Of a DNA stretch of 64,000 nt, positions 1 to 64,000 are shown piece by piece. The position numbers and the translations under genes were made by a program. The stretch spans positions 4,461,001 through 4,525,000 of the forward strand of contig NZ_CP084712.1 in assembly GCF_023822045.1 (NCBI RefSeq), read 5' to 3'. Within the stretch, counting starts at the first letter, position 1, and every line of letters begins with the position of its first letter. Under the pieces are notes generated by a model. That model was not told where the DNA came from, did not search any database, and saw nothing but the letters and a program-made list of their open reading frames with translations. This stretch comes from Sphingopyxis sp. USTB-05 (GTDB taxonomy: Bacteria > Pseudomonadota > Alphaproteobacteria > Sphingomonadales > Sphingomonadaceae).

Positions 1-60
1 ATCGGGCGCATCCATATCGCCGAGGCGCTCAGCTATCGCCGGCAGGCACCGAGGAACTGA
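1..60 (+). CDS. C-terminal end of an unidentified upstream gene (partial)
   Basis: The first 20 codons of the window form an open frame ending IGRIHIAEALSYRRQAPRN and a TGA at 58-60. The stop overlaps the next start codon (ATGA), so this is the tail of a gene translationally coupled to the DUF1905 gene. Too little is present to name it. Confidence 0.55.
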   Translation: MGRIHIAEALSYRRQAPRN

Positions 61-353
61 TGGAAGAAATCGTCTTTGAAACCGTCATCATCGAATGGCA
101 CGGGCCGGCACCCTTCCTCTTCGCGCCGGTGCCCGACGAACATGTCGGCGCCCTCCGCTACGCGGCGATGACCGAAAGCTATGGCTGGGGTGTCGTGCCC
201 GTTGTGGCGACGATCGGCGACACGCTGTTCGCGACGTCGCTCTTCCCGCGCGATGGAGGCTATCTGTTACCCGTCAAGGTCGCGGTCCAGAGGTCGGAGC
301 AGGTCGGCGTCGGCGACCGGATCGCGGTCAGGATGCGCGTGGGCCGCGCCTAG
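60..353 (+). CDS. DUF1905 domain protein
   Basis: A 97-residue protein that fits the DUF1905 family, whose biochemical role is not established. The family signature is visible: an N-terminal strand ending in a short aromatic segment (EWHGPAPFLF), then GWGVVPVVATIGDTLFATSLF and the terminal GGYLLPVKVAVQRSEQVGVGD segment. The length is typical of stand-alone DUF1905 proteins. The start codon overlaps the preceding stop codon (ATGA), implying an operon with the truncated upstream gene. No signal peptide or membrane segment is seen, so it is probably cytoplasmic. Confidence 0.8.
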   Translation: MEEIVFETVIIEWHGPAPFLFAPVPDEHVGALRYAAMTESYGWGVVPVVATIGDTLFATSLFPRDGGYLLPVKVAVQRSEQVGVGDRIAVRMRVGRA

Positions 354-415
354 GCTCGCGCGAATCTCGCCATGGTGGTAAAGATTTTCGAACATATTGA
401 TGCGATGGGGTAGGG

Positions 416-2173
416 ATGATCGCAGGGGGCAATCTTCTGGCGCACATGTGCGGCCGGCTCGGGCTGGGTTTCGTCCTGCTCGCGCTTGCGTTGTGGGGTC
501 CGCCGGCAGCCGCCGCGATACTCGACGTCGACCGCGACCTTTGTCACGCGCAAAGCGAACTCGCCACGCCCGACCGCGGGCTCGCCGCGCTTCGCTTTTC
601 GTGCAGCGGAGCGCCCACGGGATATCAGCAGGAAAGCCTGTGGCTTCGCGCTCCGCTCGAAGGCGGCGGCGCGCGGCGCGGCGATGTCGCGCTGATGGTC
701 CACCAGTCGCGCTTCGACCGGCTCGCCGTAGCCTTTTCCTACGCCGACGGCGCGACGCGCTGGCAGCAAGTGCGGGCGGGCGACTATGGCTCCTATTGGC
801 GTGCGGGCGGGCAGATATTGTTCGAAGCGCCCGAACGCGGCGCTGCGTTGACCGCGGTGACCATGCGCTTCGACCGCCTGTCGGGCCATCAATTCCTCCA
901 CGCGCGGACCGTATCGAAGGCCGAGGCGGGGATGCAGTCGGCGGGCATGGCGGCCGCGGTCGGCGCCGCGCTGACGCTGCTGCTTGTGAGCTGCATTTAC
1001 AGCCTCTCGCTCGCCTTTGCCGTGCGCCGGCAATATCTGGCATGGCAGGCGGCCTGGGCAGGGACGATGCTGCTCTGGGGTACGCTCTGGTCGCAAATCC
1101 ATCTGGCGCTGGTGCCGGGCTTGGCCGGGACGGTGACGACGCAGATCTGCACCTTTCTTTCCTGCCTCGCCATTGCGCTCGCGACGATCAGCGCGGCGAC
1201 CTCGGTCGATCGCGGCAGTGCGCCGAAAGCGCTCCGGACCGCGGCGCTCATCTGCGGTTTGGGTGTCGGGCTGGCGGGGATTCCGCTGGCGATGATCCGC
1301 GGCGAGAGCCTGGGTTCGCTCGCCGATATCCTGGGACTCGTGATTATCGCCGACCTTCTGGCGGTGACGATCTATGTCGGCTGGGCATGGCGGCGCGGTT
1401 CGGTCGAGGCGCGCGACTTTCTCGCGGCGTGGGGGCTGCCGATGGCGGTGCTCGCGATCATCCACGTCGTCGACGTCGAAGACGGGTTCTGGGGTGGCGG
1501 ATCGAAGCTGCTGGTCCTTGCCGCCGCGACTTGGCAAGCGCTGTGGCTGGCCGCTGCGGCGACGCGCCGGCTTGGGCATCTCCGCATCGAACGCGACCAT
1601 GCGCGCAGCGCCGAGGCGCAGGCGCAACAACTCGCGCGCCGCGACCCGCTCACCGGACTGCCCAACCGCCGCGGCTTCGTCGAGAGCGTGACGCCGCTGC
1701 TCGAACGCGCGCGGGCGGACAATCTGCCCGCCGCCCTGTTGCTGGTCGACATCGATCGCTTCAAGTCGATCAATGACATCTACGGCCATGACGCAGGCGA
1801 TGTCGTGCTGTGCGGCATCGCGCGGCGGATCGAGCGCTGGGAAGGGGCGATGTGTACCGTCGCTCGGCTGGGCGGCGAGGAATTCGGCCTGCTGACGATC
1901 GGGATGGAAGGCATCATTCTCGGCCGTTTCGCCGAGAGTATTCGGCGCGGGATCGCGGCGTGCGATCATAGCGAGACGGTCGGCGACCGGCTGGTAACCG
2001 CCAGCGTCGGGGTTGCCGAGGTCCGGCCGGCATGTGATTTCCAGCAGCTATACCGGCTCGCCGACGAAGCGCTCTATGATGCCAAGCGCGGTGGGCGCAA
2101 CAAGGTGGTCGTCCAGCGGCATTATGACATGCCCGAACGAGCGGTCGGCCGCGAGGTCGCGAGATCGAATTGA
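416..2173 (+). CDS. Membrane-anchored diguanylate cyclase (7TMR-DISM-like sensor plus GGDEF)
   Basis: This 585-residue protein should make cyclic di-GMP from two GTP. A signal/anchor segment (about residues 16-36) is followed by a periplasmic-type domain to about 175, seven or so hydrophobic segments (about 180-395), and a C-terminal GGDEF domain opening with DPLTGLPNRRGF. The catalytic loop reads GGEEF, so activity is expected. No RxxD inhibitory site is visible immediately before it, suggesting weak product inhibition (inference). The architecture matches the 7TMR-DISM diguanylate cyclase type, with an unknown ligand. The ATG at 416 follows a purine-rich GGGGTAGGG. It converges on the bactofilin gene across a strong hairpin. 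Confidence 0.85.
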   Translation: MIAGGNLLAHMCGRLGLGFVLLALALWGPPAAAAILDVDRDLCHAQSELATPDRGLAALRFSCSGAPTGYQQESLWLRAPLEGGGARRGDVALMVHQSRFDRLAVAFSYADGATRWQQVRAGDYGSYWRAGGQILFEAPERGAALTAVTMRFDRLSGHQFLHARTVSKAEAGMQSAGMAAAVGAALTLLLVSCIYSLSLAFAVRRQYLAWQAAWAGTMLLWGTLWSQIHLALVPGLAGTVTTQICTFLSCLAIALATISAATSVDRGSAPKALRTAALICGLGVGLAGIPLAMIRGESLGSLADILGLVIIADLLAVTIYVGWAWRRGSVEARDFLAAWGLPMAVLAIIHVVDVEDGFWGGGSKLLVLAAATWQALWLAAAATRRLGHLRIERDHARSAEAQAQQLARRDPLTGLPNRRGFVESVTPLLERARADNLPAALLLVDIDRFKSINDIYGHDAGDVVLCGIARRIERWEGAMCTVARLGGEEFGLLTIGMEGIILGRFAESIRRGIAACDHSETVGDRLVTASVGVAEVRPACDFQQLYRLADEALYDAKRGGRNKVVVQRHYDMPERAVGREVARSN

Positions 2174-2175
2174 AG

Positions 2176-2195
2176 GGGCCGCGCAAACGCGGCCC
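2176..2195. terminator. Convergent hairpin between the GGDEF and bactofilin genes
   Basis: A perfect 8-bp stem GGGCCGCG / CGCGGCCC closes a CAAA loop two bases after the diguanylate cyclase stop codon. A short A/T-rich stretch follows (GATCAAAAAT). It sits in the 50-base gap between two convergent genes, so it could serve either direction. The U-tract is weak. Confidence 0.6.
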
Positions 2196-2223
2196 GAGAT
2201 CAAAAATCGGCCGAAGCCGGAGC

Positions 2224-2676
2224 TTAGTTTGAGACGACTTCGAGCGGCGGCGGAGCTTTCGCCGCAGCGGCGCCGTGGCGGCGATGGCTCAGCTTGCCTT
2301 CGACCTTGCCGCCGTTTTCGATCGTGATGCTCTCATAGGTCACGTCGCCGGTGATCCGCGCGGTCGCGTGGACGATCAGCGTCTTCGCCTCGATCGCGCC
2401 GTCGAGCAGGCCCGCGATCTTCGCGGTTTCGGCCACGACCGATCCCTTGATCTCGCTCGCCTCGCCCTGGACGAGATTGGCGCATTTGAGGTCGCCGTCG
2501 ATCTTGCCGTCGACATGCAGGTCGACGCTGGCCGAAACATTGCCGGTGACGACGACGTCCGACCCGAGGATCGAAAAGGTCGTGTGGCGGGCGCCCGTAG
2601 CCATTTTAGCGGGCACCACGGACGGCAGCGACGGAACCGACTCGCTGTCGGGCGTCGTCTTTGACTTCGAGAACAT
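2224..2676 (-). CDS. Bactofilin family cytoskeletal protein
   Basis: A 150-residue bactofilin (polymer-forming DUF583 fold), a cytoskeletal scaffold that organises local cell-wall synthesis. The central region (about 33-130) shows the beta-helical repeat spacing, with phrases such as VTGNVSASVDLHVDGKIDGD, IKGSVVAETAKIAG and ITGDVTYESITIENGGKVEG. It is flanked by short disordered tails rich in Ser/Pro and Ala/Pro, as is usual. It follows the M23 peptidase gene on the same strand and overlaps its last 71 bases in another frame. Bactofilins are known to act with M23 endopeptidases in shape control, so the two probably work together. Confidence 0.9.
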   Translation of the reverse strand: MFSKSKTTPDSESVPSLPSVVPAKMATGARHTTFSILGSDVVVTGNVSASVDLHVDGKIDGDLKCANLVQGEASEIKGSVVAETAKIAGLLDGAIEAKTLIVHATARITGDVTYESITIENGGKVEGKLSHRRHGAAAAKAPPPLEVVSN

Positions 2677-3832
2677 CGGCTTTGGCCTCCAGGAAGCGGC
2701 GCGGGTTGACCGCGACGCCGTTCAAACGGACTTCGAAATGCAGGTGGCTGCCGGTCGAACGGCCGGTCGAGCCCATTTTGGCGATCTGCTCGCCGGCGGC
2801 GACCTGCGCGCCGACCTTGGACGTAAAGCCCGACAAGTGGGCGTAGCGGGTCAGGATGCCCTGGCCGTGATCGACCTCGACGACATTGCCGTAGCCCGAC
2901 TTCTGTCCGACATAGACGACGCGGCCAGGCGCGGCGGCCAGGATCGGCGTGCCCATCGGTCCGGGGAAATCGAGCCCCGAGTGCATCGCGCCAGCACCGG
3001 TGAACGGATCGCTGCGATAACCGAAGCTCGACGAGAGCATCAGCACGTTCGCGGGCTGACCCGACGGGATCGCGACGAGCGTACGTTCGAGCACTTCCAT
3101 ACGGAACAGTGCGCTTTCGAGCGCGGCGAAGGATTTGCCGAGCGAACTCGCGCGGCCGGTGCGGCCGCGATAGGGGATGAACGGACCACCGCGTCCGGCC
3201 GCGGCGTTGCGGATCAAAGCGGCGGGGTTCATGCCAAGCTTGGCGACGGCGCCCTCGGCCTTCGCGGCGCGTTCGTTGACGGCAGTCAACAGACGGTTGG
3301 CGAAATCCTCTTGCCGCGCTTCGAGGCGGGCGAGAATTTGCGCTTCGGGCGGCAGGTTCGGGTCGATCACGGCGCCAGTTTCAAGCCGGGAGGTCTTCAG
3401 CGGCGCCTGCTCGGCAGCCGGCGCAGCGCCTTCACCATGGGCTTCGGGCGTCACTGCGGCAGGCTCGACACCGAAATGGACTTTCGACCATTCCTCGAGC
3501 TGTTCCTGCCGGTCTTCGAGATCGGCGGCCGTTTCGGCGACATTGTCGCGATATTTGGCGATGCGGGCTTCGGCGGCGCTCGCTTCGGCCTGCTGCGCGG
3601 CAACAGCAGCGCGTTCGTCGGACTTGAGCAACTGGTTGATCAGGACGGCAAGCGTGACCGCCGCCCATGCCAGCAGCACCGCGCCGGCGATCAGCGCGAC
3701 GCGCTTTTGCCAGACCGCGCTGACGCGCAGGAATCGAACGTGACCGTGCGTGCGAACAAAGATTTCATGGTCCTGAAACAGCGCAGAAAACCGCTGGCGC
3801 AATTCGCGCAGACCCGTTGTTTTCGATGACAA
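2606..3832 (-). CDS. M23 family peptidoglycan endopeptidase, membrane-anchored
   Basis: A 408-residue bitopic membrane protein with a short cytoplasmic N-terminus, one transmembrane helix (about residues 45-68), a charged coiled-coil-like periplasmic stretch (about 70-130) and a C-terminal LytM/M23 zinc peptidase domain (about 270-385). The zinc and catalytic motifs are intact: HSGLDFP (HxxxD), YAHLS and HLHFEVR (HxH). It should cut cross-links in peptidoglycan. The layout resembles bactofilin-associated M23 proteins of other alphaproteobacteria (LmdC-type). Its 3' end overlaps the bactofilin gene by 71 bases, which implies co-expression. Confidence 0.9.
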   Translation of the reverse strand: MSSKTTGLRELRQRFSALFQDHEIFVRTHGHVRFLRVSAVWQKRVALIAGAVLLAWAAVTLAVLINQLLKSDERAAVAAQQAEASAAEARIAKYRDNVAETAADLEDRQEQLEEWSKVHFGVEPAAVTPEAHGEGAAPAAEQAPLKTSRLETGAVIDPNLPPEAQILARLEARQEDFANRLLTAVNERAAKAEGAVAKLGMNPAALIRNAAAGRGGPFIPYRGRTGRASSLGKSFAALESALFRMEVLERTLVAIPSGQPANVLMLSSSFGYRSDPFTGAGAMHSGLDFPGPMGTPILAAAPGRVVYVGQKSGYGNVVEVDHGQGILTRYAHLSGFTSKVGAQVAAGEQIAKMGSTGRSTGSHLHFEVRLNGVAVNPRRFLEAKADVLEVKDDARQRVGSVAAVRGAR

Positions 3833-4072
3833 GTGGCGACCCCATCTTGTGTTTTATTGGAGCCCTCCGCCCCGATTGATGCGCCCTTTATCAGGCCCTT
3901 TACCGTGGTGCGAATCTTTGGAGGGCGACTCGGGCCGAGTCGAAACCATCGCGCGGTGAACGGTGTCAAACTGTCGGAACGCCGCCATTTTGGCAGGAAA
4001 ACGCGCGCGAATCGGTAAATGATATTGACGGCTTGCTTACCATTTTCGGGTAGCGCTAAGCGGGTGAATATC

Positions 4073-5470
4073 ATGGCGAAATCAGCTTCTTCCGAGCCCT
4101 GCGAATCGGCAATCGGCGCCGACGCGCGCGTAACCGCCCGTCCGCGTTCTGCGGTCAGCGCGGGCGTGGGCATCGTCGGACTCGCCGGTCTGGTTAGCTA
4201 TTTGCTTATCGCGCGCTTCGCCCCGGACATCGCGGCTTTCCTTGGCATCGACTGGGGAAATCGCGGCGCGATGAACGGCCCCAACTCGGCGATCGCGAGC
4301 GTGCTCGCCTGCGGCCTGCCGATGGTTTTGTGGTCGGTGTTTGTCGACAAGGTGCACCGCAATCCGTCGACCGGGATCGACTGGAGCCAGCGCCGCCCGT
4401 GGCGCGAGACACTCGACATCAGCCTGACCAAGCTTGCCGGAATGTGGGCGACCTGGGGGCTGATCGCGCTGATCTATGCAACGATGCGCTATTATTGGGA
4501 GGGCAATTACGCCTTTTCGATGAACCTGCTCGAGACGGTTGCGCCATGGCTGCTGCTTGTGTCGGTGCCCTATATGCTGTGGCTCGACCGCCGGATGGTC
4601 GAACCGCGTGACGGCTGCTGGCAATTCGGGCGCTGGCTGATCGCGCCGGGCAAGCCCGTCGACGGCCGCGCGATCGGTCATCATCTGCGAGCTTGGGCGG
4701 TGAAGGGGTTTTTCACTGCCTTCATGCTATCGATCGTGCCCGGGAATTTTTCCGCGCTGGTCACGGTTCCGATGAGCGAGGTGCTCGCCAACCCCTATAT
4801 GACCGGCCTTTGGGCGATCAATTTCCTCTATCTGGTCGACGTCCATATCGCGACCGTCGGCTATATACTGACGCTGAAACCGCTCGACGCGCATATCCGC
4901 ACCGCCAACCCCTATGGCATGGCGTGGGTCGCGGCGCTCGTCTGCTATCCGCCCTTCATCCTGATGAACGGCGGCCCGCTCGACTATCAGGTCAATGGCT
5001 CCGACTGGGGGTATTGGCTGGCGGGGCATGAAAATCTGCTGATCGTCTGGGGCATCGCGCTTGTGCTGCTCACCGCGATCTACAGCTGGGCGACGATGGC
5101 GTTCGGCATCCGCTTTTCGAACCTGACGCACCGCGGCGTCATCACGCATGGCCCTTATGCCTTCACGCGCCACCCGGCCTATATTTCGAAGAATCTTAGC
5201 TGGTGGGTCGGCTCGCTGCCCTTCCTCGTCACCGCCGGCGGCTGGGTCGAGGGCGCGCGCAACGTCATTCTGCTCGGGCTGGTCAGCGGCGTCTATTACT
5301 GGCGCGCGAAGACCGAAGAGAAGCATCTCCTCGCCGATCCCGCTTATGCGCGATATTGGAACTGGGCGCAGGAACATGCGCTCGTCCCGCGCTTCTTTGC
5401 GAAGCTGACGGGGCGGGCACGCCCGCTGATCCGGCTGGAGCCCGACGAGCGCGTCGGGCCGGTGGCTTAG
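4073..5470 (+). CDS. Polytopic membrane protein with C-terminal isoprenylcysteine/phospholipid methyltransferase-like domain
   Basis: A protein of about 465 residues with roughly nine to ten hydrophobic helices. The last 130 residues carry the ICMT/PEMT-type signature: THGPYAFTRHPAYISKNLSWW, then KTEEKHLLADPAYARYWNWA, where the HP and the E-E pair are conserved S-adenosylmethionine-binding and catalytic positions of that superfamily. Substrate is unknown; a lipid or prenyl cysteine is possible by family analogy. The frame is open from 4019, but ATG 4073 (MAKSAS) is preferred because it begins a normal polar N-terminus. The 240-base gap before it holds no gene. It is flanked by divergent and convergent neighbours, so it is monocistronic. 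Confidence 0.75.
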   Translation: MAKSASSEPCESAIGADARVTARPRSAVSAGVGIVGLAGLVSYLLIARFAPDIAAFLGIDWGNRGAMNGPNSAIASVLACGLPMVLWSVFVDKVHRNPSTGIDWSQRRPWRETLDISLTKLAGMWATWGLIALIYATMRYYWEGNYAFSMNLLETVAPWLLLVSVPYMLWLDRRMVEPRDGCWQFGRWLIAPGKPVDGRAIGHHLRAWAVKGFFTAFMLSIVPGNFSALVTVPMSEVLANPYMTGLWAINFLYLVDVHIATVGYILTLKPLDAHIRTANPYGMAWVAALVCYPPFILMNGGPLDYQVNGSDWGYWLAGHENLLIVWGIALVLLTAIYSWATMAFGIRFSNLTHRGVITHGPYAFTRHPAYISKNLSWWVGSLPFLVTAGGWVEGARNVILLGLVSGVYYWRAKTEEKHLLADPAYARYWNWAQEHALVPRFFAKLTGRARPLIRLEPDERVGPVA

Positions 5471-5635
5471 CGCGATCCCGCCGCGGCGGTCCTCGATCGC
5501 CATGACATGGCCCTGCGGCTGATAACCGCACAGGGTCAATCATAGGGCGATATTGTAGGAAAGCACTTTACCGCCGTGCCGGTTCTATTTCATCTGAAGC
5601 GGTAGCTGGCGACCGGCGGTTGCGGTCCCTCTTCT

Positions 5636-5727
5636 CGTCACCCCGGACTTGATCCGGGGTCCCGCTGCTCCGCGAACTGTATAGATGATTTCGACAAGCG
5701 GGATCCCGGATCAAGTCCGGGATGACG
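5636..5727. repeat. REP-like inverted repeat in the 5471-5808 gap
   Basis: Two 31-base arms (5636-5666 and 5697-5727) are inverted copies differing at two positions. Both contain the palindromic core CCGGACTTGATCCGG or its complement. The 30-base spacer between them is unrelated. Such GTCACCCCGG...ATGAC elements are dispersed intergenic repeats in sphingomonads (recalled, not searched). The rest of the 338-base gap between 5471 and 5808 shows no gene, only a weak stem-loop near 5511-5535. Both flanking genes end here (convergent), so the element may help terminate transcription. Confidence 0.75.
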
Positions 5728-5808
5728 AAGGAAGATCAAGTAACGTCCGCTTACCAACCCCATACCGGCTCCCTCCCCATCGCGGCGCGACGGGGAGGGG
5801 CGTCAGGG

Positions 5809-8070
5809 TCAGAATTTGAAGCTTGCCTCGAGCCCGTAAATGCGGGGTTCGTTGACGTAGCTCGTCAGGTTGTTGAAATCGATGCCGCCGGTCGGCGATT
5901 CATCGTTGGTGATGTTGCGCACGAAGCCCGCGATGTCGAAGCGATCGGTCTTGTAGCCGACGCGCACGCCACCCTCGAGCAGCTTGTCGTCCGAGAATTC
6001 GACCGAGCGATAGAGGAAGAACTGCACTTTCGAGCGATAATACCAGTCGGTGAAGGCATAGATGGCGCCGTCGCCGACGGGGATTTCATAGCCCGCAGTC
6101 CAGTTGAGCGTGAACTTCGGCGACTGCGGCAACTGGTTGCCGTCGATCGAGAAGATGCCCGGGCTGCCTGCGCGCGGCGGATCGAGCACGGTGCACGGCG
6201 TCGCCGAGCCGCAACCCGCGACGAAGGCGTTGGCATCGTCGATCTCGGCGATGTTCCACGCGCCGCCGATCGAGAAGGTCAGGCCCTTCGCTGGAGCCGC
6301 CTGGAGTTCGGCTTCGATGCCATGCCCCTTGGCGTCGACGTTGAGCAAGCTCGCGACGTTCGACGTGCCGCCGACCGCGGTGAGTTGCAGGTCCTTGGTG
6401 TCGAAATAATAGCCGGTCAGGTTGAAGCGGACGCGGTTGTCGAGGAAGTTGGTCTTGATCCCCGCTTCATACGACATCGTCTCTTCTTGATCGGCGGTCG
6501 AGATGACGCGCGAGAAGGTCAGGCGGCCCTGCACCGACGGTGCGCGATAGCCGCGCGCGACGCGGGCGTAGAGGGTGACGGCGTCCGACGCTTCATAGGT
6601 CGCACTGGCGTCCCACGTCAGCAGCTTGCCCTTGACGCGCGCGGCCTGCGGCGGGACCGGGGTGTTCGGGTTGACGACGAAGTCGGGGCGCGTTTCGACC
6701 GGACGCGACGCGACGAAATCGCGCGTGTCGTGATTATAACGCGCGCCGGCCTGCAGCTTGAAGCCATTGTCGAACTCGTAGTTGACCGAGCCGAAGAGGC
6801 CATAGGCTTCGCTGTCCTGCCGCTGGATCGCGATCGCCGACGGGGTGGCGTCGGTCGGGCCGCCGAACTCGAAGCTCGAAATGTCGAGCTTTTCGTCGAA
6901 ATAGAAGGCGCCGAACTGGTAACCGAGTCCGCCGTTGTTGTTCGAGGCAATGCGGATTTCCTGTGTGAACTGGTCGAGGCTCGGCACATTGTCCTGGCTC
7001 TGCGCCTGGAACGGAATAAGCCCCGGACCCGACACGGGCAGGAACACCGCGCCAAAACCGCCGTCGATATCGCCGCGGCTGCGGAAATTGCCGTTCCAGT
7101 AGGAGGTGATCGAATAGGCGGTCACCGGCCCGAAATCATATTCAAGGTTCAGCCCGGCATTATAGGTGTTGAGCTTCTGGAAATTCAGCCCGTCCTGATA
7201 GACTTCGTCGCGCTTGAATTCGGTGCCCGCTCCGCCGAGACCGACGAGCTTGTTGCTGCCCGGAAGCTGCGTGTTGGCGCGGAAAATGATCGCCGATCCG
7301 TCATAGATGCGGACCTGACCGGTCACGCGGCCGGTGAAGGGACCGTTTTCATATTGGAGCTGAAGGCGCGCGGCGATGTCGTCATAACCGCCAAGATCCT
7401 TGCTCTTGGTCGTCGCGACATTGTCGACCCAATTGTCACGATGCTGGAACAGCGTCGACAGGCGAACCGAAAAGCCGTTGTCGTCGGCGGCGCCCGCCGC
7501 GACTTCGACCTGCGTGGTGCCATAGCGGCCATAGCTGGCGCGCGCATAGCCGCCGGTCTTGCCGGGCTTGACGGTGTCGAACTTGACGATGCCCGCGGGG
7601 GTGTTGCGGCCGAACAGCGTGCCCTGCGGCCCGCGGAGGACTTCGACGCGGTCGAGGTCGAAGATCGGGAAACCCTTGAGGATCGGGTTTTCGAGCACGA
7701 CATCGTCATAGACGACGCTGACCGGCTGCGACGCGTTGAGGTCGAAATCGGTGTTGCCGAGGCCGCGGATATAAAAGCGCGGGAAGGTGCGGCCGAACGA
7801 GCTTTCGATATTCAGGCTGGGGACGCGGCCCGCGAGGACGCGGACGTCCGAACCGGTCGAAGTGATCGCATCGAGCGTATTGCCCGACAGCACCGAGACG
7901 GCCACCGGCACATCCTGCAGGCTTTCCTCGCGGCGCTGCGCGGTGACGACGATGTCGCCAAGGCCGCTGTCTTCAGCGACGGGAGCTGCGTCCTGCGCAG
8001 CGGCGGGGGCCGCCCACGCCGACGTGGCGAGAGCAATGCTTATAGCGATAGTGGAAGGAAAGTGGCGCAT
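5809..8070 (-). CDS. TonB-dependent outer-membrane receptor
   Basis: A 753-residue TonB-dependent receptor importing an unidentified substrate across the outer membrane. ATG 8070 is chosen over the longer frame because GGAAG lies just upstream and it starts a signal peptide (MRHFPSTIAISIALATSAWA) cut near AAPAAAQ. A TonB box-like DIVVTAQRREE follows, then the plug domain with VEVLRGPQGTLFGRNTPAG and a long beta-barrel ending in the aromatic ASFKF. Repeated YxF/YxW strands match the iron-siderophore/sucrose-type receptors common in sphingomonads. No transporter, dehydrogenase or regulator is adjacent, so the ligand cannot be inferred from context. Confidence 0.92.
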   Translation of the reverse strand: MRHFPSTIAISIALATSAWAAPAAAQDAAPVAEDSGLGDIVVTAQRREESLQDVPVAVSVLSGNTLDAITSTGSDVRVLAGRVPSLNIESSFGRTFPRFYIRGLGNTDFDLNASQPVSVVYDDVVLENPILKGFPIFDLDRVEVLRGPQGTLFGRNTPAGIVKFDTVKPGKTGGYARASYGRYGTTQVEVAAGAADDNGFSVRLSTLFQHRDNWVDNVATTKSKDLGGYDDIAARLQLQYENGPFTGRVTGQVRIYDGSAIIFRANTQLPGSNKLVGLGGAGTEFKRDEVYQDGLNFQKLNTYNAGLNLEYDFGPVTAYSITSYWNGNFRSRGDIDGGFGAVFLPVSGPGLIPFQAQSQDNVPSLDQFTQEIRIASNNNGGLGYQFGAFYFDEKLDISSFEFGGPTDATPSAIAIQRQDSEAYGLFGSVNYEFDNGFKLQAGARYNHDTRDFVASRPVETRPDFVVNPNTPVPPQAARVKGKLLTWDASATYEASDAVTLYARVARGYRAPSVQGRLTFSRVISTADQEETMSYEAGIKTNFLDNRVRFNLTGYYFDTKDLQLTAVGGTSNVASLLNVDAKGHGIEAELQAAPAKGLTFSIGGAWNIAEIDDANAFVAGCGSATPCTVLDPPRAGSPGIFSIDGNQLPQSPKFTLNWTAGYEIPVGDGAIYAFTDWYYRSKVQFFLYRSVEFSDDKLLEGGVRVGYKTDRFDIAGFVRNITNDESPTGGIDFNNLTSYVNEPRIYGLEASFKF

Positions 8071-8227
8071 GGCGAGCTTCCTGAAACAGAGTTGACGGTG
8101 GGAGAGTGGAAAAACCAAAGGCTCTTTGGCTTTCCGTGCGCCGGCAATCAATCGCGGAAGCGCGCACCGCTGACGTTCGTGTCAGCAGTGTTGCGCATTT
8201 GCTGCACTTTTGCGGCGCTGTTGTCTC

Positions 8228-9601
8228 TTAGAAGCTCAATTCGTCGTAGATCTTCGACAAATCCTGGTTCCACGGGCCCTCATAGCGATCGAGCAGGTCA
8301 TGCGCAGGCGACTTGCCGCTCTTGGCGATGCGGCGCAGCGGTTCGAGGAAGCCAACCTCATTGTCGCCCATCGAATTGACCTCGCCGCGTGCGGCGAGGC
8401 CCGCCGCCGCGATGTCGAGAACGCGGTGGGCGAGTTGCCCTACGGTGCCGCCGCCCGGCGCCGGCGCGTCGAGCCCTTCGCTCGGCACGGCATCGCGCAG
8501 CGTCTGCTGCTCCTCAATGCTCCAGCCCTTGACCAGATCCCAGGCGGCATCGAGCGCGCTCTGATCATAGAGCAGACCGACCCACAGTGCCGGAAGCGCG
8601 CAGATGCGGTTCCACGGACCGCCATCGGCGCCGCGCATTTCGAGAAAGCTTTTGAGCCGCACTTCGGGAAAGGCGGTCGACAGATGGTCGTTCCAGTCGG
8701 AGAGGCGCGGCTTTTCGCCCGGCAACGCGGGCAGATCGCCCTTCAGGAAATCGCGGAAGCTCTGCCCCGCGGCGTCGATATATTTGCCGTCGCGGAAGAC
8801 GAAATACATCGGCACGTCGAGCATATAGTCGACATAGCGCTCGTAGCCGAACCCATCCTCGAACACGAACGGCAGCATGCCGGTGCGCGCGGGATCGGTG
8901 TCGGTCCAGATGTGGCTGCGGTACGACATATAGCCATTGGGCCGCCCTTCCGTGAAGGGCGAGCTGGCGAAGAGCGCGGTCGCGAGCGGCTGGAGCGCCA
9001 GCGACACGCGGAATTTCTGCACCATGTCGGCCTCGGACGAATAGTCGAGGTTGGTCTGGATGGTGCAGGTGCGCAGCATCATGTCGAGGCCCATCGTGCC
9101 GACGCGCGGCATATGGTCAAGCATGATCTTGTAACGGCCCTTGGGCATGATCGGCAGTTCGGCGCGCGTCTTGTCGGGCCACATGCCGAGCCCGAGGAAG
9201 CCGAGGCCGAGTTCGGCGCCGACCTCTTTCACCTGTTTCAGATGGCGGCCGGTTTCGGCGCAGGTCTGGTGCAGATTTTCGAGCGGCGCGCCCGACAGTT
9301 CCAATTGACCCGCGGGTTCGAGGCTGACGGTGCCGTCGCTGCCCGCGAGCGCAATAACCTTGCCGCCCTCGATCACCGGTTCCCAGCCGAAGCGGGTGAG
9401 TGCCATCAACAGGTCGTGGATGCCGCCGGGTTCGTCATAGGAGGGTGCACGATGATCGGCGGTGCGATAGACGAATTTCTCGTGCTCGGTGCCGATGCGC
9501 CAGCGGTCCTTGGGCTTTTCGCCCTTGATCATGGGGACCGCGAGCTGGTCGCGATTTTCGACGATGGGATCGTTGCTGTCCGAGGCGGTGCGCGTGCTCA
9601 T
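8228..9601 (-). CDS. gshA: Glutamate-cysteine ligase (plant-like type)
   Basis: This 457-residue enzyme joins glutamate and cysteine with ATP, the first step of glutathione synthesis. It belongs to the alphaproteobacterial/plant-type GCL family: WRIGTEHEKF near the N-terminus holds catalytic Glu residues, LEPAGQLELSGAP the substrate/metal site, and RTCTIQTNLDYSSE and FTEGRPNGY the conserved mid-part. The C-terminal LDRYEGPWNQDLSKIYDELSF region is normal. Length is as expected. It stands alone between a TonB receptor and a surface-protein gene; gshB is not in the window. Confidence 0.95.
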   Translation of the reverse strand: MSTRTASDSNDPIVENRDQLAVPMIKGEKPKDRWRIGTEHEKFVYRTADHRAPSYDEPGGIHDLLMALTRFGWEPVIEGGKVIALAGSDGTVSLEPAGQLELSGAPLENLHQTCAETGRHLKQVKEVGAELGLGFLGLGMWPDKTRAELPIMPKGRYKIMLDHMPRVGTMGLDMMLRTCTIQTNLDYSSEADMVQKFRVSLALQPLATALFASSPFTEGRPNGYMSYRSHIWTDTDPARTGMLPFVFEDGFGYERYVDYMLDVPMYFVFRDGKYIDAAGQSFRDFLKGDLPALPGEKPRLSDWNDHLSTAFPEVRLKSFLEMRGADGGPWNRICALPALWVGLLYDQSALDAAWDLVKGWSIEEQQTLRDAVPSEGLDAPAPGGGTVGQLAHRVLDIAAAGLAARGEVNSMGDNEVGFLEPLRRIAKSGKSPAHDLLDRYEGPWNQDLSKIYDELSF

Positions 9602-9653
9602 ATCGCGCCATTATACGGTTCGGTACAGAATGCAATCGGCTGTTGCCTGCGCC

Positions 9654-11699
9654 CTATTTCACACGGGCGCGGAGGTTGATCGTGAAGCTCGATCCCGGCG
9701 CCATCGCGCCCTTGGGACGGATGCGGACATGGGTGATGCTGTCATCGACGCCGTTGGCATCGGCGGCAGGCGCATAAGTCCAGCTGGCGCCGCCATTGTT
9801 CGAAAATTCAAGATCGTCGGCATTGTTCGACAGGCTGGTGAAGCCATAGGTGAGCCCGCTGCTGCCCGCCGCGAACAGGATCGGGCCTGGTCCCGGCGCA
9901 TAAGTGCCGACGAACAGGCTGAGATCCGAGGGAATCACATCGGTGACGATCACGCTGCCCGCCGTCGGCGCCGTACCCGACGGTGCGGTGACGGTCAGGC
10001 TGTAATTGGCAAAGCCGCCGGGGATCAATTTGGCGTTGGTCAGGCCGTTCACCGGATCGCTGTAGGCGAGTGAGGTCTTTGCGATCGAAAGCGGCACGAT
10101 ATACGTATTTGTGAAAGTGCAGATGATGGCCGTGTCGGCGGCGTTCACCACCAGCACATTGCCGGCGAGCGCGGTTGCATTGCCGGTGCAGGCGAGCGCC
10201 TGCGCATAATTGGCGCCATTGCCCACGGTAAAGGTTTCGCTGAGGGTGGCGCTCTCGGCCGCGTACACGGTGACCGCGGCATTGGTATCGGTCTCGTTCG
10301 CGCTGTTCGCGACCGACGAGAGGCTAGCGTTGTTGATCAACCCGCTCGTCGCGACGGTGACGGCGTTGGCGATTTGCGCGTTCGCCCAGGTCTTGCGAAC
10401 GACGAGCGTCGCCGACTTGCGGCTGTTCGTCCAGCTACACGTGAGCGAGGTGCCCGATGGCATGACGACAGTGCGGCTGAGACCGCTGCCCGATGTCGCG
10501 ACGATGGCATTGTCGCTGTTGCGCCGGCATTCGAGGCTGCTGTTGTAGTTGGCGGCCGCGCCGGTCGTATAGGCTTCGGTCAGCGTCAGCGTGCTGCCCG
10601 GGGTCGCGATGGCGGTTGCGTTGGTCGTGGTGCCGCCGACGGTCGAATTGCCAGCGGTCGGTAGCAGGCCGCCCGCAATCGACAGGCCGACCGCGTCGCC
10701 CGCGATCCCGTTCGTCCAGTTCTTGGCAAGGACGACGGGCGAGTCATTGTCGGTGATCGTATAGGTGCTGGCGGTCCGCGCTGCGCCGCCGCAGCTCGAC
10801 GTGCTCGATACGGTGTAGCCGGTTCCGGTATTCAGCGCGATCTGGATGGTCTCGCTACCCTCGGTCGCGGTGTCGTCGATAATCTGGATGCCGAGCGGGA
10901 CGGTGACGTTCTGATAGGTGCCCGCGGGAATGGTGACGGTGAAATTCGCGCCGCCGCCTGGCGTCGTATAGTCGGTGCCGCGCGTCGCGGTGCCCCCTGT
11001 GATGCTGACATTGACCGTGCGCGCGCTGAACAGCGTGCCACTGACGATCAGGCCGGGGAGGTTCGCCGAGGGGATCGATTCGACCCCTGACGATGCCGCG
11101 GTCGACAGTTCGACGAAGGGGTTGAGCGTGATGCGGATGTCATCGAGGAAGTTGCCGTAGCTGCCCGCGTCGGTGGTGATGAACTGGACGCGTTGTACCC
11201 CCGATGCGCCGCTGTAGGTGGTCGACCCCGTGTTGACGTTCCACACATTGTTGATCGTCGACGACTGGGTCGCCAGCAACTGGATTTGCGTGCCGGTGCT
11301 GCTGGCGATCTGGAAGCGCGCGGTCTGGGTCGCCGGGCCGCCCGAGCGCGCGCGATGGGCAAAGGTCCAACCGATCGACTCGCCATTGACCATGCAGATA
11401 TTCTGATAGAGCGCGCCGGGAACATTCGCGTTCATCTCGGCAAAGACCGACCCGTCATAGGCGGGGACGCCCTGGAAGTTGCTGTCCCAGAGTTCGATCT
11501 CTCCCGACGCCGAATCCCAGCCAGTGACGGACCCGTTCGAATAGATTTCGTAGTTCGCCGCGCCGGGCCCCTGCGGGTCGTTCGCTTCGAAGGACGGGTT
11601 CACGATCACGCGCTGCGCCGCGGCCGGCGGCGCGATCGTCAGCGCGGCGGCGATGGCGATCGCACAAAGTCGAGCGAGAGAGCCTTGGCGACCGTGCAT
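9654..11699 (-). CDS. Secreted surface protein with Calx-beta-like and DUF11-like domains
   Basis: A 681-residue exported protein. The signal peptide (MHGRQGSLARLCAIAIAAAL, cut after PPAAAQ) is followed by a jelly-roll-like N-terminal part (NPSFEANDPQGPG... to about 195), a Calx-beta-like region (about 200-325, GTDYTTPGGGANFTVTIPAG and DNDSP), two prealbumin/SpaA-like repeats rich in Thr/Ser/Asn, and a C-terminal DUF11-like module (SIAKTSLAYSDPVNGL). Cysteines are paired within repeats. These modules suit cell-surface or matrix adhesion (inference). It starts one base into the stop of the preceding gene (TGATG), so the two are co-translated. Confidence 0.7.
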   Translation of the reverse strand: MHGRQGSLARLCAIAIAAALTIAPPAAAQRVIVNPSFEANDPQGPGAANYEIYSNGSVTGWDSASGEIELWDSNFQGVPAYDGSVFAEMNANVPGALYQNICMVNGESIGWTFAHRARSGGPATQTARFQIASSTGTQIQLLATQSSTINNVWNVNTGSTTYSGASGVQRVQFITTDAGSYGNFLDDIRITLNPFVELSTAASSGVESIPSANLPGLIVSGTLFSARTVNVSITGGTATRGTDYTTPGGGANFTVTIPAGTYQNVTVPLGIQIIDDTATEGSETIQIALNTGTGYTVSSTSSCGGAARTASTYTITDNDSPVVLAKNWTNGIAGDAVGLSIAGGLLPTAGNSTVGGTTTNATAIATPGSTLTLTEAYTTGAAANYNSSLECRRNSDNAIVATSGSGLSRTVVMPSGTSLTCSWTNSRKSATLVVRKTWANAQIANAVTVATSGLINNASLSSVANSANETDTNAAVTVYAAESATLSETFTVGNGANYAQALACTGNATALAGNVLVVNAADTAIICTFTNTYIVPLSIAKTSLAYSDPVNGLTNAKLIPGGFANYSLTVTAPSGTAPTAGSVIVTDVIPSDLSLFVGTYAPGPGPILFAAGSSGLTYGFTSLSNNADDLEFSNNGGASWTYAPAADANGVDDSITHVRIRPKGAMAPGSSFTINLRARVK

Positions 11700-13681
11700 C
11701 AGTTGACGGTCACGTCGAACGTAACCGCCATGGTGCCCGTTGGCGCCAGCGTCGGCGTGGTCGCGGCCACGGTGGTGCCGGCGATCGATGCTCCGAAGGG
11801 GTCGCTCTCGTCGGCGCCGCTCGCGTTATCGTCTTCGACCGTCGTGGCGCCCGCGCAGCTTGTGCCGCTGCGCAGCGAGCCCGGGATGAAGGTCGTGGTC
11901 GCAGGCAGAGGGTCGCCAACGTTGATACCGGTCGCGGTGCCGCTGCCATTGTTGGTGACGAGGATGCAATAGCGCATCGTCGCGCCCGGGATCGCCTTTG
12001 GATCGGTCGTGCCATTGGTCGGGTCGCTGACGACGCTGCTGGTCTTGGCGATCGTCAAATTGGTGGTCGGGCGGCAGAAAGTGATGTCATGGATCGCGGC
12101 GCCCTGTTGTCCGGGATCGGCCGGAGCGAGGCTGTGGCTGCCATAGGTGATCGTGATGGTATCGACGGGCGCGGAAAAGGTCACGACGACATTGCCGTTG
12201 GCGCTGTTATCGGCTGAGGTGACGTCGCCATAGGCGCTGTTGCCGATGACATAATTGCTGATTCCGTTGGTCAAGGTCGGCATCACCGATGCCCCGTTGA
12301 AGCTGCCCGTGACGGTCAGACGGTCGGCGAATTGTCCCGCCGCATAGTCGATGTCGAACACGCGAAACTGTGCGCCGGGAACCGCAGTCGGCAGCGTGAT
12401 CGTAGAGGTGATGGCGCCGGCCTGGCTGGTGAAATCGGCAATTTCAAAGATCGAAAACTGCGCCGGGCTGAACCCCCCGGTGACGACATTCTGGCGCGTC
12501 GGCGACTGGCCGCCATAGGTCGCGTTGTTCAGGAAGCTTCCGCCGCTGATGGCGATGCCCACATTCATCGTGCCGATTGCGGTCAGCGCGTAATTGCCGC
12601 TGGTCGTCCCCGCCGCCCAGCTGACGCCGTCCCAGTCGTGTACCGTCGTCCCCACCGGGCAGACAAGCGTCGGTGGCGTTCCCGCGACGCGGGTGCCCGA
12701 CACGGTAAAGGTCGCGCTGTCATAATCATCCTCACCGGCAGCGCCGTTGCCGGGCGTCGAATCGAAATCGAAGGCCGACGACGCGCTGACCTCGGCGCTA
12801 TTGGTCACGCTTGCTCCCGCGGTGGCGGTGACGGTGCCGGTGATCGTCAGCGTCCGCGTCGTCCCGGGCGGGATGCTGCCGACTGCCCACACGCCTGTCG
12901 TACTGCTATAGCTGCCGAAACCCGAAGCGCCGGTGAAAGCGAATCCCGCAGGCAATACATCCTGTACCGTCACGCCGGTCGCGGTAAGCGCCGAGCCGCT
13001 CGCGTTTGTCACGCTCAATATATAGTTGATGCTGGTTCCCGACGCGGGCGATGCATTGCTCACCGACTTGGTCAGCGACAGATCGGCGGACGGTGCGATC
13101 GGCACGGTCACGAGCGTCAGGTCGGTGCGCGTAAAATTGCCGTTGTCACCATTGAGCGAGTCGCAGATTGTGAGCTGCCAGGTTCCTGCCGAACCCTGTC
13201 CGTTGAAACTGGCGAGCGAGCCTTCGGGACGGAATGTGCGTTGGTAGGGCGGCGCCGCGGCCGTGTTGTCGTTCGTCGTGTGCGTCGAGATGCTCGCCGC
13301 CGCGCTGTCGTCGAACAGGACGTTCAGATTGTCTGCCGACGTGCCGACATTGGTGATCAAATTGACCACCGTGCCGGCTGGCGACACCAAAGTCGCGCGG
13401 ACATCTCCTCGGTAGGTGTGCGTGAACTGGACGCCGATGTTCACGTCGGTGACCTGCGCATTCGCGGCGACCGTGAAATTTCGCACCATCGGGCTGGTGC
13501 ACGTCGTCGCGGTTTCGCTGATCGTGCCGGTCGTCGTGTTGCTGTAGCTTGTGGTGGTCTGTGCGGCGGCGGGATTGCTGGCAAGCGTCAACGCCAGCCA
13601 AACGAGCATGAGACATACTCGCACAGACTGCAAACACTGGCCCCCACGCCAGCGGTATCGGCTCTGGTCCCGCCGTTGCAT
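11699..13681 (-). CDS. Secreted surface protein with P-domain and DUF11 repeats
   Basis: A 660-residue exported protein with a signal peptide (about residues 15-41, ending NPAAAQ). Residues about 45-195 resemble the proprotein-convertase P (Homo B) domain, with FTHTYRGDVRATLVSPAGT, FNGQGSAGTWQLTICDS and NGNFTRTDL. A DUF11 repeat follows (ADLSLTKSVSNASPASGTSINY), then a beta-rich module, then a second DUF11-like repeat at the C-terminus. No protease domain is present, so the P-domain is structural here. It is the first gene of a two-gene unit with the downstream surface protein, upstream of the Tad-like genes. Adhesion is inference. Confidence 0.7.
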   Translation of the reverse strand: MQRRDQSRYRWRGGQCLQSVRVCLMLVWLALTLASNPAAAQTTTSYSNTTTGTISETATTCTSPMVRNFTVAANAQVTDVNIGVQFTHTYRGDVRATLVSPAGTVVNLITNVGTSADNLNVLFDDSAAASISTHTTNDNTAAAPPYQRTFRPEGSLASFNGQGSAGTWQLTICDSLNGDNGNFTRTDLTLVTVPIAPSADLSLTKSVSNASPASGTSINYILSVTNASGSALTATGVTVQDVLPAGFAFTGASGFGSYSSTTGVWAVGSIPPGTTRTLTITGTVTATAGASVTNSAEVSASSAFDFDSTPGNGAAGEDDYDSATFTVSGTRVAGTPPTLVCPVGTTVHDWDGVSWAAGTTSGNYALTAIGTMNVGIAISGGSFLNNATYGGQSPTRQNVVTGGFSPAQFSIFEIADFTSQAGAITSTITLPTAVPGAQFRVFDIDYAAGQFADRLTVTGSFNGASVMPTLTNGISNYVIGNSAYGDVTSADNSANGNVVVTFSAPVDTITITYGSHSLAPADPGQQGAAIHDITFCRPTTNLTIAKTSSVVSDPTNGTTDPKAIPGATMRYCILVTNNGSGTATGINVGDPLPATTTFIPGSLRSGTSCAGATTVEDDNASGADESDPFGASIAGTTVAATTPTLAPTGTMAVTFDVTVN

Positions 13682-13775
13682 GGCGCCGCTATGCCCCGTG
13701 CATAGCTAATATCCGGTTAAAATCGGTGACTTGGCGGCGATTCTGTTCGGTGACGGGACAGAATATCCGGCCCGG

Positions 13776-14522
13776 CTAGTCCCCTGACCAGTCGCCATGT
13801 TGCGCCATCCACACGCCGATTGCCGCGATGGCTGCGGTTTCGGCCCGCAGGATGCGGGGGCCGAGCGCGATGCGGCGCACGGCTGCGTGAGCCGTCAGCA
13901 TGGCGCGCTCCTTATCGGTGAAGCCGCCCTCGGGCCCGGTCAGGATCGCGGAGGGCGCGGGCGCTTCGACCTTTGCCAGCGGAACCCCGCCGGCCTCATC
14001 GGCGAATAGAAGCGCACGGTCCGCGGGCCATTCCTTCAGCAACTGGGGCAGTTTGACGGGTTCGGCCAGCATCGGCAGCGCGGTGCGCCCGCATTGCTCG
14101 CAGGCTTCGACGATCTGCGCCTCGAGCCGCTCGCGCTTGACGCGTTCGACGATCGTGCGTTCGGTAATCACCGGCTGCAGACGGCCGATGCCAAGCTCGG
14201 TCGCCTTTTCGATGATCCAGTCGAGCCGCGCCTTCTTCACCGGCGCAAAGCACAGCCACAGATCGGGGACCTGCTCGATCGCCTTCGTCTGTCGTTCGAT
14301 ACGCAGCGTGAGCGCCCGTTTCGCCGCATCGGCGACGATCGCGAGCCATTCGCCGCTGACATTGTCGAAAAGCAGGATCGGATCGCCCACCTTCATCCGC
14401 ATGACGTTGAGCAGATAATGCGCTGCTGGGCCGTCGATGACGGGGGCGGCACCCTCTCCCAGCGGCAGATCGACGAACAGGCGGGGGGTGCTGGCGGGCG
14501 GCCAGGCTGGAGTCGCGGGCAT
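13776..14522 (-). CDS. rsmE: 16S rRNA (uracil(1498)-N(3))-methyltransferase
   Basis: This 248-residue SPOUT-class enzyme methylates U1498 of 16S rRNA using S-adenosylmethionine. The N-terminal PUA-like part (RLFVDLPLGEGAAPVIDGPAAHYLLNVMRMKVGD) and the C-terminal knot are present, with ATELGIGRLQPVITERTIV, EQCGRTALP, ILTGPEGGFTDKE and the closing RIALGPRILRAETAAIAA. These are the recognised RsmE motifs. Length is typical. It is a single gene in the gap between the surface proteins and the divergently oriented Tad-like operon. Confidence 0.95.
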   Translation of the reverse strand: MPATPAWPPASTPRLFVDLPLGEGAAPVIDGPAAHYLLNVMRMKVGDPILLFDNVSGEWLAIVADAAKRALTLRIERQTKAIEQVPDLWLCFAPVKKARLDWIIEKATELGIGRLQPVITERTIVERVKRERLEAQIVEACEQCGRTALPMLAEPVKLPQLLKEWPADRALLFADEAGGVPLAKVEAPAPSAILTGPEGGFTDKERAMLTAHAAVRRIALGPRILRAETAAIAAIGVWMAQHGDWSGD

Positions 14523-14724
14523 GTGCGGCCGATAACAGAAGGCGATATTTTGTGCATCCTTTGCCGTGAGGCGATCGGCTTTGTCCCGATCCGGGTCAAA
14601 AGCCCGAATCCAGGTCGGTTTGCCGATCCCCGATTAGCGTTTTGGTAAGCAGTTCCCCTCTAGGTGCGAGATTACCAGTCGCGCATCTGGGTGGGTGGCG
14701 CCTCTGGATTGAGGGGTTTTGACC

Positions 14725-16719
14725 ATGCGAGGGACCTTTTTCGGCTGTCTAAGGACGGCCACCTCGAAACTTTTGGGCGATCAACGCGGCAACGCGATGA
14801 TGCTGACCGCGGCCGCGATCGTGCCGGTAATCGGCATCGTGGGATCGGCCATCGATATCGGCCGCGCCTATATGACGCAGCTTCGACTGCAGCAGGCGTG
14901 CGACGCCGGCGTGCTGGCCGGGCGGCGAGCGATGGCGGCGGGCCTTTATGACGACGCCGATAAGGCCGAAGCGACCAAGATGTTCAGCTTCAACTTCCCC
15001 ACGGGCATCTATGGCAGCCGCAACGTTGCCTTTGTTTCCGTGGCCGAGAAATCCGACGTCAACGGTACCGCCAGCGCGATCCTGCCGACTGCGATGATGT
15101 ATATTTTCGGCAAGACCCAGTTCAACCTGGCCGTCGCCTGCACCGCGAAGCTGGAAATCTCCAACGTCGATGTCATGATGGTTCTCGACGTGACGGGGTC
15201 GATGAAGGACAAGGCCACCTCGTCCGATACCGACACCAAGATCGTGGCGTTGCGGAAATCGGCGATCGCCTTTTTCGATACGCTGACCAATGCCGACGTT
15301 GGCGATGGACGACTTCGCTTCGGTGTGGTTCCTTATAGTTCGACGGCGAACGTCGGGCGGATTCTGTTGGCGAAGAATCCCGCATGGCTGGCCGACGAAA
15401 GCCAGATTCCTTCGCGGTCGCCGAAGTTGAAACCTGTCTATTCGAACCCACAGACGGTGGACGATACCAATTTTACCAACGGCACAACGACATTTGGCAC
15501 CTGGACCGCGGTCAACAGCACCAGCTACAACCAGACGCAGTGCGGTAATCAAACTCCGCCGGCGGATACGACGCCGACCGCGTCGGGGCAGCCTTCGCTG
15601 AATCAGACCGGGCAATATGTAAATAGTGACGGCAATCGAATCACGACATACGATAATAGCCAGGTTTATCGCTATTATACTCACCGCTACCGCTGGATTC
15701 CCAAGAATGGGAAGGTCGCTGCCTATTGCGAACTTCAGCGCAGCACAGCGACCTTCACGCGGACGCACACGACGACGGTGACCGAAACGCCAACCTTGGT
15801 GTTCGACAATAAATATACCTATGAAAACCGCACCATTCCTGTCGGGCCCGCGAAATTGGGTAACCCGATCGTCTTGGATACGGGCGATAGCGGCACCAAC
15901 TATTCGGTGACATGGGGCGGGTGCGTGAGGGAACGCCACACAGTGCCATTCGCATCGAATGAAACTGCTCCCAGTGACGCGTTTGACATGGACATCGACT
16001 CGGCTCCGACGTCCGACCCCAAGACGCAATGGCAAATCCTGGTCCCCGAACACGCCTTTCCGCGCGCAAGCGGGCCCGGCAGCAAGCCGTCGTCGACCAA
16101 CGGTATTGTCGTCAACAGCAGTGATGTGAGCAGCGACAGCACGACCAACGGCAGTTGGCAGCGCTATTCCAAATATTGGTCGAACGGCTGGGGCGTCTGC
16201 CCCGCGGCCGCGATGAAGCTCACGACCATGACCAAGACCGACAAGACCAGCTTCAGCAACTATATCAACGCGCTGCAGCCGCTTGGCGGAACCTATCACG
16301 ATGCCGGCATGGTCTGGGGGGCTCGCCTCATTTCGCCGACCGGCATTCTCGCTGACGAGAATGGCCCGTACAGGGATCGGCCGGTCAGTCGGCATATCGT
16401 CTTTATGACTGACGGTGACATGGCGCCCAATATGGGGAACTTTTCCTTCCAGGGTTATGAATGGACGGCGCAGCGCATCGGGGCAACGGATGATGCCGAG
16501 CTGACGAAGCGTCATAACAATCGTTTCGTCCAGCTTTGCCGCGCGGCGCGCGAGCGGGGCATTACCGTCTGGGTGGTCTCGTTCGGCGTCGGCAGCAACG
16601 CCAACCTCAACAGTTGCGCGTCGTCGGGACAGGCCTTTGAAGCTGCCAACGCCGCGCAGCTCAACAGCCAATTCCAGGCGATCGCCCGCCAGATCTCCAA
16701 GCTGAGGCTGTCGAAATGA
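14725..16719 (+). CDS. TadG-like pilus/secretion protein with VWA domain
   Basis: A 664-residue protein with a pilin-like N-terminus: QRGNAMMLTAAAIVPVIGIVGSAIDIGRAYMTQ gives the TadE/G hydrophobic helix that anchors it in the inner membrane. A von Willebrand A domain follows, with a MIDAS-type VLDVTGSMKD near residue 155, interrupted by a long low-complexity insert rich in Thr/Asn/Ser, and its later part (IVFMTDGDMAPN, VWVVSFGV) near the C-terminus. ATG 14725 is preferred over TTG 14719 because GAGGGG lies eight bases upstream. It is the first of three overlapping genes. The core Tad ATPase and secretin genes are absent here. Confidence 0.8.
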   Translation: MRGTFFGCLRTATSKLLGDQRGNAMMLTAAAIVPVIGIVGSAIDIGRAYMTQLRLQQACDAGVLAGRRAMAAGLYDDADKAEATKMFSFNFPTGIYGSRNVAFVSVAEKSDVNGTASAILPTAMMYIFGKTQFNLAVACTAKLEISNVDVMMVLDVTGSMKDKATSSDTDTKIVALRKSAIAFFDTLTNADVGDGRLRFGVVPYSSTANVGRILLAKNPAWLADESQIPSRSPKLKPVYSNPQTVDDTNFTNGTTTFGTWTAVNSTSYNQTQCGNQTPPADTTPTASGQPSLNQTGQYVNSDGNRITTYDNSQVYRYYTHRYRWIPKNGKVAAYCELQRSTATFTRTHTTTVTETPTLVFDNKYTYENRTIPVGPAKLGNPIVLDTGDSGTNYSVTWGGCVRERHTVPFASNETAPSDAFDMDIDSAPTSDPKTQWQILVPEHAFPRASGPGSKPSSTNGIVVNSSDVSSDSTTNGSWQRYSKYWSNGWGVCPAAAMKLTTMTKTDKTSFSNYINALQPLGGTYHDAGMVWGARLISPTGILADENGPYRDRPVSRHIVFMTDGDMAPNMGNFSFQGYEWTAQRIGATDDAELTKRHNNRFVQLCRAARERGITVWVVSFGVGSNANLNSCASSGQAFEAANAAQLNSQFQAIARQISKLRLSK

Positions 16720-17270
16720 GCCGCCTTTCCAACCTGCTTCGCCGTCTTCGCCGCCATCAGCGCGGCGTAGCGTTGGTCGAATTCGCGCTTACCGCGCCGG
16801 TCTTCCTGCTGCTTCTGATGGGCATCTTCGACTATTGCTGGCAGATGTACGCTCAGCAGGTGTTGCAGGGCGCGGTCGCCAAGGCCGGGCGCGACGCGAC
16901 GATCGAAACCTATGCCATCGATCAGTCGAACCTCGACAAGCGCGTGCGGCTGCAGGTGCAGAAAGTATTCAAGGGCGCCCAGGTCAGCTTCAACCGCCGC
17001 GCCTATGACGACTTCAGCAGCATGAAGCCGCCGCGTTCGGTCGACTATGACCGCGACGGCGTGCCGGATTGCTGGGAGGATGGCGGCAAGGCGGGCAACG
17101 GCGGCGCCGACGACGTCGTTCTCTATACGGCGAGCATGAAGTTCGACCGGATCCTGCCTGTCTGGCGAATGTTGGGCCAACCCCAGAGTACGACCCTGAC
17201 GTCGACGACCGTGCTTCGCAACCAGCCGTTCGCCAATGGCGCCCAGGTCGTTCCGGAGACTTGCGGATGA
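16716..17270 (+). CDS. TadE/TadG family pilin-like protein
   Basis: A 184-residue protein beginning with a charged leader (SRLSNLLRRLRRHQRG) followed by VALVEFALTAPVFLLLLMGIFDYCWQ, the TadE-type prepilin helix with its conserved Glu five residues into the helix. The remainder is extracytoplasmic and ends with a Cys. It overlaps the VWA gene by ATGA and the next gene by ATGA, so the three are one translationally coupled operon. Minor pilins of this type act in Flp pilus assembly; partner genes lie elsewhere. Confidence 0.82.
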   Translation: MSRLSNLLRRLRRHQRGVALVEFALTAPVFLLLLMGIFDYCWQMYAQQVLQGAVAKAGRDATIETYAIDQSNLDKRVRLQVQKVFKGAQVSFNRRAYDDFSSMKPPRSVDYDRDGVPDCWEDGGKAGNGGADDVVLYTASMKFDRILPVWRMLGQPQSTTLTSTTVLRNQPFANGAQVVPETCG

Positions 17271-17920
17271 ACATTTCTTTCCTCCGACGCTTTCGCGTCG
17301 TCGCGCGGCGCCTTGTACGGAACGCTCGTGCGACCGTGCTTATCGAGATGGCCTTCTGCATCCCGCTCCTGGTGCTTCTGGGTTTCGGCGGGCTGGAGAT
17401 GGCGAATCTCGCGCTGATCAATACGCGCGTCAGCCAGATTGGGCTGAATACTGCCGATAATGCCTCGCGTATTGCGGCTGGCAGCAACCTTGCGCAGCCG
17501 CAAGTCCGCGAGGTGGATATCAACGAAGTGTTCGTCGGTGCCGAAAAACAGGCCAAGGGACTCGACCTCAACGGCCGCGGCCGGATCATCCTCTCGAGCC
17601 TCGAGCGGAACAAGGATGACGGGCAGTGGATTCACTGGCAGCGCTGCTACGGCAATATGAAGGTTCCTTCCGCCTATGGCCCCGAAGGAACGGGCGCGAC
17701 GGGAACCAGCTTCAAGGGCATGGGGCCGAAGGATCGCGAGGTCACGGCGGCGTCGGGTACCGCCGTGATGTTCGTCGAGGTCATCTATCAATATGATCCG
17801 CTGCTGTATGGAAAATGGCTAGGGCCGCGCACGATCCGGTCGGCCGCCGCTTTCAACATTCGCGAGGCACGCGACCTGTCGGGCGTCAAGTCACCGGGCA
17901 CAAAGGCTAGCTGCACCTGA
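17267..17920 (+). CDS. TadE-like pilin-family protein
   Basis: A 217-residue protein. The start is ATG 17267, inside the preceding stop (ATGA), although the frame is open from 17069. The N-terminus has a basic stretch (RRFRVVARRLVRNARA) and then TVLIEMAFCIPLLVLLGFGGLEMANL, a TadE-type helix with the conserved Glu. The rest is periplasmic with two cysteines (RCYG and the terminal SCT). It closes the three-gene Tad-like operon, and a minor pilin role is likely. Confidence 0.75.
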   Translation: MNISFLRRFRVVARRLVRNARATVLIEMAFCIPLLVLLGFGGLEMANLALINTRVSQIGLNTADNASRIAAGSNLAQPQVREVDINEVFVGAEKQAKGLDLNGRGRIILSSLERNKDDGQWIHWQRCYGNMKVPSAYGPEGTGATGTSFKGMGPKDREVTAASGTAVMFVEVIYQYDPLLYGKWLGPRTIRSAAAFNIREARDLSGVKSPGTKASCT

Positions 17921-17993
17921 CCGGCGTCGGTCGACGCTTCTTAGCGATCGGGCATTTATCCTGGACGCGGCGACTGCTATCGCCCGCGCATCG

Positions 17994-18902
17994 ATGACTG
18001 CCACCCATCCTCCTGATAGCCAGCTACGCGGCTTCCTCGCCTTGCTGCCGTCCGCGGCGCGCCCTTATGCGTTGCTCGCTCGGTTCGACCGCCCGATCGG
18101 TTGGTGGCTGCTCTATTGGCCTTGCGCCTGGGCGCTTGCCCTGGGCGGCGGCGCGGTTAGCCATTGGCCGCTGTTCCTGTGGCTGCTGATCGGCGCCATT
18201 GCGATGCGCGGCGCGGGCTGCGTCTATAATGACATCGTCGATCGCGACCTCGATGCCCGCGTGGCCCGCACGGCATCGCGGCCGGTCGCGAGCGGCGCGG
18301 TGTCGGTACGCAATGCTTTGCTGTGGACATTGTTCCTGTCGCTCATCGGCTTGCTCGTGCTGCTCCAACTGCCACGCCCGGCGCAGATCGTCGCGCTCGG
18401 CAGCCTGATTCTCGTCGCCGGCTATCCCTTTATGAAACGGATCACCTGGTGGCCGCAGGCGTGGCTGGGGCTGGTGTTCAGTTGGGGCGCGCTCGTCGCG
18501 TGGGTCGCGGTCGGCGGGCCGGACGGCCTTGCGCTGCCATTGCTCTATGCGGGCTGCATCGCCTGGGTGATCGGGTACGACACCATCTATGCGCTTCAGG
18601 ACATCGAGGACGATATGCTGATCGGCGTAAAATCGAGCGCGCGGGCGATGGGGCGCCATGTGAAGGGGGGCGTTTCGATATGCTACGCGCTGGCGCTCGC
18701 CTGCTGGGGCGGTGCGTTGTGGGCGGTGCGCCCCGATCCGCTGGTGCTGATCGCGCTGGTGCCCGCCGCGCTGCATCTGACGGGCCAGGTCGTTACGCTC
18801 GACCCGGCGAACGGTGAGGACGCGCTGGCGAAGTTTCGCGCCAACCGTTTTGCGGGCCTGCTGGTCTTTGCGGCGATGCTCGTGGTGGGAATGGCGCCCT
18901 AG
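17994..18902 (+). CDS. ubiA: 4-hydroxybenzoate polyprenyltransferase
   Basis: This 302-residue inner-membrane enzyme attaches the polyprenyl tail to 4-hydroxybenzoate in ubiquinone synthesis. Both magnesium/prenyl-diphosphate motifs are visible: NDIVDRDLDARVARTASRP (NDxxDxxxD) and YDTIYALQDIEDDMLIGVKS (DxxxD). About eight to nine membrane helices fill the rest, and the RFDRPIGWWLLYWPC start is typical of bacterial UbiA. It ends two bases before the convergent smc stop codon. Other ubi genes are not in the window. Confidence 0.95.
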   Translation: MTATHPPDSQLRGFLALLPSAARPYALLARFDRPIGWWLLYWPCAWALALGGGAVSHWPLFLWLLIGAIAMRGAGCVYNDIVDRDLDARVARTASRPVASGAVSVRNALLWTLFLSLIGLLVLLQLPRPAQIVALGSLILVAGYPFMKRITWWPQAWLGLVFSWGALVAWVAVGGPDGLALPLLYAGCIAWVIGYDTIYALQDIEDDMLIGVKSSARAMGRHVKGGVSICYALALACWGGALWAVRPDPLVLIALVPAALHLTGQVVTLDPANGEDALAKFRANRFAGLLVFAAMLVVGMAP

Positions 18903-18904
18903 GG

Positions 18905-21900
18905 TTACTCCGCGGCGAGCAGTTCCTCGGCGCCGCCGAGGTCGACCGAGACGAGCCGCGACACACCACGTTCGATCATCGTCACCCCGAACAGGCGGTG
19001 CATGCGCGCCATCGTCACCGCATTGTGGGTGACGATCAGATAACGCGTGTTGGTTTCGCGGCTCATCCGGTCGAGCAGGTCGCAGAAGCGCTCGATATTC
19101 GCGTCGTCGAGCGGCGCGTCGACCTCGTCGAGGACACAGATCGGCGCGGGGTTGGTGAGGAAAAGCCCGAAGATGAGAGCAACCGCGGTAAGCGCCTGCT
19201 CGCCGCCCGAGAGCAATGTCAGCGTGCCAAGGCGCTTGCCCGGCGGCTGCGCCATGATTTCAAGGCCGGCCTCGAGCGGATCGTCCGAATCGACGAGCTC
19301 AAGGTGCGCCTGCCCGCCGTTGAACAGGGTCGTGAACAGCCGCTGGAAATGCCCGTTGACTGCCTCGAACGCGGCGAGCAGTCGGGCGCGGCCCTCGCGG
19401 TTGAGGCTGCCGATCGATCCGCGCAGACGGTTCACGGCCTGCGTCAGTTCCTCGATCTCGGCGGCGTTCTTCTCGCGCTCGGTGTCGAGTTCGACCAGCT
19501 CGTCGGCGGCGACGAGGTTGACCGGACCTAGCCGCTCGCGATCCGAAACCAGCCGGTCGTGCTGTGCCGATTCGGCATTCGCGTCGCCAACACTGCCAGA
19601 TTCGAATCCCGCCTTTTGCGGCAGCAGCGGCGGTGGGCATTCGAAACGTTCGCCCGACAGGCGGCCCATCTCGATGCGGCGAAGCTCGGCATTTTCTGAT
19701 CGGGCCACGGCGCCCGCACGGGTTTCGCGCGCGGCGGCGACGCGCTCGCGGATCGCATTGAGGGCGGTCTCGGCTTCGCGTAGCGCGGCTTCGGCCGCGC
19801 GTTCCTGCGCCTCGGCGGCGGCGACCTTTTCGCGGAGCGCCGCCTGCTCGGCCTCGGCGGCGATGCGCTGTTCGGCGAGCTTGGCGGGGACGTCGGCCAG
19901 CTTGGCGGCTTCGGCCGCCAGCGCCTCGGCGCGCTTGTCCATCTCGGTCACGCGGCGTGCCGCCTCGCCCGCGCGGGCCTTCCAACTCTTGATCTCGGCG
20001 CTCACCACCGCCTGCCGTTCGCTGAGCGACGCGAGCGTGCGCTCATGCGCGGCAAGGGCATCGCGCGCGGCATTGGCGTCGGCGCGTGCGCGTTCGGCCG
20101 TCTGTTCCCCGGCGTCGAGTGCGGCGCGGGCGATACTGTCGTCGGGCAGGGCCGCGAGCGCCGCTTCCTGCACCGCGAGCGTGTCGGCGGCTTCCTTTGC
20201 TGCTTCGGCGATCTCGGCAAGTCGGCGATCGAACAGCGCTGCGGCGTCGCGGTGGCGATCGAGCGCGGCTTGCGCCTGATCGGCGGCACGCAGCGCGGTT
20301 CGGCGGCTTTCATCGGCTTCGCCAAGGGCTTTGCGCGCGCCTGCCGCAGCCTGGGTCAGCTCCGACGCCTTGGCGGCGGCGACATCGCGGCGGTCGCGCA
20401 GTTCCTGCACCCCAAGTTCGACCTGTGGGCGCTGCGCCGCGAGTTCGTCGAGACGGTTTTGCCGTTGTAGCCGTTCGGTCGCGGTCGCGCCGTCGCCGCG
20501 CGTGACGAAGCCGTCCCAGCGGCGCATCACGCCATCGGTGGTGACAAGGCGCTGACCGACCGCGAGCGGCTGGCCGGCATCGGTCGTCACGACCGCGACC
20601 TGTCCCAGACGACGGGCAAGCGCGACGGGCGCCTTCACATATTCGGCAAGCGGTGTGGCGCCGGCGGGCAACGCGGGATCGCCCTTCGCCACAACAGCGG
20701 CGCCGCCCCAGCTGCGTGCCGCGTCCTGGTCGGTGCCGGCGTCGAGGTCGTCACCGAGCGCGGCTGCGAGTGCGGCCTCGTAACCCGGGGCGACGCGGAG
20801 CTGGTCGAGGACACGATCTTCGTCGCTGCGCGCTGCAGCCAGTGCGCGTTCGAGCGTCGTTGCCTCGCCCTCGAGCGCGGCGAGCGCGGCGCGGGCTTCG
20901 GCAAGGCCTGCTTCTATGCCGGCGAGGTCCGCAGCCGTCGCTTCGCGATCCGCCTCGGCTTCGTGCAATGCGGTTTCGGCGGCGGCGATCGCCGCTTCGG
21001 CGGCTTCGGCGGTTTTTACGCTTTCGGCATGTTTGGCGGTGAGCGCGGCGCTGTCGCCGAGCGCGGCGATCTCGGCGTCTACGCGGGCCTTGTCATTTGC
21101 GACACGGCGCACGGCCGCTTCGGCGCTGTCGCGCGCGGACACGGCGATGCGCCGGTCGGCGGCTTCGCTCGCGGCCTTGGCGCGCGCTTGCGCCAACGCA
21201 ACCTCGGCATCGCGGAGCAGAGCCTGTGCCGCGAGGTTGGCCTCTGCGAGCGCGGTCTTGCCGGCGTCGTGTCCGGCGATGTCCTGCGCGAGCGATTTCG
21301 TTTCGGCATCGAGCGCGGAGAGGGCGGCGTGGGCTTCGCGTGCAAGCTCGCCTTCGTGGTTGCGGTCGTCGGCGAGCCGCGCCTGTTGTTTCGCGAGATC
21401 GTCGAGCCGCTGGAGCGCCGCGCGCTCCTCGCCTTGCAGCCGGACCTGCGTTGCGGTCGCCCCGGCGAGCGCGTCGCGTTGCGCCTGCGCATCGCTGCGT
21501 GCTTCGGCGACGCGCGTTGCAACCTCGGTCTGCGCCTTCGATATCGTTTCGAGTTCGTCCTGCGCGGTCTTTACCGCGGCTTCCGCGGCGTCGGCGTCGC
21601 GGCGCGCCTGATCGGCGGCGGCGGCGGCATCGCGCCAGCGAGCGTAGATAAGCCGCGCTTCGGCGATGCGGATATCGTCGCTGAGCTTCTTGTACTTCTC
21701 CGCCGCACGCGCCTGCCGGCGCAGTGCGTTGGCGCGCACTTCCAAGTCGGCAACGATTTCGGATAGGCGTGTGAGGTTGGTTTCGGTCGCGCGCAGCTTC
21801 TGCTCGGCATCCTTGCGGCGCACGTGGAGTCCCGCGATGCCGGCGGCTTCTTCGAGCATCGCGCGGCGATCGGTCGGCTTGGCAGCGATGACGTTGGCGA

Positions 21901-22351
21901 TCTTGCCCTGACTGACCAGCGCGGGACTGTGCGCGCCGGTCGCGGCGTCGGCAAAGATCAGCGCGACATCCTTGGCGCGCACATCGCGGCCATTGGCGCG
22001 ATACGCCGATCCTGCGCCGCGTTCGATGCGGCGGATCACCTCAAGGTCGTCGCCGTCGCTCGAATCCGACAGGCCGGCGACAAGCGTGCCTTCGGTGTCG
22101 CAGTGTAGCGCGACTTCGGCAAAGTCGCGTGCCGGACGCGTCGAAGTGCCGGCGAAGATCACATCCTCCATCCCGCCGCCGCGCATCGACTTGGCGCTGG
22201 ATTCGCCCATGACCCAGCGGATCGCTTCGAGCAGGTTCGACTTGCCGCAGCCATTGGGGCCGACGACTCCGGTCAGTCCGGGTTCGATGCGCAGTTCAGT
22301 GGGTTCGACGAAGCTTTTGAAACCGGTCAGGCGCAGCCGTTTTATCTGCAC
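18905..22351 (-). CDS. smc: Chromosome segregation SMC protein
   Basis: A 1148-residue SMC ATPase, the motor of the condensin-like complex that organises and segregates the chromosome. Walker A is GPNGCGKSN at residues 31-39. Two long Ala/Glu/Arg coiled coils flank a hinge around residues 510-660. The C-terminal head has the signature LLSGGEQALTAVALIFG and Walker B CVLDEVDAPLDD. The length is normal for alphaproteobacteria. ScpA and ScpB partners are not in the window. The gene follows two DsbA-like genes on the same strand after a 157-base gap with a hairpin. Confidence 0.97.
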   Translation of the reverse strand: MQIKRLRLTGFKSFVEPTELRIEPGLTGVVGPNGCGKSNLLEAIRWVMGESSAKSMRGGGMEDVIFAGTSTRPARDFAEVALHCDTEGTLVAGLSDSSDGDDLEVIRRIERGAGSAYRANGRDVRAKDVALIFADAATGAHSPALVSQGKIANVIAAKPTDRRAMLEEAAGIAGLHVRRKDAEQKLRATETNLTRLSEIVADLEVRANALRRQARAAEKYKKLSDDIRIAEARLIYARWRDAAAAADQARRDADAAEAAVKTAQDELETISKAQTEVATRVAEARSDAQAQRDALAGATATQVRLQGEERAALQRLDDLAKQQARLADDRNHEGELAREAHAALSALDAETKSLAQDIAGHDAGKTALAEANLAAQALLRDAEVALAQARAKAASEAADRRIAVSARDSAEAAVRRVANDKARVDAEIAALGDSAALTAKHAESVKTAEAAEAAIAAAETALHEAEADREATAADLAGIEAGLAEARAALAALEGEATTLERALAAARSDEDRVLDQLRVAPGYEAALAAALGDDLDAGTDQDAARSWGGAAVVAKGDPALPAGATPLAEYVKAPVALARRLGQVAVVTTDAGQPLAVGQRLVTTDGVMRRWDGFVTRGDGATATERLQRQNRLDELAAQRPQVELGVQELRDRRDVAAAKASELTQAAAGARKALGEADESRRTALRAADQAQAALDRHRDAAALFDRRLAEIAEAAKEAADTLAVQEAALAALPDDSIARAALDAGEQTAERARADANAARDALAAHERTLASLSERQAVVSAEIKSWKARAGEAARRVTEMDKRAEALAAEAAKLADVPAKLAEQRIAAEAEQAALREKVAAAEAQERAAEAALREAETALNAIRERVAAARETRAGAVARSENAELRRIEMGRLSGERFECPPPLLPQKAGFESGSVGDANAESAQHDRLVSDRERLGPVNLVAADELVELDTEREKNAAEIEELTQAVNRLRGSIGSLNREGRARLLAAFEAVNGHFQRLFTTLFNGGQAHLELVDSDDPLEAGLEIMAQPPGKRLGTLTLLSGGEQALTAVALIFGLFLTNPAPICVLDEVDAPLDDANIERFCDLLDRMSRETNTRYLIVTHNAVTMARMHRLFGVTMIERGVSRLVSVDLGGAEELLAAE

Positions 22352-22465
22352 GGAACGCCCCCGTGCAGCTCATCGAATCGGAGCTGGTGCAACTTTGTCG
22401 TCACATGTCCCCCATGCATCCGTCATGCCGCGCAGCGGGGGGAGTAGCAAGGGCTCTCTCAACTC

Positions 22466-22491
22466 GTCACCCCAGCCTTCGCCGGGGTGAC
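22466..22491. repeat. Short GTCACCCC...GGGGTGAC hairpin
   Basis: An 8-bp perfect stem (GTCACCCC / GGGGTGAC) with a 10-base AGCCTTCGCC loop sits in the 157-base gap between a DsbA-like gene and smc. It resembles half of the larger repeat at 5636-5727, whose arms also begin GTCACCCC, so it is probably a dispersed hairpin repeat of this genome. It could attenuate read-through into smc. Confidence 0.6.
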
Positions 22492-22508
22492 AAATTGAAG
22501 TGAGCCGG

Positions 22509-23249
22509 TCAGCGCGCGCCCATCGTGCGCAGGCGGTCGCGGAGCAGGCTCCATGCCGCGACGCCTTCGACGACCTGACCGTTGATGATGAAAGTGGGCG
22601 TACCGGTGATCTGATATTTCTCGACCCCGGCGTTGGTGCCCTTTTCGATCGCCTCGACATTTTCGACCTTGGCGAGGCACTGCTGAATCGTCGCGGCGGG
22701 AACGCCACGCTGCTGATAGAATTGATCGATGCCCCAGCCCTTGGCGAGCGCGACGAAGCGCTGTGCGGGCGGCAGCTTCATCGCTTCCTCGATCCCCGGC
22801 TGCGGCTTCGACGGACCCGCGATAAACGCCTCATGTTCGAGGAAGGTCGCGTCGGCGAGCGGGAAGAAGCGATCGGGGGTCGTGCATTTGACGATCGCAC
22901 CCGCAATCGCGTCGACCGGGTGAAGCATGAACGGCGTCAGCTTGTAGGACACGCGGCCCGTGTCGACGAAGTCGCGCTTCAGCTCTTCGTGCGAATCCTG
23001 TGCGAATTTCGCGCAATGGCCGCAGGTGAAGGCGCCATATTCCTCGAGTTTGATCGGCGCATCGGGGTTGCCCATCACGACGCCGTCGCCGTCGACGCGC
23101 ACGACCTGCGACCAGGTCTTGCCGGCCGGCGGCGCGACCTTGGCGACCACATCCTTTTCCTTGGCGGGATCATCGGCACCGCCGCCACAACCGGCAAGTG
23201 CGAGCGCGCCAAGCGAAGACAAAAGGGCGATACGAAGCGATGCGTTCAT
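22509..23249 (-). CDS. DsbA-family thiol-disulfide oxidoreductase lipoprotein
   Basis: A 246-residue thioredoxin-fold protein predicted to be a lipoprotein: the signal peptide ends in the lipobox LALAGC, with the lipidated Cys at 21. The redox motif is CGHC (residues 76-79) in EEYGAFTCGHCAKF, and the cis-Pro loop reads TGTPTFIINGQ. It should oxidise or isomerise disulfides in the periplasm. It is the second of two DsbA-like genes in tandem on this strand, downstream of a DUF721 gene. The family is used for extracytoplasmic protein folding; specific clients are unknown. Confidence 0.88.
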   Translation of the reverse strand: MNASLRIALLSSLGALALAGCGGGADDPAKEKDVVAKVAPPAGKTWSQVVRVDGDGVVMGNPDAPIKLEEYGAFTCGHCAKFAQDSHEELKRDFVDTGRVSYKLTPFMLHPVDAIAGAIVKCTTPDRFFPLADATFLEHEAFIAGPSKPQPGIEEAMKLPPAQRFVALAKGWGIDQFYQQRGVPAATIQQCLAKVENVEAIEKGTNAGVEKYQITGTPTFIINGQVVEGVAAWSLLRDRLRTMGAR

Positions 23250-23286
23250 CTTTTTCTTTCTCCACGAAAACGGGAATGCGGGGCTT

Positions 23287-24003
23287 TTACGAGCCCTTTA
23301 AGGCGAGGTCGAGTTTCGATTTGAGCGCGGGCCATGCCGTGACCCCGGCGTTACGGCCGTTGACGAAAAAGCTGGGCGTGCCTTCGACATTGTCGGCGTT
23401 GAGGCCGATATTGGTCATGCCGGTGAGTTCGGCCTGTGCGACTTCGCTGTCGAGCGCGGCGTCGATCTGTGCCTGTGTGTAGCCGCGCGCGCGCATCAGA
23501 GCGGAGAGTCCCGTGCCCACGGCGATCTTGCGCGCGCGTTCGCCGGTCGTTCCTTCGAACCAGTTCTTTTTCTGCGCCTCGGTCGCTTTCTGGATTTTGG
23601 CGATCATCGCAGGAAAGTTGGCGAAAATCGCCTGATGATTGCCCGCGAACGCCTTGGGACCGCCGCAGCGCGCGAGCAGCGCCGCGGTCATGTCGACGGG
23701 GTCGCGGACGAGGTTGCGATATTCGAACAGGACGAGCCCGCGATCGACATATCCGGTCTTCAGCGGCACCGTGCCCGCCTTTGCGAAGTCGGCGCAGACA
23801 TGGCAGGTGTAGCTGAAATATTCGACGAGCCGCACTTTCGCGTCGGGGTTGCCGACCAGAAAGGCGCCGATCGGCGTGGTCGAGACGGTCTGCGACCATA
23901 GCGCGGGCTTGGCAGGCGTCGCGGCGATCAGCGTCAGCGCCGCGCCCGAGAGGGCAAGCAATGCGGTGCGGCGATCGAGAAGTGGTTCGTCAAAAGCGGA
24001 CAT
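23287..24003 (-). CDS. DsbA-family thiol-disulfide oxidoreductase
   Basis: A 238-residue thioredoxin-fold protein with a twin-Arg-led signal sequence (LLDRRTALLALSGAALTL). The active site is CHVC (residues 67-70) in EYFSYTCHVCADF, and the cis-Pro loop is EGTPSFFVNGR. ATG 24003 is preferred because AAGGAAAG lies ten bases upstream; a TTG at 24024 overlapping the previous stop is the alternative. It lies 37 bases before the second DsbA-like gene and 17 bases after DUF721, so the three probably form an operon. Its signal differs from the lipoprotein paralogue, which suggests a soluble periplasmic form. Confidence 0.85.
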   Translation of the reverse strand: MSAFDEPLLDRRTALLALSGAALTLIAATPAKPALWSQTVSTTPIGAFLVGNPDAKVRLVEYFSYTCHVCADFAKAGTVPLKTGYVDRGLVLFEYRNLVRDPVDMTAALLARCGGPKAFAGNHQAIFANFPAMIAKIQKATEAQKKNWFEGTTGERARKIAVGTGLSALMRARGYTQAQIDAALDSEVAQAELTGMTNIGLNADNVEGTPSFFVNGRNAGVTAWPALKSKLDLALKGS

Positions 24004-24020
24004 CGTCGGCCGTCTTTCCT

Positions 24021-24608
24021 TCAACTGATACGGGGAAGCTTGGGCGGCGTCGCCAGCCCCGCGGCCATGCGTTCGAGCACGGTGCGCAGTTCCGGGTCGC
24101 CGATGTCGCGAAGGCTGTCCCCCAGTTCGGCGGGTACGGGTTTCAGCATTGCCGGCGGCTGAACGGGTGCGGCTGGAGTGACCTGGCCGTGCGTCATGCG
24201 GACATGGGCGATCGCGGCGTAGCCGAAGAAGCGGTTGACCGATCCAATGATGTCGGGCGCGACATGCTGGAGCATCGGGGCGTGCGCGCCGCTGATCGTC
24301 AGGTGCAGCGTCCCGCCCGCCTTTTGCCCGGCGGGAAAGCGGATCATCGCGGGCTGAGTGACGTCGGCGAGCTTGTCCCCCACGATCTCGCGCCAGCGGC
24401 TGACGACGGAGCTTTGGATGAAACCGAATTTGCGAAAGGCAGTGCGGCCGATTTCGGGCACAAGATCGGAAATCGCGCGCGCTTCACCGCCGCGCGGGCG
24501 TTCATAGGGACGCGCCGAGGCCTTCTTGGCGGCTTTGGTCGCCGGCTTGGCTTTTTTGGCTTTCGCCTTTTCATCCTGTCCCGCGTCTTTCGCCATGCCC
24601 GGCGCCAT
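24021..24608 (-). CDS. DUF721 (DciA-like) protein
   Basis: A 195-residue protein with a Lys/Ala-rich N-terminal tail (about 1-50) and a DUF721 domain. The domain begins PEIGRTAFRKFGFIQSSVVSRWREIVGDKLADVTQPAMIRFP, continues with LHLTISGAHAPMLQHVAPDIIGSVNRFFGYAAIAHVRMTHG, and a tail of about 50 residues follows. DUF721 includes DciA, the ancestral loader of the replicative helicase DnaB, so a replication role is possible. It is divergent from mutY with a 14-base gap, and it heads the two DsbA-like genes. Confidence 0.8.
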   Translation of the reverse strand: MAPGMAKDAGQDEKAKAKKAKPATKAAKKASARPYERPRGGEARAISDLVPEIGRTAFRKFGFIQSSVVSRWREIVGDKLADVTQPAMIRFPAGQKAGGTLHLTISGAHAPMLQHVAPDIIGSVNRFFGYAAIAHVRMTHGQVTPAAPVQPPAMLKPVPAELGDSLRDIGDPELRTVLERMAAGLATPPKLPRIS

Positions 24609-24622
24609 GCCATAGGCGGGGG

Positions 24623-25675
24623 GTGAGCGTCCAGACTTCCGACATTCCCGGTTCCATTGTCGGCGATTTCGCGGGCCGGCTGCTCGGCTGGTACGATCGG
24701 TCGGCGCGGTTGCTGCCCTGGCGGATCGCGCCGAACAGCGGCGGCGTCCCCGATCCTTATCGTATCTGGCTCTCCGAGGTCATGTTGCAGCAAACGACTG
24801 TTGCCGCGGTCTCGGCCTATTTTTCTCGCTTTACTGAGCATTGGCCGACCGTCGCCGATCTGGCGGCGGCGGACGATGCCGACGTCATGGCGGCGTGGGC
24901 GGGGCTTGGCTATTATGCCCGCGCGCGCAATCTGCTGGCGTGCGCGCGCGCCGTGGTGGCCGATCATGGCGGACATTTCCCCGACAGCGAAGCCGCGCTG
25001 CGCACGCTGCCCGGTATCGGCGATTATACCGCGGCGTCGGTCGCCGCGATTGCCTTTGGTCGCCCGGCGGTAGTCATCGACGCCAACATCGAGCGCGTGA
25101 TCGCGCGCCACCGCCTGATCGAAACCCCGCTGCCGCTGGCGAAGCGCGAGATTCGCGCCGCTTTGGAACCGTTGGTGCCGAACGATCGACCGGGCGATTT
25201 CGCGCAGGCGCTGATGGACCTTGGTGCGACGACCTGTACGCCGCGCTCGCCCGCTTGCGCGATCTGTCCGCTGATGGCCGATTGCCGCGCGCGCGGGCGG
25301 AGCGACATCGAGCGCCTGCCGGTGAAGCCGCCGAAGAAGGCGAAGCCCCATCGCCACGGGGTCGCGCACTGGATCGAGCGGGAAGGGGCGATTTGGCTCG
25401 TCCGCCGGCCCGACAAGGGCATGCTCGGCGGGATGCGGGCGCTGCCCGGCGGCGACTGGAGCGACGCGCGGCCGTCCGAGTCGGGCATCGTCAGTGTCGA
25501 CCATGGCTTCACCCATTTCGACCTGACGCTGACGTTGGTGCGGCGCGAAGCTCCGCTCGAAGGCCCCGATGCCGCAGCGGAAGGCGAATGGTGGCCTATT
25601 GCGGGCCTTGACGCCGCAGGGCTGCCGACGCTCTATCGCAAACTAACCGACAAGATGCTGGAGAGAGACGCATGA
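24623..25675 (+). CDS. mutY: A/G-specific adenine DNA glycosylase
   Basis: This 350-residue base-excision repair enzyme removes adenine mispaired with 8-oxoguanine. The catalytic Glu is in LSEVMLQQTTV, the HhH-GPD motif is LPGIGDYTAASVAAIAFG with Asp in VVIDANIERV, and the [4Fe-4S] cluster is C-x6-C-x2-C-x5-C (CTPRSPACAICPLMADC). A C-terminal Nudix-like domain (about 235-345) reads 8-oxoG. The start is GTG 24623 after a G-rich stretch. It overlaps the next gene by ATGA, so it leads a three-gene operon ending with nudC, another gene of oxidised-nucleotide or cofactor turnover. Confidence 0.96.
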   Translation: MSVQTSDIPGSIVGDFAGRLLGWYDRSARLLPWRIAPNSGGVPDPYRIWLSEVMLQQTTVAAVSAYFSRFTEHWPTVADLAAADDADVMAAWAGLGYYARARNLLACARAVVADHGGHFPDSEAALRTLPGIGDYTAASVAAIAFGRPAVVIDANIERVIARHRLIETPLPLAKREIRAALEPLVPNDRPGDFAQALMDLGATTCTPRSPACAICPLMADCRARGRSDIERLPVKPPKKAKPHRHGVAHWIEREGAIWLVRRPDKGMLGGMRALPGGDWSDARPSESGIVSVDHGFTHFDLTLTLVRREAPLEGPDAAAEGEWWPIAGLDAAGLPTLYRKLTDKMLERDA

Positions 25676-26958
25676 ACATGATGGTGTCGCGCCGCGCGCT
25701 GATGGGCGGGATGGCGCTGGCCGGGGCGGGGGCGCTGCTGCCGCGCGCCGCGCTTGCTTGGAAGGTCGACGGTCCGGCGCTCTATCCGGCGACCAACGCG
25801 TTTATCAAAGGCTTTGTCGACCGCCGTGAATTGGCGGGGACGCTCGCCGCGGTCGGTAAGGGGCAGGAAGCGGCGGTCTTTTTCGGCGCCGGCGTGCAGT
25901 CGAACGATTCGTCGACGCCGGTGGGCCCCGACACGCTGTGGCGTCTCTATTCGATGACCAAGCCCGTTACCGGCATCGCCGCGATGCTGCTGATCGAAGA
26001 CGGCGAGATGAAACTCGACCAGCCGATCGCCGACTTCCTGCCTGCCTTTGCAAATATGAAGGTGCAGAATGTCCCCGACGGGTCGATCACCGACGTGCGC
26101 CCGGCGAAGGGGCCGATCACGGTGCGCCAGTTGCTCACGCACACCGCGGGGCTCGGCTATAATATCATCCAGAAGGGGCCGATCAAAAAGGCCTATGACG
26201 ACAATGGCATCGTCGGCGGACAGGCGAGTCGCCTGCCGATCCCAGGCTTTGCGCCCGTAACGCCCGCGCCGAGCCTGGCCGTCATGGCCGACCGGCTCGC
26301 AGCGCTGCCGCTCGTCTATGAGCCTGGCACCAAGTGGAGCTATTCGATCAGTCTCGACCTGATGGGACGGTTGATCGAGGTCGTATCGGGGCAGGCGTTC
26401 GACGCCTTCCTGAAGGCGCGGCTGTTCGACCCGCTCGGCATGACGAGCACGAGTTTCATGGTGGCTGTAAAGGATGTTGGGCGTTTCACGAGCAATTATG
26501 CGCCGTTCGGCGGGGCGCTGATCCCCTTCGATCCCGCGGCAAGCTCGATCTACCTCGACCCGCCGCCTTATCCGTTCGGCGGCGGCGGGCTGGTATCGAG
26601 CGCGCGCGATTACGACCGTTTCCTTGCGATGCTGCTCGGTGAGGGCGAAACGGGCGGGAAGCGCATTATGAAGCGCGAGACCGCACGGCTCGCGATGTCG
26701 AACCTTCTCGCCGACAGCGTCGACCGCAAGGGAACATTCATCGACGGGCAGGGCTTTGGCGCCGGCGGGCGCGTGTCGCTGCCGACTTCGCCCGGCGGCG
26801 AAGGGATTTTCGGCTGGGCAGGCGCCGCGGGGACGATCGGCTTTGTCCATCGGGGGCTCGGCTATCGCGCGGCGGGTTATACGCAGATTATGCCGCCCGA
26901 TGCGGTTTCGTTCCAGGGCAAGTTCGGCGAGACCTTTTTCCAGGACGTGACACGCTGA
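25672..26958 (+). CDS. Serine hydrolase of the class C beta-lactamase/esterase family
   Basis: A 428-residue exported serine hydrolase. A twin-Arg-like signal (MVSRRALMGGMALAGAGALLP) is followed by the catalytic SxxK in LYSMTKPVTG, the second-motif Tyr in WSYSISLDLMG and a glycine-rich region near HRGLGYRAAGY. These match the beta-lactamase/DD-peptidase/esterase superfamily (PF00144), whose members include EstB-like esterases. The length and the lack of specific beta-lactamase signatures favour an esterase. It overlaps mutY and touches nudC (TGATG), so all three are coupled. Confidence 0.85.
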   Translation: MNMMVSRRALMGGMALAGAGALLPRAALAWKVDGPALYPATNAFIKGFVDRRELAGTLAAVGKGQEAAVFFGAGVQSNDSSTPVGPDTLWRLYSMTKPVTGIAAMLLIEDGEMKLDQPIADFLPAFANMKVQNVPDGSITDVRPAKGPITVRQLLTHTAGLGYNIIQKGPIKKAYDDNGIVGGQASRLPIPGFAPVTPAPSLAVMADRLAALPLVYEPGTKWSYSISLDLMGRLIEVVSGQAFDAFLKARLFDPLGMTSTSFMVAVKDVGRFTSNYAPFGGALIPFDPAASSIYLDPPPYPFGGGGLVSSARDYDRFLAMLLGEGETGGKRIMKRETARLAMSNLLADSVDRKGTFIDGQGFGAGGRVSLPTSPGGEGIFGWAGAAGTIGFVHRGLGYRAAGYTQIMPPDAVSFQGKFGETFFQDVTR

Positions 26959-27827
26959 TGCCATTGCCCCTCGGCTTCACCGGCGCGGGGCTAGACCGCG
27001 CCGATCAGCTTCGCACAAATGCGGAGGCCTTTGCCGCCGCGATGGTGGACCCGCGCGCGACCTGTCTTGCGCTCGACGGAATCGATTTCGTGCCGGGCGA
27101 GGGTGGGGGGCTGCTTTGGGAGCCGCTCGACCTATCCGACGACCGGGCCCTGATGCTGCTCGGGATCGACGATGCGGGTGCGCCGCGTTTCGTACGCGAG
27201 GCGGCGCCAGGCGCTCGCGTCGATGCGCGCTCGCGGACCGTGATGCGGCTGTTGCCCTTGCTCTCCACCGAAGAGGCGGCGCTGTACGGCGGCGCCCGCA
27301 GCCTCGTCGACTGGCATGCCCGGCATCGTTTCTGCGCCGTGTGCGGGTCGCCGACCGACCTGTTTCGCGGCGGCTGGGGCCGGCGCTGCGGCAGCTGCAA
27401 TGCCGAGCATTTTCCGCGCGTCGACCCGGTGGTGATCATGCTCGCCGAATATGACGATCGCGTGCTCGTTGGGCGGCAGGGCGGTTTTCCGCCGGGCTTT
27501 TTCTCGGCGCTCGCGGGCTTCGTCGAACCGGGCGAATCGCTAGAGGAAGCCGTGGCGCGTGAATTGTTCGAGGAGGCGGGAATCCACGTCAGCGACGTTT
27601 CCTATGTGGCGAGCCAGCCCTGGCCGTTCCCGTCGTCGCTGATGATCGGGTGCCGCGCGGTCGCGAAAGACCCCGCGCTGACGCTCGATACGACCGAGAT
27701 CGAGGCCGCGATGTGGGTCGACAAGGCGGAGGTGCGCGCAGCGCTCGCGGGCGACATGGGGGCGCCCTTCATGGCGCCGCCGCCGCTGGCGATCGCGCGC
27801 TATCTGTTGGAGGACTGGGCGGGCTAA
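26958..27827 (+). CDS. nudC: NAD(+)/NADH diphosphatase (NudC)
   Basis: A 289-residue Nudix hydrolase that cleaves NAD(H) to nicotinamide mononucleotide and AMP and can remove NAD caps from RNA. The zinc ribbon is visible (CAVCG...CGSCN, about residues 131-155). The Nudix box reads GFVEPGESLEEAVARELFEE, followed by AGI. The NudC-specific SQPWPFPSS motif follows. It starts one base into the preceding stop codon (TGATG), the last gene of the mutY operon. Confidence 0.95.
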   Translation: MPLPLGFTGAGLDRADQLRTNAEAFAAAMVDPRATCLALDGIDFVPGEGGGLLWEPLDLSDDRALMLLGIDDAGAPRFVREAAPGARVDARSRTVMRLLPLLSTEEAALYGGARSLVDWHARHRFCAVCGSPTDLFRGGWGRRCGSCNAEHFPRVDPVVIMLAEYDDRVLVGRQGGFPPGFFSALAGFVEPGESLEEAVARELFEEAGIHVSDVSYVASQPWPFPSSLMIGCRAVAKDPALTLDTTEIEAAMWVDKAEVRAALAGDMGAPFMAPPPLAIARYLLEDWAG

Positions 27828-28307
27828 TCAGGCCCGCTTGTCCGTAATCCTGCGGATTTCCTTGGCCACCATCGCTTCGACGAGTGCAGGCAGGTTGGCG
27901 TCGAGCCATTCCTTGAGCATCGGACGCAGTGCGTCGAGGACGACGTCCTCCATCGTGCGGCCCGCAACGGTCGGCGCCGCGGCGGTGGCAACGGCCACTG
28001 CGGGAGCAACGGCCGCCGTCAGTGCTTCGAGAGACTGGCGGGCGGCATCGGCGCTTTCTTCGGACACGAGGTCTTCGGCGGGGAGTTTCGATTCGGGTGC
28101 GGGCATTTCTTCGGCTTCGGCAGGGGTTTCAGCTTCAGATGCGACTTCGGCTGCCGCAGCATCTTCTTCGTCCTGAAGGTCGAGAATATCGTCGGCTTCG
28201 GGGACGCGAATCTCGCGTATCGAACCCGGTGCTTCGTCGCGTGCTATCACGCGCCGAATCGACGACAAGATATCTTCCATCGACGGTTCCCGCGACATAT
28301 CGCCCAT
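27828..28307 (-). CDS. DUF2497 (PopZ-like) polar organising protein
   Basis: A 159-residue protein with the DUF2497/PopZ hallmarks: an N-terminal helix MSREPSMEDILSSIRRVIARDE that binds partners, an acidic Glu/Ala-rich linker (about 40-90) and a C-terminal helical assembly region (VVLDALRPMLKEWLDANLPALVEAMVAKEIRRIT). PopZ forms polar condensates and anchors ParB-bound origins in Caulobacter. ATG 28307 is preferred over a TTG two codons earlier because AGGGGGG lies six bases upstream. It converges on nudC with no gap. A palindrome lies in its promoter region. Confidence 0.85.
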   Translation of the reverse strand: MGDMSREPSMEDILSSIRRVIARDEAPGSIREIRVPEADDILDLQDEEDAAAAEVASEAETPAEAEEMPAPESKLPAEDLVSEESADAARQSLEALTAAVAPAVAVATAAAPTVAGRTMEDVVLDALRPMLKEWLDANLPALVEAMVAKEIRRITDKRA

Positions 28308-28321
28308 AACCAACCCCCCTA

Positions 28322-28345
28322 AACCATCACGATTACCGGATGGTT
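28322..28345. promoter_or_regulatory. Palindrome upstream of the PopZ-like gene
   Basis: A 7-bp inverted repeat, AACCATC at 28322-28328 and GATGGTT at 28339-28345, lies 15-38 bases before the PopZ-like start codon and is followed by AACGATCC. Its location suits an operator or an RNA hairpin. A TTAA adjoins it, but I do not see a full CtrA-type TTAA-N7-TTAA box. Confidence 0.35.
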
Positions 28346-28385
28346 AACGATCCTCTTACCGATTTGGGGCGCGTTTTGCCAAGCC

Positions 28386-29873
28386 TTATTGTGGCGAGAG
28401 CGAGGGCGGCCCGACCGGAACGCCAGCGTTTGCGGCAGGAATGGAGCGGGTGTCGGTCGCGACCTGCTGGGGCGCCGGGTCGTCGGCCCAATCCCAGATC
28501 TGGCCCTTTACCCGCTTGTAATTGACCTCGGGATCGTAAAGCGCACCGCCCTCGATACCGAGGTCGCGCGCTTCGGCCTTGCCCATCGCGGCCAGGACCG
28601 AGAAGGCGGCGACATAGGAGTTGCGCTGCGCCGACACGAGCTGCACCTGCGTGTTCAGATATTCCTGCTCGGCGTTCAATATGTCGAGAATCGACCGGGT
28701 GCCGACGCTGTTTTCGGCGCGTACACCCTCGAGTGAGAGCGCGTTGGCGCTTACCGCCTGTTGCGTTGCGGCGATGATCCGCTCATTCGCCTGCCAAGCC
28801 GCGTAAGCGCCTCGCGTCTGCGCGATCACGCCGCGTTCGACCTCGACGTAATTTTCGATCGCCTGGCTGCTGCGTGACTGCGCCTGGCGCACCTGTGCCG
28901 AGGGGCGCCCGCCCTGAAAGATCGGGATCGTCAGCGACAGCCCGGCCTGCGCGCTCTTCGTGACATTTTCCGACGTGGTGTTCTCGGGAGGAATCGAGTT
29001 CAGATTGTTGGTGTAGCCGCCATTGGTCGTCGCCGACAATTTGGGCAGGCGACTCGCGCGTGCGACGCCGATGTCGGCGCGGCTGGCGCTGACGAGCTGG
29101 TTTGCTGCGTCGATGTCGGGATTGCTGTTCAGCGCCATCGCGACCGCTTCTTCGGCGGTGCCGGGCAGGTTCGGCAATGCAGGCGGTGCCTGCAGGTCGA
29201 CCGGCGCGTCGCCGACGAGGCGGATATAGGATTCGCGGCTGGCGATCAGGTTCGATTCGGCGGTGCGAAGATCGCCTTCAGCGAGCGCGAGCCGCGCCTC
29301 CGACTGCGCGACATCGGTGCGCGTCAGGTCGCCGATCTCGAAACGGTCGCTCGTCGCCTGCAAATTGGTGCGGAGGACCGAAACATTCTTCTGGTTGAGC
29401 TGGACGATCGCCTGATCGCGGATGACGTCCATATAGGCGCCGACGGTCTGCGAAAAAACGCTCGCCTCGGTCGCGCGAAGATCGGCTTGCCCCGCCTCGA
29501 CGCGAAACTTGGCCGCTTTGACCGCGTTGCGCACTGCGCCGCCCTGATAGATGGGGACCGTCACTTGCCCGCCGACGTTCACGTTACGCTTGGGCGAGAA
29601 AAAGGCGTTGCCGGGAAGTACGAGGTTTTCCTGATAATCGACGCGAGCGCCGACCTCCGGCAAGCCGCTGGCCTTCTGGATTGGCACATTTTCGTCGTTC
29701 GCGCGCTGTCCCGCACGCGCGCCGGTCAGCGTCGGGTTGTTTTCATAGGCCTTGGCCAATGCGCCTTGCAACGTTTCGGCATGCGCCGCGGCGGGCAGCA
29801 TGACCGAAACTGCCGCCAGACCGGCAAGCCAACTGGCACGGCTCAAGAGCTGTTTTCTTTTGTTATCGTGCAT
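28386..29873 (-). CDS. tolC: TolC family outer-membrane channel protein
   Basis: A 495-residue TolC family channel with a signal peptide (about residues 8-33, ending AHAETL). Two internally similar halves are seen: ALAKAYENNPTLTGARAG and AVAMALNSNPDIDAANQ are equivalent helices, and the GxY strands (VGAYMDV, NGGYTNN) line the barrel. It forms the outer-membrane exit duct for type I or RND export. ATG 29873 (MHDNKRKQLL) is chosen because the longer frame begins with TTG. It follows a pcm-like gene on the same strand, a gene order frequent in alphaproteobacteria. The pump partner is unknown. Confidence 0.88.
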   Translation of the reverse strand: MHDNKRKQLLSRASWLAGLAAVSVMLPAAAHAETLQGALAKAYENNPTLTGARAGQRANDENVPIQKASGLPEVGARVDYQENLVLPGNAFFSPKRNVNVGGQVTVPIYQGGAVRNAVKAAKFRVEAGQADLRATEASVFSQTVGAYMDVIRDQAIVQLNQKNVSVLRTNLQATSDRFEIGDLTRTDVAQSEARLALAEGDLRTAESNLIASRESYIRLVGDAPVDLQAPPALPNLPGTAEEAVAMALNSNPDIDAANQLVSASRADIGVARASRLPKLSATTNGGYTNNLNSIPPENTTSENVTKSAQAGLSLTIPIFQGGRPSAQVRQAQSRSSQAIENYVEVERGVIAQTRGAYAAWQANERIIAATQQAVSANALSLEGVRAENSVGTRSILDILNAEQEYLNTQVQLVSAQRNSYVAAFSVLAAMGKAEARDLGIEGGALYDPEVNYKRVKGQIWDWADDPAPQQVATDTRSIPAANAGVPVGPPSLSPQ

Positions 29874-29909
29874 AGAGACGCGCGCCTGAAACAAGGAGGG
29901 ATGGGGCTT

Positions 29910-30572
29910 TTAGAACTGGAAACCTGTCGGCGCGGCAAAGCCGGGCAACGGTACGACGTCCATGTCGGCAAAGCTGCGCAGCGCGACCGTGCCCCCGGCC
30001 TTCACACCCTCGACGAGCCGCGTCACCGCGCCCTCGCGCCGCGCCGCGATCAACCGGCCACCATCGGCGAGCTGCGCGACAAGCGCGTCGGGGAGCGTTT
30101 CGATCGCGCCCTCGACAATGATGCGGTCGAACGGCGCCGCATCGGGGGCGCCGGCAGCCAGCGGCCCTGCGACCCAGTGGATGCCGTCGCTGGCAACTGC
30201 GGCCTGTGCGGCAGCCATCAACGCGTCCTGTTCTTCGACGGCATGGACTTCGGCACCGAGCAGCGCGAGCAGTCGGGCCGTATAACCCGTCGCGCTGCCG
30301 ATGAGCAGTACGCGCTGGCCGGGGCGAACCGCCGCTGCGACAAGCATTCTACCAGTAACCAGCGGCGCGTTGAGCGCCCGGCCGTCACCCAGCGCGATCG
30401 CGCGGTCCATATAGGCAACGCTGGCAAGCGCGGGGGGCACATGCGCTTCGCGTGGTGCGGCTGCCATCGCGCCGACCACCGCGGGATCGATGACGTCGTT
30501 GGTCCTCAGCTGGCTGTCGACCATGGCAGCGCGCATCTCTGCCGTCGTGATTTCGCTAAACTTCGTCGCCAT
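29910..30572 (-). CDS. pcm: Protein-L-isoaspartate O-methyltransferase family protein
   Basis: A 220-residue methyltransferase-fold protein of the PCMT family, which repairs isoaspartyl residues with S-adenosylmethionine. The family start AAMVDSQLRTNDVIDPAVVGAM and PREAHVPP are clear, followed by VLLIGSATGYTARLLALLGAEVHAVEE for the SAM site. The usual VLEIGTGSGYQ is replaced by VLLIGSATGYT, so the motif is degenerate and repair activity is less sure. It lies 37 bases before the tolC start, so it is probably the first gene of that unit. An 8-bp palindrome lies in its promoter region. Confidence 0.8.
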   Translation of the reverse strand: MATKFSEITTAEMRAAMVDSQLRTNDVIDPAVVGAMAAAPREAHVPPALASVAYMDRAIALGDGRALNAPLVTGRMLVAAAVRPGQRVLLIGSATGYTARLLALLGAEVHAVEEQDALMAAAQAAVASDGIHWVAGPLAAGAPDAAPFDRIIVEGAIETLPDALVAQLADGGRLIAARREGAVTRLVEGVKAGGTVALRSFADMDVVPLPGFAAPTGFQF

Positions 30573-30631
30573 CAGCCTTTTCCGATTCCCTGGAACATCA
30601 ACCTTTGCGGGGCAGCTTTAGCCGAAGCAAT

Positions 30632-30655
30632 GCTGTATTGCAATAGTAATACAGC
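30632..30655. promoter_or_regulatory. Palindrome upstream of pcm
   Basis: A perfect inverted repeat GCTGTATT (30632-30639) / AATACAGC (30648-30655), separated by an AT-rich GCAATAGT, lies 60-83 bases before the pcm start. The spacing suits a dimeric repressor operator overlapping a promoter. No adjacent regulator is present. Confidence 0.4.
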
Positions 30656-30839
30656 CCCGCAGCCGCATCGTCGCCGCGCATAGCCCTCAACGGGGGAGCC
30701 GCCAAGCCTCATCGCACGCCGACTGGCGGGCGGGACGAGGCTGTTCCGGCGAATCCTTGACAAGGCAGCGAAAGCCCCTCACTAGCGGCGCCGTCCAACA
30801 CCCGGCCCATCCCCTAAGGATGGTGTGATTTTGGCATGA

Positions 30840-30913
30840 GGCCCGATGGCGGAGTGGTGACGCAGCGGACTGCAAATCCGCGCACGCCGGTTCGATTCCG
30901 GCTCGGGCCTCCA
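30840..30913 (+). tRNA. tRNA-Cys (GCA)
   Basis: The 74-base cloverleaf has an acceptor stem GGCCCGA/TCGGGCC, discriminator U and an encoded CCA (30911-30913). The anticodon arm is GCGGA-CTGCAAA-TCCGC with anticodon GCA at 30872-30874. The T arm contains GGTTCGATTCC. U73 and GCA are diagnostic of tRNA-Cys. The gene is intact and is the apparent attachment site of the adjacent integrase-encoded element, whose integrase begins 164 bases downstream. Confidence 0.95.
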
Positions 30914-30982
30914 ATATCCTGTCAGCGGACGGTTGCTGATGGTTGAAAAACTCCCCGTTTTCTGCTAGTTATGGGGCATTCA

Positions 30983-31075
30983 CTGATTGCCGGTGATGGT
31001 CTCTGATTGCCCGTAATTGTGGTCGTTGGGGGCCTTTTTCGGGGCAGCCGAGGCCCCCATTTGCGCGAGGCCCCC
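30983..31075 (+). promoter_or_regulatory. Direct repeats and switchable hairpins between tRNA-Cys and the integrase
   Basis: Two 12-base direct repeats CTGATTGCC(G/C)GT start at 30983 and 31003, exactly 20 bases apart, which suits two same-face protein sites such as integrase arm or Xis sites. Downstream GGGGGCCT (31028-31035) can pair with AGGCCCCC at 31051-31058 or with a second copy at 31068-31075. The second copy touches the integrase ATG, where no Shine-Dalgarno sequence is visible. Alternative pairing could control integrase translation (inference). Confidence 0.4.
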
Positions 31076-31077
31076 AA

Positions 31078-32394
31078 ATGGCTCTGACAGATGCCGCAAT
31101 CCGCAATGCTAAACCCAGAGAAAAGCCTTATAAGGTTGCAGATTCCAAAGGACTATATCTGCAGATCAACCCTGCTGGCAGCAAGCTCTGGCGGCTGAAA
31201 TATCGAATCAACGGCGTGGAGCGGAAGCTGGCGCTCGGATCTTATCCCGAAATCAGTTTGGCCGAAGCTCGCGAGGCGCGCGATGCTGCTCGCAAGCAAG
31301 TGGCGCATTCTATCGATCCGAACTTCGCGAAGCGCGAAGCGCGAATTGAGGCGACCGTGCGCGCTCGCAACAGCTTCGCGCATGTTGCAGACGATCTTAT
31401 TCAGAAAAAGACGCGCGAAGGTTTGGCCGCGCCGACGCTGAAAAAGATGCATTGGTTCGTGAAGCTGCTCGGGCCAGAGTTCGGCAGGCGCCCGATAGCC
31501 GACATCACTCCGCATGAGATTTTGCATGAGCTTCGTAAGCATGAGCGTCGGGGCCGGCTTGAAACCGCCAACCTCCTCCGATCATTCGTCAGTCGCGTGT
31601 TCCGATATGCTGTTGCAACTGCGCGCGCTGATCGCGATCCCGCACAGTTGTTGATTGGTGCGCTGACTATTCCGAAGGTGAAGCATTTTCCGGCAATCAC
31701 CGATCCGGTTGCGTTCGGCGGGTTGCTGCGCGCGATCGACGACTATCAAGGTGATCCCGCCGTCATGGCGGCCTTGAAGCTCACGCCCCATCTTTTCCAG
31801 CGCCCCGGCGAGATGCGCCAGATGGAATGGAGTGAGATCGATTTCGACAAGGCGGTGTGGACGATCCCCGAGGGCAAGATGAAGATGCGCCAGCCGCATG
31901 CGGTGCCTCTTTCGCGACAGGCCTTGGCGATTCTCTCCGACATGCGGATTCTGTCGGGATCGGGCCAATTTGTCTTTCCATCGGTGCGCACCCGTTCGCG
32001 CCCGATTAGCGACAATACGCTGAACGCGTCGCTGCGGCGCATGGGATATCCCAAGGATCAGATGACGGCGCATGGTTTTCGCACGTCGGCATCATCGCTC
32101 CTCAACGAATCGGGATATTGGAATCCCGACGCGATCGAGCGTGCGCTGGCGCATGCGGTCGGGGGCACTGTCCGCCGCATTTACAATCAGTCGGCCTATT
32201 GGGCCGAACGCGTCGAAATGGCCCAATGGTGGAGCGACTATCTCGACGATCTGCGTGAAGGAGGAAATCGATGCCCGTCGCCGAGACCACAGCCCCGACC
32301 GGGATATGGCATCGGCCGACCGATGCACATCGGAGTCTCGCGCGGATTGCCGCTCGCCTCTTATACGCCAAGGACAAGGAGGAGCTGGGGTTAG
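31078..32394 (+). CDS. P4-type tyrosine integrase
   Basis: A 438-residue tyrosine recombinase of the DUF4102/P4 group that integrates elements into tRNA 3' ends. The N-terminal signature MALTDAAIRNAKPREKPYKVADSKG and GVERKLALGSYPEISLAEAR is typical. Catalytic residues seen are R242 (RPGEMR), H332 and R335 (HGFRTSASSLLN), and a Tyr near 369 (IYNQSAYW). The family usually ends soon after QWWSDYLD; here the frame continues about 45 residues into the 5' part of the next gene, giving a 124-base overlap. It points away from tRNA-Cys, as expected for a tRNA-integrated element. Confidence 0.93.
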   Translation: MALTDAAIRNAKPREKPYKVADSKGLYLQINPAGSKLWRLKYRINGVERKLALGSYPEISLAEAREARDAARKQVAHSIDPNFAKREARIEATVRARNSFAHVADDLIQKKTREGLAAPTLKKMHWFVKLLGPEFGRRPIADITPHEILHELRKHERRGRLETANLLRSFVSRVFRYAVATARADRDPAQLLIGALTIPKVKHFPAITDPVAFGGLLRAIDDYQGDPAVMAALKLTPHLFQRPGEMRQMEWSEIDFDKAVWTIPEGKMKMRQPHAVPLSRQALAILSDMRILSGSGQFVFPSVRTRSRPISDNTLNASLRRMGYPKDQMTAHGFRTSASSLLNESGYWNPDAIERALAHAVGGTVRRIYNQSAYWAERVEMAQWWSDYLDDLREGGNRCPSPRPQPRPGYGIGRPMHIGVSRGLPLASYTPRTRRSWG

Positions 32395-33182
32395 ACGAGG
32401 TCGATCGCGTCGCCGTCGCCATCGAGCGCGCGGTCAGGCGCCGGTTCCTTGTCCTAGCTACGTCATTCCTGCTCTGTATTCTTCTTTTGTTGCTCGTCCT
32501 GGTCGTTTGGGGCGCGGCGGTATTGAACGGGGATGACATCGGTCAGGCGGCTTCGGTGGCAATGATCGCCCTGCTCGCGATGGCTGCTTGCATCGCGGCG
32601 TCTTGGCGGCATTTCCAATATGGATTGGGGATTGCCGAAAAGAAGCGAACCCCCGTCTATGGCAGCAGCCGCCGTTCGACCGTCGAAACGCTCGAGAAGC
32701 TTTTCGACTATCTAGGCCGCCGAACTGCCCCGGCTACCTATTACTACGACCGGAAAGGCATGCGGCGTCCGGTCCATCGCCGCCACTTTTACGGGCGGCT
32801 GCGAGGCTTGCTGTTGTCGGAAGTCGCCAGCGACCGGGCGATCGTGCTTCCGCCACGCGGCTTCTGGTTCAGCGCTCAGATCTTCGTCGATGCCGAACCG
32901 GAAGAGATCATCCGGGCGCTCAAAGTGCGGCCCAACAGCGGAGGGCGCCCGAAGGAATACGATTATGAGGCGATGCTGCTGGCCTTGATCGAGCACCCCG
33001 CGCTCCGCGCGATCGATCCAGATGAATATCGTGCTGAAAGCGCGGTCATGGACCTTATTAGAGATCGCTGCGAACCGAGCGAGGACCATGACAATGATAT
33101 TCGCGTTCCGGAGAACACCCGCCTGCGGGCATTTGCGAAAAACATCGTCGCGGCGGTAAAAATAAATCGGGGCGCCGGCTAG
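32271..33182 (+). CDS. Membrane protein of unknown function, island-borne
   Basis: A 303-residue protein not recognised. Two hydrophobic segments (about residues 60-85 and 93-112) put residues 115-303 and the N-terminus on the cytoplasmic side. The C-terminal part has a basic patch (RKGMRRPVHRRHFYGRLRG) and a helical end (GRPKEYDYEAMLLALIEHPALRA...DLIRDRC) that could be a DNA- or partner-binding module. The start ATG 32271 has a strong GGAGGA nine bases upstream, although it lies inside the integrase frame. Being next to int, it may be element-specific. No other evidence of function. Confidence 0.65.
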   Translation: MPVAETTAPTGIWHRPTDAHRSLARIAARLLYAKDKEELGLDEVDRVAVAIERAVRRRFLVLATSFLLCILLLLLVLVVWGAAVLNGDDIGQAASVAMIALLAMAACIAASWRHFQYGLGIAEKKRTPVYGSSRRSTVETLEKLFDYLGRRTAPATYYYDRKGMRRPVHRRHFYGRLRGLLLSEVASDRAIVLPPRGFWFSAQIFVDAEPEEIIRALKVRPNSGGRPKEYDYEAMLLALIEHPALRAIDPDEYRAESAVMDLIRDRCEPSEDHDNDIRVPENTRLRAFAKNIVAAVKINRGAG

Positions 33183-33363
33183 ACGGGACGCTTCAGGAGA
33201 TAGCGAAAACTGACCGAAAAGCGCCAAAATCGGTAGCGCACGGTTGCCGAAATCTCCCACCGCTCGCAGATTTGTTTGGTGTTCGCGTTACCGGACGACC
33301 CATGCACAATCATGTGCAACCTGAGCTGTCTCCCGCCAACAATCGTCACACACGGAGACCCTC

Positions 33364-33537
33364 ATGGAACCCCTCGTCCTTTCGATCAACGAAACTGCCA
33401 AGGCGCTCGGCATTGGCCGGTCGTCTGTCTATGCTCTCATCAAATCGGGATCGCTCGATGCGATCAAGATCGGGACCCGAACTTTGCTGACCACGGAGTC
33501 GATCCGTCGCCTCGCTCAATCCGGACTCACCAGCTGA
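33364..33537 (+). CDS. Small helix-turn-helix (excisionase-like) protein
   Basis: A 57-residue protein consistent with a MerR-like HTH_17 excisionase/DNA-binding domain. The sequence ETAKALGIGRSSVYALIKSG (about 10-29) is the helix-turn-helix, followed by the wing SLDAIKIGTRTLLTTESIRRL. The whole protein is a single such domain. It lies 181 bases after the membrane-protein gene, in the int-proximal part of the island, where a recombination directionality factor is expected. It may be a transcription regulator instead. It is below usual gene-length cut-offs. Confidence 0.75.
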   Translation: MEPLVLSINETAKALGIGRSSVYALIKSGSLDAIKIGTRTLLTTESIRRLAQSGLTS

Positions 33538-33831
33538 CCTGCCGACACCGGTAGCGAAAGCGAATTTCGCCGCATCTTCGAAACATCACGGCGAACGCCG
33601 AGCTCTAAATGAGCGCGGCCTGGAATGAGCGCGCACTGGCGGCGGCAGGCTGCCGCCAGAGGTCGCGCGTTTGCACGGTGGGCCGCGCGGCGCTCTTGGC
33701 TCGCTGGTCTTGACGGGGCGGCCGCGAAGCACATCTGCGCGCGCACGCCGCCCCGCCTGCGGCTTCGCCAAGGGCGCATTTGTTATCCGGTGAGGACGCC
33801 GCGCTGACCGCACGGCGGCGTTGTCGTTGGG
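33538..33831. other. Non-coding G+C-rich stretch before the parB leader
   Basis: No convincing gene is seen here; open frames are Arg/Ala-rich by-products of high G+C. It holds a hairpin CTGGCGGC/GCCGCCAG near 33635-33660. It precedes the structured leader at 33832-34003. Confidence 0.5.
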
Positions 33832-34003
33832 CCGGCCACGGACAACGGGTCGTTCGGCGCACGGCTATGGGATCGCTCGGCCGGTCCGCAAGCCGATGCT
33901 GCGCATCGGCTCCTACACTTCGTTACGGCCCTTCGGGTGCGCCCCGTCCTTTGGCGCGGTCCCGTCGCCTTTTCTCGCCGCCCGCCCCGCCGTCCGGGGC
34001 CGG
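33832..34003 (+). ncRNA. Candidate structured leader A (parB-like gene)
   Basis: An enclosing inverted repeat (CCGGCCACGGAC at 33832-33843 with GTCCGGGGCCGG at 33992-34003, 11 of 12 pairs) brackets a 9-bp hairpin (33891-33899 / 33903-33911, loop TGC) and the core at 33918-33940, CTTCGTTACGGCCCTTCGGG then TGC. The core ends 92 bases before the ATG at 34033, whose Shine-Dalgarno is GAAGGAAG. Two other island genes have the same design. A cis-acting RNA is inference; the sequence relations are observed. Confidence 0.45.
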
Positions 34004-34032
34004 GTGTGGTTGAAGAGAGAAGGAAGAAAGTC

Positions 34033-35808
34033 ATGAAGCTGGATTTCATTGAACTGGGCAACCTGTCCATCGCTGCCGCCAACATGCGCGGGAAGGGGAA
34101 AGACCCCGACGTCGCAGACCTTATGCCGAGCATCCGCGCGCGGGGCGTGCTCGTTCCGCTGCTTGTCCGTCCGAACTGCTCGGAAGGCCATTACGAGATC
34201 GTGGCGGGGCGTCGGCGTTTTACCGCCGTTGGTGCCGTCGCGCGCGAGGGCGGGGCGGTGAAGCCTATCCCTTGCGCCATTCTCGACGAGGGTGATGATG
34301 CCGATGCGCTCGAAGCGTCGATGCTCGAAAATCTCGCGCGGGTGCAGCCCGACGAGGTCAGCCAGTGGGAAGCGTTCGTCGCGTTGGTCAAGGCGGGGCG
34401 GTCGGTCGAAGAGGTCGCGGACAGCTTCGGGTTCGAGCCGGGCGCGGTGAAGCGCATCCTTGCGCTTGGCAATCTGCTCCCGCGCATCCGCACCCTCTAT
34501 CGCGGCGGCGAGATTGATGCGGGCACCGTCCGGCATCTGACCCTTGCATCGAAGAGCCAGCAGAAGTCATGGCTCGCGCTGTTCGACGATGAAGGCGCCT
34601 ATTGTCCGACCGGCCATCAACTGAAAGCATGGCTGTTCGGCGGCACGGCTATCGCGGTCAAGCATGCCCTGTTCGATGCCGAGGAAGCAAAGCTTGCAGT
34701 CGTGTCTGACCTGTTCGGCGAGGACAGCTTCTTTGCCGACGCCGATGGCTTCTGGTCGGCGCAGACCGCCGCCATCGAGGCGCGCAAGGCGGAGTATCTC
34801 GAAGCCGGATGGTCAGATGTTTCCGTCATGGCGCGGGGCGACTGGTTCCGCTCGTGGGATTACACTCATGCGGGCAAGCGCAAGGGCGGCCGCATCTATG
34901 TCGAGGTTCGCGAGAGCGGCGAGGTGACTTTCCACGAGGGGTTTGTCACCACCAAAGAAGCGAAGCGGCTTTCGGGCGGAGGTGGGAGCGAGGACGGGGA
35001 TGCCCTTACCGCCAAGCCCGTTCGTGCCGAAGTGTCGGGTCCGCTCAATGCCTATATCGACCTCCACCGCCATGCGGCGGTGCGCGCCGATCTGGCAGGG
35101 CATGGCGGCGTCGCGCTGCGGGCGATGCTCGCGCATGTCATCGCGGGGGCCGACCTCTGGCGCGTCGATGTCGAGGGCCAACGGGCGCCAAAGGAGGATA
35201 TTGCCGAGAGCGTCGAGACGTCTTCCGCAGAAACTGCATTCGACCTCAAGCGCCGTGCTGTGCTCGCGGTGCTCGGGTTCGACGAGGACGCACCGACCGT
35301 CACGGGAAGGCCAATGAACCGTCCCCCTTTTGCCCCGCTGTTCGCGCGGCTGCTGGACCTTCCCGATCCGGTGGTGCTGGAGATTGTGGCGATCGTCATG
35401 GGGGAGACGTTGCAGGCAGGAAGCGAGGCGGTGGAGATGATCGGGCTCCATCTCGGCACGGACATGCGCCAGCACTGGTCGGCGGACGGGGCCTTCTTCG
35501 ACCAGCTTCGCGACCGCGAAGTTCTGCTCGCCATCGTCGGCGAGGTTGCGGGACCGGAGGTCGCCGCAGCGAACGCCGGTGAGAAGGGCAAGGCGTTGAA
35601 GGCCATCGTCTCCGATTGCCTTGAAGGGTCAAACGGTCGGACGAAGGCTCAACCGTGGGTGCCGCAATGGATGGCGTTTCCGCCTTCGGCCTATACGACG
35701 CGGGGCGGGGTCGGCAGCGTCAAATCGGCGCGGCGAGTCGCGCACGAGCTTGCGGCTCCGGCAGCGTCCGAACCCGATGCAGAAGACGGACAGCCTTTGG
35801 CAGCATGA
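34033..35808 (+). CDS. ParB/RepB-like nuclease-domain protein, island-borne
   Basis: A 591-residue protein with an N-terminal ParB/Spo0J-type domain (about 1-190). LGNLSIAAANMRGKGKDPDVADLMPSIRARGVLVPLLVRP and GHYEIVAGRRRFTAVG are the CTP/nuclease-fold motifs, LENLARVQPDEVSQWEAF is also typical, and an HTH follows (VEEVADSFGFEPGAVKRILALG). The remaining 400 residues (to LAAPAASEPDAEDG) are of unknown role and common in alphaproteobacterial mobile elements. ParB family members on elements bind DNA for maintenance or regulation. ATG 34033 has a strong Shine-Dalgarno; the frame upstream is the leader. A terminator hairpin follows the stop. Confidence 0.85.
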   Translation: MKLDFIELGNLSIAAANMRGKGKDPDVADLMPSIRARGVLVPLLVRPNCSEGHYEIVAGRRRFTAVGAVAREGGAVKPIPCAILDEGDDADALEASMLENLARVQPDEVSQWEAFVALVKAGRSVEEVADSFGFEPGAVKRILALGNLLPRIRTLYRGGEIDAGTVRHLTLASKSQQKSWLALFDDEGAYCPTGHQLKAWLFGGTAIAVKHALFDAEEAKLAVVSDLFGEDSFFADADGFWSAQTAAIEARKAEYLEAGWSDVSVMARGDWFRSWDYTHAGKRKGGRIYVEVRESGEVTFHEGFVTTKEAKRLSGGGGSEDGDALTAKPVRAEVSGPLNAYIDLHRHAAVRADLAGHGGVALRAMLAHVIAGADLWRVDVEGQRAPKEDIAESVETSSAETAFDLKRRAVLAVLGFDEDAPTVTGRPMNRPPFAPLFARLLDLPDPVVLEIVAIVMGETLQAGSEAVEMIGLHLGTDMRQHWSADGAFFDQLRDREVLLAIVGEVAGPEVAAANAGEKGKALKAIVSDCLEGSNGRTKAQPWVPQWMAFPPSAYTTRGGVGSVKSARRVAHELAAPAASEPDAEDGQPLAA

Positions 35809-35812
35809 GAAG

Positions 35813-35846
35813 ACGGCGGGCGGCTTTGGTCGCCCGCCTTATTTTT
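35813..35846 (+). terminator. Rho-independent terminator of the parB-like gene
   Basis: GGCGGGCG (35815-35822) and CGCCCGCC (35831-35838) form an 8-bp stem with loop GCTTTGGT, followed by TTATTTTT. It begins seven bases after the parB-like stop codon. Confidence 0.85.
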
Positions 35847-36317
35847 CTGCGGGCGCAAAATGACGCGCCGGCCTTGTTGGCCGGCGCGGCGCTCATGACT
35901 TGGGCGCGCCGCCGCCGCAAGCGGCGACGGCCCGCGGTTCAGCCAAAGAAAGAGGCGACGCGAAGTTGCCTTCGCGCCGCCCATACGAGGATGCTGCATC
36001 CTTCGCCCCTCCATCCTGACTTGCCGGGGTCGCTAATCGCCAAGCCCGGACGGAAGTTGGCGAGCCCGATAATATCGTTTCTGACCCAGGGATTGTACGA
36101 AAACGCCAAATCGCATGCCTTGGACATGGTTTTCTTGCCGCGCGGTATAAGCCGATAGGAAGACGGACTGCCACTCGGGCGCGGCCGCTCTGATCGTAGC
36201 CACAGTTCGCGGTTAGATCGCATTTCTCACTCAAGTTTCGTTTGATCGTTCACGCGGATAGCGCGGGCACGCTCCACCTGTTCTGCAGAACCATCCCGGC
36301 GACGGGCGATGTGACCT
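35847..36317. other. Hairpin-rich non-coding region
   Basis: No gene is seen in these 471 bases. Several hairpins are visible: GCGCCGGCC/GGCCGGCGC with loop TTGTT (35865-35887), CGCCGC/GCGGCG at about 35911-35928, GGCGACGCGAA/TTCGCGCCGCC at about 35952-35979, and GGATGC/GCATCC near 35988-36001. The density is unusual and could reflect a replication, transfer or recombination locus or accumulated intergenic repeats. Confidence 0.4.
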
Positions 36318-36475
36318 GAACCGGCGCGGCGTCCCGCGAAAGCGCGGCGGCGCGATTATTTCCCCGCGTGCTGCGCACGCTCCTCGCGGCCGCTTCGCTT
36401 CAAATAATCGCGCCGCCGCACTCCTCCGCTTCGCTTCGGCCCTTCGGGTTCCCGGCACGCCTTACGCGCCGGTTC
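36318..36475 (+). ncRNA. Candidate structured leader B (DUF736 gene)
   Basis: An enclosing inverted repeat GAACCGGCGCG (36318-36328) / CGCGCCGGTTC (36465-36475) is perfect over 11 bp. The core at 36429-36451 begins CTTCGCTTCGGCCCTTCGGG and ends TTC, 78 bases before ATG 36530. It also contains the long nested hairpin listed separately. The core matches leaders A and C at 18 of 23 positions. Confidence 0.45.
36344..36419. repeat. 18-bp perfect inverted repeat with nested hairpin
   Basis: GCGGCGGCGCGATTATTT (36344-36361) is exactly complementary to 36402-36419. Inside its 40-base loop, GCGTGC (36366-36371) and GCACGC (36375-36380) form a second hairpin around TGC. Cruciform-capable, it lies inside leader B, 111 bases before the DUF736 start. 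Confidence 0.85.
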
Positions 36476-36529
36476 CTGGTCCGCCCCATGCCGCAGGGAT
36501 GGTCCCGCGGTACTTCAAGGAGACGACCA

Positions 36530-36853
36530 ATGGCAGCTATCGGCTTTGTGAACGGCACCATCGAAACGGGTTTCGTGGGCCAACTCAAGACCCTCTCGAT
36601 CCGCGCAGCGATCGAAATCCGGACCAACCGCTCGAAGAGCGGCGACGTCCAGCCCGACTACCGGGTCTGGTCCGAAGGCGTCGAGATCGGTGCCGGCTGG
36701 ATCCGCGTCGGACAAGTTTCGGGCGAACCCTATGTTTCGCTGAGCCTCGCGGCGCCCGAGTTCGGACCGCGCCGCCTCTATGCGAACCTCGGCCGCGCGG
36801 CCGGGCAGGACGGCGAGGACGGTTACGCGCTGATCTGGAACCCCGCCGACTGA
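36530..36853 (+). CDS. DUF736 family protein
   Basis: A 107-residue protein matching DUF736, a small family confined mostly to alphaproteobacterial plasmids and integrated elements. The start MAAIGFVNGTIETGFVGQLKTLSI, the middle DYRVWSEGVEIGAGWIRVGQVSGEPYVSLSL and the end RRLYANLGRAAGQDGEDGYALIWNP are all typical. Function is unknown. ATG 36530 has AAGGAG seven bases upstream, and the longer frame starting in the leader is rejected. It is followed by a strong terminator and the convergent AlpA-type gene. Confidence 0.88.
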   Translation: MAAIGFVNGTIETGFVGQLKTLSIRAAIEIRTNRSKSGDVQPDYRVWSEGVEIGAGWIRVGQVSGEPYVSLSLAAPEFGPRRLYANLGRAAGQDGEDGYALIWNPAD

Positions 36854-36865
36854 GGCAGGCTTCCA

Positions 36866-36893
36866 CCCCGCGCCGAAAATATGCGGCGCGGGG
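36866..36893. terminator. Convergent terminator between the DUF736 and AlpA genes
   Basis: A perfect 10-bp stem CCCCGCGCCG/CGGCGCGGGG (36866-36875 / 36884-36893) with loop AAAATATG is followed by CTTT. It starts 12 bases after the DUF736 stop. Confidence 0.75.
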
Positions 36894-36911
36894 CTTTGCC
36901 ATGCTTGGCCT

Positions 36912-37139
36912 TCAGGCAGCGTTGCGATAGCGCTCGAGGTCGGCGAGCGTGAACGAGACGGGATCACGGAGCCAGAGCTCGACTTCGCCCGCGCGCCAGC
37001 CGCAGCAGCGCTCGGCGAGCTTATGCTGCGGCGGAAAGGTCCCGGCGGAGATCTTGCGATAGAGGGTGGCGCGGCTGAGCCCGGTGAGATCGAGGACTTC
37101 GGTAAGCCGCATGAGACGGAGGGGAGATTGATATGCCAT
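36912..37139 (-). CDS. AlpA-family helix-turn-helix regulator
   Basis: A 75-residue AlpA-type DNA-binding protein, related to the CP4-57 prophage regulator that controls excision. The HTH is LMRLTEVLDLTGLSRATLYRKIS, followed by GTFPPQHKLAERCCGWRAGEVELWLRDP, the family signature. ATG 37139 (MAYQSPLRLM) is chosen over an upstream ATG at 37154 because GGAGAA lies nine bases before it. It faces DUF736 and is divergent from ardC. It may regulate int or excision along with the smaller HTH protein at 33364. Confidence 0.85.
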   Translation of the reverse strand: MAYQSPLRLMRLTEVLDLTGLSRATLYRKISAGTFPPQHKLAERCCGWRAGEVELWLRDPVSFTLADLERYRNAA

Positions 37140-37505
37140 GCGATTATTCTCCATATGTCGGGGGATCATATTGCGACGGGAGATCATAGAAGGGGATCGG
37201 GGCTTCGTTCGTCAACGCCGCAGAAACCCGCCCTTTTTGTTATCGCAAGATGGCGTAGAGCCGTGGGCATCCATGGGCGTCCGTGGAGGTTCGCGGGCTG
37301 TATTGGCGTAGCTCGAACTTTTTTTCTCACAGCGTCTCGCGGATGACGCCGCCCGAAGGGAAATGAGGCCGTCGGCGACGGCCGCGCTCAAAATGTCGCG
37401 CCGTAACCGGCGCGGGGATGATCTGATTCGCGTGGGACGAGGGCGCCGCTGGCGCGCATTCGGTCGCCGCGTTGCGGCGGCGTAGATGTCCCGGCGCTGC
37501 GGGGA
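37140..37505. other. Non-coding region between the alpA-like gene and leader C
   Basis: No gene is seen. The AlpA promoter and the upstream part of the ardC transcription unit should lie here. Hairpins are present at 37367-37383 (GGCCGTC/GACGGCC, loop GGC) and near 37402-37419 (CGCGCCG/CGGCGCG). Confidence 0.4.
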
Positions 37506-37641
37506 CGGAGGTGGGCGTCACTCGCCTTAGCCCCGCCCGGTCGGGCCGCAACCCTGCGGGTCCTCCTCTTCGTTCCGGTCCTTCGGATGCAGCCCGCCCG
37601 ATGATGCGGGTCTGCCGGCTCCTTCCTGCCGCCCACCTCCG
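37506..37641 (+). ncRNA. Candidate structured leader C (ardC)
   Basis: An enclosing perfect 12-bp inverted repeat CGGAGGTGGGCG (37506-37517) / CGCCCACCTCCG (37630-37641) brackets the core at 37568-37590, which begins CTTCGTTCCGGTCCTTCGGA and ends TGC. Relative to leaders A and B, a C-G pair of the small stem becomes T-A, a compensatory change. The core ends 94 bases before ATG 37685. The arm sequence is unrelated to those of leaders A and B. Confidence 0.45.
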
Positions 37642-37684
37642 CCCCCTTCCGGGCCGGGGTGCGGTGGCTGGAAGGAGCAAGGAT

Positions 37685-38578
37685 ATGCGCAAGGAAAGAA
37701 TCGAACGGGCGAGCCTCTATTCGGAGGTCACCAACCGGATCATCGTGGAGCTCGAAGAAGGGCGGCTGCCATGGGTGCAGCCTTGGGACAGCGCGGCATG
37801 TGGATGCACCATGCCGCAAAATGCCGGAACCGCGCGGCGCTATACCGGCATTAATGTCCTGATCCTGTGGGCCGAGGTTGTCGCCAAGGGCTATGCGTCG
37901 CAGCGCTGGCTAACTTACCGGCAGGCCGAAGCCGCAGGCGGCAATGTCCGGCGCGGCGAGAAGGGCACGGTCATCTGCTATGCCGATCGCTTCACGCCCA
38001 AGGCGGAAGCCGAAGCCGCGCGCGGCGACGAACGCGAGGCGCGGCAGGTGGCGTTCCTCAAGCGCTTCGTCGTGTTCAATGTTGATCAATGTGAGGGACT
38101 GCCCGAGGCCTATATCACGCCGATGGTCAGTCCCGATCAGGTGATTGCCGTCGGCGCGGCCGATGCGCTGATCGCCGCGACCGGCGCGCGCTTCCAGATT
38201 GGCGGCGGTGACGCCTTTTACAGCCCGAGCCATGATTTTGTGGCTGTGCCGCCGCAGGCAGCGTTTCATGAGCCGATCAACTGGTATCGGACGGCGCTGC
38301 ATGAGCTTGGTCATTGGACCGGTCACGGCAGCCGTCTGGACCGCGACCAGAAGGGCGGGTTCGGATCGGACAGCTACGCGAAGGAGGAACTTGTCGCCGA
38401 GATGGCGTCGGCGTTCACCTGTGCGTCGCTCGGCATCGCGCCGACCGTTCGTCATTCCGATTATATCGCGTCGTGGCTGTCGGTATTGCGCGGCGACGAA
38501 AAGGCGATCTTCCGCGCCGCCAGTCAGGCGAGCAAGGCTAGCGATTATCTGCTTGCCTTCGCAGGAGCGGGACAATGA
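37685..38578 (+). CDS. ardC: ArdC-like antirestriction protein (zincin)
   Basis: A 297-residue protein with the ArdC/DUF1738 plan: an N-terminal ssDNA-binding domain (about 1-130, WVQPWDSAACGCTMPQNAGTARRYTGINVLILWAE) and a C-terminal metallopeptidase-like domain with the zinc motif HELGHWTGH at about 207-215 and a downstream Glu in AKEELVAEMAS. ArdC proteins protect incoming element DNA from restriction during conjugation. ATG 37685 has AAGGAG upstream; the longer frame lies in leader C. It overlaps the next gene by ATGA, so the two are coupled. Confidence 0.9.
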   Translation: MRKERIERASLYSEVTNRIIVELEEGRLPWVQPWDSAACGCTMPQNAGTARRYTGINVLILWAEVVAKGYASQRWLTYRQAEAAGGNVRRGEKGTVICYADRFTPKAEAEAARGDEREARQVAFLKRFVVFNVDQCEGLPEAYITPMVSPDQVIAVGAADALIAATGARFQIGGGDAFYSPSHDFVAVPPQAAFHEPINWYRTALHELGHWTGHGSRLDRDQKGGFGSDSYAKEELVAEMASAFTCASLGIAPTVRHSDYIASWLSVLRGDEKAIFRAASQASKASDYLLAFAGAGQ

Positions 38579-38829
38579 GGCGCCGCGATCTTTCGACCGT
38601 CACCATCGAGGACGCCGAACGCCGCATGGTGATCGCGCTCGGCAAGATGACCGCGCGTCAGGGGGATATCTTCCTGTCGATCCGCTTCGATGAAACGCCT
38701 TACGAGGAGCTGGCGTCGCGCCACGGTATCACCGTTGATGAGGTCACCCACGACTTCGCCTGCGCGCTTGGCATGTGGTCGCGCTGCCTCCATGCGCGCT
38801 TCCCGCATCTGGTTTGGCCATGGCTTTGA
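38575..38829 (+). CDS. Small sigma-70 region-4-like protein
   Basis: An 84-residue protein. The middle DIFLSIRFDETPYEELASRHGITVDEVTHDFACAL reads like a sigma region 4 helix-turn-helix; no region 2 is present, so it is not a complete sigma factor. Similar stand-alone proteins occur in sphingomonad mobile elements (recalled, not searched). It begins in the ardC stop (ATGA) and is followed directly by a very strong hairpin. It may modulate transcription of the element. Confidence 0.65.
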   Translation: MRRRDLSTVTIEDAERRMVIALGKMTARQGDIFLSIRFDETPYEELASRHGITVDEVTHDFACALGMWSRCLHARFPHLVWPWL

Positions 38830-38831
38830 TC

Positions 38832-38871
38832 GGCGGCGGGCCGGATGGCGCTTGCCATCCGGCCCGCCGCC
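38832..38871 (+). terminator. Very strong 18-bp hairpin after the sigma-like gene
   Basis: GGCGGCGGGCCGGATGGC (38832-38849) and its exact complement (38854-38871) form a perfect 18-bp stem with loop GCTT. It starts three bases after the sigma-like stop codon and ends 16 bases before the MNT-HEPN start. The following TTACAG is not a good U-tract. It would strongly separate the ardC unit from the MNT-HEPN gene. Confidence 0.7.
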
Positions 38872-38887
38872 TTACAGGGTGAAAAGG

Positions 38888-39808
38888 ATGCGAACAGGTC
38901 TCGATCATCTCCCGCAATCCAAGCAGCGCGAGCTTGCCGATGTCGTGCGCATCCTGTTCGAGGAATTCGAAATCGCGCATGCGCGCGGCAACTCGGACTG
39001 GAACCGCAAGGGCCGCATTTTCAAGATCGTTATCTACGGCAGCTATGCGCGCGGCGACTGGGTCGATGATCCCGTCGGCGGCTACCAGTCGGACTATGAC
39101 ATCCTCGTCGTCGTGAACAACGAACGGCTGACCGAGTTCGAACATTGGTCGGCGGCCGAAGACCGCCTCATGCGCGAGGTCACGATCAACCACACGCTGA
39201 CCGCGCCGGTCAGCTTCATCGTTCACTCTCTGAAAGATGTGAACGCGCAGCTTGAGCGCGGGCGTCCCTTCTTTGTCGATATCGTCGAGCAGGGCATCGC
39301 GCTCTACGAGGCCGAGGGATATGAGTTTGCACAACCGCGCAATCTGCCTGCCGACGAAGCGCTGGTTGAAGCAGAAAAGCACTTTGAAGAATGGTTCGGT
39401 ACTGCGTCGGGATTTCGCGACACGGCAGCCTACGCTCTATCGAAGGCCCGAAACAAGGAAGCGGCGTTTCTATTCCATCAGGCCACGGAGCGCTTCTATC
39501 ATTGCGCGCTCCTCGTGCTGTCTCTCTACAGTCCCAAATCGCACCGGCTTAATTTCCTTCGGTCGCAATGCGAGCAGATTGCGCCTGAATTGGTTGAAGC
39601 ATGGCCGCGCGACGACAAGTTCAGTCGCCGTTGCTTCGAGCTTTTGCGGCTCGCCTATGTCAACGCACGCTACTCGCCGCACTACAAGATCAGCGCCGAG
39701 GAATTGGCTTGGATCGGTGAGCGCGTCGCCGTGCTCGAAGGCCTCGTCGGAAAAATTTGCCGCGATCATATCGCGGCGCTCGGCAGCGCGAACCGCGCCG
39801 CCGAATAG
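38888..39808 (+). CDS. MNT-HEPN fusion: nucleotidyltransferase joined to a HEPN domain
   Basis: A 306-residue protein with two domains. Residues about 12-140 form a minimal nucleotidyltransferase with GSYARGDW (51-58) and the metal Asp pair in QSDYDILVVV (D69, D71). Residues about 150-300 form a helical HEPN domain, with NKEAAFLFHQATERFYHCALL and NARYSPHYKISAEEL, the last containing R-x3-H rather than the typical R-x4-6-H RNase motif. In MNT/HEPN toxin-antitoxin pairs these domains are separate: MNT modifies the HEPN RNase. Here they are fused, so self-regulation is possible. ATG 38888 follows a G/A-rich GGTGAAAAGG. A defence or addiction role is inference. Confidence 0.75.
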   Translation: MRTGLDHLPQSKQRELADVVRILFEEFEIAHARGNSDWNRKGRIFKIVIYGSYARGDWVDDPVGGYQSDYDILVVVNNERLTEFEHWSAAEDRLMREVTINHTLTAPVSFIVHSLKDVNAQLERGRPFFVDIVEQGIALYEAEGYEFAQPRNLPADEALVEAEKHFEEWFGTASGFRDTAAYALSKARNKEAAFLFHQATERFYHCALLVLSLYSPKSHRLNFLRSQCEQIAPELVEAWPRDDKFSRRCFELLRLAYVNARYSPHYKISAEELAWIGERVAVLEGLVGKICRDHIAALGSANRAAE

Positions 39809-39822
39809 AGAAGGATATCGAT

Positions 39823-40263
39823 TTGGAAGATCATGAAACGCTAGTCACGCTGACCGCTGATATTGTCGCAGCCCACGTCAGCAACAACAGCGTGGCGATT
39901 TCCGACATTCCGTTGGTCATCCGGTCGGTGCACGAAGCGCTCGCTGGTCTTTCCGCGAACGCCGAGCCGGAACCCGAACCGCAGCAGCCCGCCGTGTCAG
40001 TTCGTTCGTCGGTGAAGCCGGATTACATCGTCTGTCTTGAAGACGGCAAGAAGCTCACCATGATGCGCCGCTATCTGATGACGAAGTTCGGCATGACGCC
40101 CGATGACTATCGCGCGAAGTGGAACCTGCCGAAGGATTATCCGATGGTCGCGCCCAATTATGCCGAGAAGCGCCGCGAACTTGCCAAGCAGATCGGCCTT
40201 GGCACCAAGGGCCGCGGCAGCGGCCGCAAGCCTGCCCCGCGCGGACGCGCAAAAGCGAAATAG
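39823..40263 (+). CDS. MucR-like transcriptional regulator with degenerate zinc finger
   Basis: A 146-residue protein of the MucR/Ros family. The N-terminal region (LTADIVAAHVSNNSVAISDIPLVIRSVHEAL) is the oligomerisation part. The DNA-binding region reads CLEDGKKLTMMRRYLMTKFG, then MTPDDYRAKWNLP. The usual C-x2-C-x9-H ligands are altered: the second Cys is Asp and the two His are Tyr and Phe. Some Ros homologues lack zinc ligands and still fold and bind DNA. The start is TTG 39823 (AGAAGGA upstream), which gives the usual MEDHETL; a longer frame from 39757 overlaps the previous gene. The C-terminal tail is basic (RGSGRKPAPRGRAKAK). Confidence 0.8.
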   Translation: MEDHETLVTLTADIVAAHVSNNSVAISDIPLVIRSVHEALAGLSANAEPEPEPQQPAVSVRSSVKPDYIVCLEDGKKLTMMRRYLMTKFGMTPDDYRAKWNLPKDYPMVAPNYAEKRRELAKQIGLGTKGRGSGRKPAPRGRAKAK

Positions 40264-40317
40264 TCCTCCGTAGTCGCGCCGTCGGCGTGGCAACGAACCT
40301 CGGTTTCGCGCGTAAGA

Positions 40318-40338
40318 CCGTGGACCAATTTTCCACGG
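40318..40338 (+). promoter_or_regulatory. Hairpin at the lipocalin ribosome-binding site
   Basis: CCGTGGA (40318-40324) and TCCACGG (40332-40338) form a perfect 7-bp stem with a 7-base loop. Its 3' arm ends inside the GGAG at 40337-40340 that precedes the lipocalin ATG at 40346, so folding would hide the Shine-Dalgarno. Translational control is inference. Confidence 0.45.
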
Positions 40339-40345
40339 AGTATCC

Positions 40346-40903
40346 ATGAAGAAGCCCGTTCTTGCCGCCGGTGCGGCGGCAGCCGTCGCCGCGCCGTTCG
40401 CCTACCTCCTCTGGAAATATTATCCGCGCCCCGGACCGGTCGGGAACTACTCGGTCCCCGACCCCGCGAAGGCGGTCGACCTCCACCGATATATGGGTCG
40501 CTGGTACGAGCAATATCGTTACGACGCATCGTTCGAGGAGGGCCTGGAAGCCGTAACGGCGGATTATTCGCTGAACCGCGACGGCACTGTTTGCGTCGTC
40601 AACCAGGGTCGCAAGCGTGGCCCCAATGGCAAGCTGCGCAAATCCGTCGGTAAGGCCAGGATCGAGGACAAGGCGACGAACGCCAAGTTGAAGGTGTCCT
40701 TCTTCCGTCCCTTCTACGGCAACTACTGGGTGCTCGACCATGGCGACAATTATGAATGGTCGATCGTCGGCGAGCCGTCGGGGCGCTATCTTTGGGTTCT
40801 CACGCGCAACGCCAAGCCTGGCGCGGCGCTTCTGAACGAGCTCGAAGCGCGCGTTCGCGCGCTTGGCTATAATTGGTCGATGATTCACTTCACCCGGCAC
40901 TGA
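40346..40903 (+). CDS. Lipocalin family protein (Blc-like)
   Basis: A 185-residue protein with an N-terminal hydrophobic signal/anchor (about 4-25) and a lipocalin domain. The first lipocalin motif is YMGRWYEQYRYD, and further strands include VTADYSLNRDGTVCVVNQG, YWVLDHGDNYEWSIVGEPSGRYLWVLTR and YNWSMIHFTR, matching the bacterial Blc/ApoD-like group that binds lipids in the cell envelope. No lipobox Cys is seen, unlike E. coli Blc. It is the only clear envelope cargo gene in the island. It overlaps the 3' end of the convergent traD-like gene by 14 bases. Confidence 0.85.
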   Translation: MKKPVLAAGAAAAVAAPFAYLLWKYYPRPGPVGNYSVPDPAKAVDLHRYMGRWYEQYRYDASFEEGLEAVTADYSLNRDGTVCVVNQGRKRGPNGKLRKSVGKARIEDKATNAKLKVSFFRPFYGNYWVLDHGDNYEWSIVGEPSGRYLWVLTRNAKPGAALLNELEARVRALGYNWSMIHFTRH

Positions 40904-41120
40904 TTGCATTGTCCAACGGAGCGGCCGCGAACGCGCGCCGCCCCCGGCGGCGCCAGAGTAGCATGTGCTGTTCGCGCGCTTCGCCGCGCAGCGTCGCGGC
41001 GGCAGCGACGAGCAGTCCGAGAATGACGGCGCGATCGTCGCCGGTGAGCTCGATCAGATCCGCCTTGGCGATCAGGCCGCCAAGCTCGATCAGCTGGCGG
41101 GTGCGTTCGCGTCGTTTCAC
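40890..41120 (-). CDS. traD: TraD-like small conjugal transfer protein (start uncertain)
   Basis: A short basic protein with VKRRERTRQLIELGGLIAKADLIELTGDDRAVILGLL, the region shared by the Ti-type TraD family that sits beside traC near oriT. Its role is poorly known. No ATG occurs in frame close to traC, so GTG 41120 is proposed, 16 bases after the traC stop. An ATG 41303 start would overlap traC by more than 160 bases. The order traC-traD on one strand with traA opposite matches Ti plasmids, but the traG that normally follows is absent. Confidence 0.6.
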   Translation of the reverse strand: MKRRERTRQLIELGGLIAKADLIELTGDDRAVILGLLVAAAATLRGEAREQHMLLWRRRGRRAFAAAPLDNAISAG

Positions 41121-41136
41121 CTGCCACTCGCGCGTG

Positions 41137-41460
41137 TCATGCCGTGCCCGCTTCGCCTGCAGGCGGTTGCGGGCCTGCACCGCTCGCCGATGCGCTGCCC
41201 GCGTTCCGGCCAGGGCCTTTGCGAGCGCGGGCGCCGTCTCCGCGAAAGAAGGCCGCGCCGCTCTTGCGCCACGCCTCCTTCTGCGCCGCGTCGGTGCCCA
41301 CGGCATCGAGCAGCGCACCTGCCAACTGCTCGATAGACAGGGCGTCGGCACCCGTTGCTATGACCAACTCGCCGAACTGGCCCTGCTTCCTCGTCTTGAG
41401 CGCCTTCGCCTTGTCGGTCAGTGCCTGGAGTTCGGCATCAAAATCGCGGGGTTTACGCAT
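41137..41460 (-). CDS. traC: TraC-like small conjugal transfer protein
   Basis: A 107-residue protein of the Ti-type TraC family, an accessory protein at oriT. The beginning MRKPRDFDAELQALTDKAKALKTRKQGQFGELVIATGADALSIEQLAGALLDA and AWRKSGAAFFRG are typical of the family in sphingomonad elements. ATG 41460 has GAAGGA seven bases upstream, so the extra N-terminal residues from 41514 are not used. It is divergent from traA, with the transfer origin in between. Confidence 0.85.
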   Translation of the reverse strand: MRKPRDFDAELQALTDKAKALKTRKQGQFGELVIATGADALSIEQLAGALLDAVGTDAAQKEAWRKSGAAFFRGDGARARKGPGRNAGSASASGAGPQPPAGEAGTA

Positions 41461-41576
41461 CGTTTGTCCTTCCATGTTCATGGGATCGGACGAACCAGCT
41501 ATGCCGAGTCTCACGGCCCCGCAAGGTCCTGGAATTCCGTGAGATGACCTGATCCCGAGCGCGATGAAATCGTGTG

Positions 41577-41620
41577 AGGGCGCGCTTATACGTCGTGCCG
41601 ACGTGCTCGTTTTGCCCTAA
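41577..41620. other. Putative oriT with nic region
   Basis: Between divergent traC and traA lies AGGGCGCGCTTATACGTCG, close to the Ti/RSF1010-type (MobQ) nic region, whose remembered Ti core is GGGCGCAATTATACGTCGC. A perfect inverted repeat ACGTCG-TGC-CGACGT spans 41590-41604, and an outer AGGGC/GCCCT pair spans 41577-41618. It lies 14 bases before the traA start. Position and motif are as expected for the TraA substrate; nicking is not shown. Confidence 0.75.
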
Positions 41621-41633
41621 ATGAATAGCCCTC

Positions 41634-44585
41634 ATGGCGATCTATCATTTCTCGGCAAAAGTGATTTCCCGCGCCGGCGGCAGCAGCGCGGTCGCCGCCG
41701 CCGCCTATCGCTCGGCCGACCGGCTGCACGATGAGCGGCTCGGTCGCAGCCATGACTTCTCGAACAAGGCGGGTGTCGTCCACAGCGAGGTGCTGCTGCC
41801 CGAGGGCGCTGACGAGCAGTGGCGCGATAGGGAACGGCTCTGGAACGATGTCGAGGCGGCCGAGCTTCGCAGGGACGCGCAGCTTTCCCGCGAGATCGAG
41901 TTTGCGATTCCCAGAGAGATGACCCAAGAACAGGGCATCGCGCTCGCCCGTGATTTCGTGCAAGCCGAGTTCGTCGATCGCGGGATGGTCGCCGATCTAA
42001 ATGTGCATTGGGACATCGGCGCCGACGTGCTCGCCAAGCCGCACGCCCATGTCATGCTGACGATGCGCGAGATCAAGATCGGTGAGGATGGAAGCGCCGA
42101 GTTCGGCGCCAAGGTGCGCGACTGGAACCGCACCGAGCTTTTGACGCATTGGCGCGAAGCCTGGGCAGAGCATGTCAACGAGCGGCTTGCCGCGATCGAC
42201 ATTGATGCGCGCGTCGATCATCGGACCTTGGAAGCGCAGGGCATCGACCTCGAGCCACAGCACAAGATAGGCCCGGCGGCCTCGCGCATGGCGGCCGAAG
42301 GGCTGGAGGCTGATCGGCTCGCCGAGCATATCGAGATCGCGCGCACAAATGGTGAGAAGATCATCGCCAATCCCGGCATCGCGTTCGACGCGATCACGCA
42401 TCGCCAGGCAACGTTCACCAACCGCGATCTTGCGATGTTCGTGCACCGCCACAGCGACGGCAAGGAGCAGTTCGACGCCGTCATGTCGGCAGTCAAATCG
42501 TCGCCCGATCTCATCGCGCTTGGCAGGGATGGACGCGGCGACGATCGGTTCACGTCCAAATCAATGATCGAGACCGAGCAGCGGCTCAAGCACGCCACCG
42601 CCACGCTCGACGCGCGTCGTAATCACGCTGTCGCCGACCGTCACCGCGAACGGGCGCTGGCCGGCGCGTCAGCGCGCGGCCTTGACCTTTCCGCCGAGCA
42701 ACGCGGCGCGCTCGAGCATGTCACCAGCGCGCGCGGAGTCAGCAATGTCATCGGCTATGCTGGGACCGGCAAGAGCGCGATGCTCGGCGTTGCCCGCGAG
42801 GCATGGGAAGCGGCTGGCTATCAGGTACAGGGTGCCGCGCTGTCGGGCATTGCGGCGGAGGGTCTCGAGCATGGCTCCGGTATCGCATCGCGCACGCTCG
42901 CGAGCCTTGAACATCAATGGGCCAATGATCGGGAGCGTCTAACCGACAAGCATGTCCTCGTCATCGACGAGGCGGGGATGGTGGGGACGCGCCAGCTCGA
43001 ACGCGTCGTGTCCGAAGCGGAGCGTCAGGGCGCCAAGGTCGTCCTGGTCGGCGATCCGCAGCAGCTTCAGGCGATCGAAGCGGGTGCCGCGTTCCGCGCT
43101 GCAGCCGAACGTCACGGCGCTGTCGAGATCATGGACATCCGCCGCCAGCAGGAGGACTGGCAGCGCGAAGCAACGCGTGAGCTTGCGAACGGGCGCACGG
43201 GCCAGGCGATCGGTCGCTATGCGGAGGCTGGATTTGTGCATACGGCCGAAACCCGCGAGGCGGCGCGCGCCGGGCTGGTCGATGCCTGGGATCGTGATCG
43301 CCGGCACTATCCGGATGCTAGCCGGATCATCCTGACCCACACCAATGACGAGGTGCGGGCGCTCAATGAGGAAGTGCGCGACCGGCTGAAGGCGAACGGC
43401 GCGCTCGGGGCCGAGGTTGCTATCACCGTCGAACGCGGCGAGCGGATGTTCGCCGAGAACGACCGCGTCATGTTCCTCAGGAACGAGCGGAGCATCGGCG
43501 TGAAGAATGGCTCGCTCGGCACGGTGCAGAATGTCGACCGCATGCGCATGGCGGTGATGCTCGACGACGGACGTAGCATCGCCTTCGACCTGAAGGACTA
43601 TGCCCATGTCGATCATGGTTATGCCGCGACGATCCACAAGGCGCAGGGCATGACCGTCGACCGCGTGCAGGTGCTCGCGACGCCGGGGGTAGACAGCCAC
43701 TCGACTTACGTCGCGCTGTCCAGGCATCGCGAGCAGGTCGATCTATATTACGGCCGCGACGATTTTGCGACCCGGAACAGGCTCGTGCGCGCTGCCTCGC
43801 GCGAGCGCGGCAAGGACATGGCGAGCGACTATCGGGCACCGACACCCGCGAAGTCGACCGAGCCCAAGCGCGGCATGTTCCACGGGCTGAAACTTTCCAT
43901 CGCGCGCGAGACGCCCGCCGCGGTGACAACCGAACGGCGGCGCCCAGTCAAGCTTGCGGAGGTCCGCGTGAGCGCCCGGTTGCTCGATGCCGAGCCGTCG
44001 CGTTCGCCGCTCGACAAGGCCGTTGAGCGATTCGCGGGCATCACGAAGCAGATCGTCGATGTCCGGCGCGCTGGCGGGAAGGAACTGCCGCACGAACTCG
44101 ATGCCTATCGCACGGCCCGGCGGGAACTCGATGCGCTGCGTCCCGGCGCCGCGAACGATCTGCGTGAGGCTTTCGGAAAGAGCTACCAGCTGACGAAGGA
44201 CGCGGCGGAGGGTCGGACTGATGGCGCGATGGCGGCGATGGATCGCCAGGACGCGGCACGCGCTGCCGAGCGAGCAGCGGCCGAACGCACTACGCGCGAT
44301 CGCGTCAGGCTTGCCGCCGATACCGAGAAGCAGGCCGATCTGTTCGTTGCGACCTGGAAGAAGGAGAGCGCGCGCGTGAAGGACGCCCCGACCTATGCGG
44401 CGCGCGACGCGGCGCGTGCCAATCTGAGCGACATGGCGAAGAGCCTTCACCGCGACCCGCAGCTCGAGTCGCTGCTTCAGAACCGGCGTGCGCAGCTCGG
44501 GCTGGACGTTATGAGCACGAAAACACTGTCTCAGGATCTCCAGCTAAGTCTAGGCCGTGGACGCGGCATGGGCATAGGGATGTAG
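41634..44585 (+). CDS. traA: TraA-type (MobQ) relaxase-helicase
   Basis: A 983-residue protein that nicks oriT and unwinds the transferred strand. The N-terminal MobA/MobL relaxase (about 1-235) begins MAIYHFSAKVISRAGGSSAVAAAAYRSADRL with catalytic Tyr25 and has the metal-binding HAH in KPHAHVMLTM. The helicase part (about 340-740) has Walker A GYAGTGKSAML near 373, Walker B HVLVIDEAGMVG, GDPQQLQAIEAG, YAATIHKAQGMTVDRVQV and VALSRHREQVDLYYG, a RecD/TraI-like set. The C-terminal third is helical and charged. It ends with a normal stop, so it is probably intact. Mobilisation in trans by another T4SS is inferred. Confidence 0.95.
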   Translation: MAIYHFSAKVISRAGGSSAVAAAAYRSADRLHDERLGRSHDFSNKAGVVHSEVLLPEGADEQWRDRERLWNDVEAAELRRDAQLSREIEFAIPREMTQEQGIALARDFVQAEFVDRGMVADLNVHWDIGADVLAKPHAHVMLTMREIKIGEDGSAEFGAKVRDWNRTELLTHWREAWAEHVNERLAAIDIDARVDHRTLEAQGIDLEPQHKIGPAASRMAAEGLEADRLAEHIEIARTNGEKIIANPGIAFDAITHRQATFTNRDLAMFVHRHSDGKEQFDAVMSAVKSSPDLIALGRDGRGDDRFTSKSMIETEQRLKHATATLDARRNHAVADRHRERALAGASARGLDLSAEQRGALEHVTSARGVSNVIGYAGTGKSAMLGVAREAWEAAGYQVQGAALSGIAAEGLEHGSGIASRTLASLEHQWANDRERLTDKHVLVIDEAGMVGTRQLERVVSEAERQGAKVVLVGDPQQLQAIEAGAAFRAAAERHGAVEIMDIRRQQEDWQREATRELANGRTGQAIGRYAEAGFVHTAETREAARAGLVDAWDRDRRHYPDASRIILTHTNDEVRALNEEVRDRLKANGALGAEVAITVERGERMFAENDRVMFLRNERSIGVKNGSLGTVQNVDRMRMAVMLDDGRSIAFDLKDYAHVDHGYAATIHKAQGMTVDRVQVLATPGVDSHSTYVALSRHREQVDLYYGRDDFATRNRLVRAASRERGKDMASDYRAPTPAKSTEPKRGMFHGLKLSIARETPAAVTTERRRPVKLAEVRVSARLLDAEPSRSPLDKAVERFAGITKQIVDVRRAGGKELPHELDAYRTARRELDALRPGAANDLREAFGKSYQLTKDAAEGRTDGAMAAMDRQDAARAAERAAAERTTRDRVRLAADTEKQADLFVATWKKESARVKDAPTYAARDAARANLSDMAKSLHRDPQLESLLQNRRAQLGLDVMSTKTLSQDLQLSLGRGRGMGIGM

Positions 44586-44594
44586 GCTGCATCC

Positions 44595-45056
44595 ATGACC
44601 CAGAAACCAGCTCGCACAGCCCGGCAGCCCGCCGATGCCGCCACCGCCTTCGAGGATCTGCGCCGCGAGATATCGCTTCAGCGCACCGCGATCGAAGGCC
44701 TGACCTCGGCCAAGGACAAGCTCCCCGATTACTCGCCAACGCTGCGCGACATGGAAACGCGGCTCGGCCAGTTGGAAAAGCACGTAGAAAGCATCAACGA
44801 ACACCCGGCGATGCTGCTCACGCCGCTGACGATTGCTACGGAAATGCACGAAGGATTGATCACCTACCGAGCTGATGACCGCAAGATCCTCGTGGAGGCG
44901 TGCGACGCGCTGGCGCGCTCGCTCGGCCGGGTCGAGGGCATGATCAAGCAGAAGCGCTCGAACGACCAACAGAACTGGTGGGTGACATGGGCGGGCACGG
45001 GCGGATTGATGTTTGGTGCGTTCTTGACGCTCATCGGCGTGGCGGTTTGGACCTAA
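44595..45056 (+). CDS. DUF6118-like protein, probably shortened
   Basis: A 153-residue protein with a helical cytoplasmic part (DAATAFEDLRREISLQRTAIEGLTSAKDKLPDYSPTL...) and a single C-terminal membrane helix (TWAGTGGLMFGAFLTLIGVAV). This matches, from memory, the DUF6118 family found next to traA in sphingomonad elements. I recall those proteins as longer than 200 residues, with an extracytoplasmic tail after the helix; here the protein stops right after it. It starts nine bases after the traA stop, so co-expression is likely. Function unknown. Confidence 0.6.
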   Translation: MTQKPARTARQPADAATAFEDLRREISLQRTAIEGLTSAKDKLPDYSPTLRDMETRLGQLEKHVESINEHPAMLLTPLTIATEMHEGLITYRADDRKILVEACDALARSLGRVEGMIKQKRSNDQQNWWVTWAGTGGLMFGAFLTLIGVAVWT

Positions 45057-45138
45057 AATGACAGTACCGTGTCTCGGCGGCAATGCGCCTCATGCCCGCC
45101 GCTCAGCTCTCGGAAACATGCACCCAAAAGCTGTCATT
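45057..45138. repeat. Inverted 8-bp pair flanking the island's last visible gene
   Basis: AATGACAG (45057-45064) and CTGTCATT (45131-45138) are perfect inverted copies 66 bases apart, immediately after the DUF6118-like stop. The first copy starts inside the last bases of the region. No tRNA-like attR sequence is visible here. Confidence 0.4.
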
Positions 45139-45158
45139 CGCTAAGAGCATGAAATACT

Positions 45159-45659
45159 TCAGGTGGCCGTCAGCCAGTCGACAAGCGGCTTCGTAAACCT
45201 CGTGTCTCCCCCTTGCAAGTCAGCCGATAGCCGCGCCGTGACTTCCTGAAATACCCAGCGATTGCCATCAGGATCGTTGAAGGAAGCGTAGCTTGCATAG
45301 CTTTTGCGCTCGGGATTGGGGCCGCGGGCGAGCTTGTCCGCATCGATATGATGGAAAACGCCGCCCTCGTCATGAAAAAGTTCGCCGACGCCGATTCCGT
45401 CCGCAATCAATCGGTCGCGGACCGCGACGAGATCCGAAACGATTAGGTGCAGCCCCTGCACCGAACCCGGCTCGGCCGTTGTAATTCCCTTGCCAAAGAT
45501 GATCGAGCATCCCGATCCGGGCGGGGTGAACTGAACGATGCGGTAATCTTCGTCTGAAGAATAGTCGATGTCGAGACTCCATCCCATGCGGGTATAGAAT
45601 TGCTTCGCACGATCGACATCCGAAACAGGAATCACGACGACTTCGAGCTTCATTTCCAT
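45159..45659 (-). CDS. VOC family (glyoxalase-like) protein
   Basis: A 166-residue single vicinal-oxygen-chelate protein. Two beta-alpha-beta-beta-beta halves are apparent: KLEVVVIPVSDVDRAKQFYTRMGWSLD and GLHLIVSDLVAVRDRLIADG, ending FNDPDGNRWVFQEV. Metal-ligand positions are not all clear. VOC members include glyoxalases, dioxygenases and resistance proteins, so the reaction is undetermined. It is the first gene after the transfer module, on the opposite strand, in tandem with the DJ-1-like gene. Confidence 0.8.
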   Translation of the reverse strand: MEMKLEVVVIPVSDVDRAKQFYTRMGWSLDIDYSSDEDYRIVQFTPPGSGCSIIFGKGITTAEPGSVQGLHLIVSDLVAVRDRLIADGIGVGELFHDEGGVFHHIDADKLARGPNPERKSYASYASFNDPDGNRWVFQEVTARLSADLQGGDTRFTKPLVDWLTAT

Positions 45660-45772
45660 GAGGAAAACTCCGGGGCTTCAGGCCCGAGACTTGGCGGAGC
45701 CATGTCTCAAGCTCGTGAGGGGTGACCCGCGGCACTGCGACACCGCATGCTGCAGGGGGGGAAGGATCGGAC

Positions 45773-46480
45773 TCAGGCAGCGCTCTGCTTCTCTGCCGGC
45801 TTCGGTGCCGCCAGCAACGCTAGAAGCGCTTCGGCTCCCGCAGTCGATGAAGCGGGATTCTGCCCGGTGATCAGAAGACCGTCGGTAATTGCGAAGCTCC
45901 CCCAGTTTGGAACTTTCTCGAAGAGACCGCCAAGCCGCTTGAGCTCGTCCTCGACAAGGAAGGGCACGACGTCGGTGAGCTGCACTTCCTCCTCTTCGGC
46001 ATTTGTGAAGCCGGTGACGCGCTTTCCCTTCACGATGGGGTCGCCCTTGTATGTCGCTCGGTGAAGAACCGCAGGCGCATGACAGACCGCCGCAACCGGT
46101 TTTCCGCTGTTGTAAAATGCCTCGATGAGCGCGATCGAGTCGGGGTTGTCGACAAGGTCCCACATAGGGCCGTGGCCACCGGGATAGAAAATTGCGTCGA
46201 AATCTTCCGCGCGCATATCCGAGAGCTTTTGCGTGGTGGCGAAAACCTTCTGCGCCTTGAGATCCTGCTTGAAGCGTGCCATTGCTTCGGTCTGATTTTC
46301 GGGGAGGTCGCTTTTCGGATCGACCGGAGGCTGGCCGCCCTTGGGCGAGGCCAGCGTGAGTTCAACGCCGGCGTCGCGGAATACGTAATAAGGCGCCGCG
46401 CCCTCCTCGAGCCAGAATCCCGTCTTACGGCCCGTGTTGCCCAAAATGTCGTGCGAGGTGAACACCATCAGAATTTTCAT
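45773..46480 (-). CDS. DJ-1/PfpI family protein (Hsp31-like)
   Basis: A 235-residue class I amidotransferase-fold protein. The nucleophile elbow is KPVAAVCHAPAVL with Cys in the AVCHAP motif, and the acidic partner is in IFYPGGHGPMWDLVDN. The start MKILMVFTSHDILGNTGRKTGFWLEE fits the Hsp31/YhbO-like group, implicated in glyoxal stress and chaperone function. Together with the neighbouring VOC protein this suggests detoxification of reactive aldehydes (inference). A degenerate copy of the local palindrome lies 64 bases before its start. Confidence 0.85.
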   Translation of the reverse strand: MKILMVFTSHDILGNTGRKTGFWLEEGAAPYYVFRDAGVELTLASPKGGQPPVDPKSDLPENQTEAMARFKQDLKAQKVFATTQKLSDMRAEDFDAIFYPGGHGPMWDLVDNPDSIALIEAFYNSGKPVAAVCHAPAVLHRATYKGDPIVKGKRVTGFTNAEEEEVQLTDVVPFLVEDELKRLGGLFEKVPNWGSFAITDGLLITGQNPASSTAGAEALLALLAAPKPAEKQSAA

Positions 46481-46543
46481 GTCGTGCCTCCTTCGGCTTC
46501 AGTGCATGGCGTCAATCTGTCACGTCGCGGGGCACCAGGAAAT

Positions 46544-46557
46544 CGGACGATAGTATC
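46544..46557. promoter_or_regulatory. Degenerate copy of the GATAC-N4-GTATC element
   Basis: CGGAC-GATA-GTATC retains the right half and the AC of the left half. It is 64 bases upstream of the DJ-1-like start codon and matches the spacing seen at the better sites. Confidence 0.3.
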
Positions 46558-46598
46558 GGAATAGCGCTAAGGCTCCGCAGTCAGGTGGGCGGCTTTGC

Positions 46599-49103
46599 TC
46601 ACCGGCCGAAAGGTCGAACGGTGAACCGCAACCAGAACTCGCGCCCGCGCTCAAAGCCGCAGACTGTCTCTCCCGATCCAGCAGGCCCTTTGATGGGCGC
46701 CCCTGTGACAATGCCGGGGAAAACACCGCCGCCGCCTGGGTAGTTGATATTGAGACAGCCGCCGGTGGTGAGACGATCGGTCAGGTTGTTACCGATAAGC
46801 GCAAGCTCCCATCGATCGTCTCGCGCTTTGAGTCTGATATCGGCGCCGATCTTGGCGAATGCGCTTTGAAAGCCATTATCGCGGTTGCCGAGATCAACGA
46901 CGTAGCGCGATGAATATTGGAGCCGCGCGCCCATTCCCAGTTCGAGGTTGCCGCCGACGGGTCGCACAAAATCGGCGCGAACGGTGGCCTGCCAACGCGG
47001 TGCGCGGTGGAGGGGCGTGCCTGACAAATCCTGCCCATTGTAACGGACGGGCGTGCCCAGCACAGGGTCTATGCTGAAGTAGCCGGCCGCAAGTTCGGCC
47101 GGATCAATTACGGGGGTCGGCAGCAGGTTGCAGCCCTGGCTAACCGTCTGACCGGGCTTACAGTCTGCGTTGGTGAAGCGCGTAAAGATGCCCCGGTTCC
47201 AGTTCAGCGCGCTGGTGAAACTTAGGCCGGGAACGCCGCGCGGGCGATAGCGCAGCGTGAGGTCGATGCCATAGACTTTCGCCGCGCCTGCATTGACGGT
47301 CGCGAGCCCGGGTACGCCGGCGTCGGTGATCCGGATAATGCCTGCTTGCAACCCATCATATCGGTAATAGTAGCCGGCAATATCAAAATAGAGTTGCCGG
47401 GCGCCGGCATAACCCTTGATGCCGACTTCACCTCCGCGTGCCCGTTCGTCACCAAATGAATTGTCGTCACCCGGGTTGAGCGCCTGATTGATGTTGTAGG
47501 AACCCGATTTATATCCCTGCTTGAACGCACCGAAGAATGTCAGTTCGGGGTTCGGATACCAGCTGATCGTCAGCTCGGGCGACCAGTTGCGCGAGTGCAG
47601 GCGGGGAAGCTGCGGCCTGATCGGTTCGCCTTCAACGCCAGTCACGACACCAAGAACGTCATAGGTGACCGGAGCGTCACTACGCTTCTCGTCTGTCCAG
47701 CGCATGCCGCCCGCAATCTCGACCTCGGGTGCCGGGCGGAACCGGGCTTGCGCGAACAGCGCGAGCGAGCGAATGTCGACATCGTGCGAGCCTTGCAGCG
47801 CAACGCGTGGGAGACCATAACGAGCGTTGCCGAAGAATCCGATATCGTTCGTGATATTGGCGTCCTGAAAAAAGACGCCCCCGGAAAAATCAATATCACC
47901 CCCAAGATCGGTGACGAGACGCAGCTCCTGGGTCGCTTCGCGCCGCCGAAATTCTTTCGTGATCGCAAGCGGCGCCATCGCCCCTCCTGCCCACGAGCCA
48001 TTCTGAAGCGCATCGACCCTGATCCGGTAATAGCCGGTCAGCGAGGTCAGCATGAATCGCGGCGAGAGAGCCCAGTTCATTTCCAGCGTGCCGAAGTGCT
48101 GGTCGGTTTCGGTGAAGTTTACGCCTTCATTGGGCACGCGGAAGGCATTCGGATCGACATCGACGATATTGAGGTTGCGATCGGCCCTGCAATCCTCGTT
48201 CGCGCTATATTGCGACGGCAGGTCGATGCCTATCGAAGGCAGATAGTTGATTGTCCCGTCTGGGCAACGGACGAGCTGCTCCTGCAAGCCGCCGAGGCGA
48301 CGGTCGTGGGTGGTGTTCAGCTTGAGCCGCGCGGTGAAATCGGGGCTCGGGTCAAATAGAGCGGTCAGGCGCAGATAAAGTGCGTGGCTCTTGCCAAAGC
48401 GATTGTCGGGCTGCATCGCGCCACTTTCGGGGATCGCGGTAGCGGTGTTGCGGAAATAGCCATCGCTCGAGGCGTATTGTGAAGAAAGCCGCAGTCCCAA
48501 AGTCTCGGTGACCGGCCCCGAGAGAATGAGGCGCGCCTGCCATTCGCGCGCCTCGGCTTCGTACGCCGCGCTTCCGACGATCTCGGTGCGATCGCCTGGA
48601 TCGGCCGTTCGGATGGCTATGACGCCGCCCGGGCTGTTCTTACCGAAGAAGAGGGGCTGGGGACCCTTGAGAATTTCGACCCGTTCCATGTCGAAAATAC
48701 CGATCGAATAGGCGGCGCCCTGTCCCAGTGCCAGTCCGTCGAGATTGAGCGCGACCGATTGGTCGACCCCGGGATCGAGTGGGCTCGAGCCGATGCCGCG
48801 GAGCGATACTTCGGTACCCACCTCCAGCGGTGCTGCGCCAAGTACCAGTCCCGGCGTGAAGGCGGCGATGTCATAAAGGTCGGTGGCTTGGCTGCTGCTC
48901 AGTTCGTCCGCCGGCAGCACTGCGGCTACGACAGGTACCCGCAGGGCGGCCTCCTCACGCTTGCGGGCAGTGACGATGATTTCGTCCGGATCGACAATTT
49001 GGGCCACCGCCGGGAGCGCTTGTCCAAACATTCCGGTCGCGAGCATGGCGCCGCAAATTGCGGTACGCATCGAAAACGGGGGGTTACCCGATACAGGCCG
49101 CAT
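46599..49103 (-). CDS. TonB-dependent outer-membrane receptor
   Basis: An 834-residue TonB-dependent receptor. The signal peptide is MRTAICGAMLATGMFGQALPAVAQ; ATG 49103 (MRPVSG) has GGGAG five bases upstream, whereas 49118 is GTG. The TonB box is DEIIVTARKREE, and the plug carries VEILKGPQPLFFGKNSPGGV and SLRGIGSSPLDPG. The beta-barrel ends REFWLRFTVRPFGR, with the final Phe two residues from the end. It probably takes up an aromatic or lipid-like compound handled by the nearby enzymes, but this is only context. A palindrome copy lies 72 bases upstream of the start. Confidence 0.9.
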   Translation of the reverse strand: MRPVSGNPPFSMRTAICGAMLATGMFGQALPAVAQIVDPDEIIVTARKREEAALRVPVVAAVLPADELSSSQATDLYDIAAFTPGLVLGAAPLEVGTEVSLRGIGSSPLDPGVDQSVALNLDGLALGQGAAYSIGIFDMERVEILKGPQPLFFGKNSPGGVIAIRTADPGDRTEIVGSAAYEAEAREWQARLILSGPVTETLGLRLSSQYASSDGYFRNTATAIPESGAMQPDNRFGKSHALYLRLTALFDPSPDFTARLKLNTTHDRRLGGLQEQLVRCPDGTINYLPSIGIDLPSQYSANEDCRADRNLNIVDVDPNAFRVPNEGVNFTETDQHFGTLEMNWALSPRFMLTSLTGYYRIRVDALQNGSWAGGAMAPLAITKEFRRREATQELRLVTDLGGDIDFSGGVFFQDANITNDIGFFGNARYGLPRVALQGSHDVDIRSLALFAQARFRPAPEVEIAGGMRWTDEKRSDAPVTYDVLGVVTGVEGEPIRPQLPRLHSRNWSPELTISWYPNPELTFFGAFKQGYKSGSYNINQALNPGDDNSFGDERARGGEVGIKGYAGARQLYFDIAGYYYRYDGLQAGIIRITDAGVPGLATVNAGAAKVYGIDLTLRYRPRGVPGLSFTSALNWNRGIFTRFTNADCKPGQTVSQGCNLLPTPVIDPAELAAGYFSIDPVLGTPVRYNGQDLSGTPLHRAPRWQATVRADFVRPVGGNLELGMGARLQYSSRYVVDLGNRDNGFQSAFAKIGADIRLKARDDRWELALIGNNLTDRLTTGGCLNINYPGGGGVFPGIVTGAPIKGPAGSGETVCGFERGREFWLRFTVRPFGR

Positions 49104-49174
49104 GTTTCTCCCGCCCACCCTGAAATGGCCTCAGCGTGCGATCCTTATGCCTGCCGCGCGGTGCCGGCGCTATT

Positions 49175-49188
49175 GATACGAAGGTATT
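49175..49188. promoter_or_regulatory. GATAC-N4-GTAT palindrome upstream of the TonB receptor
   Basis: GATAC-GAAG-GTATT, 72 bases before ATG 49103 of the TonB receptor on the minus strand, in the gap before the crotonase stop. On the minus strand it reads AATACCTTCGTATC. A CATAAGGAT that could be a -10 region lies about 20 bases further toward the gene. Confidence 0.5.
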
Positions 49189-49264
49189 GCCTCTAGCTCC
49201 ATCGCTGCGTGGCCGGCCGCTGTGGGCCGCATTCCTTGCAAGTGCCTTTACGCATCGCTTCGCT

Positions 49265-50089
49265 TCAATGGGCCGGGTCGGCCACGTGACGCCCGAGTTC
49301 GAACTCGATCTCGGAGCGCATCTGAAGCCCGCGATCAAGAAGTCGGGCCATGCGCGCGCGCGTTTCGGGCCGCGCGGTCGATATGAAGAACTGGTCGAGC
49401 GCTGGCGGAAACAGCGCATCGTCCGGCAAGGTTACCTGATCGACGAGCCCTTTGGTCTGCGCGATCGCATATTTCTCGAAACCGGCAATCCGGCGAGCGA
49501 AACGATCCACAAAATCGTCGAGCTCGTCGTCGGGCAGCGCGCGATTGACGTACCCGTAACGCTCGGCGAGATCGCCGGTAAAATCGTCGGCGCCCAGCAC
49601 GATCTCAAGTGCTCTTCCTCGGCCGGCCAATCCACCGAGCCGCGCCATCGGGTTGGCGCCCGGAACCGCCCCGACACCGACCTCGAACTGGCCAAGGATG
49701 GCCTTTTCAGCGCTGGCAAAACGGAGGTCGCACGCGAGTGCAAATTCGCTCCCCGCACCGCGCGCGCGTCCGCGCAAGGAAGCAATCGAGACGACCGGCG
49801 CACGGGCGAGGCGCGCGAGAACGTCGAGCCAGGGGTGCATGCCCGTGGGGCCCTTGGGCATTGCCGCCGTTCTCGCCTTGTCGACGAGCACGTCATAATG
49901 CGCGAGGAAGAAATCCGGGTCCTCGCTGGCGAAGACGATCACCTTGATCGTGGGGTCGGCCTCGAGGCGTCCGACGATGTTCGACAATTCCTCGATCGTG
50001 TCGAGATCGACAAGATTGATGGGCGGGTTCGAGATCGCCGCGCGCCAATAGCCGGGTGTAATTTCATCGATACGGATTTGCTGGGCCAT
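49265..50089 (-). CDS. Enoyl-CoA hydratase/isomerase (crotonase) family protein
   Basis: A 274-residue crotonase-fold protein. The oxyanion-hole segment ASLRGRARGAGSEFALACDLRFAS and VGAVPGANPMARLGG correspond to family motifs, and GxxxG-like helices follow. The Glu usually found at the active site is not obvious in GVGAVPGANPM, so hydratase activity is uncertain. Crotonases hydrate or isomerise enoyl-CoA esters. Neighbours are a TonB receptor and a sensor kinase, not a beta-oxidation operon. A palindrome copy lies 91 bases upstream of its start. Confidence 0.75.
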   Translation of the reverse strand: MAQQIRIDEITPGYWRAAISNPPINLVDLDTIEELSNIVGRLEADPTIKVIVFASEDPDFFLAHYDVLVDKARTAAMPKGPTGMHPWLDVLARLARAPVVSIASLRGRARGAGSEFALACDLRFASAEKAILGQFEVGVGAVPGANPMARLGGLAGRGRALEIVLGADDFTGDLAERYGYVNRALPDDELDDFVDRFARRIAGFEKYAIAQTKGLVDQVTLPDDALFPPALDQFFISTARPETRARMARLLDRGLQMRSEIEFELGRHVADPAH

Positions 50090-50179
50090 GTCCTAGTCTC
50101 GCTCCATGATCGGGCAACGGCGCCCGCCATATAGATTGTGGAGGCGGCGCCTCCGGCGAAACTGGACGAACGTATCGCC

Positions 50180-50193
50180 TATACGTTCGTATC
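50180..50193. promoter_or_regulatory. TATAC-N4-GTATC palindrome upstream of the crotonase
   Basis: TATAC-GTTC-GTATC straddles the stop codon of the sensor kinase gene and is 91 bases before the crotonase start on the minus strand. A second perfect inverted repeat, GAACGTAT at 50168-50175 with ATACGTTC at 50181-50188, overlaps it, giving a compound operator-like structure. Confidence 0.5.
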
Positions 50194-50863
50194 ACTGCTC
50201 CGCGTCGCGAGTGGCCGACCGCGCAATCCGCAATTCCTCGGCGCAAGGGATTTGCACCCGGGCATGGCTTCCTCCGGGCGTGAACATCCATTCTACGCTA
50301 CCCTCGAGATCGGCGATCAGCGCGCGAACCAATTTCTGCCCGCGGCCCGGCACCCTGCAAGTCGCGGCGACACCGTCTTCACAAACCATGGCATCGATGT
50401 GATCGCCGCACTCACGGATGCGAACGAGGATCATGCCGCTGCGGCCCTTCAGCCCGTGACGCGCGGCGTTCCGGACCAGTTCAGCAATGATCAGGCCGAT
50501 GCGCCAGCATCTCTCCGACGCCAGGAAAATGTCGTCGGCCTTGAGAACAAGGCCCACCCCTCTTTCGTTGAGCGAGGCCTTCGCGAAACTTTGGCAGATG
50601 TGGCGCAGATATTCTGCGAGATTGGCCCTGCCGTGCGCGAAAGGTGGCAGCAGCGCGCGGTGCGAAGCAGCATGATCGCGCAGGCGTTCGGCGACGCACG
50701 TGAGACTTTTCCGGCTGCTCTCATCCTCAGCGCGGGCCGCGGCGAACGACAGCATCGAAATGGCTTCGGAATATTCGTTGATCACCCGGTGATTGATCTC
50801 TTCGACGAGATGCAGCGAGCAGGGTGGGGCGGCTGCGTCAGAAGTCAGGCTATGAGCCAACAT
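50192..50863 (-). CDS. Sensorless HWE/HisKA_2-type histidine kinase
   Basis: A 223-residue cytoplasmic protein without PAS or membrane segments. The phosphoacceptor helix is SLHLVEEINHRVINEYSEAISMLSF, with His in EINHRVIN, and the ATPase N-box is IGLIIAELVRNAARHGLKG, the HWE/HisKA_2 arrangement. The ATPase domain is otherwise short; G-box-like features (GRGQKLVRALIADL) follow. It may phosphorylate one of the nearby response regulators or act as a phosphotransfer node (inference). It lies downstream of the FixJ-type regulator gene on the same strand. A palindrome copy lies 75 bases before its start. Confidence 0.8.
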   Translation of the reverse strand: MLAHSLTSDAAAPPCSLHLVEEINHRVINEYSEAISMLSFAAARAEDESSRKSLTCVAERLRDHAASHRALLPPFAHGRANLAEYLRHICQSFAKASLNERGVGLVLKADDIFLASERCWRIGLIIAELVRNAARHGLKGRSGMILVRIRECGDHIDAMVCEDGVAATCRVPGRGQKLVRALIADLEGSVEWMFTPGGSHARVQIPCAEELRIARSATRDAEQ

Positions 50864-50937
50864 ATCGCGGTCCTCCTTTGGTCGGAGGCGATTGGACTGG
50901 ATGGTGAGGCCGACCGCAATTGAACCTAGGTGTGGCG

Positions 50938-50951
50938 TATACCAAAGTGTC
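50938..50951. promoter_or_regulatory. TATAC-N4-GTGTC palindrome upstream of the HWE-type kinase
   Basis: TATAC-CAAA-GTGTC, 75 bases before the kinase start (50863) on the minus strand. Its complement GACACTTTGGTATA is nearly identical to the copy at 52201 (GATACTTTGGTGTC). Confidence 0.5.
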
Positions 50952-50967
50952 GCGTCGGGTGTTGCGC

Positions 50968-51639
50968 TCAGTGAAGCGATGCGGCTGCGAGACCCAGACG
51001 CTCGCTCATCTTGACAAGCGCAGCGAAGGATTTTGCCTGCATCTTCTCCATCACTCGCCCGCGGTGGGCCTTCACCGTAATCTCACTGATTCCCAGTTCC
51101 CAGCCAACCTGCTTGTTGAGAAGGCCGGATACGACCAGCGCGAGAACCTGTCGCTCGCGAGGGCTGAGTGTGTCATATCTAGCCTGCAAAGCTGTCAGGC
51201 CGGCGCTTTCCTCAAGGGCGACCTGACTTTGAGCGAGAGCTCGCTCGACCGCTGGCAAAAGCGCCTCCTCGCCGAGCGGCTTGGTGAGAAATTCCGTAGC
51301 GCCCGCTTTCATGGCCCGCACGGTGGTGGGAATGTCGCCACATCCGGTAATGAAAATTATGGGCATTTGGGACTGACCATCGGCAATCTGCTCCTGAAGA
51401 TCGAGTCCGTTGAGATCGGGTAATCCGATGTCAAGGATGAGGCACGAAGGCGTGGAAGGAAACCCCCGGGCAAGGAATGCCGCCGCGGTCTCAAAGCTTT
51501 CAACGGCCCAGCCCGCTGACTTCAGCAGTGCCTCGAGCCCCTCGCGGGTCGACACATCATCGTCCACAACGATCACCGTCGGCGCCATGTCCTGCATCGG
51601 ATTCCATCCAGATCTGGTCGCAGTGCTGTAAACTAACAT
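50968..51639 (-). CDS. FixJ-type response regulator (receiver plus LuxR HTH)
   Basis: A 223-residue response regulator. The receiver begins PTVIVVDDDVSTREGLEALL with phosphoacceptor Asp in LILDIGLPDLNG and the Lys in EFLTKPL. The C-terminal LuxR-type HTH has LSPRERQVLALVVSGLLNKQVGWELGISEITVKAHRGRVMEKM, as in FixJ/NarL-class proteins. ATG 51639 has AGAGGAAG six bases upstream, so the longest start is preferred over ATGs at 51597 and 51588. It lies next to a kinase, a single-domain regulator and a multi-PAS kinase, and is a plausible binder of the local palindromes. Confidence 0.9.
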   Translation of the reverse strand: MLVYSTATRSGWNPMQDMAPTVIVVDDDVSTREGLEALLKSAGWAVESFETAAAFLARGFPSTPSCLILDIGLPDLNGLDLQEQIADGQSQMPIIFITGCGDIPTTVRAMKAGATEFLTKPLGEEALLPAVERALAQSQVALEESAGLTALQARYDTLSPRERQVLALVVSGLLNKQVGWELGISEITVKAHRGRVMEKMQAKSFAALVKMSERLGLAAASLH

Positions 51640-51665
51640 CGCGGTCTTCCTCTTACATCAGAAAA

Positions 51666-52040
51666 TCAAGACTCCCGCCCCAAAGCTGAACGGATGGCCC
51701 CTACGATCGCGCTCTCGCTGAACGGCTTCACGAGGCAGGCAACCGCGCCGCTGTTCAACAGGTCGGACCACGCGCCATCGTCCGAGTGCGCCGTGATAAA
51801 CACGATCGGAACCGCTCTTTTTTGCCGGATCAACTCCTGCTGAAGCTGTGGCCCCGTCATGCCGGGCATCGCCACATCGAGGACCAAGCATCCCAGCAAG
51901 TCGATCTCGGCATCCCTCAGAAATGCGTTGGCCGAAGCGAACGCCTGCACTCGAAAGCCGAAGGATCTGAGTAGATCGGGTAAGGATTCTCTAACGGATT
52001 CATCATCGTCCACGAGCGCGATTATCTTTTCGTCGGACAT
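51666..52040 (-). CDS. Single-domain response regulator
   Basis: A 124-residue receiver with no output domain. The acidic pair is in IIALVDDDESVRESLPDLL, the phosphoacceptor Asp in CLVLDVAMPGMTG, the Thr in IVFITAH, and the Lys in CLVKPFSESA. Such proteins act in phosphorelays or by protein contact. It is 26 bases upstream of the FixJ-type gene on the same strand, so the two are likely one operon. Its receiver resembles FixJ-type receivers. A palindrome copy lies 161 bases before its start. Confidence 0.9.
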   Translation of the reverse strand: MSDEKIIALVDDDESVRESLPDLLRSFGFRVQAFASANAFLRDAEIDLLGCLVLDVAMPGMTGPQLQQELIRQKRAVPIVFITAHSDDGAWSDLLNSGAVACLVKPFSESAIVGAIRSALGRES

Positions 52041-52200
52041 GAACGTTCCTTGTTATTGCCCCGCATACTCGCCCATCCACCGGCGGCTTCCGTCACCGAG
52101 CCGGTAAGCATCTGAATGCGATACGCCCGCATGGCGCTCTCCATTTGCGCCTCTTGCTTCCCGTCCCGCAGGGTGCGCCAATCTCGGCCGCGCGTCTATT

Positions 52201-52214
52201 GATACTTTGGTGTC
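52201..52214. promoter_or_regulatory. GATAC-N4-GTGTC palindrome in the 52041-52443 gap
   Basis: GATAC-TTTG-GTGTC lies 161 bases upstream of the single-domain regulator on the minus strand. The 403-base gap 52041-52443 holds no strongly supported gene. A weak 71-codon frame (52232-52447, plus strand) has GAGGA just upstream and begins 18 bases after this element, but shows no recognisable domain. Confidence 0.5.
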
Positions 52215-52443
52215 AGTGAAGAGGAAAATGTATGTTTTACATGGTCGTAGGCGACATCCAAGATCCCGCTCGTCTTTCAGGGAGCGCAAACGCCGGAGAT
52301 CCGGCCAACCCTCCATCATGTGGGGGAAGTGCCCCCGTCGCCTTGTTTCTGGACATTGTGGGCGCCGCGATGTTCCTCGCTGCAGGGGAGGCGTCGCTCG
52401 TCCCAGGCACGAACATCCCCGCTGAAGGCCGCACGACCAGTTG

Positions 52444-54828
52444 CTAGCCTTGCAATCGGGGACGTTGTCCTTCCGATCCGCTGTCGGTCCCGGTTTCGAC
52501 CAACGTCGAGGGGGCATCATCAGGACGCGCGCAAGGAACCGAAAAACAAAAACTAGCACCAGGGCCCTCATTTAAGTCGACCCATAGCTTCCCACCGTGA
52601 CGCTCGAGAATGGACTTGCTGACGGAGAGACCGATCCCCATGCCATGCGGCTTTGTCGTGTAAAAGGATGCGAAGACGCGGGATCGATCTTCTGCAGCAA
52701 TGCCGCACCCCGTGTCGCGAACTGCGAGCTGTGCGTTACCGCGATCAGAGTTTACGGTCTCGATGACAATTTGACGCTGAAGGTTGTCGGCGACGTCGAT
52801 TGCGTCTGCTGCATTCAGGATCAGGTTCAGGATAACCTGCTGCAACTGGATTCGGTCGCCAAGCACCTCTGGCAAACTTCTGTCCAAATTGATCCTGAGT
52901 GCGATCCTGCGTCGCTGCAAATCGTGATGGCAGATGGCTACTACCTCCTCGGTCGCGTCGTTGAGATTAAATGGTTCGGCCGTAAAGTCCTTTCTCGCGA
53001 ACAGGCCTCGCAGTCGTTTCAATACCTCGGCGGCCCTGTTGCCGTCGCGGATCGTGCGATTTGCCGTATTCGCGGCGCCCTCGACGTCCGGCGGGTCAGC
53101 TGCGAGCAAACGCAGACAGGCGCTCGCATTGGTTATGATCCCGGACAAGGGCTGATTGACCTCATGTGCAATCGAGGCCGCCAGTTCACCAAGGCTCGAT
53201 ACGCGGGTGATGTGCGCAAGCTCGGATCGCAGGCTCTCGACCGAATTCTCGGCAAGCCGCCGGCGGGTCACATCTTGGGCGACCCCGTAACATTCGCGGC
53301 GTCCATCCTCATGCGTTACAACGCGATAAGATGTGCTGAGAAATTTGATCCGGCCGTCGGGCATCAGCAGCCGCTCTTCATTTTCCGGATACCCCTCGCC
53401 TCGGAACACCCGCGCAATTTTCTCGTCGACCATTGGGAGGTCATCGGGATGACAGTAAGAACGGAGATCGGGACGGACCAGCCCAAAATCGCTGGGAAAT
53501 TCATATATCTGACGCATCTGTTCCGAGAAAATTACTTCGTCGGCATCAACGTCCCAGACGAACGAGCCGGTTTGGCTGATTCGTTCCGAGGTCGTGAGAA
53601 GATATTCGCTACGTCGTAGCTCTTCCTCCACGAGCTTCCTTTCGGTGATGTCCTGGATAGATCCGACGACCACGGGACTGTCGGGATTATCCGGAATGAA
53701 ATGGGCAATCGCATGAAGATGCTTAATGGCCCCGCTTGGTGTCACGATCCTGAAAACTTCGTCAAACTCGCTGTTATTCGCCATCGAGCGCGCGAAACCG
53801 GCGTTGAAAACTCCCAGATCATCGGGATGTATTCGGTCGCGAAACGCGATAAATGTTGGCGGCTCGTCTCTCGGATGATCAAGAATGTTATAGAGTTCAT
53901 CCGACCAGCGGTGGATATCCGCCTTTACATCAGTCGTAAAACTCCCGGTGCGGCTGAGGCGTTGAGCCTGGCTGAGGTGATCATGCGCTTCTCGCAGTTT
54001 GTGCTCGCGCAGCGCGAGATCCTGTTCCGCGCGCTTGCGATCTTCGATGTCGGTTTTGACGCCGTACCATTGCACGACGTTGCCTTGCTCATCATGCAAT
54101 GGACTGCTTTGGAAGTGGAACCACCGGAAGATTCCGTCGTGACGCATCAGGCGCGCTTCGATCTGGCCGCTTCGGCCGGAGGATCGGCATGCCTCCCACG
54201 TCGCCAAGACAGCTTCGAAATCATCCGGATGAACATGGTCGATCCACTGCCATTCGATGAGGTCCGCAGGGGATCGACCAACATAGTCGAGATAATGTTG
54301 ATTAAAAAACTCGGCCGCTCCGTCGGGTCGCGCCGACCATACGAGAACCGGGATCGTGTCGATGATGAGCCGCAGATTCTTGGCTCTGTCTGCCAGCGCG
54401 GCTTCGGCTTCCCGGCGGTCGTGGATGTCGGTCAATAGGACTTGCCACCCCACGAGCCGTCCGCCCTCGTCATGAAGTGGCAGTCCGCGGTTGCTGAGCC
54501 AGCGATATTCGCCGTCGAAACGACGCATCCTTTGTTCGATATCATAGGGTTTGCCGGCCACTATGGCTGCGCCGAATGCCGCCGTCAGATGGGGCAGGTC
54601 GTCAGGATGGATGATTCCATTGGAATCCCAGTTTGCCAGCTCCTCTTGCGTTCGGCCGAAATACTCCCTCAATTCCCGATTGAGATGGAGAACGCTGCCG
54701 TCTGGTGCCAAGACACCAGCCAAGCCGGGCATATGATCGATCAATGCACTTGGCGTCAGCCCGCTAGGGAGCGGATGTTCTTCGTCTTGCGGGTGGTTCA
54801 GTAGGCCTTGCTGCGATTTGTCGCTCAT
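52444..54828 (-). CDS. Multi-PAS sensor histidine kinase
   Basis: A 794-residue cytoplasmic sensor kinase. Four PAS/PAC modules are seen in the first 545 residues, each ending in a DxTER- or DIHDRRE-type linker (DIHDRREAE, DIEDRKRAE, DITERKLVE, DVTRRRLAE). The phosphoacceptor His is in SSLGELAASIAHEVNQPLSG, and the ATPase boxes are LILNAADAI (N), DTGCGI (G1) and GMGIGLSVSKSI (G2). The H-box and the relation to FixJ-type regulators resemble FixL-class kinases. ATG 54828 has GAGGGAG five bases upstream; the longer TTG start is rejected. No transmembrane helix is seen. A palindrome copy lies 75 bases upstream. Confidence 0.92.
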   Translation of the reverse strand: MSDKSQQGLLNHPQDEEHPLPSGLTPSALIDHMPGLAGVLAPDGSVLHLNRELREYFGRTQEELANWDSNGIIHPDDLPHLTAAFGAAIVAGKPYDIEQRMRRFDGEYRWLSNRGLPLHDEGGRLVGWQVLLTDIHDRREAEAALADRAKNLRLIIDTIPVLVWSARPDGAAEFFNQHYLDYVGRSPADLIEWQWIDHVHPDDFEAVLATWEACRSSGRSGQIEARLMRHDGIFRWFHFQSSPLHDEQGNVVQWYGVKTDIEDRKRAEQDLALREHKLREAHDHLSQAQRLSRTGSFTTDVKADIHRWSDELYNILDHPRDEPPTFIAFRDRIHPDDLGVFNAGFARSMANNSEFDEVFRIVTPSGAIKHLHAIAHFIPDNPDSPVVVGSIQDITERKLVEEELRRSEYLLTTSERISQTGSFVWDVDADEVIFSEQMRQIYEFPSDFGLVRPDLRSYCHPDDLPMVDEKIARVFRGEGYPENEERLLMPDGRIKFLSTSYRVVTHEDGRRECYGVAQDVTRRRLAENSVESLRSELAHITRVSSLGELAASIAHEVNQPLSGIITNASACLRLLAADPPDVEGAANTANRTIRDGNRAAEVLKRLRGLFARKDFTAEPFNLNDATEEVVAICHHDLQRRRIALRINLDRSLPEVLGDRIQLQQVILNLILNAADAIDVADNLQRQIVIETVNSDRGNAQLAVRDTGCGIAAEDRSRVFASFYTTKPHGMGIGLSVSKSILERHGGKLWVDLNEGPGASFCFSVPCARPDDAPSTLVETGTDSGSEGQRPRLQG

Positions 54829-54902
54829 GATTGCTCCCTCGACAGGCGCACACAAGTTTCTACTCCGCGCACCGCCGTGCGCCTAGCGCTTCGTCGACGA
54901 CC

Positions 54903-54916
54903 GATACTTTCGTATA
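54903..54916. promoter_or_regulatory. GATAC-N4-GTATA palindrome upstream of the PAS kinase
   Basis: GATAC-TTTC-GTATA is 75 bases before the PAS-kinase start on the minus strand. The 437-base gap 54829-55265 between this kinase and the divergent LysR gene holds no supported gene; a 108-codon minus-strand frame (54974-55300) has no Shine-Dalgarno or domain and overlaps the LysR start. Confidence 0.5.
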
Positions 54917-55265
54917 AGCCCCGAAAGCTCGAGCTCTGCAATCCGGCGAGGTGAGTTCAGCGGATCGTCGCCTTTAGAATGTTGGCCATCGGTGCAGCAG
55001 ATGATGCCGATCCCAACGGCAATAGTCGCGTCGGCAAGGCGAACTGCGGGCTTTTGTTTGCATAGATAATTTCTGGTCGATCAGCACGCCCTCAAAATGC
55101 CAAATGATACTATCGTGCAATGGCGATTGCCGCATCAACGCATGACATCGGGGAACTACTTGGTGTCTCAAGGCTGACGATCGGTGGCGCGCGTTTGCCC
55201 ATTCTCGATCGCTCTCGATGGTTGCATTAACATGATGAGCGCAGGACCATATTTTCGGACGGATC

Positions 55266-56186
55266 ATGGATCGCATCGACTTGATGAATATCTTTATCAC
55301 CGCGGTCGACGAGGGCAGCCTTGTCGGCGCCGCGCGGCGTTTGCGTCGTTCGCCAACCGCGATCAGCCGTGCGATCGCGTCGCTCGAGGGGCATCTGGGC
55401 GTCGAACTGCTTCACCGGACGACGCGAAGCATCCGGCTGAGCGAAGCGGGGCAACGTTATGCCGCCTCGTGTCGGCGCATCCTCGCCGAACTCGAGGAAG
55501 CCGACCTGCTCGCGGGCGGCGAACGTTCGGCGCCGCGTGGGATGCTGACGCTGTCGGCGCCACCGATCAGCGGCGAAGAGGTGCTGCGTCCGATCCTCGA
55601 CGAATTTCTGGGAGCCTATCCGCTGGTTTCGGCGCGCCTGATGCTCGTGGACCGGTCGGTAAATCTGGTCGACGAAGGCGTCGATGTCGCGCTGCGCGTC
55701 GGGCAGCTTCCGGACTCTTCACTCGTCGCGACGCGCGTCGGCGAGGGGGTACGACGCGTGATCGTCGCGTCGCCGCGATATCTGAGCGAGCATCCGCCGA
55801 TCGAAGAGCCTGCCGATATCGCGGGGCACCAGATCGTCTCGCTGACGCATTTCGGGATCGAGGCGTGGGGCTTCGGCAGCGGACCGGCGGCGCGTACCGT
55901 CCATTTTACGCCGCGGCTGGTCGTGAACACGGTGCGCGCGGCTGTCGGCTCGGCGGTGGGTGGGCGCGGGCTGACACGCGTCTACTCCTATCATGTCGCG
56001 CGCGAGGTGAAGGAGGGGCTGCTCACGATCGTTCTGGCCGAAGCCGAGCCGGAACCGCAGCCAGTACATCTGCTCGCGCCCGGCGGACGGATGGCCGTGC
56101 CCAAGGTCCGCGCCTTCGTCGACTTCGCGACCCCGCGGCTTCGTGCCGCCTTCGCAAGACTCGCGATCGACGCGCGCGAGCTCTAG
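55266..56186 (+). CDS. LysR family transcriptional regulator
   Basis: A 306-residue LysR regulator. The N-terminal HTH is MNIFITAVDEGSLVGAARRLRRSPTAISRAIASLEGHLGVELLHRTTRSIRLSEAG, and the C-terminal effector domain begins ERSAPRGMLTLSAPPISGEEVLRPIL. The family usually controls the adjacent genes in response to a substrate-derived ligand. It lies upstream of an SDR-tautomerase-nitronate monooxygenase-DUF3237 set on the same strand, which it probably regulates. The distance to the SDR start is 153 bases, enough for a promoter of the operon. Confidence 0.92.
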   Translation: MDRIDLMNIFITAVDEGSLVGAARRLRRSPTAISRAIASLEGHLGVELLHRTTRSIRLSEAGQRYAASCRRILAELEEADLLAGGERSAPRGMLTLSAPPISGEEVLRPILDEFLGAYPLVSARLMLVDRSVNLVDEGVDVALRVGQLPDSSLVATRVGEGVRRVIVASPRYLSEHPPIEEPADIAGHQIVSLTHFGIEAWGFGSGPAARTVHFTPRLVVNTVRAAVGSAVGGRGLTRVYSYHVAREVKEGLLTIVLAEAEPEPQPVHLLAPGGRMAVPKVRAFVDFATPRLRAAFARLAIDAREL

Positions 56187-56339
56187 TTACATCATTATCC
56201 CGATACGCGGGAGAATGTCTTCCGCTGAAGATCAATTATCTCGGCATTGCGCCTGACCTACGTTGCTCCCGTCGGCGCATGGCGCGCCACACGGGCGAGC
56301 TTTCCCGTCCCGTCCTCCCATAAGCAAAGGTTCAATGTC

Positions 56340-57050
56340 ATGAGCAATGCACAGAAAGTCGCCGTCGTTACCGGCGCATCGCAGGGTATCGGCGCCGCAC
56401 TCGTCGACGCCTATCTCGACCGTGGGTATCGCGTCGTAGCGACCTCGCGTTCGATCCAGCCATCGAGCAATCCCGACATGCTGGCGATCGCGGGCGATAT
56501 CGGAGACCCCGAAACCGGCCCGCGCGTGATCGCCGCCGCGCTCGAACATTTTGGCCGCGTCGACACGCTGGTCAACAACGCCGGCATCTTCGTCGCGAGC
56601 CCCTTCACCGGCTATAGCGCCGATCAATATGCCGGCGTCGTATCGACCAACCTCAACGGCTTTTTCTACATCACGCAGGCCGCGGTTGCGGCGATGGAAG
56701 CGGTCGGGGGCGGGCATGTCGTCAGCATCACGACCAGCCTTGTCGATCATGCCAATTCGAACGTCCCGTCGGTCCTCGCCTCGCTGTCGAAGGGCGGCAT
56801 CAATGCGGCGACCCGGAGCCTCGCAATCGAATATGCGAAGCGTGGTATCCGCGTGAACGCAGTATCGCCGGGCATCATCAAGACCCCCATGCACGCCCCG
56901 GAAACGCATGAATTCCTCTCGGCGCTGCACCCGGTCGGTCATATGGGCGAGACGTCGGACATCGTCGATGCCGTTCTCTTCCTCGAAAATGCGGCCTTCG
57001 TGACGGGCGAGATCCTGCACGTCGATGGCGGCCAGTCGGCCGGGCATTAA
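56340..57050 (+). CDS. SDR-family oxidoreductase lacking the catalytic Tyr
   Basis: A 236-residue short-chain dehydrogenase fold. The cofactor motif is VVTGASQGIGAAL, followed by LVNNAGIF, and the C-terminal part has IRVNAVSPGIIKTPM and VTGEILHVDGGQSAGH. The catalytic region reads VVSITTSLVDHANSN, then VPSVLASLSKGGINA: the Lys is present, but the usual Tyr four residues earlier is Ala. The normal SDR proton-transfer step is therefore questionable; an altered reaction is possible. ATG 56340 (MSNAQK) is chosen because the longer frame has no homologous start. It is the first gene of the LysR-linked operon. Confidence 0.82.
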   Translation: MSNAQKVAVVTGASQGIGAALVDAYLDRGYRVVATSRSIQPSSNPDMLAIAGDIGDPETGPRVIAAALEHFGRVDTLVNNAGIFVASPFTGYSADQYAGVVSTNLNGFFYITQAAVAAMEAVGGGHVVSITTSLVDHANSNVPSVLASLSKGGINAATRSLAIEYAKRGIRVNAVSPGIIKTPMHAPETHEFLSALHPVGHMGETSDIVDAVLFLENAAFVTGEILHVDGGQSAGH

Positions 57051-57074
57051 TCCGGTCTGTCAAGGAGACGAGCC

Positions 57075-57311
57075 ATGCCTATCGTGACCGTTCAACTGAC
57101 CCGTGAAGGCACCGAGCCCGGTGTCGATCATGTAACCCCCGAACAGAAAGCCGAAATCTACAAGGGAATGAGCCAGGTTCTGCTCGACGTGCTCGGAAAG
57201 CCGCTCGACTGGACATGGGTTATCTTTCAGGAGGTCGAGATGGAAGATTGGGGCTGGGGCGGTATGCCCGTCGAGGAGTATCGCAAGAAGCTCGCGGCCA
57301 CCTCCGGCTGA
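57075..57311 (+). CDS. Tautomerase family protein (4-oxalocrotonate tautomerase-like)
   Basis: A 78-residue protein starting [12 protein letters not shown]. Removal of Met leaves Pro-1, the catalytic base of the 4-oxalocrotonate tautomerase superfamily. The middle [40 protein letters not shown] is typical of the family. Such enzymes tautomerise keto-enol intermediates of aromatic degradation or act on unsaturated acids. AAGGAG lies upstream. It sits 24 bases after the SDR gene. Confidence 0.88.
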
Positions 57312-57334
57312 ACCGTTCAATCTTGGAGACGATG

Positions 57335-58405
57335 ATGAACGCCCGCCATCTTACCAGCATGCTCGGCATCGAATTGCCGATCATCCAGGCGCCGATGGCG
57401 GGTGTATCTTCGCCCGCCATGGCGGCGGCGGTCAGCAACGCGGGCGCGCTCGGCTCGATCGGGGTCGGCGCGACCGATGCCGATGGCGCGCGCGGGATGA
57501 TTGCCGCGGTACGCGAGGGCGCCGCGAAGCCATTCAACGTCAATCTCTTCTGCCACGCGCCCGCCGTTGCCGATGCGGCGATCGAAGCCGCGTGGATCGC
57601 CCGTCTCGCACCGCTGTTCGCCGAGTTTGGCGTGGATGCACCGGACGCGCTGGGCGAAATCTATCGCAGCTTCGTCGCCGACGAGGCGATGCTCCAAATG
57701 CTTCTGGGCGAGCGGCCGGCCGTCGTCAGCTTTCATTTCGGCCTGCCTTCCGAATCCGCGATCCGGGCGCTGCGCGACGCCGGCATCCTGTTGCTTGCAT
57801 CCGCGACCAACCTTGACGAAGCGCGGATTGCATCGGCCGCGGGCGTCGATGCCGTCGTGGCGCAGGGATGGGAGGCTGGCGGGCATCGCGGGGTTTTCGA
57901 TCCCGACGCGCCCGACGATCGGCTCGGCACTATGGCACTGACGCGCCTGCTCGTCGATGCGATCGACCTTCCGGTCATCGCGGCGGGCGGTATCATGGAC
58001 GGCGCGGGCATCGCCGCCGCGTTGGATTTGGGTGCCGCGGCGGCGCAGCTCGGCACCGCCTTTATCGCCTGCGACGAAAGTCTGGCCGATGCCGGCTATC
58101 GCGCCGCGCTGACGAGCGAAGCCGCGCTGCATACGAAGATGGTGCGCGCCGTTTCGGGGCGCCCGGCGCGCATATTGGCGAACCGGTTTGCTGCGCTCGA
58201 CGGCAATGTTCCGGCGACGCATATCCCGGCCTATCCGATCGCCTATGACCTTGGCAAAGCGCTGCACGCAGCGGCCAAGTCGCGCGGCGAATATGGCTTT
58301 GGTGCGCAATGGGCAGGGCAGGGGGCGCCGATGGCACGCGCCATGCCCGCCGCGGACCTCATCGCGACGCTGGCCGCCGAGATGGCAGCGGCCCGAAATT
58401 CGTGA
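57335..58405 (+). CDS. Nitronate monooxygenase family (FMN-dependent)
   Basis: A 356-residue TIM-barrel flavoprotein of the NMO family, which oxidises nitronates and related compounds with FMN and oxygen. [32 protein letters not shown] at the N-terminus is the flavin-site opening. [18 protein letters not shown] carries the catalytic-type His of class I/II enzymes, and [31 protein letters not shown] the phosphate-binding strand. ATG 57335 has GGAG six bases upstream. It is 23 bases after the tautomerase. In other sphingomonads NMO homologues are paired with SDRs and tautomerases; the substrate here is unknown. Confidence 0.88.
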
Positions 58406-58419
58406 CAGGAGCTGACAAT

Positions 58420-58908
58420 ATGGACGATTTCGACGAAGCCTTTGCCGCGCTCGGCGATCTGCGCGGGCGCCCGCTGTTCGTGATCAAGGTCGGCGTCGAC
58501 CATATCCATCTGATCGGTGGACCAGCCGGAATCGACCGGCGCGTCGGCGAGATGGTCGCAGGGCGCTTCGCGGGCGAACGCCTGTCGGGCGATGTCCTGA
58601 CCGGCGGTGCCGACTGGCAGATTGTGCGCGCCGACGGGGCCGTGCTGCTCGACGCGCGGGTGGTGCTGCGCACCGAAGACGGCGCCGAGATCGCAATGGA
58701 ATATACGGGCATCCGTACCGGGCCGGCCGACGTCATCGCGCGGCTGGGGCGCGGCGAGCCGGTCGATCCGGCCGACTATTATTTTCGCATCGCCCCGCGC
58801 TTTTCGACGTCAGATCCGAGATACGAATGGCTGAACCGCATTATGGCGGTCGGCATCGGTCACCGGCTGCCCGGGGGGCCGGTCTACAGCATCTTTGAGA
58901 TTGTTTGA
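58420..58908 (+). CDS. DUF3237 family protein
   Basis: A 162-residue beta-barrel-like protein consistent with DUF3237, a family with no confirmed activity. Segments GGPAGIDRRVGEMVAGRFAGERLSGDVLTGGADWQIVRADGAVLLDARVVLRTEDGAEIAMEYTGIR, YYFRIAPRFSTSDPRYEWLNRIMAVGIGHR and VYSIFEIV are diagnostic. ATG 58420 has AGGAG upstream. It is 14 bases after the nitronate monooxygenase gene and closes the operon. Confidence 0.82.
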   Translation: MDDFDEAFAALGDLRGRPLFVIKVGVDHIHLIGGPAGIDRRVGEMVAGRFAGERLSGDVLTGGADWQIVRADGAVLLDARVVLRTEDGAEIAMEYTGIRTGPADVIARLGRGEPVDPADYYFRIAPRFSTSDPRYEWLNRIMAVGIGHRLPGGPVYSIFEIV

Positions 58909-58917
58909 AGGAGGCGG

Positions 58918-59403
58918 CTATCCCGGCCAGACCAGCCCTTCGGGCGCGCCGCGGCCGAGCCGGTCGGGAAGCGTCTCGCCGACGGCGACGAACTCGAGCG
59001 AGCCGCTGTTGATGCAATAGCGCAGCCCCGTCGGCGGCGGCCCGTCGGGGAAGACATGCCCCTGATGAGATCCGCAGCGCGCGCAGACGATCTCGGCGCG
59101 AACCATGCCATAGCGCCTGTCTTCGATCGTCTGCAGATGGTCGGCGCGGAACGGCGTCGTGAAGCTCGGCCAGCCGGTGCCGCTTTCGAACTTGGCGCCC
59201 GCGCGGAACAGCGGCAGGCCGCAAAGGCGGCAGCAATAGACGCCCTCGCGCTTTTCATAGAGGAAGAGGCCGCAAAAGGGTGCCTCCTCCGCATGCTCGA
59301 GGAGGAGGCTGCGCTCCTCGTCGGTCAACGCGGCGGCGAGGTCGTGCCGTTGCTGCCGCGTCGGCGGCGCCAGGTCGAACAGGTCGCTGCCGACCTCAGC
59401 CAC
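58918..59403 (-). CDS. msrB: Peptide-methionine (R)-S-oxide reductase
   Basis: A 161-residue MsrB that reduces methionine-R-sulfoxide in proteins using thioredoxin. The structural zinc cysteines are CRLC and CARC, the catalytic Cys is in YCINSGSLEF, and GTGWPSF and HQGHVFPDGP complete the motif set. Length is normal. Its stop is ten bases past the convergent DUF3237 stop. Its start overlaps the 3' end of the upstream hydrolase gene by eight bases, so the two are co-transcribed. Confidence 0.95.
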   Translation of the reverse strand: MAEVGSDLFDLAPPTRQQRHDLAAALTDEERSLLLEHAEEAPFCGLFLYEKREGVYCCRLCGLPLFRAGAKFESGTGWPSFTTPFRADHLQTIEDRRYGMVRAEIVCARCGSHQGHVFPDGPPPTGLRYCINSGSLEFVAVGETLPDRLGRGAPEGLVWPG

Positions 59404-60448
59404 GCGCTACGTCCAGCACTGCCTGCGCGAACGCCTGTGGGGCTTCCTGCGGCAGGTTGTGGCCGATGCCGCCGCCGATATCGCGATGCTCATAGCGGCC
59501 CGTGAACTTGGCGCGATAGGCGGCGGGCGGCGGGTGTGGCGCGCCATTCGCGTCGCCTTCCATCGTGATCGTCGGAACGCCAATCGTCGGCGCGGCCGCG
59601 ATCTGACGGTCGAGGTCGGCATAGCGCGCTTCGCCGTCGGCGAGGCCCAGCCGCCAGCGATAATTGTGGATCACGATGTCGACATGGTCGGGATTGTCGA
59701 ACGACGCGGCGCTACGGGCGTAGGTGGCTTCGTCGAAATTCCATTGGGGCGAGGCGAGCTTCCAGATCAGCCGGTTGAAATCCTTGCGGTTCTTGTCGTA
59801 GCCGAGACGGCCGCGCTCGGTCGCGAAATAAAATTGATACCACCATTGCAGTTCGGCCTCGGGCGGCAGCGGCGCCTTGCCCGCTTCCTGTCCGGCGACG
59901 AGATAACCGCTTACCGCAACAAGACCGCTGGTGCGTTCGGGCCAGATGGCGGCGACGATATCGGCGGTGCGCGCGCCCCAGTCGAAGCCTGCGAGAACGG
60001 CGCGCTTGATCTTCAGCGCGTCCATGAAATCGATCAGGTCCTGTGCGAGCGCCGCCGGCTGACCGTTGCGAAGGCTGTCGCCCGAGAGGAAACGCGTCGG
60101 GCCATAGCCGCGCAGATAGGGGATGAGGACGCGATAGCCCTTCGCAACCAGCAGTGGCGCGACATTGGCAAAGCTTTGGATATCATAGGGCCAGCCGTGG
60201 AGCAGGATCGCGACCGGCCCCTTGGCAGGGCCCATGTCGATGTAGGAAACGTTGAGAAGACCCGCCTCGACCGATTTGAGCGGCGGGAAGCCCCGGCCGG
60301 TCGAAGGTGCGGTCTGGGCACTTGCCGGGTCGGGCGCTGCACCGGCGCTGGCAAGGCTCAGTCCGATCTGCGCGGCCACGGCAACGCCGGTGATGCCGAG
60401 AAACTGCCGGCGGTCCGACAGGCCCTGTTCGAAAGTGGAAAGCTGCAC
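59396..60448 (-). CDS. Epoxide hydrolase-type alpha/beta hydrolase, Tat-exported
   Basis: A 350-residue alpha/beta-hydrolase with a twin-arginine signal (DRRQFLGITGVAVAAQIGL). HGWPYD near the oxyanion region and the nucleophile Asp in AVLAGFDWGARTADIVA are the epoxide hydrolase/haloalkane dehalogenase type, with a His in GGGIGHNLPQEAP. It should hydrolyse an epoxide or a related ester in the periplasm. It is the first gene of the unit with msrB, and its promoter lies in the 396-base gap to the divergent operon starting at 60845. Confidence 0.85.
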   Translation of the reverse strand: MQLSTFEQGLSDRRQFLGITGVAVAAQIGLSLASAGAAPDPASAQTAPSTGRGFPPLKSVEAGLLNVSYIDMGPAKGPVAILLHGWPYDIQSFANVAPLLVAKGYRVLIPYLRGYGPTRFLSGDSLRNGQPAALAQDLIDFMDALKIKRAVLAGFDWGARTADIVAAIWPERTSGLVAVSGYLVAGQEAGKAPLPPEAELQWWYQFYFATERGRLGYDKNRKDFNRLIWKLASPQWNFDEATYARSAASFDNPDHVDIVIHNYRWRLGLADGEARYADLDRQIAAAPTIGVPTITMEGDANGAPHPPPAAYRAKFTGRYEHRDIGGGIGHNLPQEAPQAFAQAVLDVARG

Positions 60449-60489
60449 GTCGTCATACCCCTTTGTATGGGCCTGTCGGGCCGGAAGTG

Positions 60490-60571
60490 GGACGCGGACG
60501 GACTGGGCGGGGGAGGGAGTGGAGTCCGTCCGCGTCCTCGGCCCGGCACGGCCAGCGGGAGCGGTGCCGGG
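60490..60571. repeat. Two long hairpins in the 60449-60844 gap
   Basis: GGACGCGGACGGACT (60490-60504) and AGTCCGTCCGCGTCC (60523-60537) form a perfect 15-bp stem with an 18-base purine-rich loop. CCCGGCAC (60542-60549) and GTGCCGGG (60564-60571) form a second hairpin. They lie 42-123 bases upstream of the minus-strand hydrolase start. The 396-base gap contains no supported gene; the remainder holds the palindromes at 60659-60689. Confidence 0.7.
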
Positions 60572-60658
60572 ATTTCACTATATATTCGCTTGATCGGGGC
60601 GCCTCGTTACCGGCTACCCGACGCCGGCCATATTGAGCGGTCGGGACGGGAAATCGAT

Positions 60659-60689
60659 TATACGTTTGTCTTGGTGACACCATCGTATC
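60659..60689. promoter_or_regulatory. Two tandem GATAC-N4-GTATC-type palindromes
   Basis: TATAC-GTTT-GTCTT (60659-60672, degenerate right half) and GACAC-CATC-GTATC (60676-60689) lie four bases apart. They are 155-185 bases before the plus-strand operon at 60845 and about 210-240 bases before the minus-strand hydrolase, so either unit could be controlled. Confidence 0.45.
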
Positions 60690-60844
60690 GATCGCCCGTG
60701 CCGGTCCTTGGCAATGACGGCCCGCCGACACCAAAGTCCAATACTGCACCCGGGCCTCGGCCCCTATCTCGCCCTGCAGGCTCGGCGCGGACCACTTCGG
60801 CAGCCCGCGCGACGATGCCGCTCCCCTCGGCAAAGGATAGAGAT

Positions 60845-61369
60845 ATGGCCAATCCCGAAATCGTCGATTCCAGCTTCACCGCGATCATCAACGCCCCGAT
60901 CGACAAGATCGACCTGCCCGCTTGGGCCTTTTCGCTCCCCGAACATGAATATCAGGGCTGTTCGCCCGCGCATGTTGCAGCGGGCGCCACCACCGCGCCC
61001 GACGGCCGGCGCATGTCGATCAACGTCGAGATCATCGGCGGAACCTTGATGGTGCAGCATTATATCGAGACGCTCGCCGAAATGGACCATCTGGTTCTGG
61101 AATCGGTGTCCGATATCTTCCCGCCCGCGGGCCGTACGACGATCCATGTGAAATGGGAGCTCAGCGTCAAGGATATGGGCGACGGCCGCTGTGAATTCAC
61201 CAATCATGTGCAGACGCATGCGACCGACGAATTCCTGACCTATCTCGATCGGCAGGGCATCCCGTTCGAAGCCTTTGCGGCACAGCGCAAGCCGATGTCG
61301 CTCGCGCACAACGCCGGCGAAACGCCGCTCTTTGCCGAGAGCATCGAACGCTTCGCGCTGCGCGGCTGA
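60845..61369 (+). CDS. Hypothetical protein, possibly SRPBCC-like
   Basis: A 174-residue protein not firmly recognised. The layout (a beta strand opening SSFTAIINAPIDKIDLPAWAFSLPEHEYQG, a long central sheet, a C-terminal helix) resembles START/SRPBCC lipid- or ligand-binding proteins. The single Cys is in EYQGCSPAH. ATG 60845 lies 12 bases after CAAAGGATAG. It is 11 bases before the cysteine hydrolase and opens the operon that ends with the alpha/beta-hydrolase. Function unknown; SRPBCC membership needs a structure-based search. Confidence 0.55.
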   Translation: MANPEIVDSSFTAIINAPIDKIDLPAWAFSLPEHEYQGCSPAHVAAGATTAPDGRRMSINVEIIGGTLMVQHYIETLAEMDHLVLESVSDIFPPAGRTTIHVKWELSVKDMGDGRCEFTNHVQTHATDEFLTYLDRQGIPFEAFAAQRKPMSLAHNAGETPLFAESIERFALRG

Positions 61370-61380
61370 GGAGACGAGTC

Positions 61381-62019
61381 ATGGCATTGCCGACCTACAA
61401 GCGGGCGTCGACCGCGCTGCTTTTCATCGATCCTTACAACGACTTCCTGTCCGAAGGTGGAAAGGCCTGGCCGCGCGTCGGGCCGATCGCCGAGGAGATC
61501 GGACTGCTCGACAATCTGCGCGCGATCGTCGCGGCCGTTCGCAATGCCGGCATCCAGGTCGTCATCGCGCCGCACCGCCGCTGGGAGCCCGGAGATTACG
61601 AGGATTGGGATCATCCCAATCCGACGCAGATCGGGATCATGAGCCGGCACAGCTTCGCGCGCGGCGAGTGGGGCGGCGAATGGCATCCCGACTTCGTCCC
61701 GGAATCCGGCGATATCGTTGCCAAGGAACATTGGGGACAAAGCGGCTTCGCCAATACCGACCTCGATCAGCAGCTGCGCCAGCGCGGAATCACGCACGTC
61801 ATCCTGATCGGTCTTCTCGCCAATACCTGCGTCGAATCGACAGGGCGCTATGCGATGGAAATCGGCTATCATGTCACGCTGGTTCGCGATGCGACCGCCG
61901 CCTATTCGAAGGAGATGATGCACGCGGCGCACGAACTCAACGGACCGACCTATGCGCATGCGATACTGACCACCGCAGAGCTGCTTGAGGCGATCGCCGC
62001 CGCCGGGGTGGATCGATGA
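61381..62019 (+). CDS. Isochorismatase-type cysteine hydrolase
   Basis: A 212-residue alpha/beta-fold hydrolase of the isochorismatase/nicotinamidase superfamily. The catalytic triad is visible: Asp in LLFIDPYNDFL, Lys in IVAKEHWGQSGF and Cys in LIGLLANTCVESTGR. The substrate is undetermined and is often an amide or a carbamoyl-type compound. GAGGAG precedes the start by eight bases. It overlaps the next gene by ATGA, so they are coupled. Confidence 0.88.
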   Translation: MALPTYKRASTALLFIDPYNDFLSEGGKAWPRVGPIAEEIGLLDNLRAIVAAVRNAGIQVVIAPHRRWEPGDYEDWDHPNPTQIGIMSRHSFARGEWGGEWHPDFVPESGDIVAKEHWGQSGFANTDLDQQLRQRGITHVILIGLLANTCVESTGRYAMEIGYHVTLVRDATAAYSKEMMHAAHELNGPTYAHAILTTAELLEAIAAAGVDR

Positions 62020-62933
62020 GCGCGGCAGCCTTGCTCACGGCGGCGGCACTCGCATCGTCACCGGTGACCTATCAGCGCGTCGAGGTCGACGGCACGGGCA
62101 TCTTCTATCGCGAGGCCGGACCGAAGGATGCGCCGGTCATCGTCCTTCTTCATGGCTATCCTTCCTCGTCGCGGATGTACGAGCCGCTGCTTCGCCGCCT
62201 GTCGGGGCGCTACCGGTTGATCGCGCCGGACTATCCGGGGTTCGGTCACAGCGATGCGCCGCCGCCCGATCGATATTCCTACACCTTCGATCATCTCGCC
62301 GAGACGACCGAGGAGTTTCTGAAAGCGCTCAGGATCGACCGCTACACCTTGTTTCTTCAGGATTATGGCGGTCCGGTCGGCTTTCGCGTCGCGATGAAGG
62401 CTCCCGGCAAGGTGCAGGCGATCATCGTCCAGAACGCCAATGCCTATTCCGAGGGGCTCGGCGTAAAATGGGCGGCGATTGCGGATTATTGGGCCGATCG
62501 TGCCGCCCACGCCGAGCAGGTCGACAAGTTCATGTCGCTCGAAGGAGCGAAGCAGCGACACTTAGGGCTCAGCCCCAACCCGGAACGCTATGATCCCGAC
62601 AGCTGGACCGACGAATATGCCTTTCTGTCGCGCCCGGGACAGCGTCAGATCCAGGCCGATCTGCTTTACGACTATCGAACCAACGTCGCCTCCTATCCGG
62701 TCTGGCAGGCGTGGCTGCGCGAGCTTCGCCCGCCGCTGCTCGTGATGTGGGGGCGTTATGATCCCTCGTTCATCGTCCCGGGCGCCGAGGCGTATCGACG
62801 CGACGTTCCGGGTGCCGAAATCCACCTGCTCGACGCAGGACATTTTGCGCTCGACGAAAAGGCCGGCGAAGTCGCCGGCCTGACTCTCGATTTCCTCGAT
62901 CGCCACCTCGGGGAACCTAACCCCCGTCCCTGA
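62016..62933 (+). CDS. Alpha/beta hydrolase, haloalkane dehalogenase/epoxide hydrolase-like
   Basis: A 305-residue hydrolase with an N-terminal hydrophobic segment (about 1-17) that could be a weak signal. HGYPSSSRMYEPLL marks the oxyanion region, the nucleophile Asp is in TLFLQDYGGPVGFRV, and the acid/His pair is in MWGRYDPSFI and LLDAGHFALDE. The Asp nucleophile fits dehalogenases and epoxide hydrolases rather than serine esterases. It is the last gene of its operon and converges on a second epoxide hydrolase gene. Confidence 0.85.
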   Translation: MSAAALLTAAALASSPVTYQRVEVDGTGIFYREAGPKDAPVIVLLHGYPSSSRMYEPLLRRLSGRYRLIAPDYPGFGHSDAPPPDRYSYTFDHLAETTEEFLKALRIDRYTLFLQDYGGPVGFRVAMKAPGKVQAIIVQNANAYSEGLGVKWAAIADYWADRAAHAEQVDKFMSLEGAKQRHLGLSPNPERYDPDSWTDEYAFLSRPGQRQIQADLLYDYRTNVASYPVWQAWLRELRPPLLVMWGRYDPSFIVPGAEAYRRDVPGAEIHLLDAGHFALDEKAGEVAGLTLDFLDRHLGEPNPRP

Positions 62934-62979
62934 GGACAGGTGAGGGGAGGGGCCGGCGATCCGGTCCCTCCCAATTCGG

Positions 62980-64000
62980 TCAGCGCAGCGACTTGAAGGT
63001 CGCGCGCAGTTCCGACGTGAACGCCGCCGGCTGTTCCCATGCCGCGAAATGTCCGCCCTTGGGCAAGCGGTTATAGTGGATCAGCTTCGGATAGGCTTTC
63101 TCCGCCCAGCTTTGCGGCGCGGTGTAAATCTCGTCCGGAAAAGCGCTGACGCCCATCGGAATCTTGACGCCCTTCGGCGCGAAGAAGGGCAGCTTGCTCT
63201 CCCAGTAGAGCCGCGCCGAGGAGACGGCGGTGCCGGTCAGCCAATAGAGGGTGACATTGTCGAGGATATCGTCGCGCGACAGCCCTTCGGCGGCGCCGTC
63301 GAAAATGCGCGCGATCAGGTCCTGGCTCCGCGCGTCGTGATCGAGCATCCACGCGGCGAGCCCGATCGGCGAATCTTCGAGTGCGTAGAGCGTCTGCGGC
63401 CGCCCCGCCATCTCCTGCGCATAGCCGAGGCCATGCTTGTAGAAGAAGTCGAGCTGGTCGTAGGCATATTTCTCGTCGGCGGTCAGCCCTTCCGGGGCCG
63501 CACCGCCCGCCGCCAGCGCCTTGGCGATATCGTCGGGAACCGTCGCCGGCATGTTGGTGTGGACGCCGACGAGTTCGGGCGGCGCGATCAGTGCCATCTG
63601 TTCGGTCACCGCATTGCCCCAGTCGCCGCCCTGCGCGACATAGTGGTTGTAGCCGAGCCGCTTCATCAGCACGATCCATGCCTTGGCGATGCGGATCGGA
63701 TCCCAGCCGAGTTCGGTGGGCTTGCCCGAAAAGCCGTGCCCCGGAAGCGAGGGAATGACGACATCGAAGGCGTCGGCCGCGGTGCCGCCGAACGCGGTGG
63801 GGTTGGTCAGCGGTTCGATGACCTTCGTCTGTTCGATGATCGATCCCGGCCAGCCGTGGGTGATGATGACGGGCAGGGCGTTCGCATGTTTGGAACGGAC
63901 GTGGATGAAATGGATGTCGACGCCGTCGATATTGGTGATGAATTGCGGATGGGCGTTCAGCTTTGCCTCGCCCTTGCGCCAGTCATGCTCCTTCTCCCAA
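62980..64000 (-). CDS. Epoxide hydrolase (N-terminus outside the window)
   Basis: The frame is open from the window's right edge to a TGA at 62980; about 340 residues are visible. Reading in from the edge, NAHPQFITNIDGVDIHFIHVRS is the linker between the N-terminal EHN domain and the hydrolase fold, and ITHGWPGSIIEQ is the oxyanion region. VAQGGDWGNAVTEQM contains the nucleophile Asp, and KGGHFAAWEQPAAFTSELRATF the His. This is the microsomal-type epoxide hydrolase family. It is convergent to the previous gene. The start codon is beyond position 64000. Confidence 0.9.
   Translation of the reverse strand, partial: WEKEHDWRKGEAKLNAHPQFITNIDGVDIHFIHVRSKHANALPVIITHGWPGSIIEQTKVIEPLTNPTAFGGTAADAFDVVIPSLPGHGFSGKPTELGWDPIRIAKAWIVLMKRLGYNHYVAQGGDWGNAVTEQMALIAPPELVGVHTNMPATVPDDIAKALAAGGAAPEGLTADEKYAYDQLDFFYKHGLGYAQEMAGRPQTLYALEDSPIGLAAWMLDHDARSQDLIARIFDGAAEGLSRDDILDNVTLYWLTGTAVSSARLYWESKLPFFAPKGVKIPMGVSAFPDEIYTAPQSWAEKAYPKLIHYNRLPKGGHFAAWEQPAAFTSELRATFKSLR

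Follow-up and report, generated by a model that had tools for sequence, protein, structure and literature searches.

Response regulators of the FixJ/NarL type are abundant, but to our knowledge few of the DNA sites they bind are known, and for this reason the genes under their control can seldom be deduced from sequence. Another known signalling arrangement is the PhyR/EcfG general stress response, in which HWE/HisKA_2 kinases and single-domain regulators are combined with the promoter GGAAC-N16/17-CGTT. For StyR, TodT, TutB and TmoT the box ATAAAC-N4-GTTTAT is described, and an excerpt of PMC5874301 names K175, V176 and H179 as the DNA-contact residues of StyR. According to an excerpt of PMC2442086, dimers of phosphorylated StyR can join as tetramers across two sites.

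The window analysed here is a stretch of 64,000 nucleotides from Sphingopyxis sp. USTB-05. An earlier note had described in it a recurring 14-bp palindrome and had suggested that it marks a local regulon under a dimeric, plausibly FixJ-type regulator. Our analysis supports this reading, and the two tests by which it could have been refuted, a genome scan and a comparison of orthologous promoters, turned out mostly in its favour. Very probably, the sites serve as operators for the FixJ/StyR-type response regulator encoded at 50968..51639 (minus strand), which is predicted from its sequence to control its own signalling genes together with a local cluster of catabolic or detoxification genes.

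This proposed reader of the sites consists of a receiver and a GerE/LuxR HTH domain (PF00072 and PF00196, both above cut-off), which places it among the FixJ/NarL-type regulators, and its helix reads ITVKAHRG. Among known structures, 1yio, which we take to be StyR, matches it best in sequence, and FixJ (5xso) comes second. With StyR, TodT, TutB and TmoT the locus has in common the receiver joined to a NarL/FixJ HTH, the AC-N4-GT operator geometry, PAS-type kinases and catabolic targets. However, the half-site is ATAC here and AAAC in the StyR/TodT box, and copies are found exactly 17 bp apart. AAAC-N4-GTTT does not occur in the window, and with it the full box ATAAAC-N4-GTTTAT is missing there. 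Among the StyR contact residues only the lysine is kept (K190), whereas A191 and G194 differ, which separates the protein from the StyR/TodT subgroup. The proposed sensor, a PAS histidine kinase at 52444..54828 (minus strand), comprises four PAS_3 stretches and a single transmitter with one HisKA and one HATPase_c domain, whereas TodS has two transmitters (excerpt of PMC5874301). Pfam gave no receiver hit in this kinase, which thus lacks the TodS/StyS-type layout of two transmitters with an internal receiver.

The likeness to FixJ itself lies in the two-domain architecture. The NCBIfam FixJ model scores 197.9 of 255 bits with the regulator, below cut-off, and the PAS kinase likewise matches the FixL model below cut-off; no nitrogen-fixation family, however, is among the Pfam hits of the cluster stretch. 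A HisKA_2-type histidine kinase without PAS hit (50192..50863, minus strand) and a single-domain response regulator identified by Pfam (51666..52040, minus strand) recall the PhyR/EcfG system. The former had been called an HWE-type kinase; it is a histidine kinase, but the Pfam family matched is HisKA_2, without PAS, and its nearest NCBIfam model, PhyK, stays far below cut-off. GGAAC-N15-18-CGTT was found twice in the window as against 2.4 expected, which does not indicate an EcfG regulon. With the motif strings no relevant paper was found in the open-licence PMC literature, the matches being, by title, on unrelated subjects. Searches for FixJ with epoxide hydrolase and other enzymes of the cluster gave nothing on such a system in the open-licence PMC listings, and the box terms were not found in PMC4861429.

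The recurrence and the clustering of the palindrome are confirmed. All eight positions given previously carry the sequences reported for them. The strict form KAYAC-N4-GTRTM occurs at 19 exact places in the 4.68-Mb genome, five of which lie between 50180 and 60689, a stretch of about 10 kb (Poisson P about 1e-9). The reversed control pattern has 14 places genome-wide, so that strict matches outside the cluster are about as frequent as the control (14 each). Within the window, AYAC-Nk-GTRT is present six times when k is 4; every other spacing between k=0 and k=12 gives one occurrence at most. In a weight matrix trained on the same seven sites, the seven good copies score 14.5-21.1 bits; the maximum in 1-46 kb, where the note had noticed no comparable copies, is 10.2 bits. 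A loose pattern with up to two mismatches was dropped, as it showed no enrichment in the whole window (51 observed versus 55.9 expected), and the case for the palindrome therefore rests on strict form and position. Copies with one mismatch are also present at 48805, inside the TonB-receptor gene, and at 45060.

The list of seven good copies and one degenerate copy, although correct in all its entries, had missed those at 50163, 50921, 55106 and 60727. The copies at 50163 and 50921 are partners, both standing 17 bp away from a site on that list. In fact, the 14-mer is half of the best form: a second copy follows at exactly 17 bp at three places in the window and in many relatives, giving a 31-bp composite with the consensus TGnACnWWnGTATC-GnC-GATACnWWnGTnCA, in which four half-sites of alternating direction stand 9, 8 and 9 bp apart. 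Doublets of 17 bp account for 25 of the 39 pairings of a strong copy with a second copy 10-60 bp off, strong-strong pairs counting twice. As a side observation, the control count for GTRT-N5-AYAC was 36 in the 47 closest loci and exceeded that of the other control spacings.

The three composites, all candidate operators, are located at 50163..50193 (copies 50163 and 50180, minus strand) before the gene of an enoyl-CoA hydratase/crotonase (ECH; 49265..50089, minus strand, a likely target), at 50921..50951 (50921 and 50938, minus strand) before the HisKA_2 kinase gene, and at 60659..60689 (60659 and 60676, no strand assigned). The 50180 copy overlaps the final bases of the HisKA_2 kinase gene. 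Three further sites are single copies on the minus strand: 49175..49188 (19.6 bits) before the gene of a TonB-dependent receptor (46599..49103, minus strand, a likely target), 52201..52214, 161 bp before the single-domain regulator, and 54903..54916, found in the matrix scan before the PAS-kinase gene. A degenerate site, GATACTATCGTCCG at 46544..46557 (minus strand), scores below 7 bits and lies 64 bp before a DJ-1/PfpI family gene (45773..46480, minus strand), a possible target. Subject to the choice of start for the TonB gene, the distances from site to start codon agree with those reported earlier. New is the site at 55106..55119 (plus strand, 12.7 bits), 160 bp before a LysR regulator (55266..56186, plus strand), a likely target. 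The genes for an SDR oxidoreductase, tautomerase, nitronate monooxygenase and DUF3237 protein, which run on after LysR (56340..58908, plus strand), have no site of their own that we could find.

The composite at 60659..60689 lies between the AB1 hydrolase gene and orf60845. These genes diverge, so that the pair may act on the hydrolase side, on the gene at 60845 or in both directions. MsrB and the alpha/beta hydrolase AB1 (58918..60448, minus strand) are its likely targets. On the other side orf60845, which has no Pfam hit, an isochorismatase-like hydrolase and an alpha/beta hydrolase (60845..62933, plus strand) form a likely operon behind 60659-60740, including a weak third copy, GACACCAAAGTCCA, at 60727..60740 (plus strand, 8.1 bits) before orf60845. 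An EHN-type epoxide hydrolase gene (62980..64000, minus strand) extends beyond the window to the equivalent of 64293 and has an OprB-porin gene upstream; a further site, at window-equivalent 65692, precedes the porin gene and then that of the epoxide hydrolase.

For searches in other genomes the composite was modelled (R1) on 33 distinct elements plus eight of those in reverse, drawn from 55 places. Omitted were seven Bradyrhizobium loci, L077 as a repeat of L070, L095 (24.6 bits, without a sound justification) and 13 places scoring 11-20.5 bits, the 49175 site of the window among them. A self-trained 31-bp matrix was abandoned when it drifted onto near-identical elements in these Bradyrhizobium loci (L119, L120, L133, L138, L139, L141, L143), which we judged to be probably conserved coding sequence. 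The top genome match of R1 is 50163..50193, an element of its training set. The sole other match in the same genome at E<=0.05, C1:3421354, is inside a 449-aa open frame without Pfam hit and is likely due to chance. Matches in G154, G061 and G754 were also taken as chance, being inside biotin carboxylase, SDR and GcpE genes (Pfam), respectively. Eight of ten composites outside the training set fell inside crude longest-frame ORFs, and four of these eight could be resolved, by homology or domain limits, to positions upstream of the real starts. We do not claim a constant orientation of the element towards its gene, as read from the flank CTATT/AATAG (18 versus 11 in an ORF-based count, one tie, p=0.26); by eye, such an orientation agrees with the window and with most of the annotated loci.

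The comparison of orthologous promoters bore out the proposed regulon for the most part, many sites being kept in G011 and G081 of the family sample. In G011 this holds for those before ECH, the HisKA_2 kinase, the single-domain regulator, LysR and AB1/orf60845; the composites 50163-50193 and 50921-50951 are kept, that at 60659-60689 has a near-identical counterpart, and the single-domain regulator has the same 14-mer upstream as at 52201. G081 has kept sites before AB1/single-domain regulator and before epoxide hydrolase, and both genomes carry one before a MEDS gene adjoining the PAS kinase. On the other hand, the TonB site of G011 shows a core change (14.1 bits), its DJ-1 promoter has no site, and G081 lacks one ahead of ECH and has no more than a 7.5-bit copy ahead of HisKA_2.

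Besides the sites, their spacing and their conservation, we observed a link to regulators with the KAHRG helix. A FixJ homologue was matched in every one of the 199 genomes of the family sample, and the best composite matches fall in exactly the three genomes with a homologue at least 60% identical. A search that started from the composite alone singled out these genomes, G000, G011 and G081, by strong matches; all three had fed the model, but three of the matched places, G011:C6:82857 and 88744 and G081:C23:69451, were not in training. Strong matches without any training sequence were obtained in G441 and G475 from the class sample and in G619 from the phylum sample, where a FixJ homologue is encoded on the same contig, with KAHRG in both genomes whose helix was readable. 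In G475, only the one of four reported FixJ homologues that lies amid composites has KAHRG, and three composites stand 55-79 bp before ECH, SDR and ECH homologues. Under leave-one-out scoring of 106 loci, mostly gathered via FixJ homology and many of them interrelated, a composite lies in the flanks covered for 21 of 31 KAHRG regulators and for 2 of the 75 others (Fisher p about 1e-12, without correction for relatedness); the window, with KAHRG, has three composites by the same scoring. Ten of the 31 KAHRG loci are without composite, and three of these ten (L072, L076, L122) also have no 14-bp site that reaches 13 bits. The two non-KAHRG loci with composites are L095 and L118, and 14-bp sites without a composite are also seen next to some regulators that lack KAHRG, for instance at L083, L100 and L140. 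The KAHRG regulator of G515 is 62% identical to the 50968 protein, but the 15 kb read there contain no composite, only two 14-bp sites of 15-16 bits.

Plasmid loci gave a corresponding picture, six having been examined among 15 listed of 267 matching records. Outside training, composites are present in all five loci with KAHRG and in none of the single locus without it. Where annotated, they precede PAS-kinase, epoxide-hydrolase, SDR or NMO genes, and in the four annotated KAHRG plasmid loci all ten composites lie in gaps of the gene table, which is incomplete.

These observations also bear on other possible readers of the sites. LysR-type regulators bind dyad sites and are often encoded beside their targets, and the LysR gene at 55266-56186 lies inside the cluster with a site 160 bp upstream; the R. 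leguminosarum and R. indicum clusters, too, have a LysR gene adjoining the regulator. Nevertheless, we consider it very unlikely that the sites belong to LysR, as a 32.9-kb comparison region of G081 keeps sites and has no match to LysR at E<=1e-12, the S. fredii and M. ciceri stretches have composites and no LysR in their (incomplete) gene tables, and the composite tracks the FixJ recognition helix. Recognition by another protein from elsewhere in the genome, such as a FixJ-type paralogue, with the FixJ gene of the cluster as a fellow target, is improbable as well. The genome does encode further FixJ homologues (C1:1426792, 1203070, 4573826), and G637 has a good composite without FixJ homologue at E<=1e-30; however, the helices of the three paralogues are KIHRG, KLHRS and EVHRA, respectively, the 20 kb surrounding the first two of them (L055, L060) contain no composite, and composite and FixJ homologue share one contig in G441, G475 and G619.

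RNA hairpins or terminators, instead of protein-binding DNA, would be a highly implausible explanation. The 31-bp element can fold on itself, and its paired variable positions are complementary at 0.52 versus 0.46 in shuffled sequences (3% as high), but self-complementarity in the N4 centres of the two 14-mers does not exceed that of shuffled sequences, the elements are located ahead of gene starts in the window and in annotated loci, and no T run was seen after the elements inspected.

For the FixJ/StyR-type regulator as the reader, we infer from sequence that each 14-bp inverted repeat xAYAC-N4-GTRTx would be occupied by one dimer and that, at the strongest places, two dimers would stand side by side on the 31-bp element. 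The PAS kinase would phosphorylate the regulator upon a chemical signal, perhaps with assistance of the small HisKA_2 kinase and the single-domain regulator. We can only guess, with some doubt, at a reactive aromatic, epoxide or carbonyl compound as this signal. The regulator would control its own signalling genes as well as local uptake, catabolic or detoxification genes: TonB receptor and OprB porin, crotonase, DJ-1, epoxide and alpha/beta hydrolases, SDR, tautomerase, nitronate monooxygenase, isochorismatase-like hydrolase and MsrB. The sign of control is assumed, by analogy to StyR/TodT, to be activation.

On balance, we lean towards the view that the KAHRG subfamily reads the 31-bp operator of four half-sites and may govern a mobile regulon for catabolism or detoxification of epoxides and electrophiles in the family of the window, in rhizobia, Azospirillum, Variovorax, Cupriavidus and others. 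If this is true, helix residue and half-site (KV..H with AAAC, KA..G with ATAC) would constitute a readable specificity code for this large family of regulators. For one FixJ/NarL subfamily there is now a 31-bp signature which can be searched in any genome, together with helix residues and recurring target genes. With signature, helix residues and target set, the specificity code can be tested directly, and so can the role of an enzyme cluster that is widespread and otherwise has no name.

The palindromic sequences listed in the earlier note are all present in the window, which covers C1:4461001-4525000 of a genome consisting of a single contig of 4.68 Mb. The exact spacer of four bases claimed for them was confirmed as well: when other spacers are allowed (AYAC-Nk-GTRT, k from 0 to 12), only N4 stands out in the window, with six occurrences at k=4 and at most one at each other k. 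The strict 14-bp site, KAYAC-N4-GTRTM, matches 19 places genome-wide vs 14 for the reversed control pattern, and five of the 19 fall between 50180 and 60689 (Poisson P about 1e-9). The loose motif alone, with two mismatches, carries no meaning, because it is not enriched in the window (51 found vs 55.9 expected). One-mismatch copies lie additionally at 48805, within the TonB gene, and at 45060, and we add four window copies to those noted before. CTATT/AATAG often borders the outer half-sites, as at 50163, 49175 and 52201 and in many relatives.

According to Pfam, the sites surround a two-component block comprising a HisKA_2 kinase (50192-50863), a FixJ-type regulator (50968-51639), a single-domain regulator (51666-52040) and a kinase with four PAS_3 stretches (52444-54828). 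This block is flanked by genes for DJ-1, a TonB receptor, a crotonase (ECH), LysR, SDR, a tautomerase, a nitronate monooxygenase (NMO), DUF3237, MsrB, alpha/beta hydrolases and an isochorismatase-like hydrolase; the gene for an EHN-type epoxide hydrolase, preceded by one for an OprB porin, extends beyond the window. The 174-aa product of orf60845 (60845-61369) has no Pfam or NCBIfam match; the protein is kept in the sampled genomes G011 (97%), G081 (75%) and G619 (45%), and the site upstream of the gene is strong in the window, G011 and G619 and weak (10.1 bits) in G081. A MobA/MobL relaxase with TraI-like helicase domains is encoded just before the cluster (41634-44585), which suggests a mobile history of this part of the chromosome. 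A second palindrome, GATACATATGTGTATCG, has three copies in the genome (loci L004, L013 and L014; C1:435566, 3869993 and 3876758), two of which continue with further identical bases up to an ATG, and variants at 431631, 443608 and 446388; it would be a different operator, possibly of the TetR type.

A first matrix, built from the seven window sites and scanned over loci around FixJ homologues, gave 74 matches of at least 12 bits in 80 named-genome loci vs 21 in a single Markov-shuffled copy. The nearest 47 loci, comprising L046, L047 and 45 of the 80, have most AYAC-Nk-GTRT matches at k=4 (48, vs 6-22 at other k), though the control GTRT-N5-AYAC also reaches 36. Among 39 pairings of a strong match with a second copy 10-60 bp away, the distance is exactly 17 bp in 25, 16 bp in two and 18 bp in two, a count which pairs of two strong copies enter twice. 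The two copies combine into a composite palindrome of 31 bp, TGnACnWWnGTATC-GnC-GATACnWWnGTnCA. With a cut-off of 11 bits, a self-trained matrix yielded 55 places, seven of them Bradyrhizobium drift, and with one of 13 bits 42 distinct elements, vs 5 and 2 in one shuffled set; composites in the window were found at 50163-50193, 50921-50951 and 60659-60689.

The composite is linked to the recognition-helix residues 190-194 of the neighbouring regulator, which read KAHRG in the window. With leave-one-out scoring of 106 loci and a cut-off of at least 18 bits, it was found beside 21 of 31 KAHRG regulators vs 2 of the 75 whose residues differ (L095, L118); Fisher's p is about 1e-12 if kinship among loci is ignored, and mapping the composite onto a tree of the 106 regulators takes four changes vs about 21 under shuffled labels. 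Of the ten KAHRG loci lacking it, L072, L076 and L122 have no 14-bp site reaching 13 bits, and each of the other seven has a single one. Since single 14-bp sites also adjoin some regulators without KAHRG, the 14-mer is the more widespread feature and the composite the more restricted one. Outside the training set, six plasmid loci were taken of 15 listed among 267 matching records. All five with KAHRG carry one to three composites (Cupriavidus KK10, whose record is not annotated, S. fredii, M. ciceri, and the closely related loci of R. leguminosarum and R. indicum); the sixth, Rhizobium CCGE532, has the helix QIHRR and no composite, and shuffled copies gave 0 composites per set. All 10 composites of the four KAHRG loci with annotation fall in gaps of an incomplete gene table, ahead of PAS-kinase, epoxide-hydrolase, SDR/NMO or VOC genes.

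Whole genomes were searched with R1, a sequence-only composite model trained on 33 distinct elements, eight of which were also entered in reverse. In the own genome (G000) it found the three window composites, all training elements, and C1:3421354 inside an open frame; the remaining matches are weak (E above 0.6). In the overlapping family, class and phylum samples, matches occurred in 5 of 199 genomes at E<=0.01 (G000, G011, G081, G061, G154), 3 of 385 at E<=0.003 (G000, G441, G475) and 4 of 398 at E<=0.002 (G000, G619, G637, G754), respectively. G000, G011 and G081, which all fed R1, are exactly the family-sample genomes in which a FixJ homologue reaches 60% identity; places outside training (G011:C6:82857, G011:C6:88744, G081:C23:69451) lie less than 23 kb from the FixJ gene. 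The weaker matches in G061 and G154 lie inside SDR and biotin-carboxylase genes, and that in G754 inside GcpE. A FixJ homologue is found on a composite-bearing contig in G441, G475 and G619; the loci of G441 and G475 have no sampled 40-mer in common with those used for training. This regulator has KAHRG in G475 (45% identity to the window's) and G619 (54%), while the G441 fragment stops ahead of the helix; three remaining FixJ homologues reported for G475 are without KAHRG. Around the G475 regulator, homologues of ECH, DJ-1, SDR, tautomerase, isochorismatase and hydrolase are encoded, with composites 57 and 79 bp before ECH homologues and 55 bp before an SDR homologue; the G619 regulator is surrounded by glyoxalase, ECH, hydrolase, epoxide-hydrolase and orf60845 homologues. 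Counter-examples are G637, with a good composite and no FixJ homologue at E<=1e-30, and G515, with a KAHRG regulator (62%) and no composite within 15 kb. FixJ homologues without composite occur in many genomes, the FixJ alignment matching 62 of 385 class genomes at E<=1e-50. By crude longest-frame ORFs, 8 of 10 composites outside training loci fall within a frame; four of these eight are resolved as lying upstream of the actual start, three in G475 by homology and one in G081 by its position ahead of its frame's flavin-reductase domain.

Retention before orthologous genes, named in the earlier note as a check on its local regulon, was found in part. In G011, 14 genes for the receptor, enzymes and LysR, running from glyoxalase to EH2 (window side 45159-62933), share 87-97% identity with their window counterparts, the best homologue of EH3 (66%) being located elsewhere, whereas kinase, FixJ, single-domain regulator and HisKA_2 are just 47-62% identical and lie elsewhere in the stretch (L180, L047), as if regulators had been swapped while operators remained. 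Sites are kept there before ECH, HisKA_2, the single-domain regulator (same 14-mer), LysR and AB1/orf60845 (AB1 encoding an alpha/beta hydrolase), with a composite between the adjoining ECH and LysR; the TonB copy has a core change, and DJ-1 has no site of 7 bits, its window site likewise scoring below 7 bits. In G081, sites scoring 13 bits or more precede AB1 as well as the single-domain regulator divergent from it, and also the epoxide hydrolase, a MEDS gene and a homologue (45%) of MsrB; there is none before ECH, and the copy before HisKA_2 scores 7.5 bits. The window LysR has no match in the compared region. The gene with the MEDS (DcmR sensory) domain adjoins the PAS kinase gene in both genomes, with a site upstream (L047:4079-4942, L046:15049-15666), that of G011 lying within the longest frame yet ahead of the domain, and may be part of the sensing pathway.

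By sequence, the best solved relative of the window regulator is 1yio, which we take to be StyR. StyR, TodT, TutB and TmoT are reported to recognise ATAAAC-N4-GTTTAT via K175, V176 and H179 (PMC5874301). The N4 spacing is common to both systems, whereas the window half-site is ATAC and the corresponding residues are K190, A191 and G194. We propose that a phosphorylated regulator dimer would occupy each 14-mer and two dimers would cooperate on one 31-mer, with activation assumed by analogy as the sign of control. The sites could instead overlap a promoter, as a CAAT-like flank adjoining some of them would fit; that the composite acts as an RNA hairpin is a weak alternative. Our confidence that the sites are operators of the FixJ-type regulator is high, though G515 and the outcome with crude ORFs lower it slightly.

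The earlier note was right on the sites and probably also on the FixJ-type protein as their regulator; the 31-bp composite, its link to KAHRG and the wider distribution of the system are added here. No published report of it was found in a search of open-licence PMC papers. The system would represent StyR/FixJ-type control in a new form.
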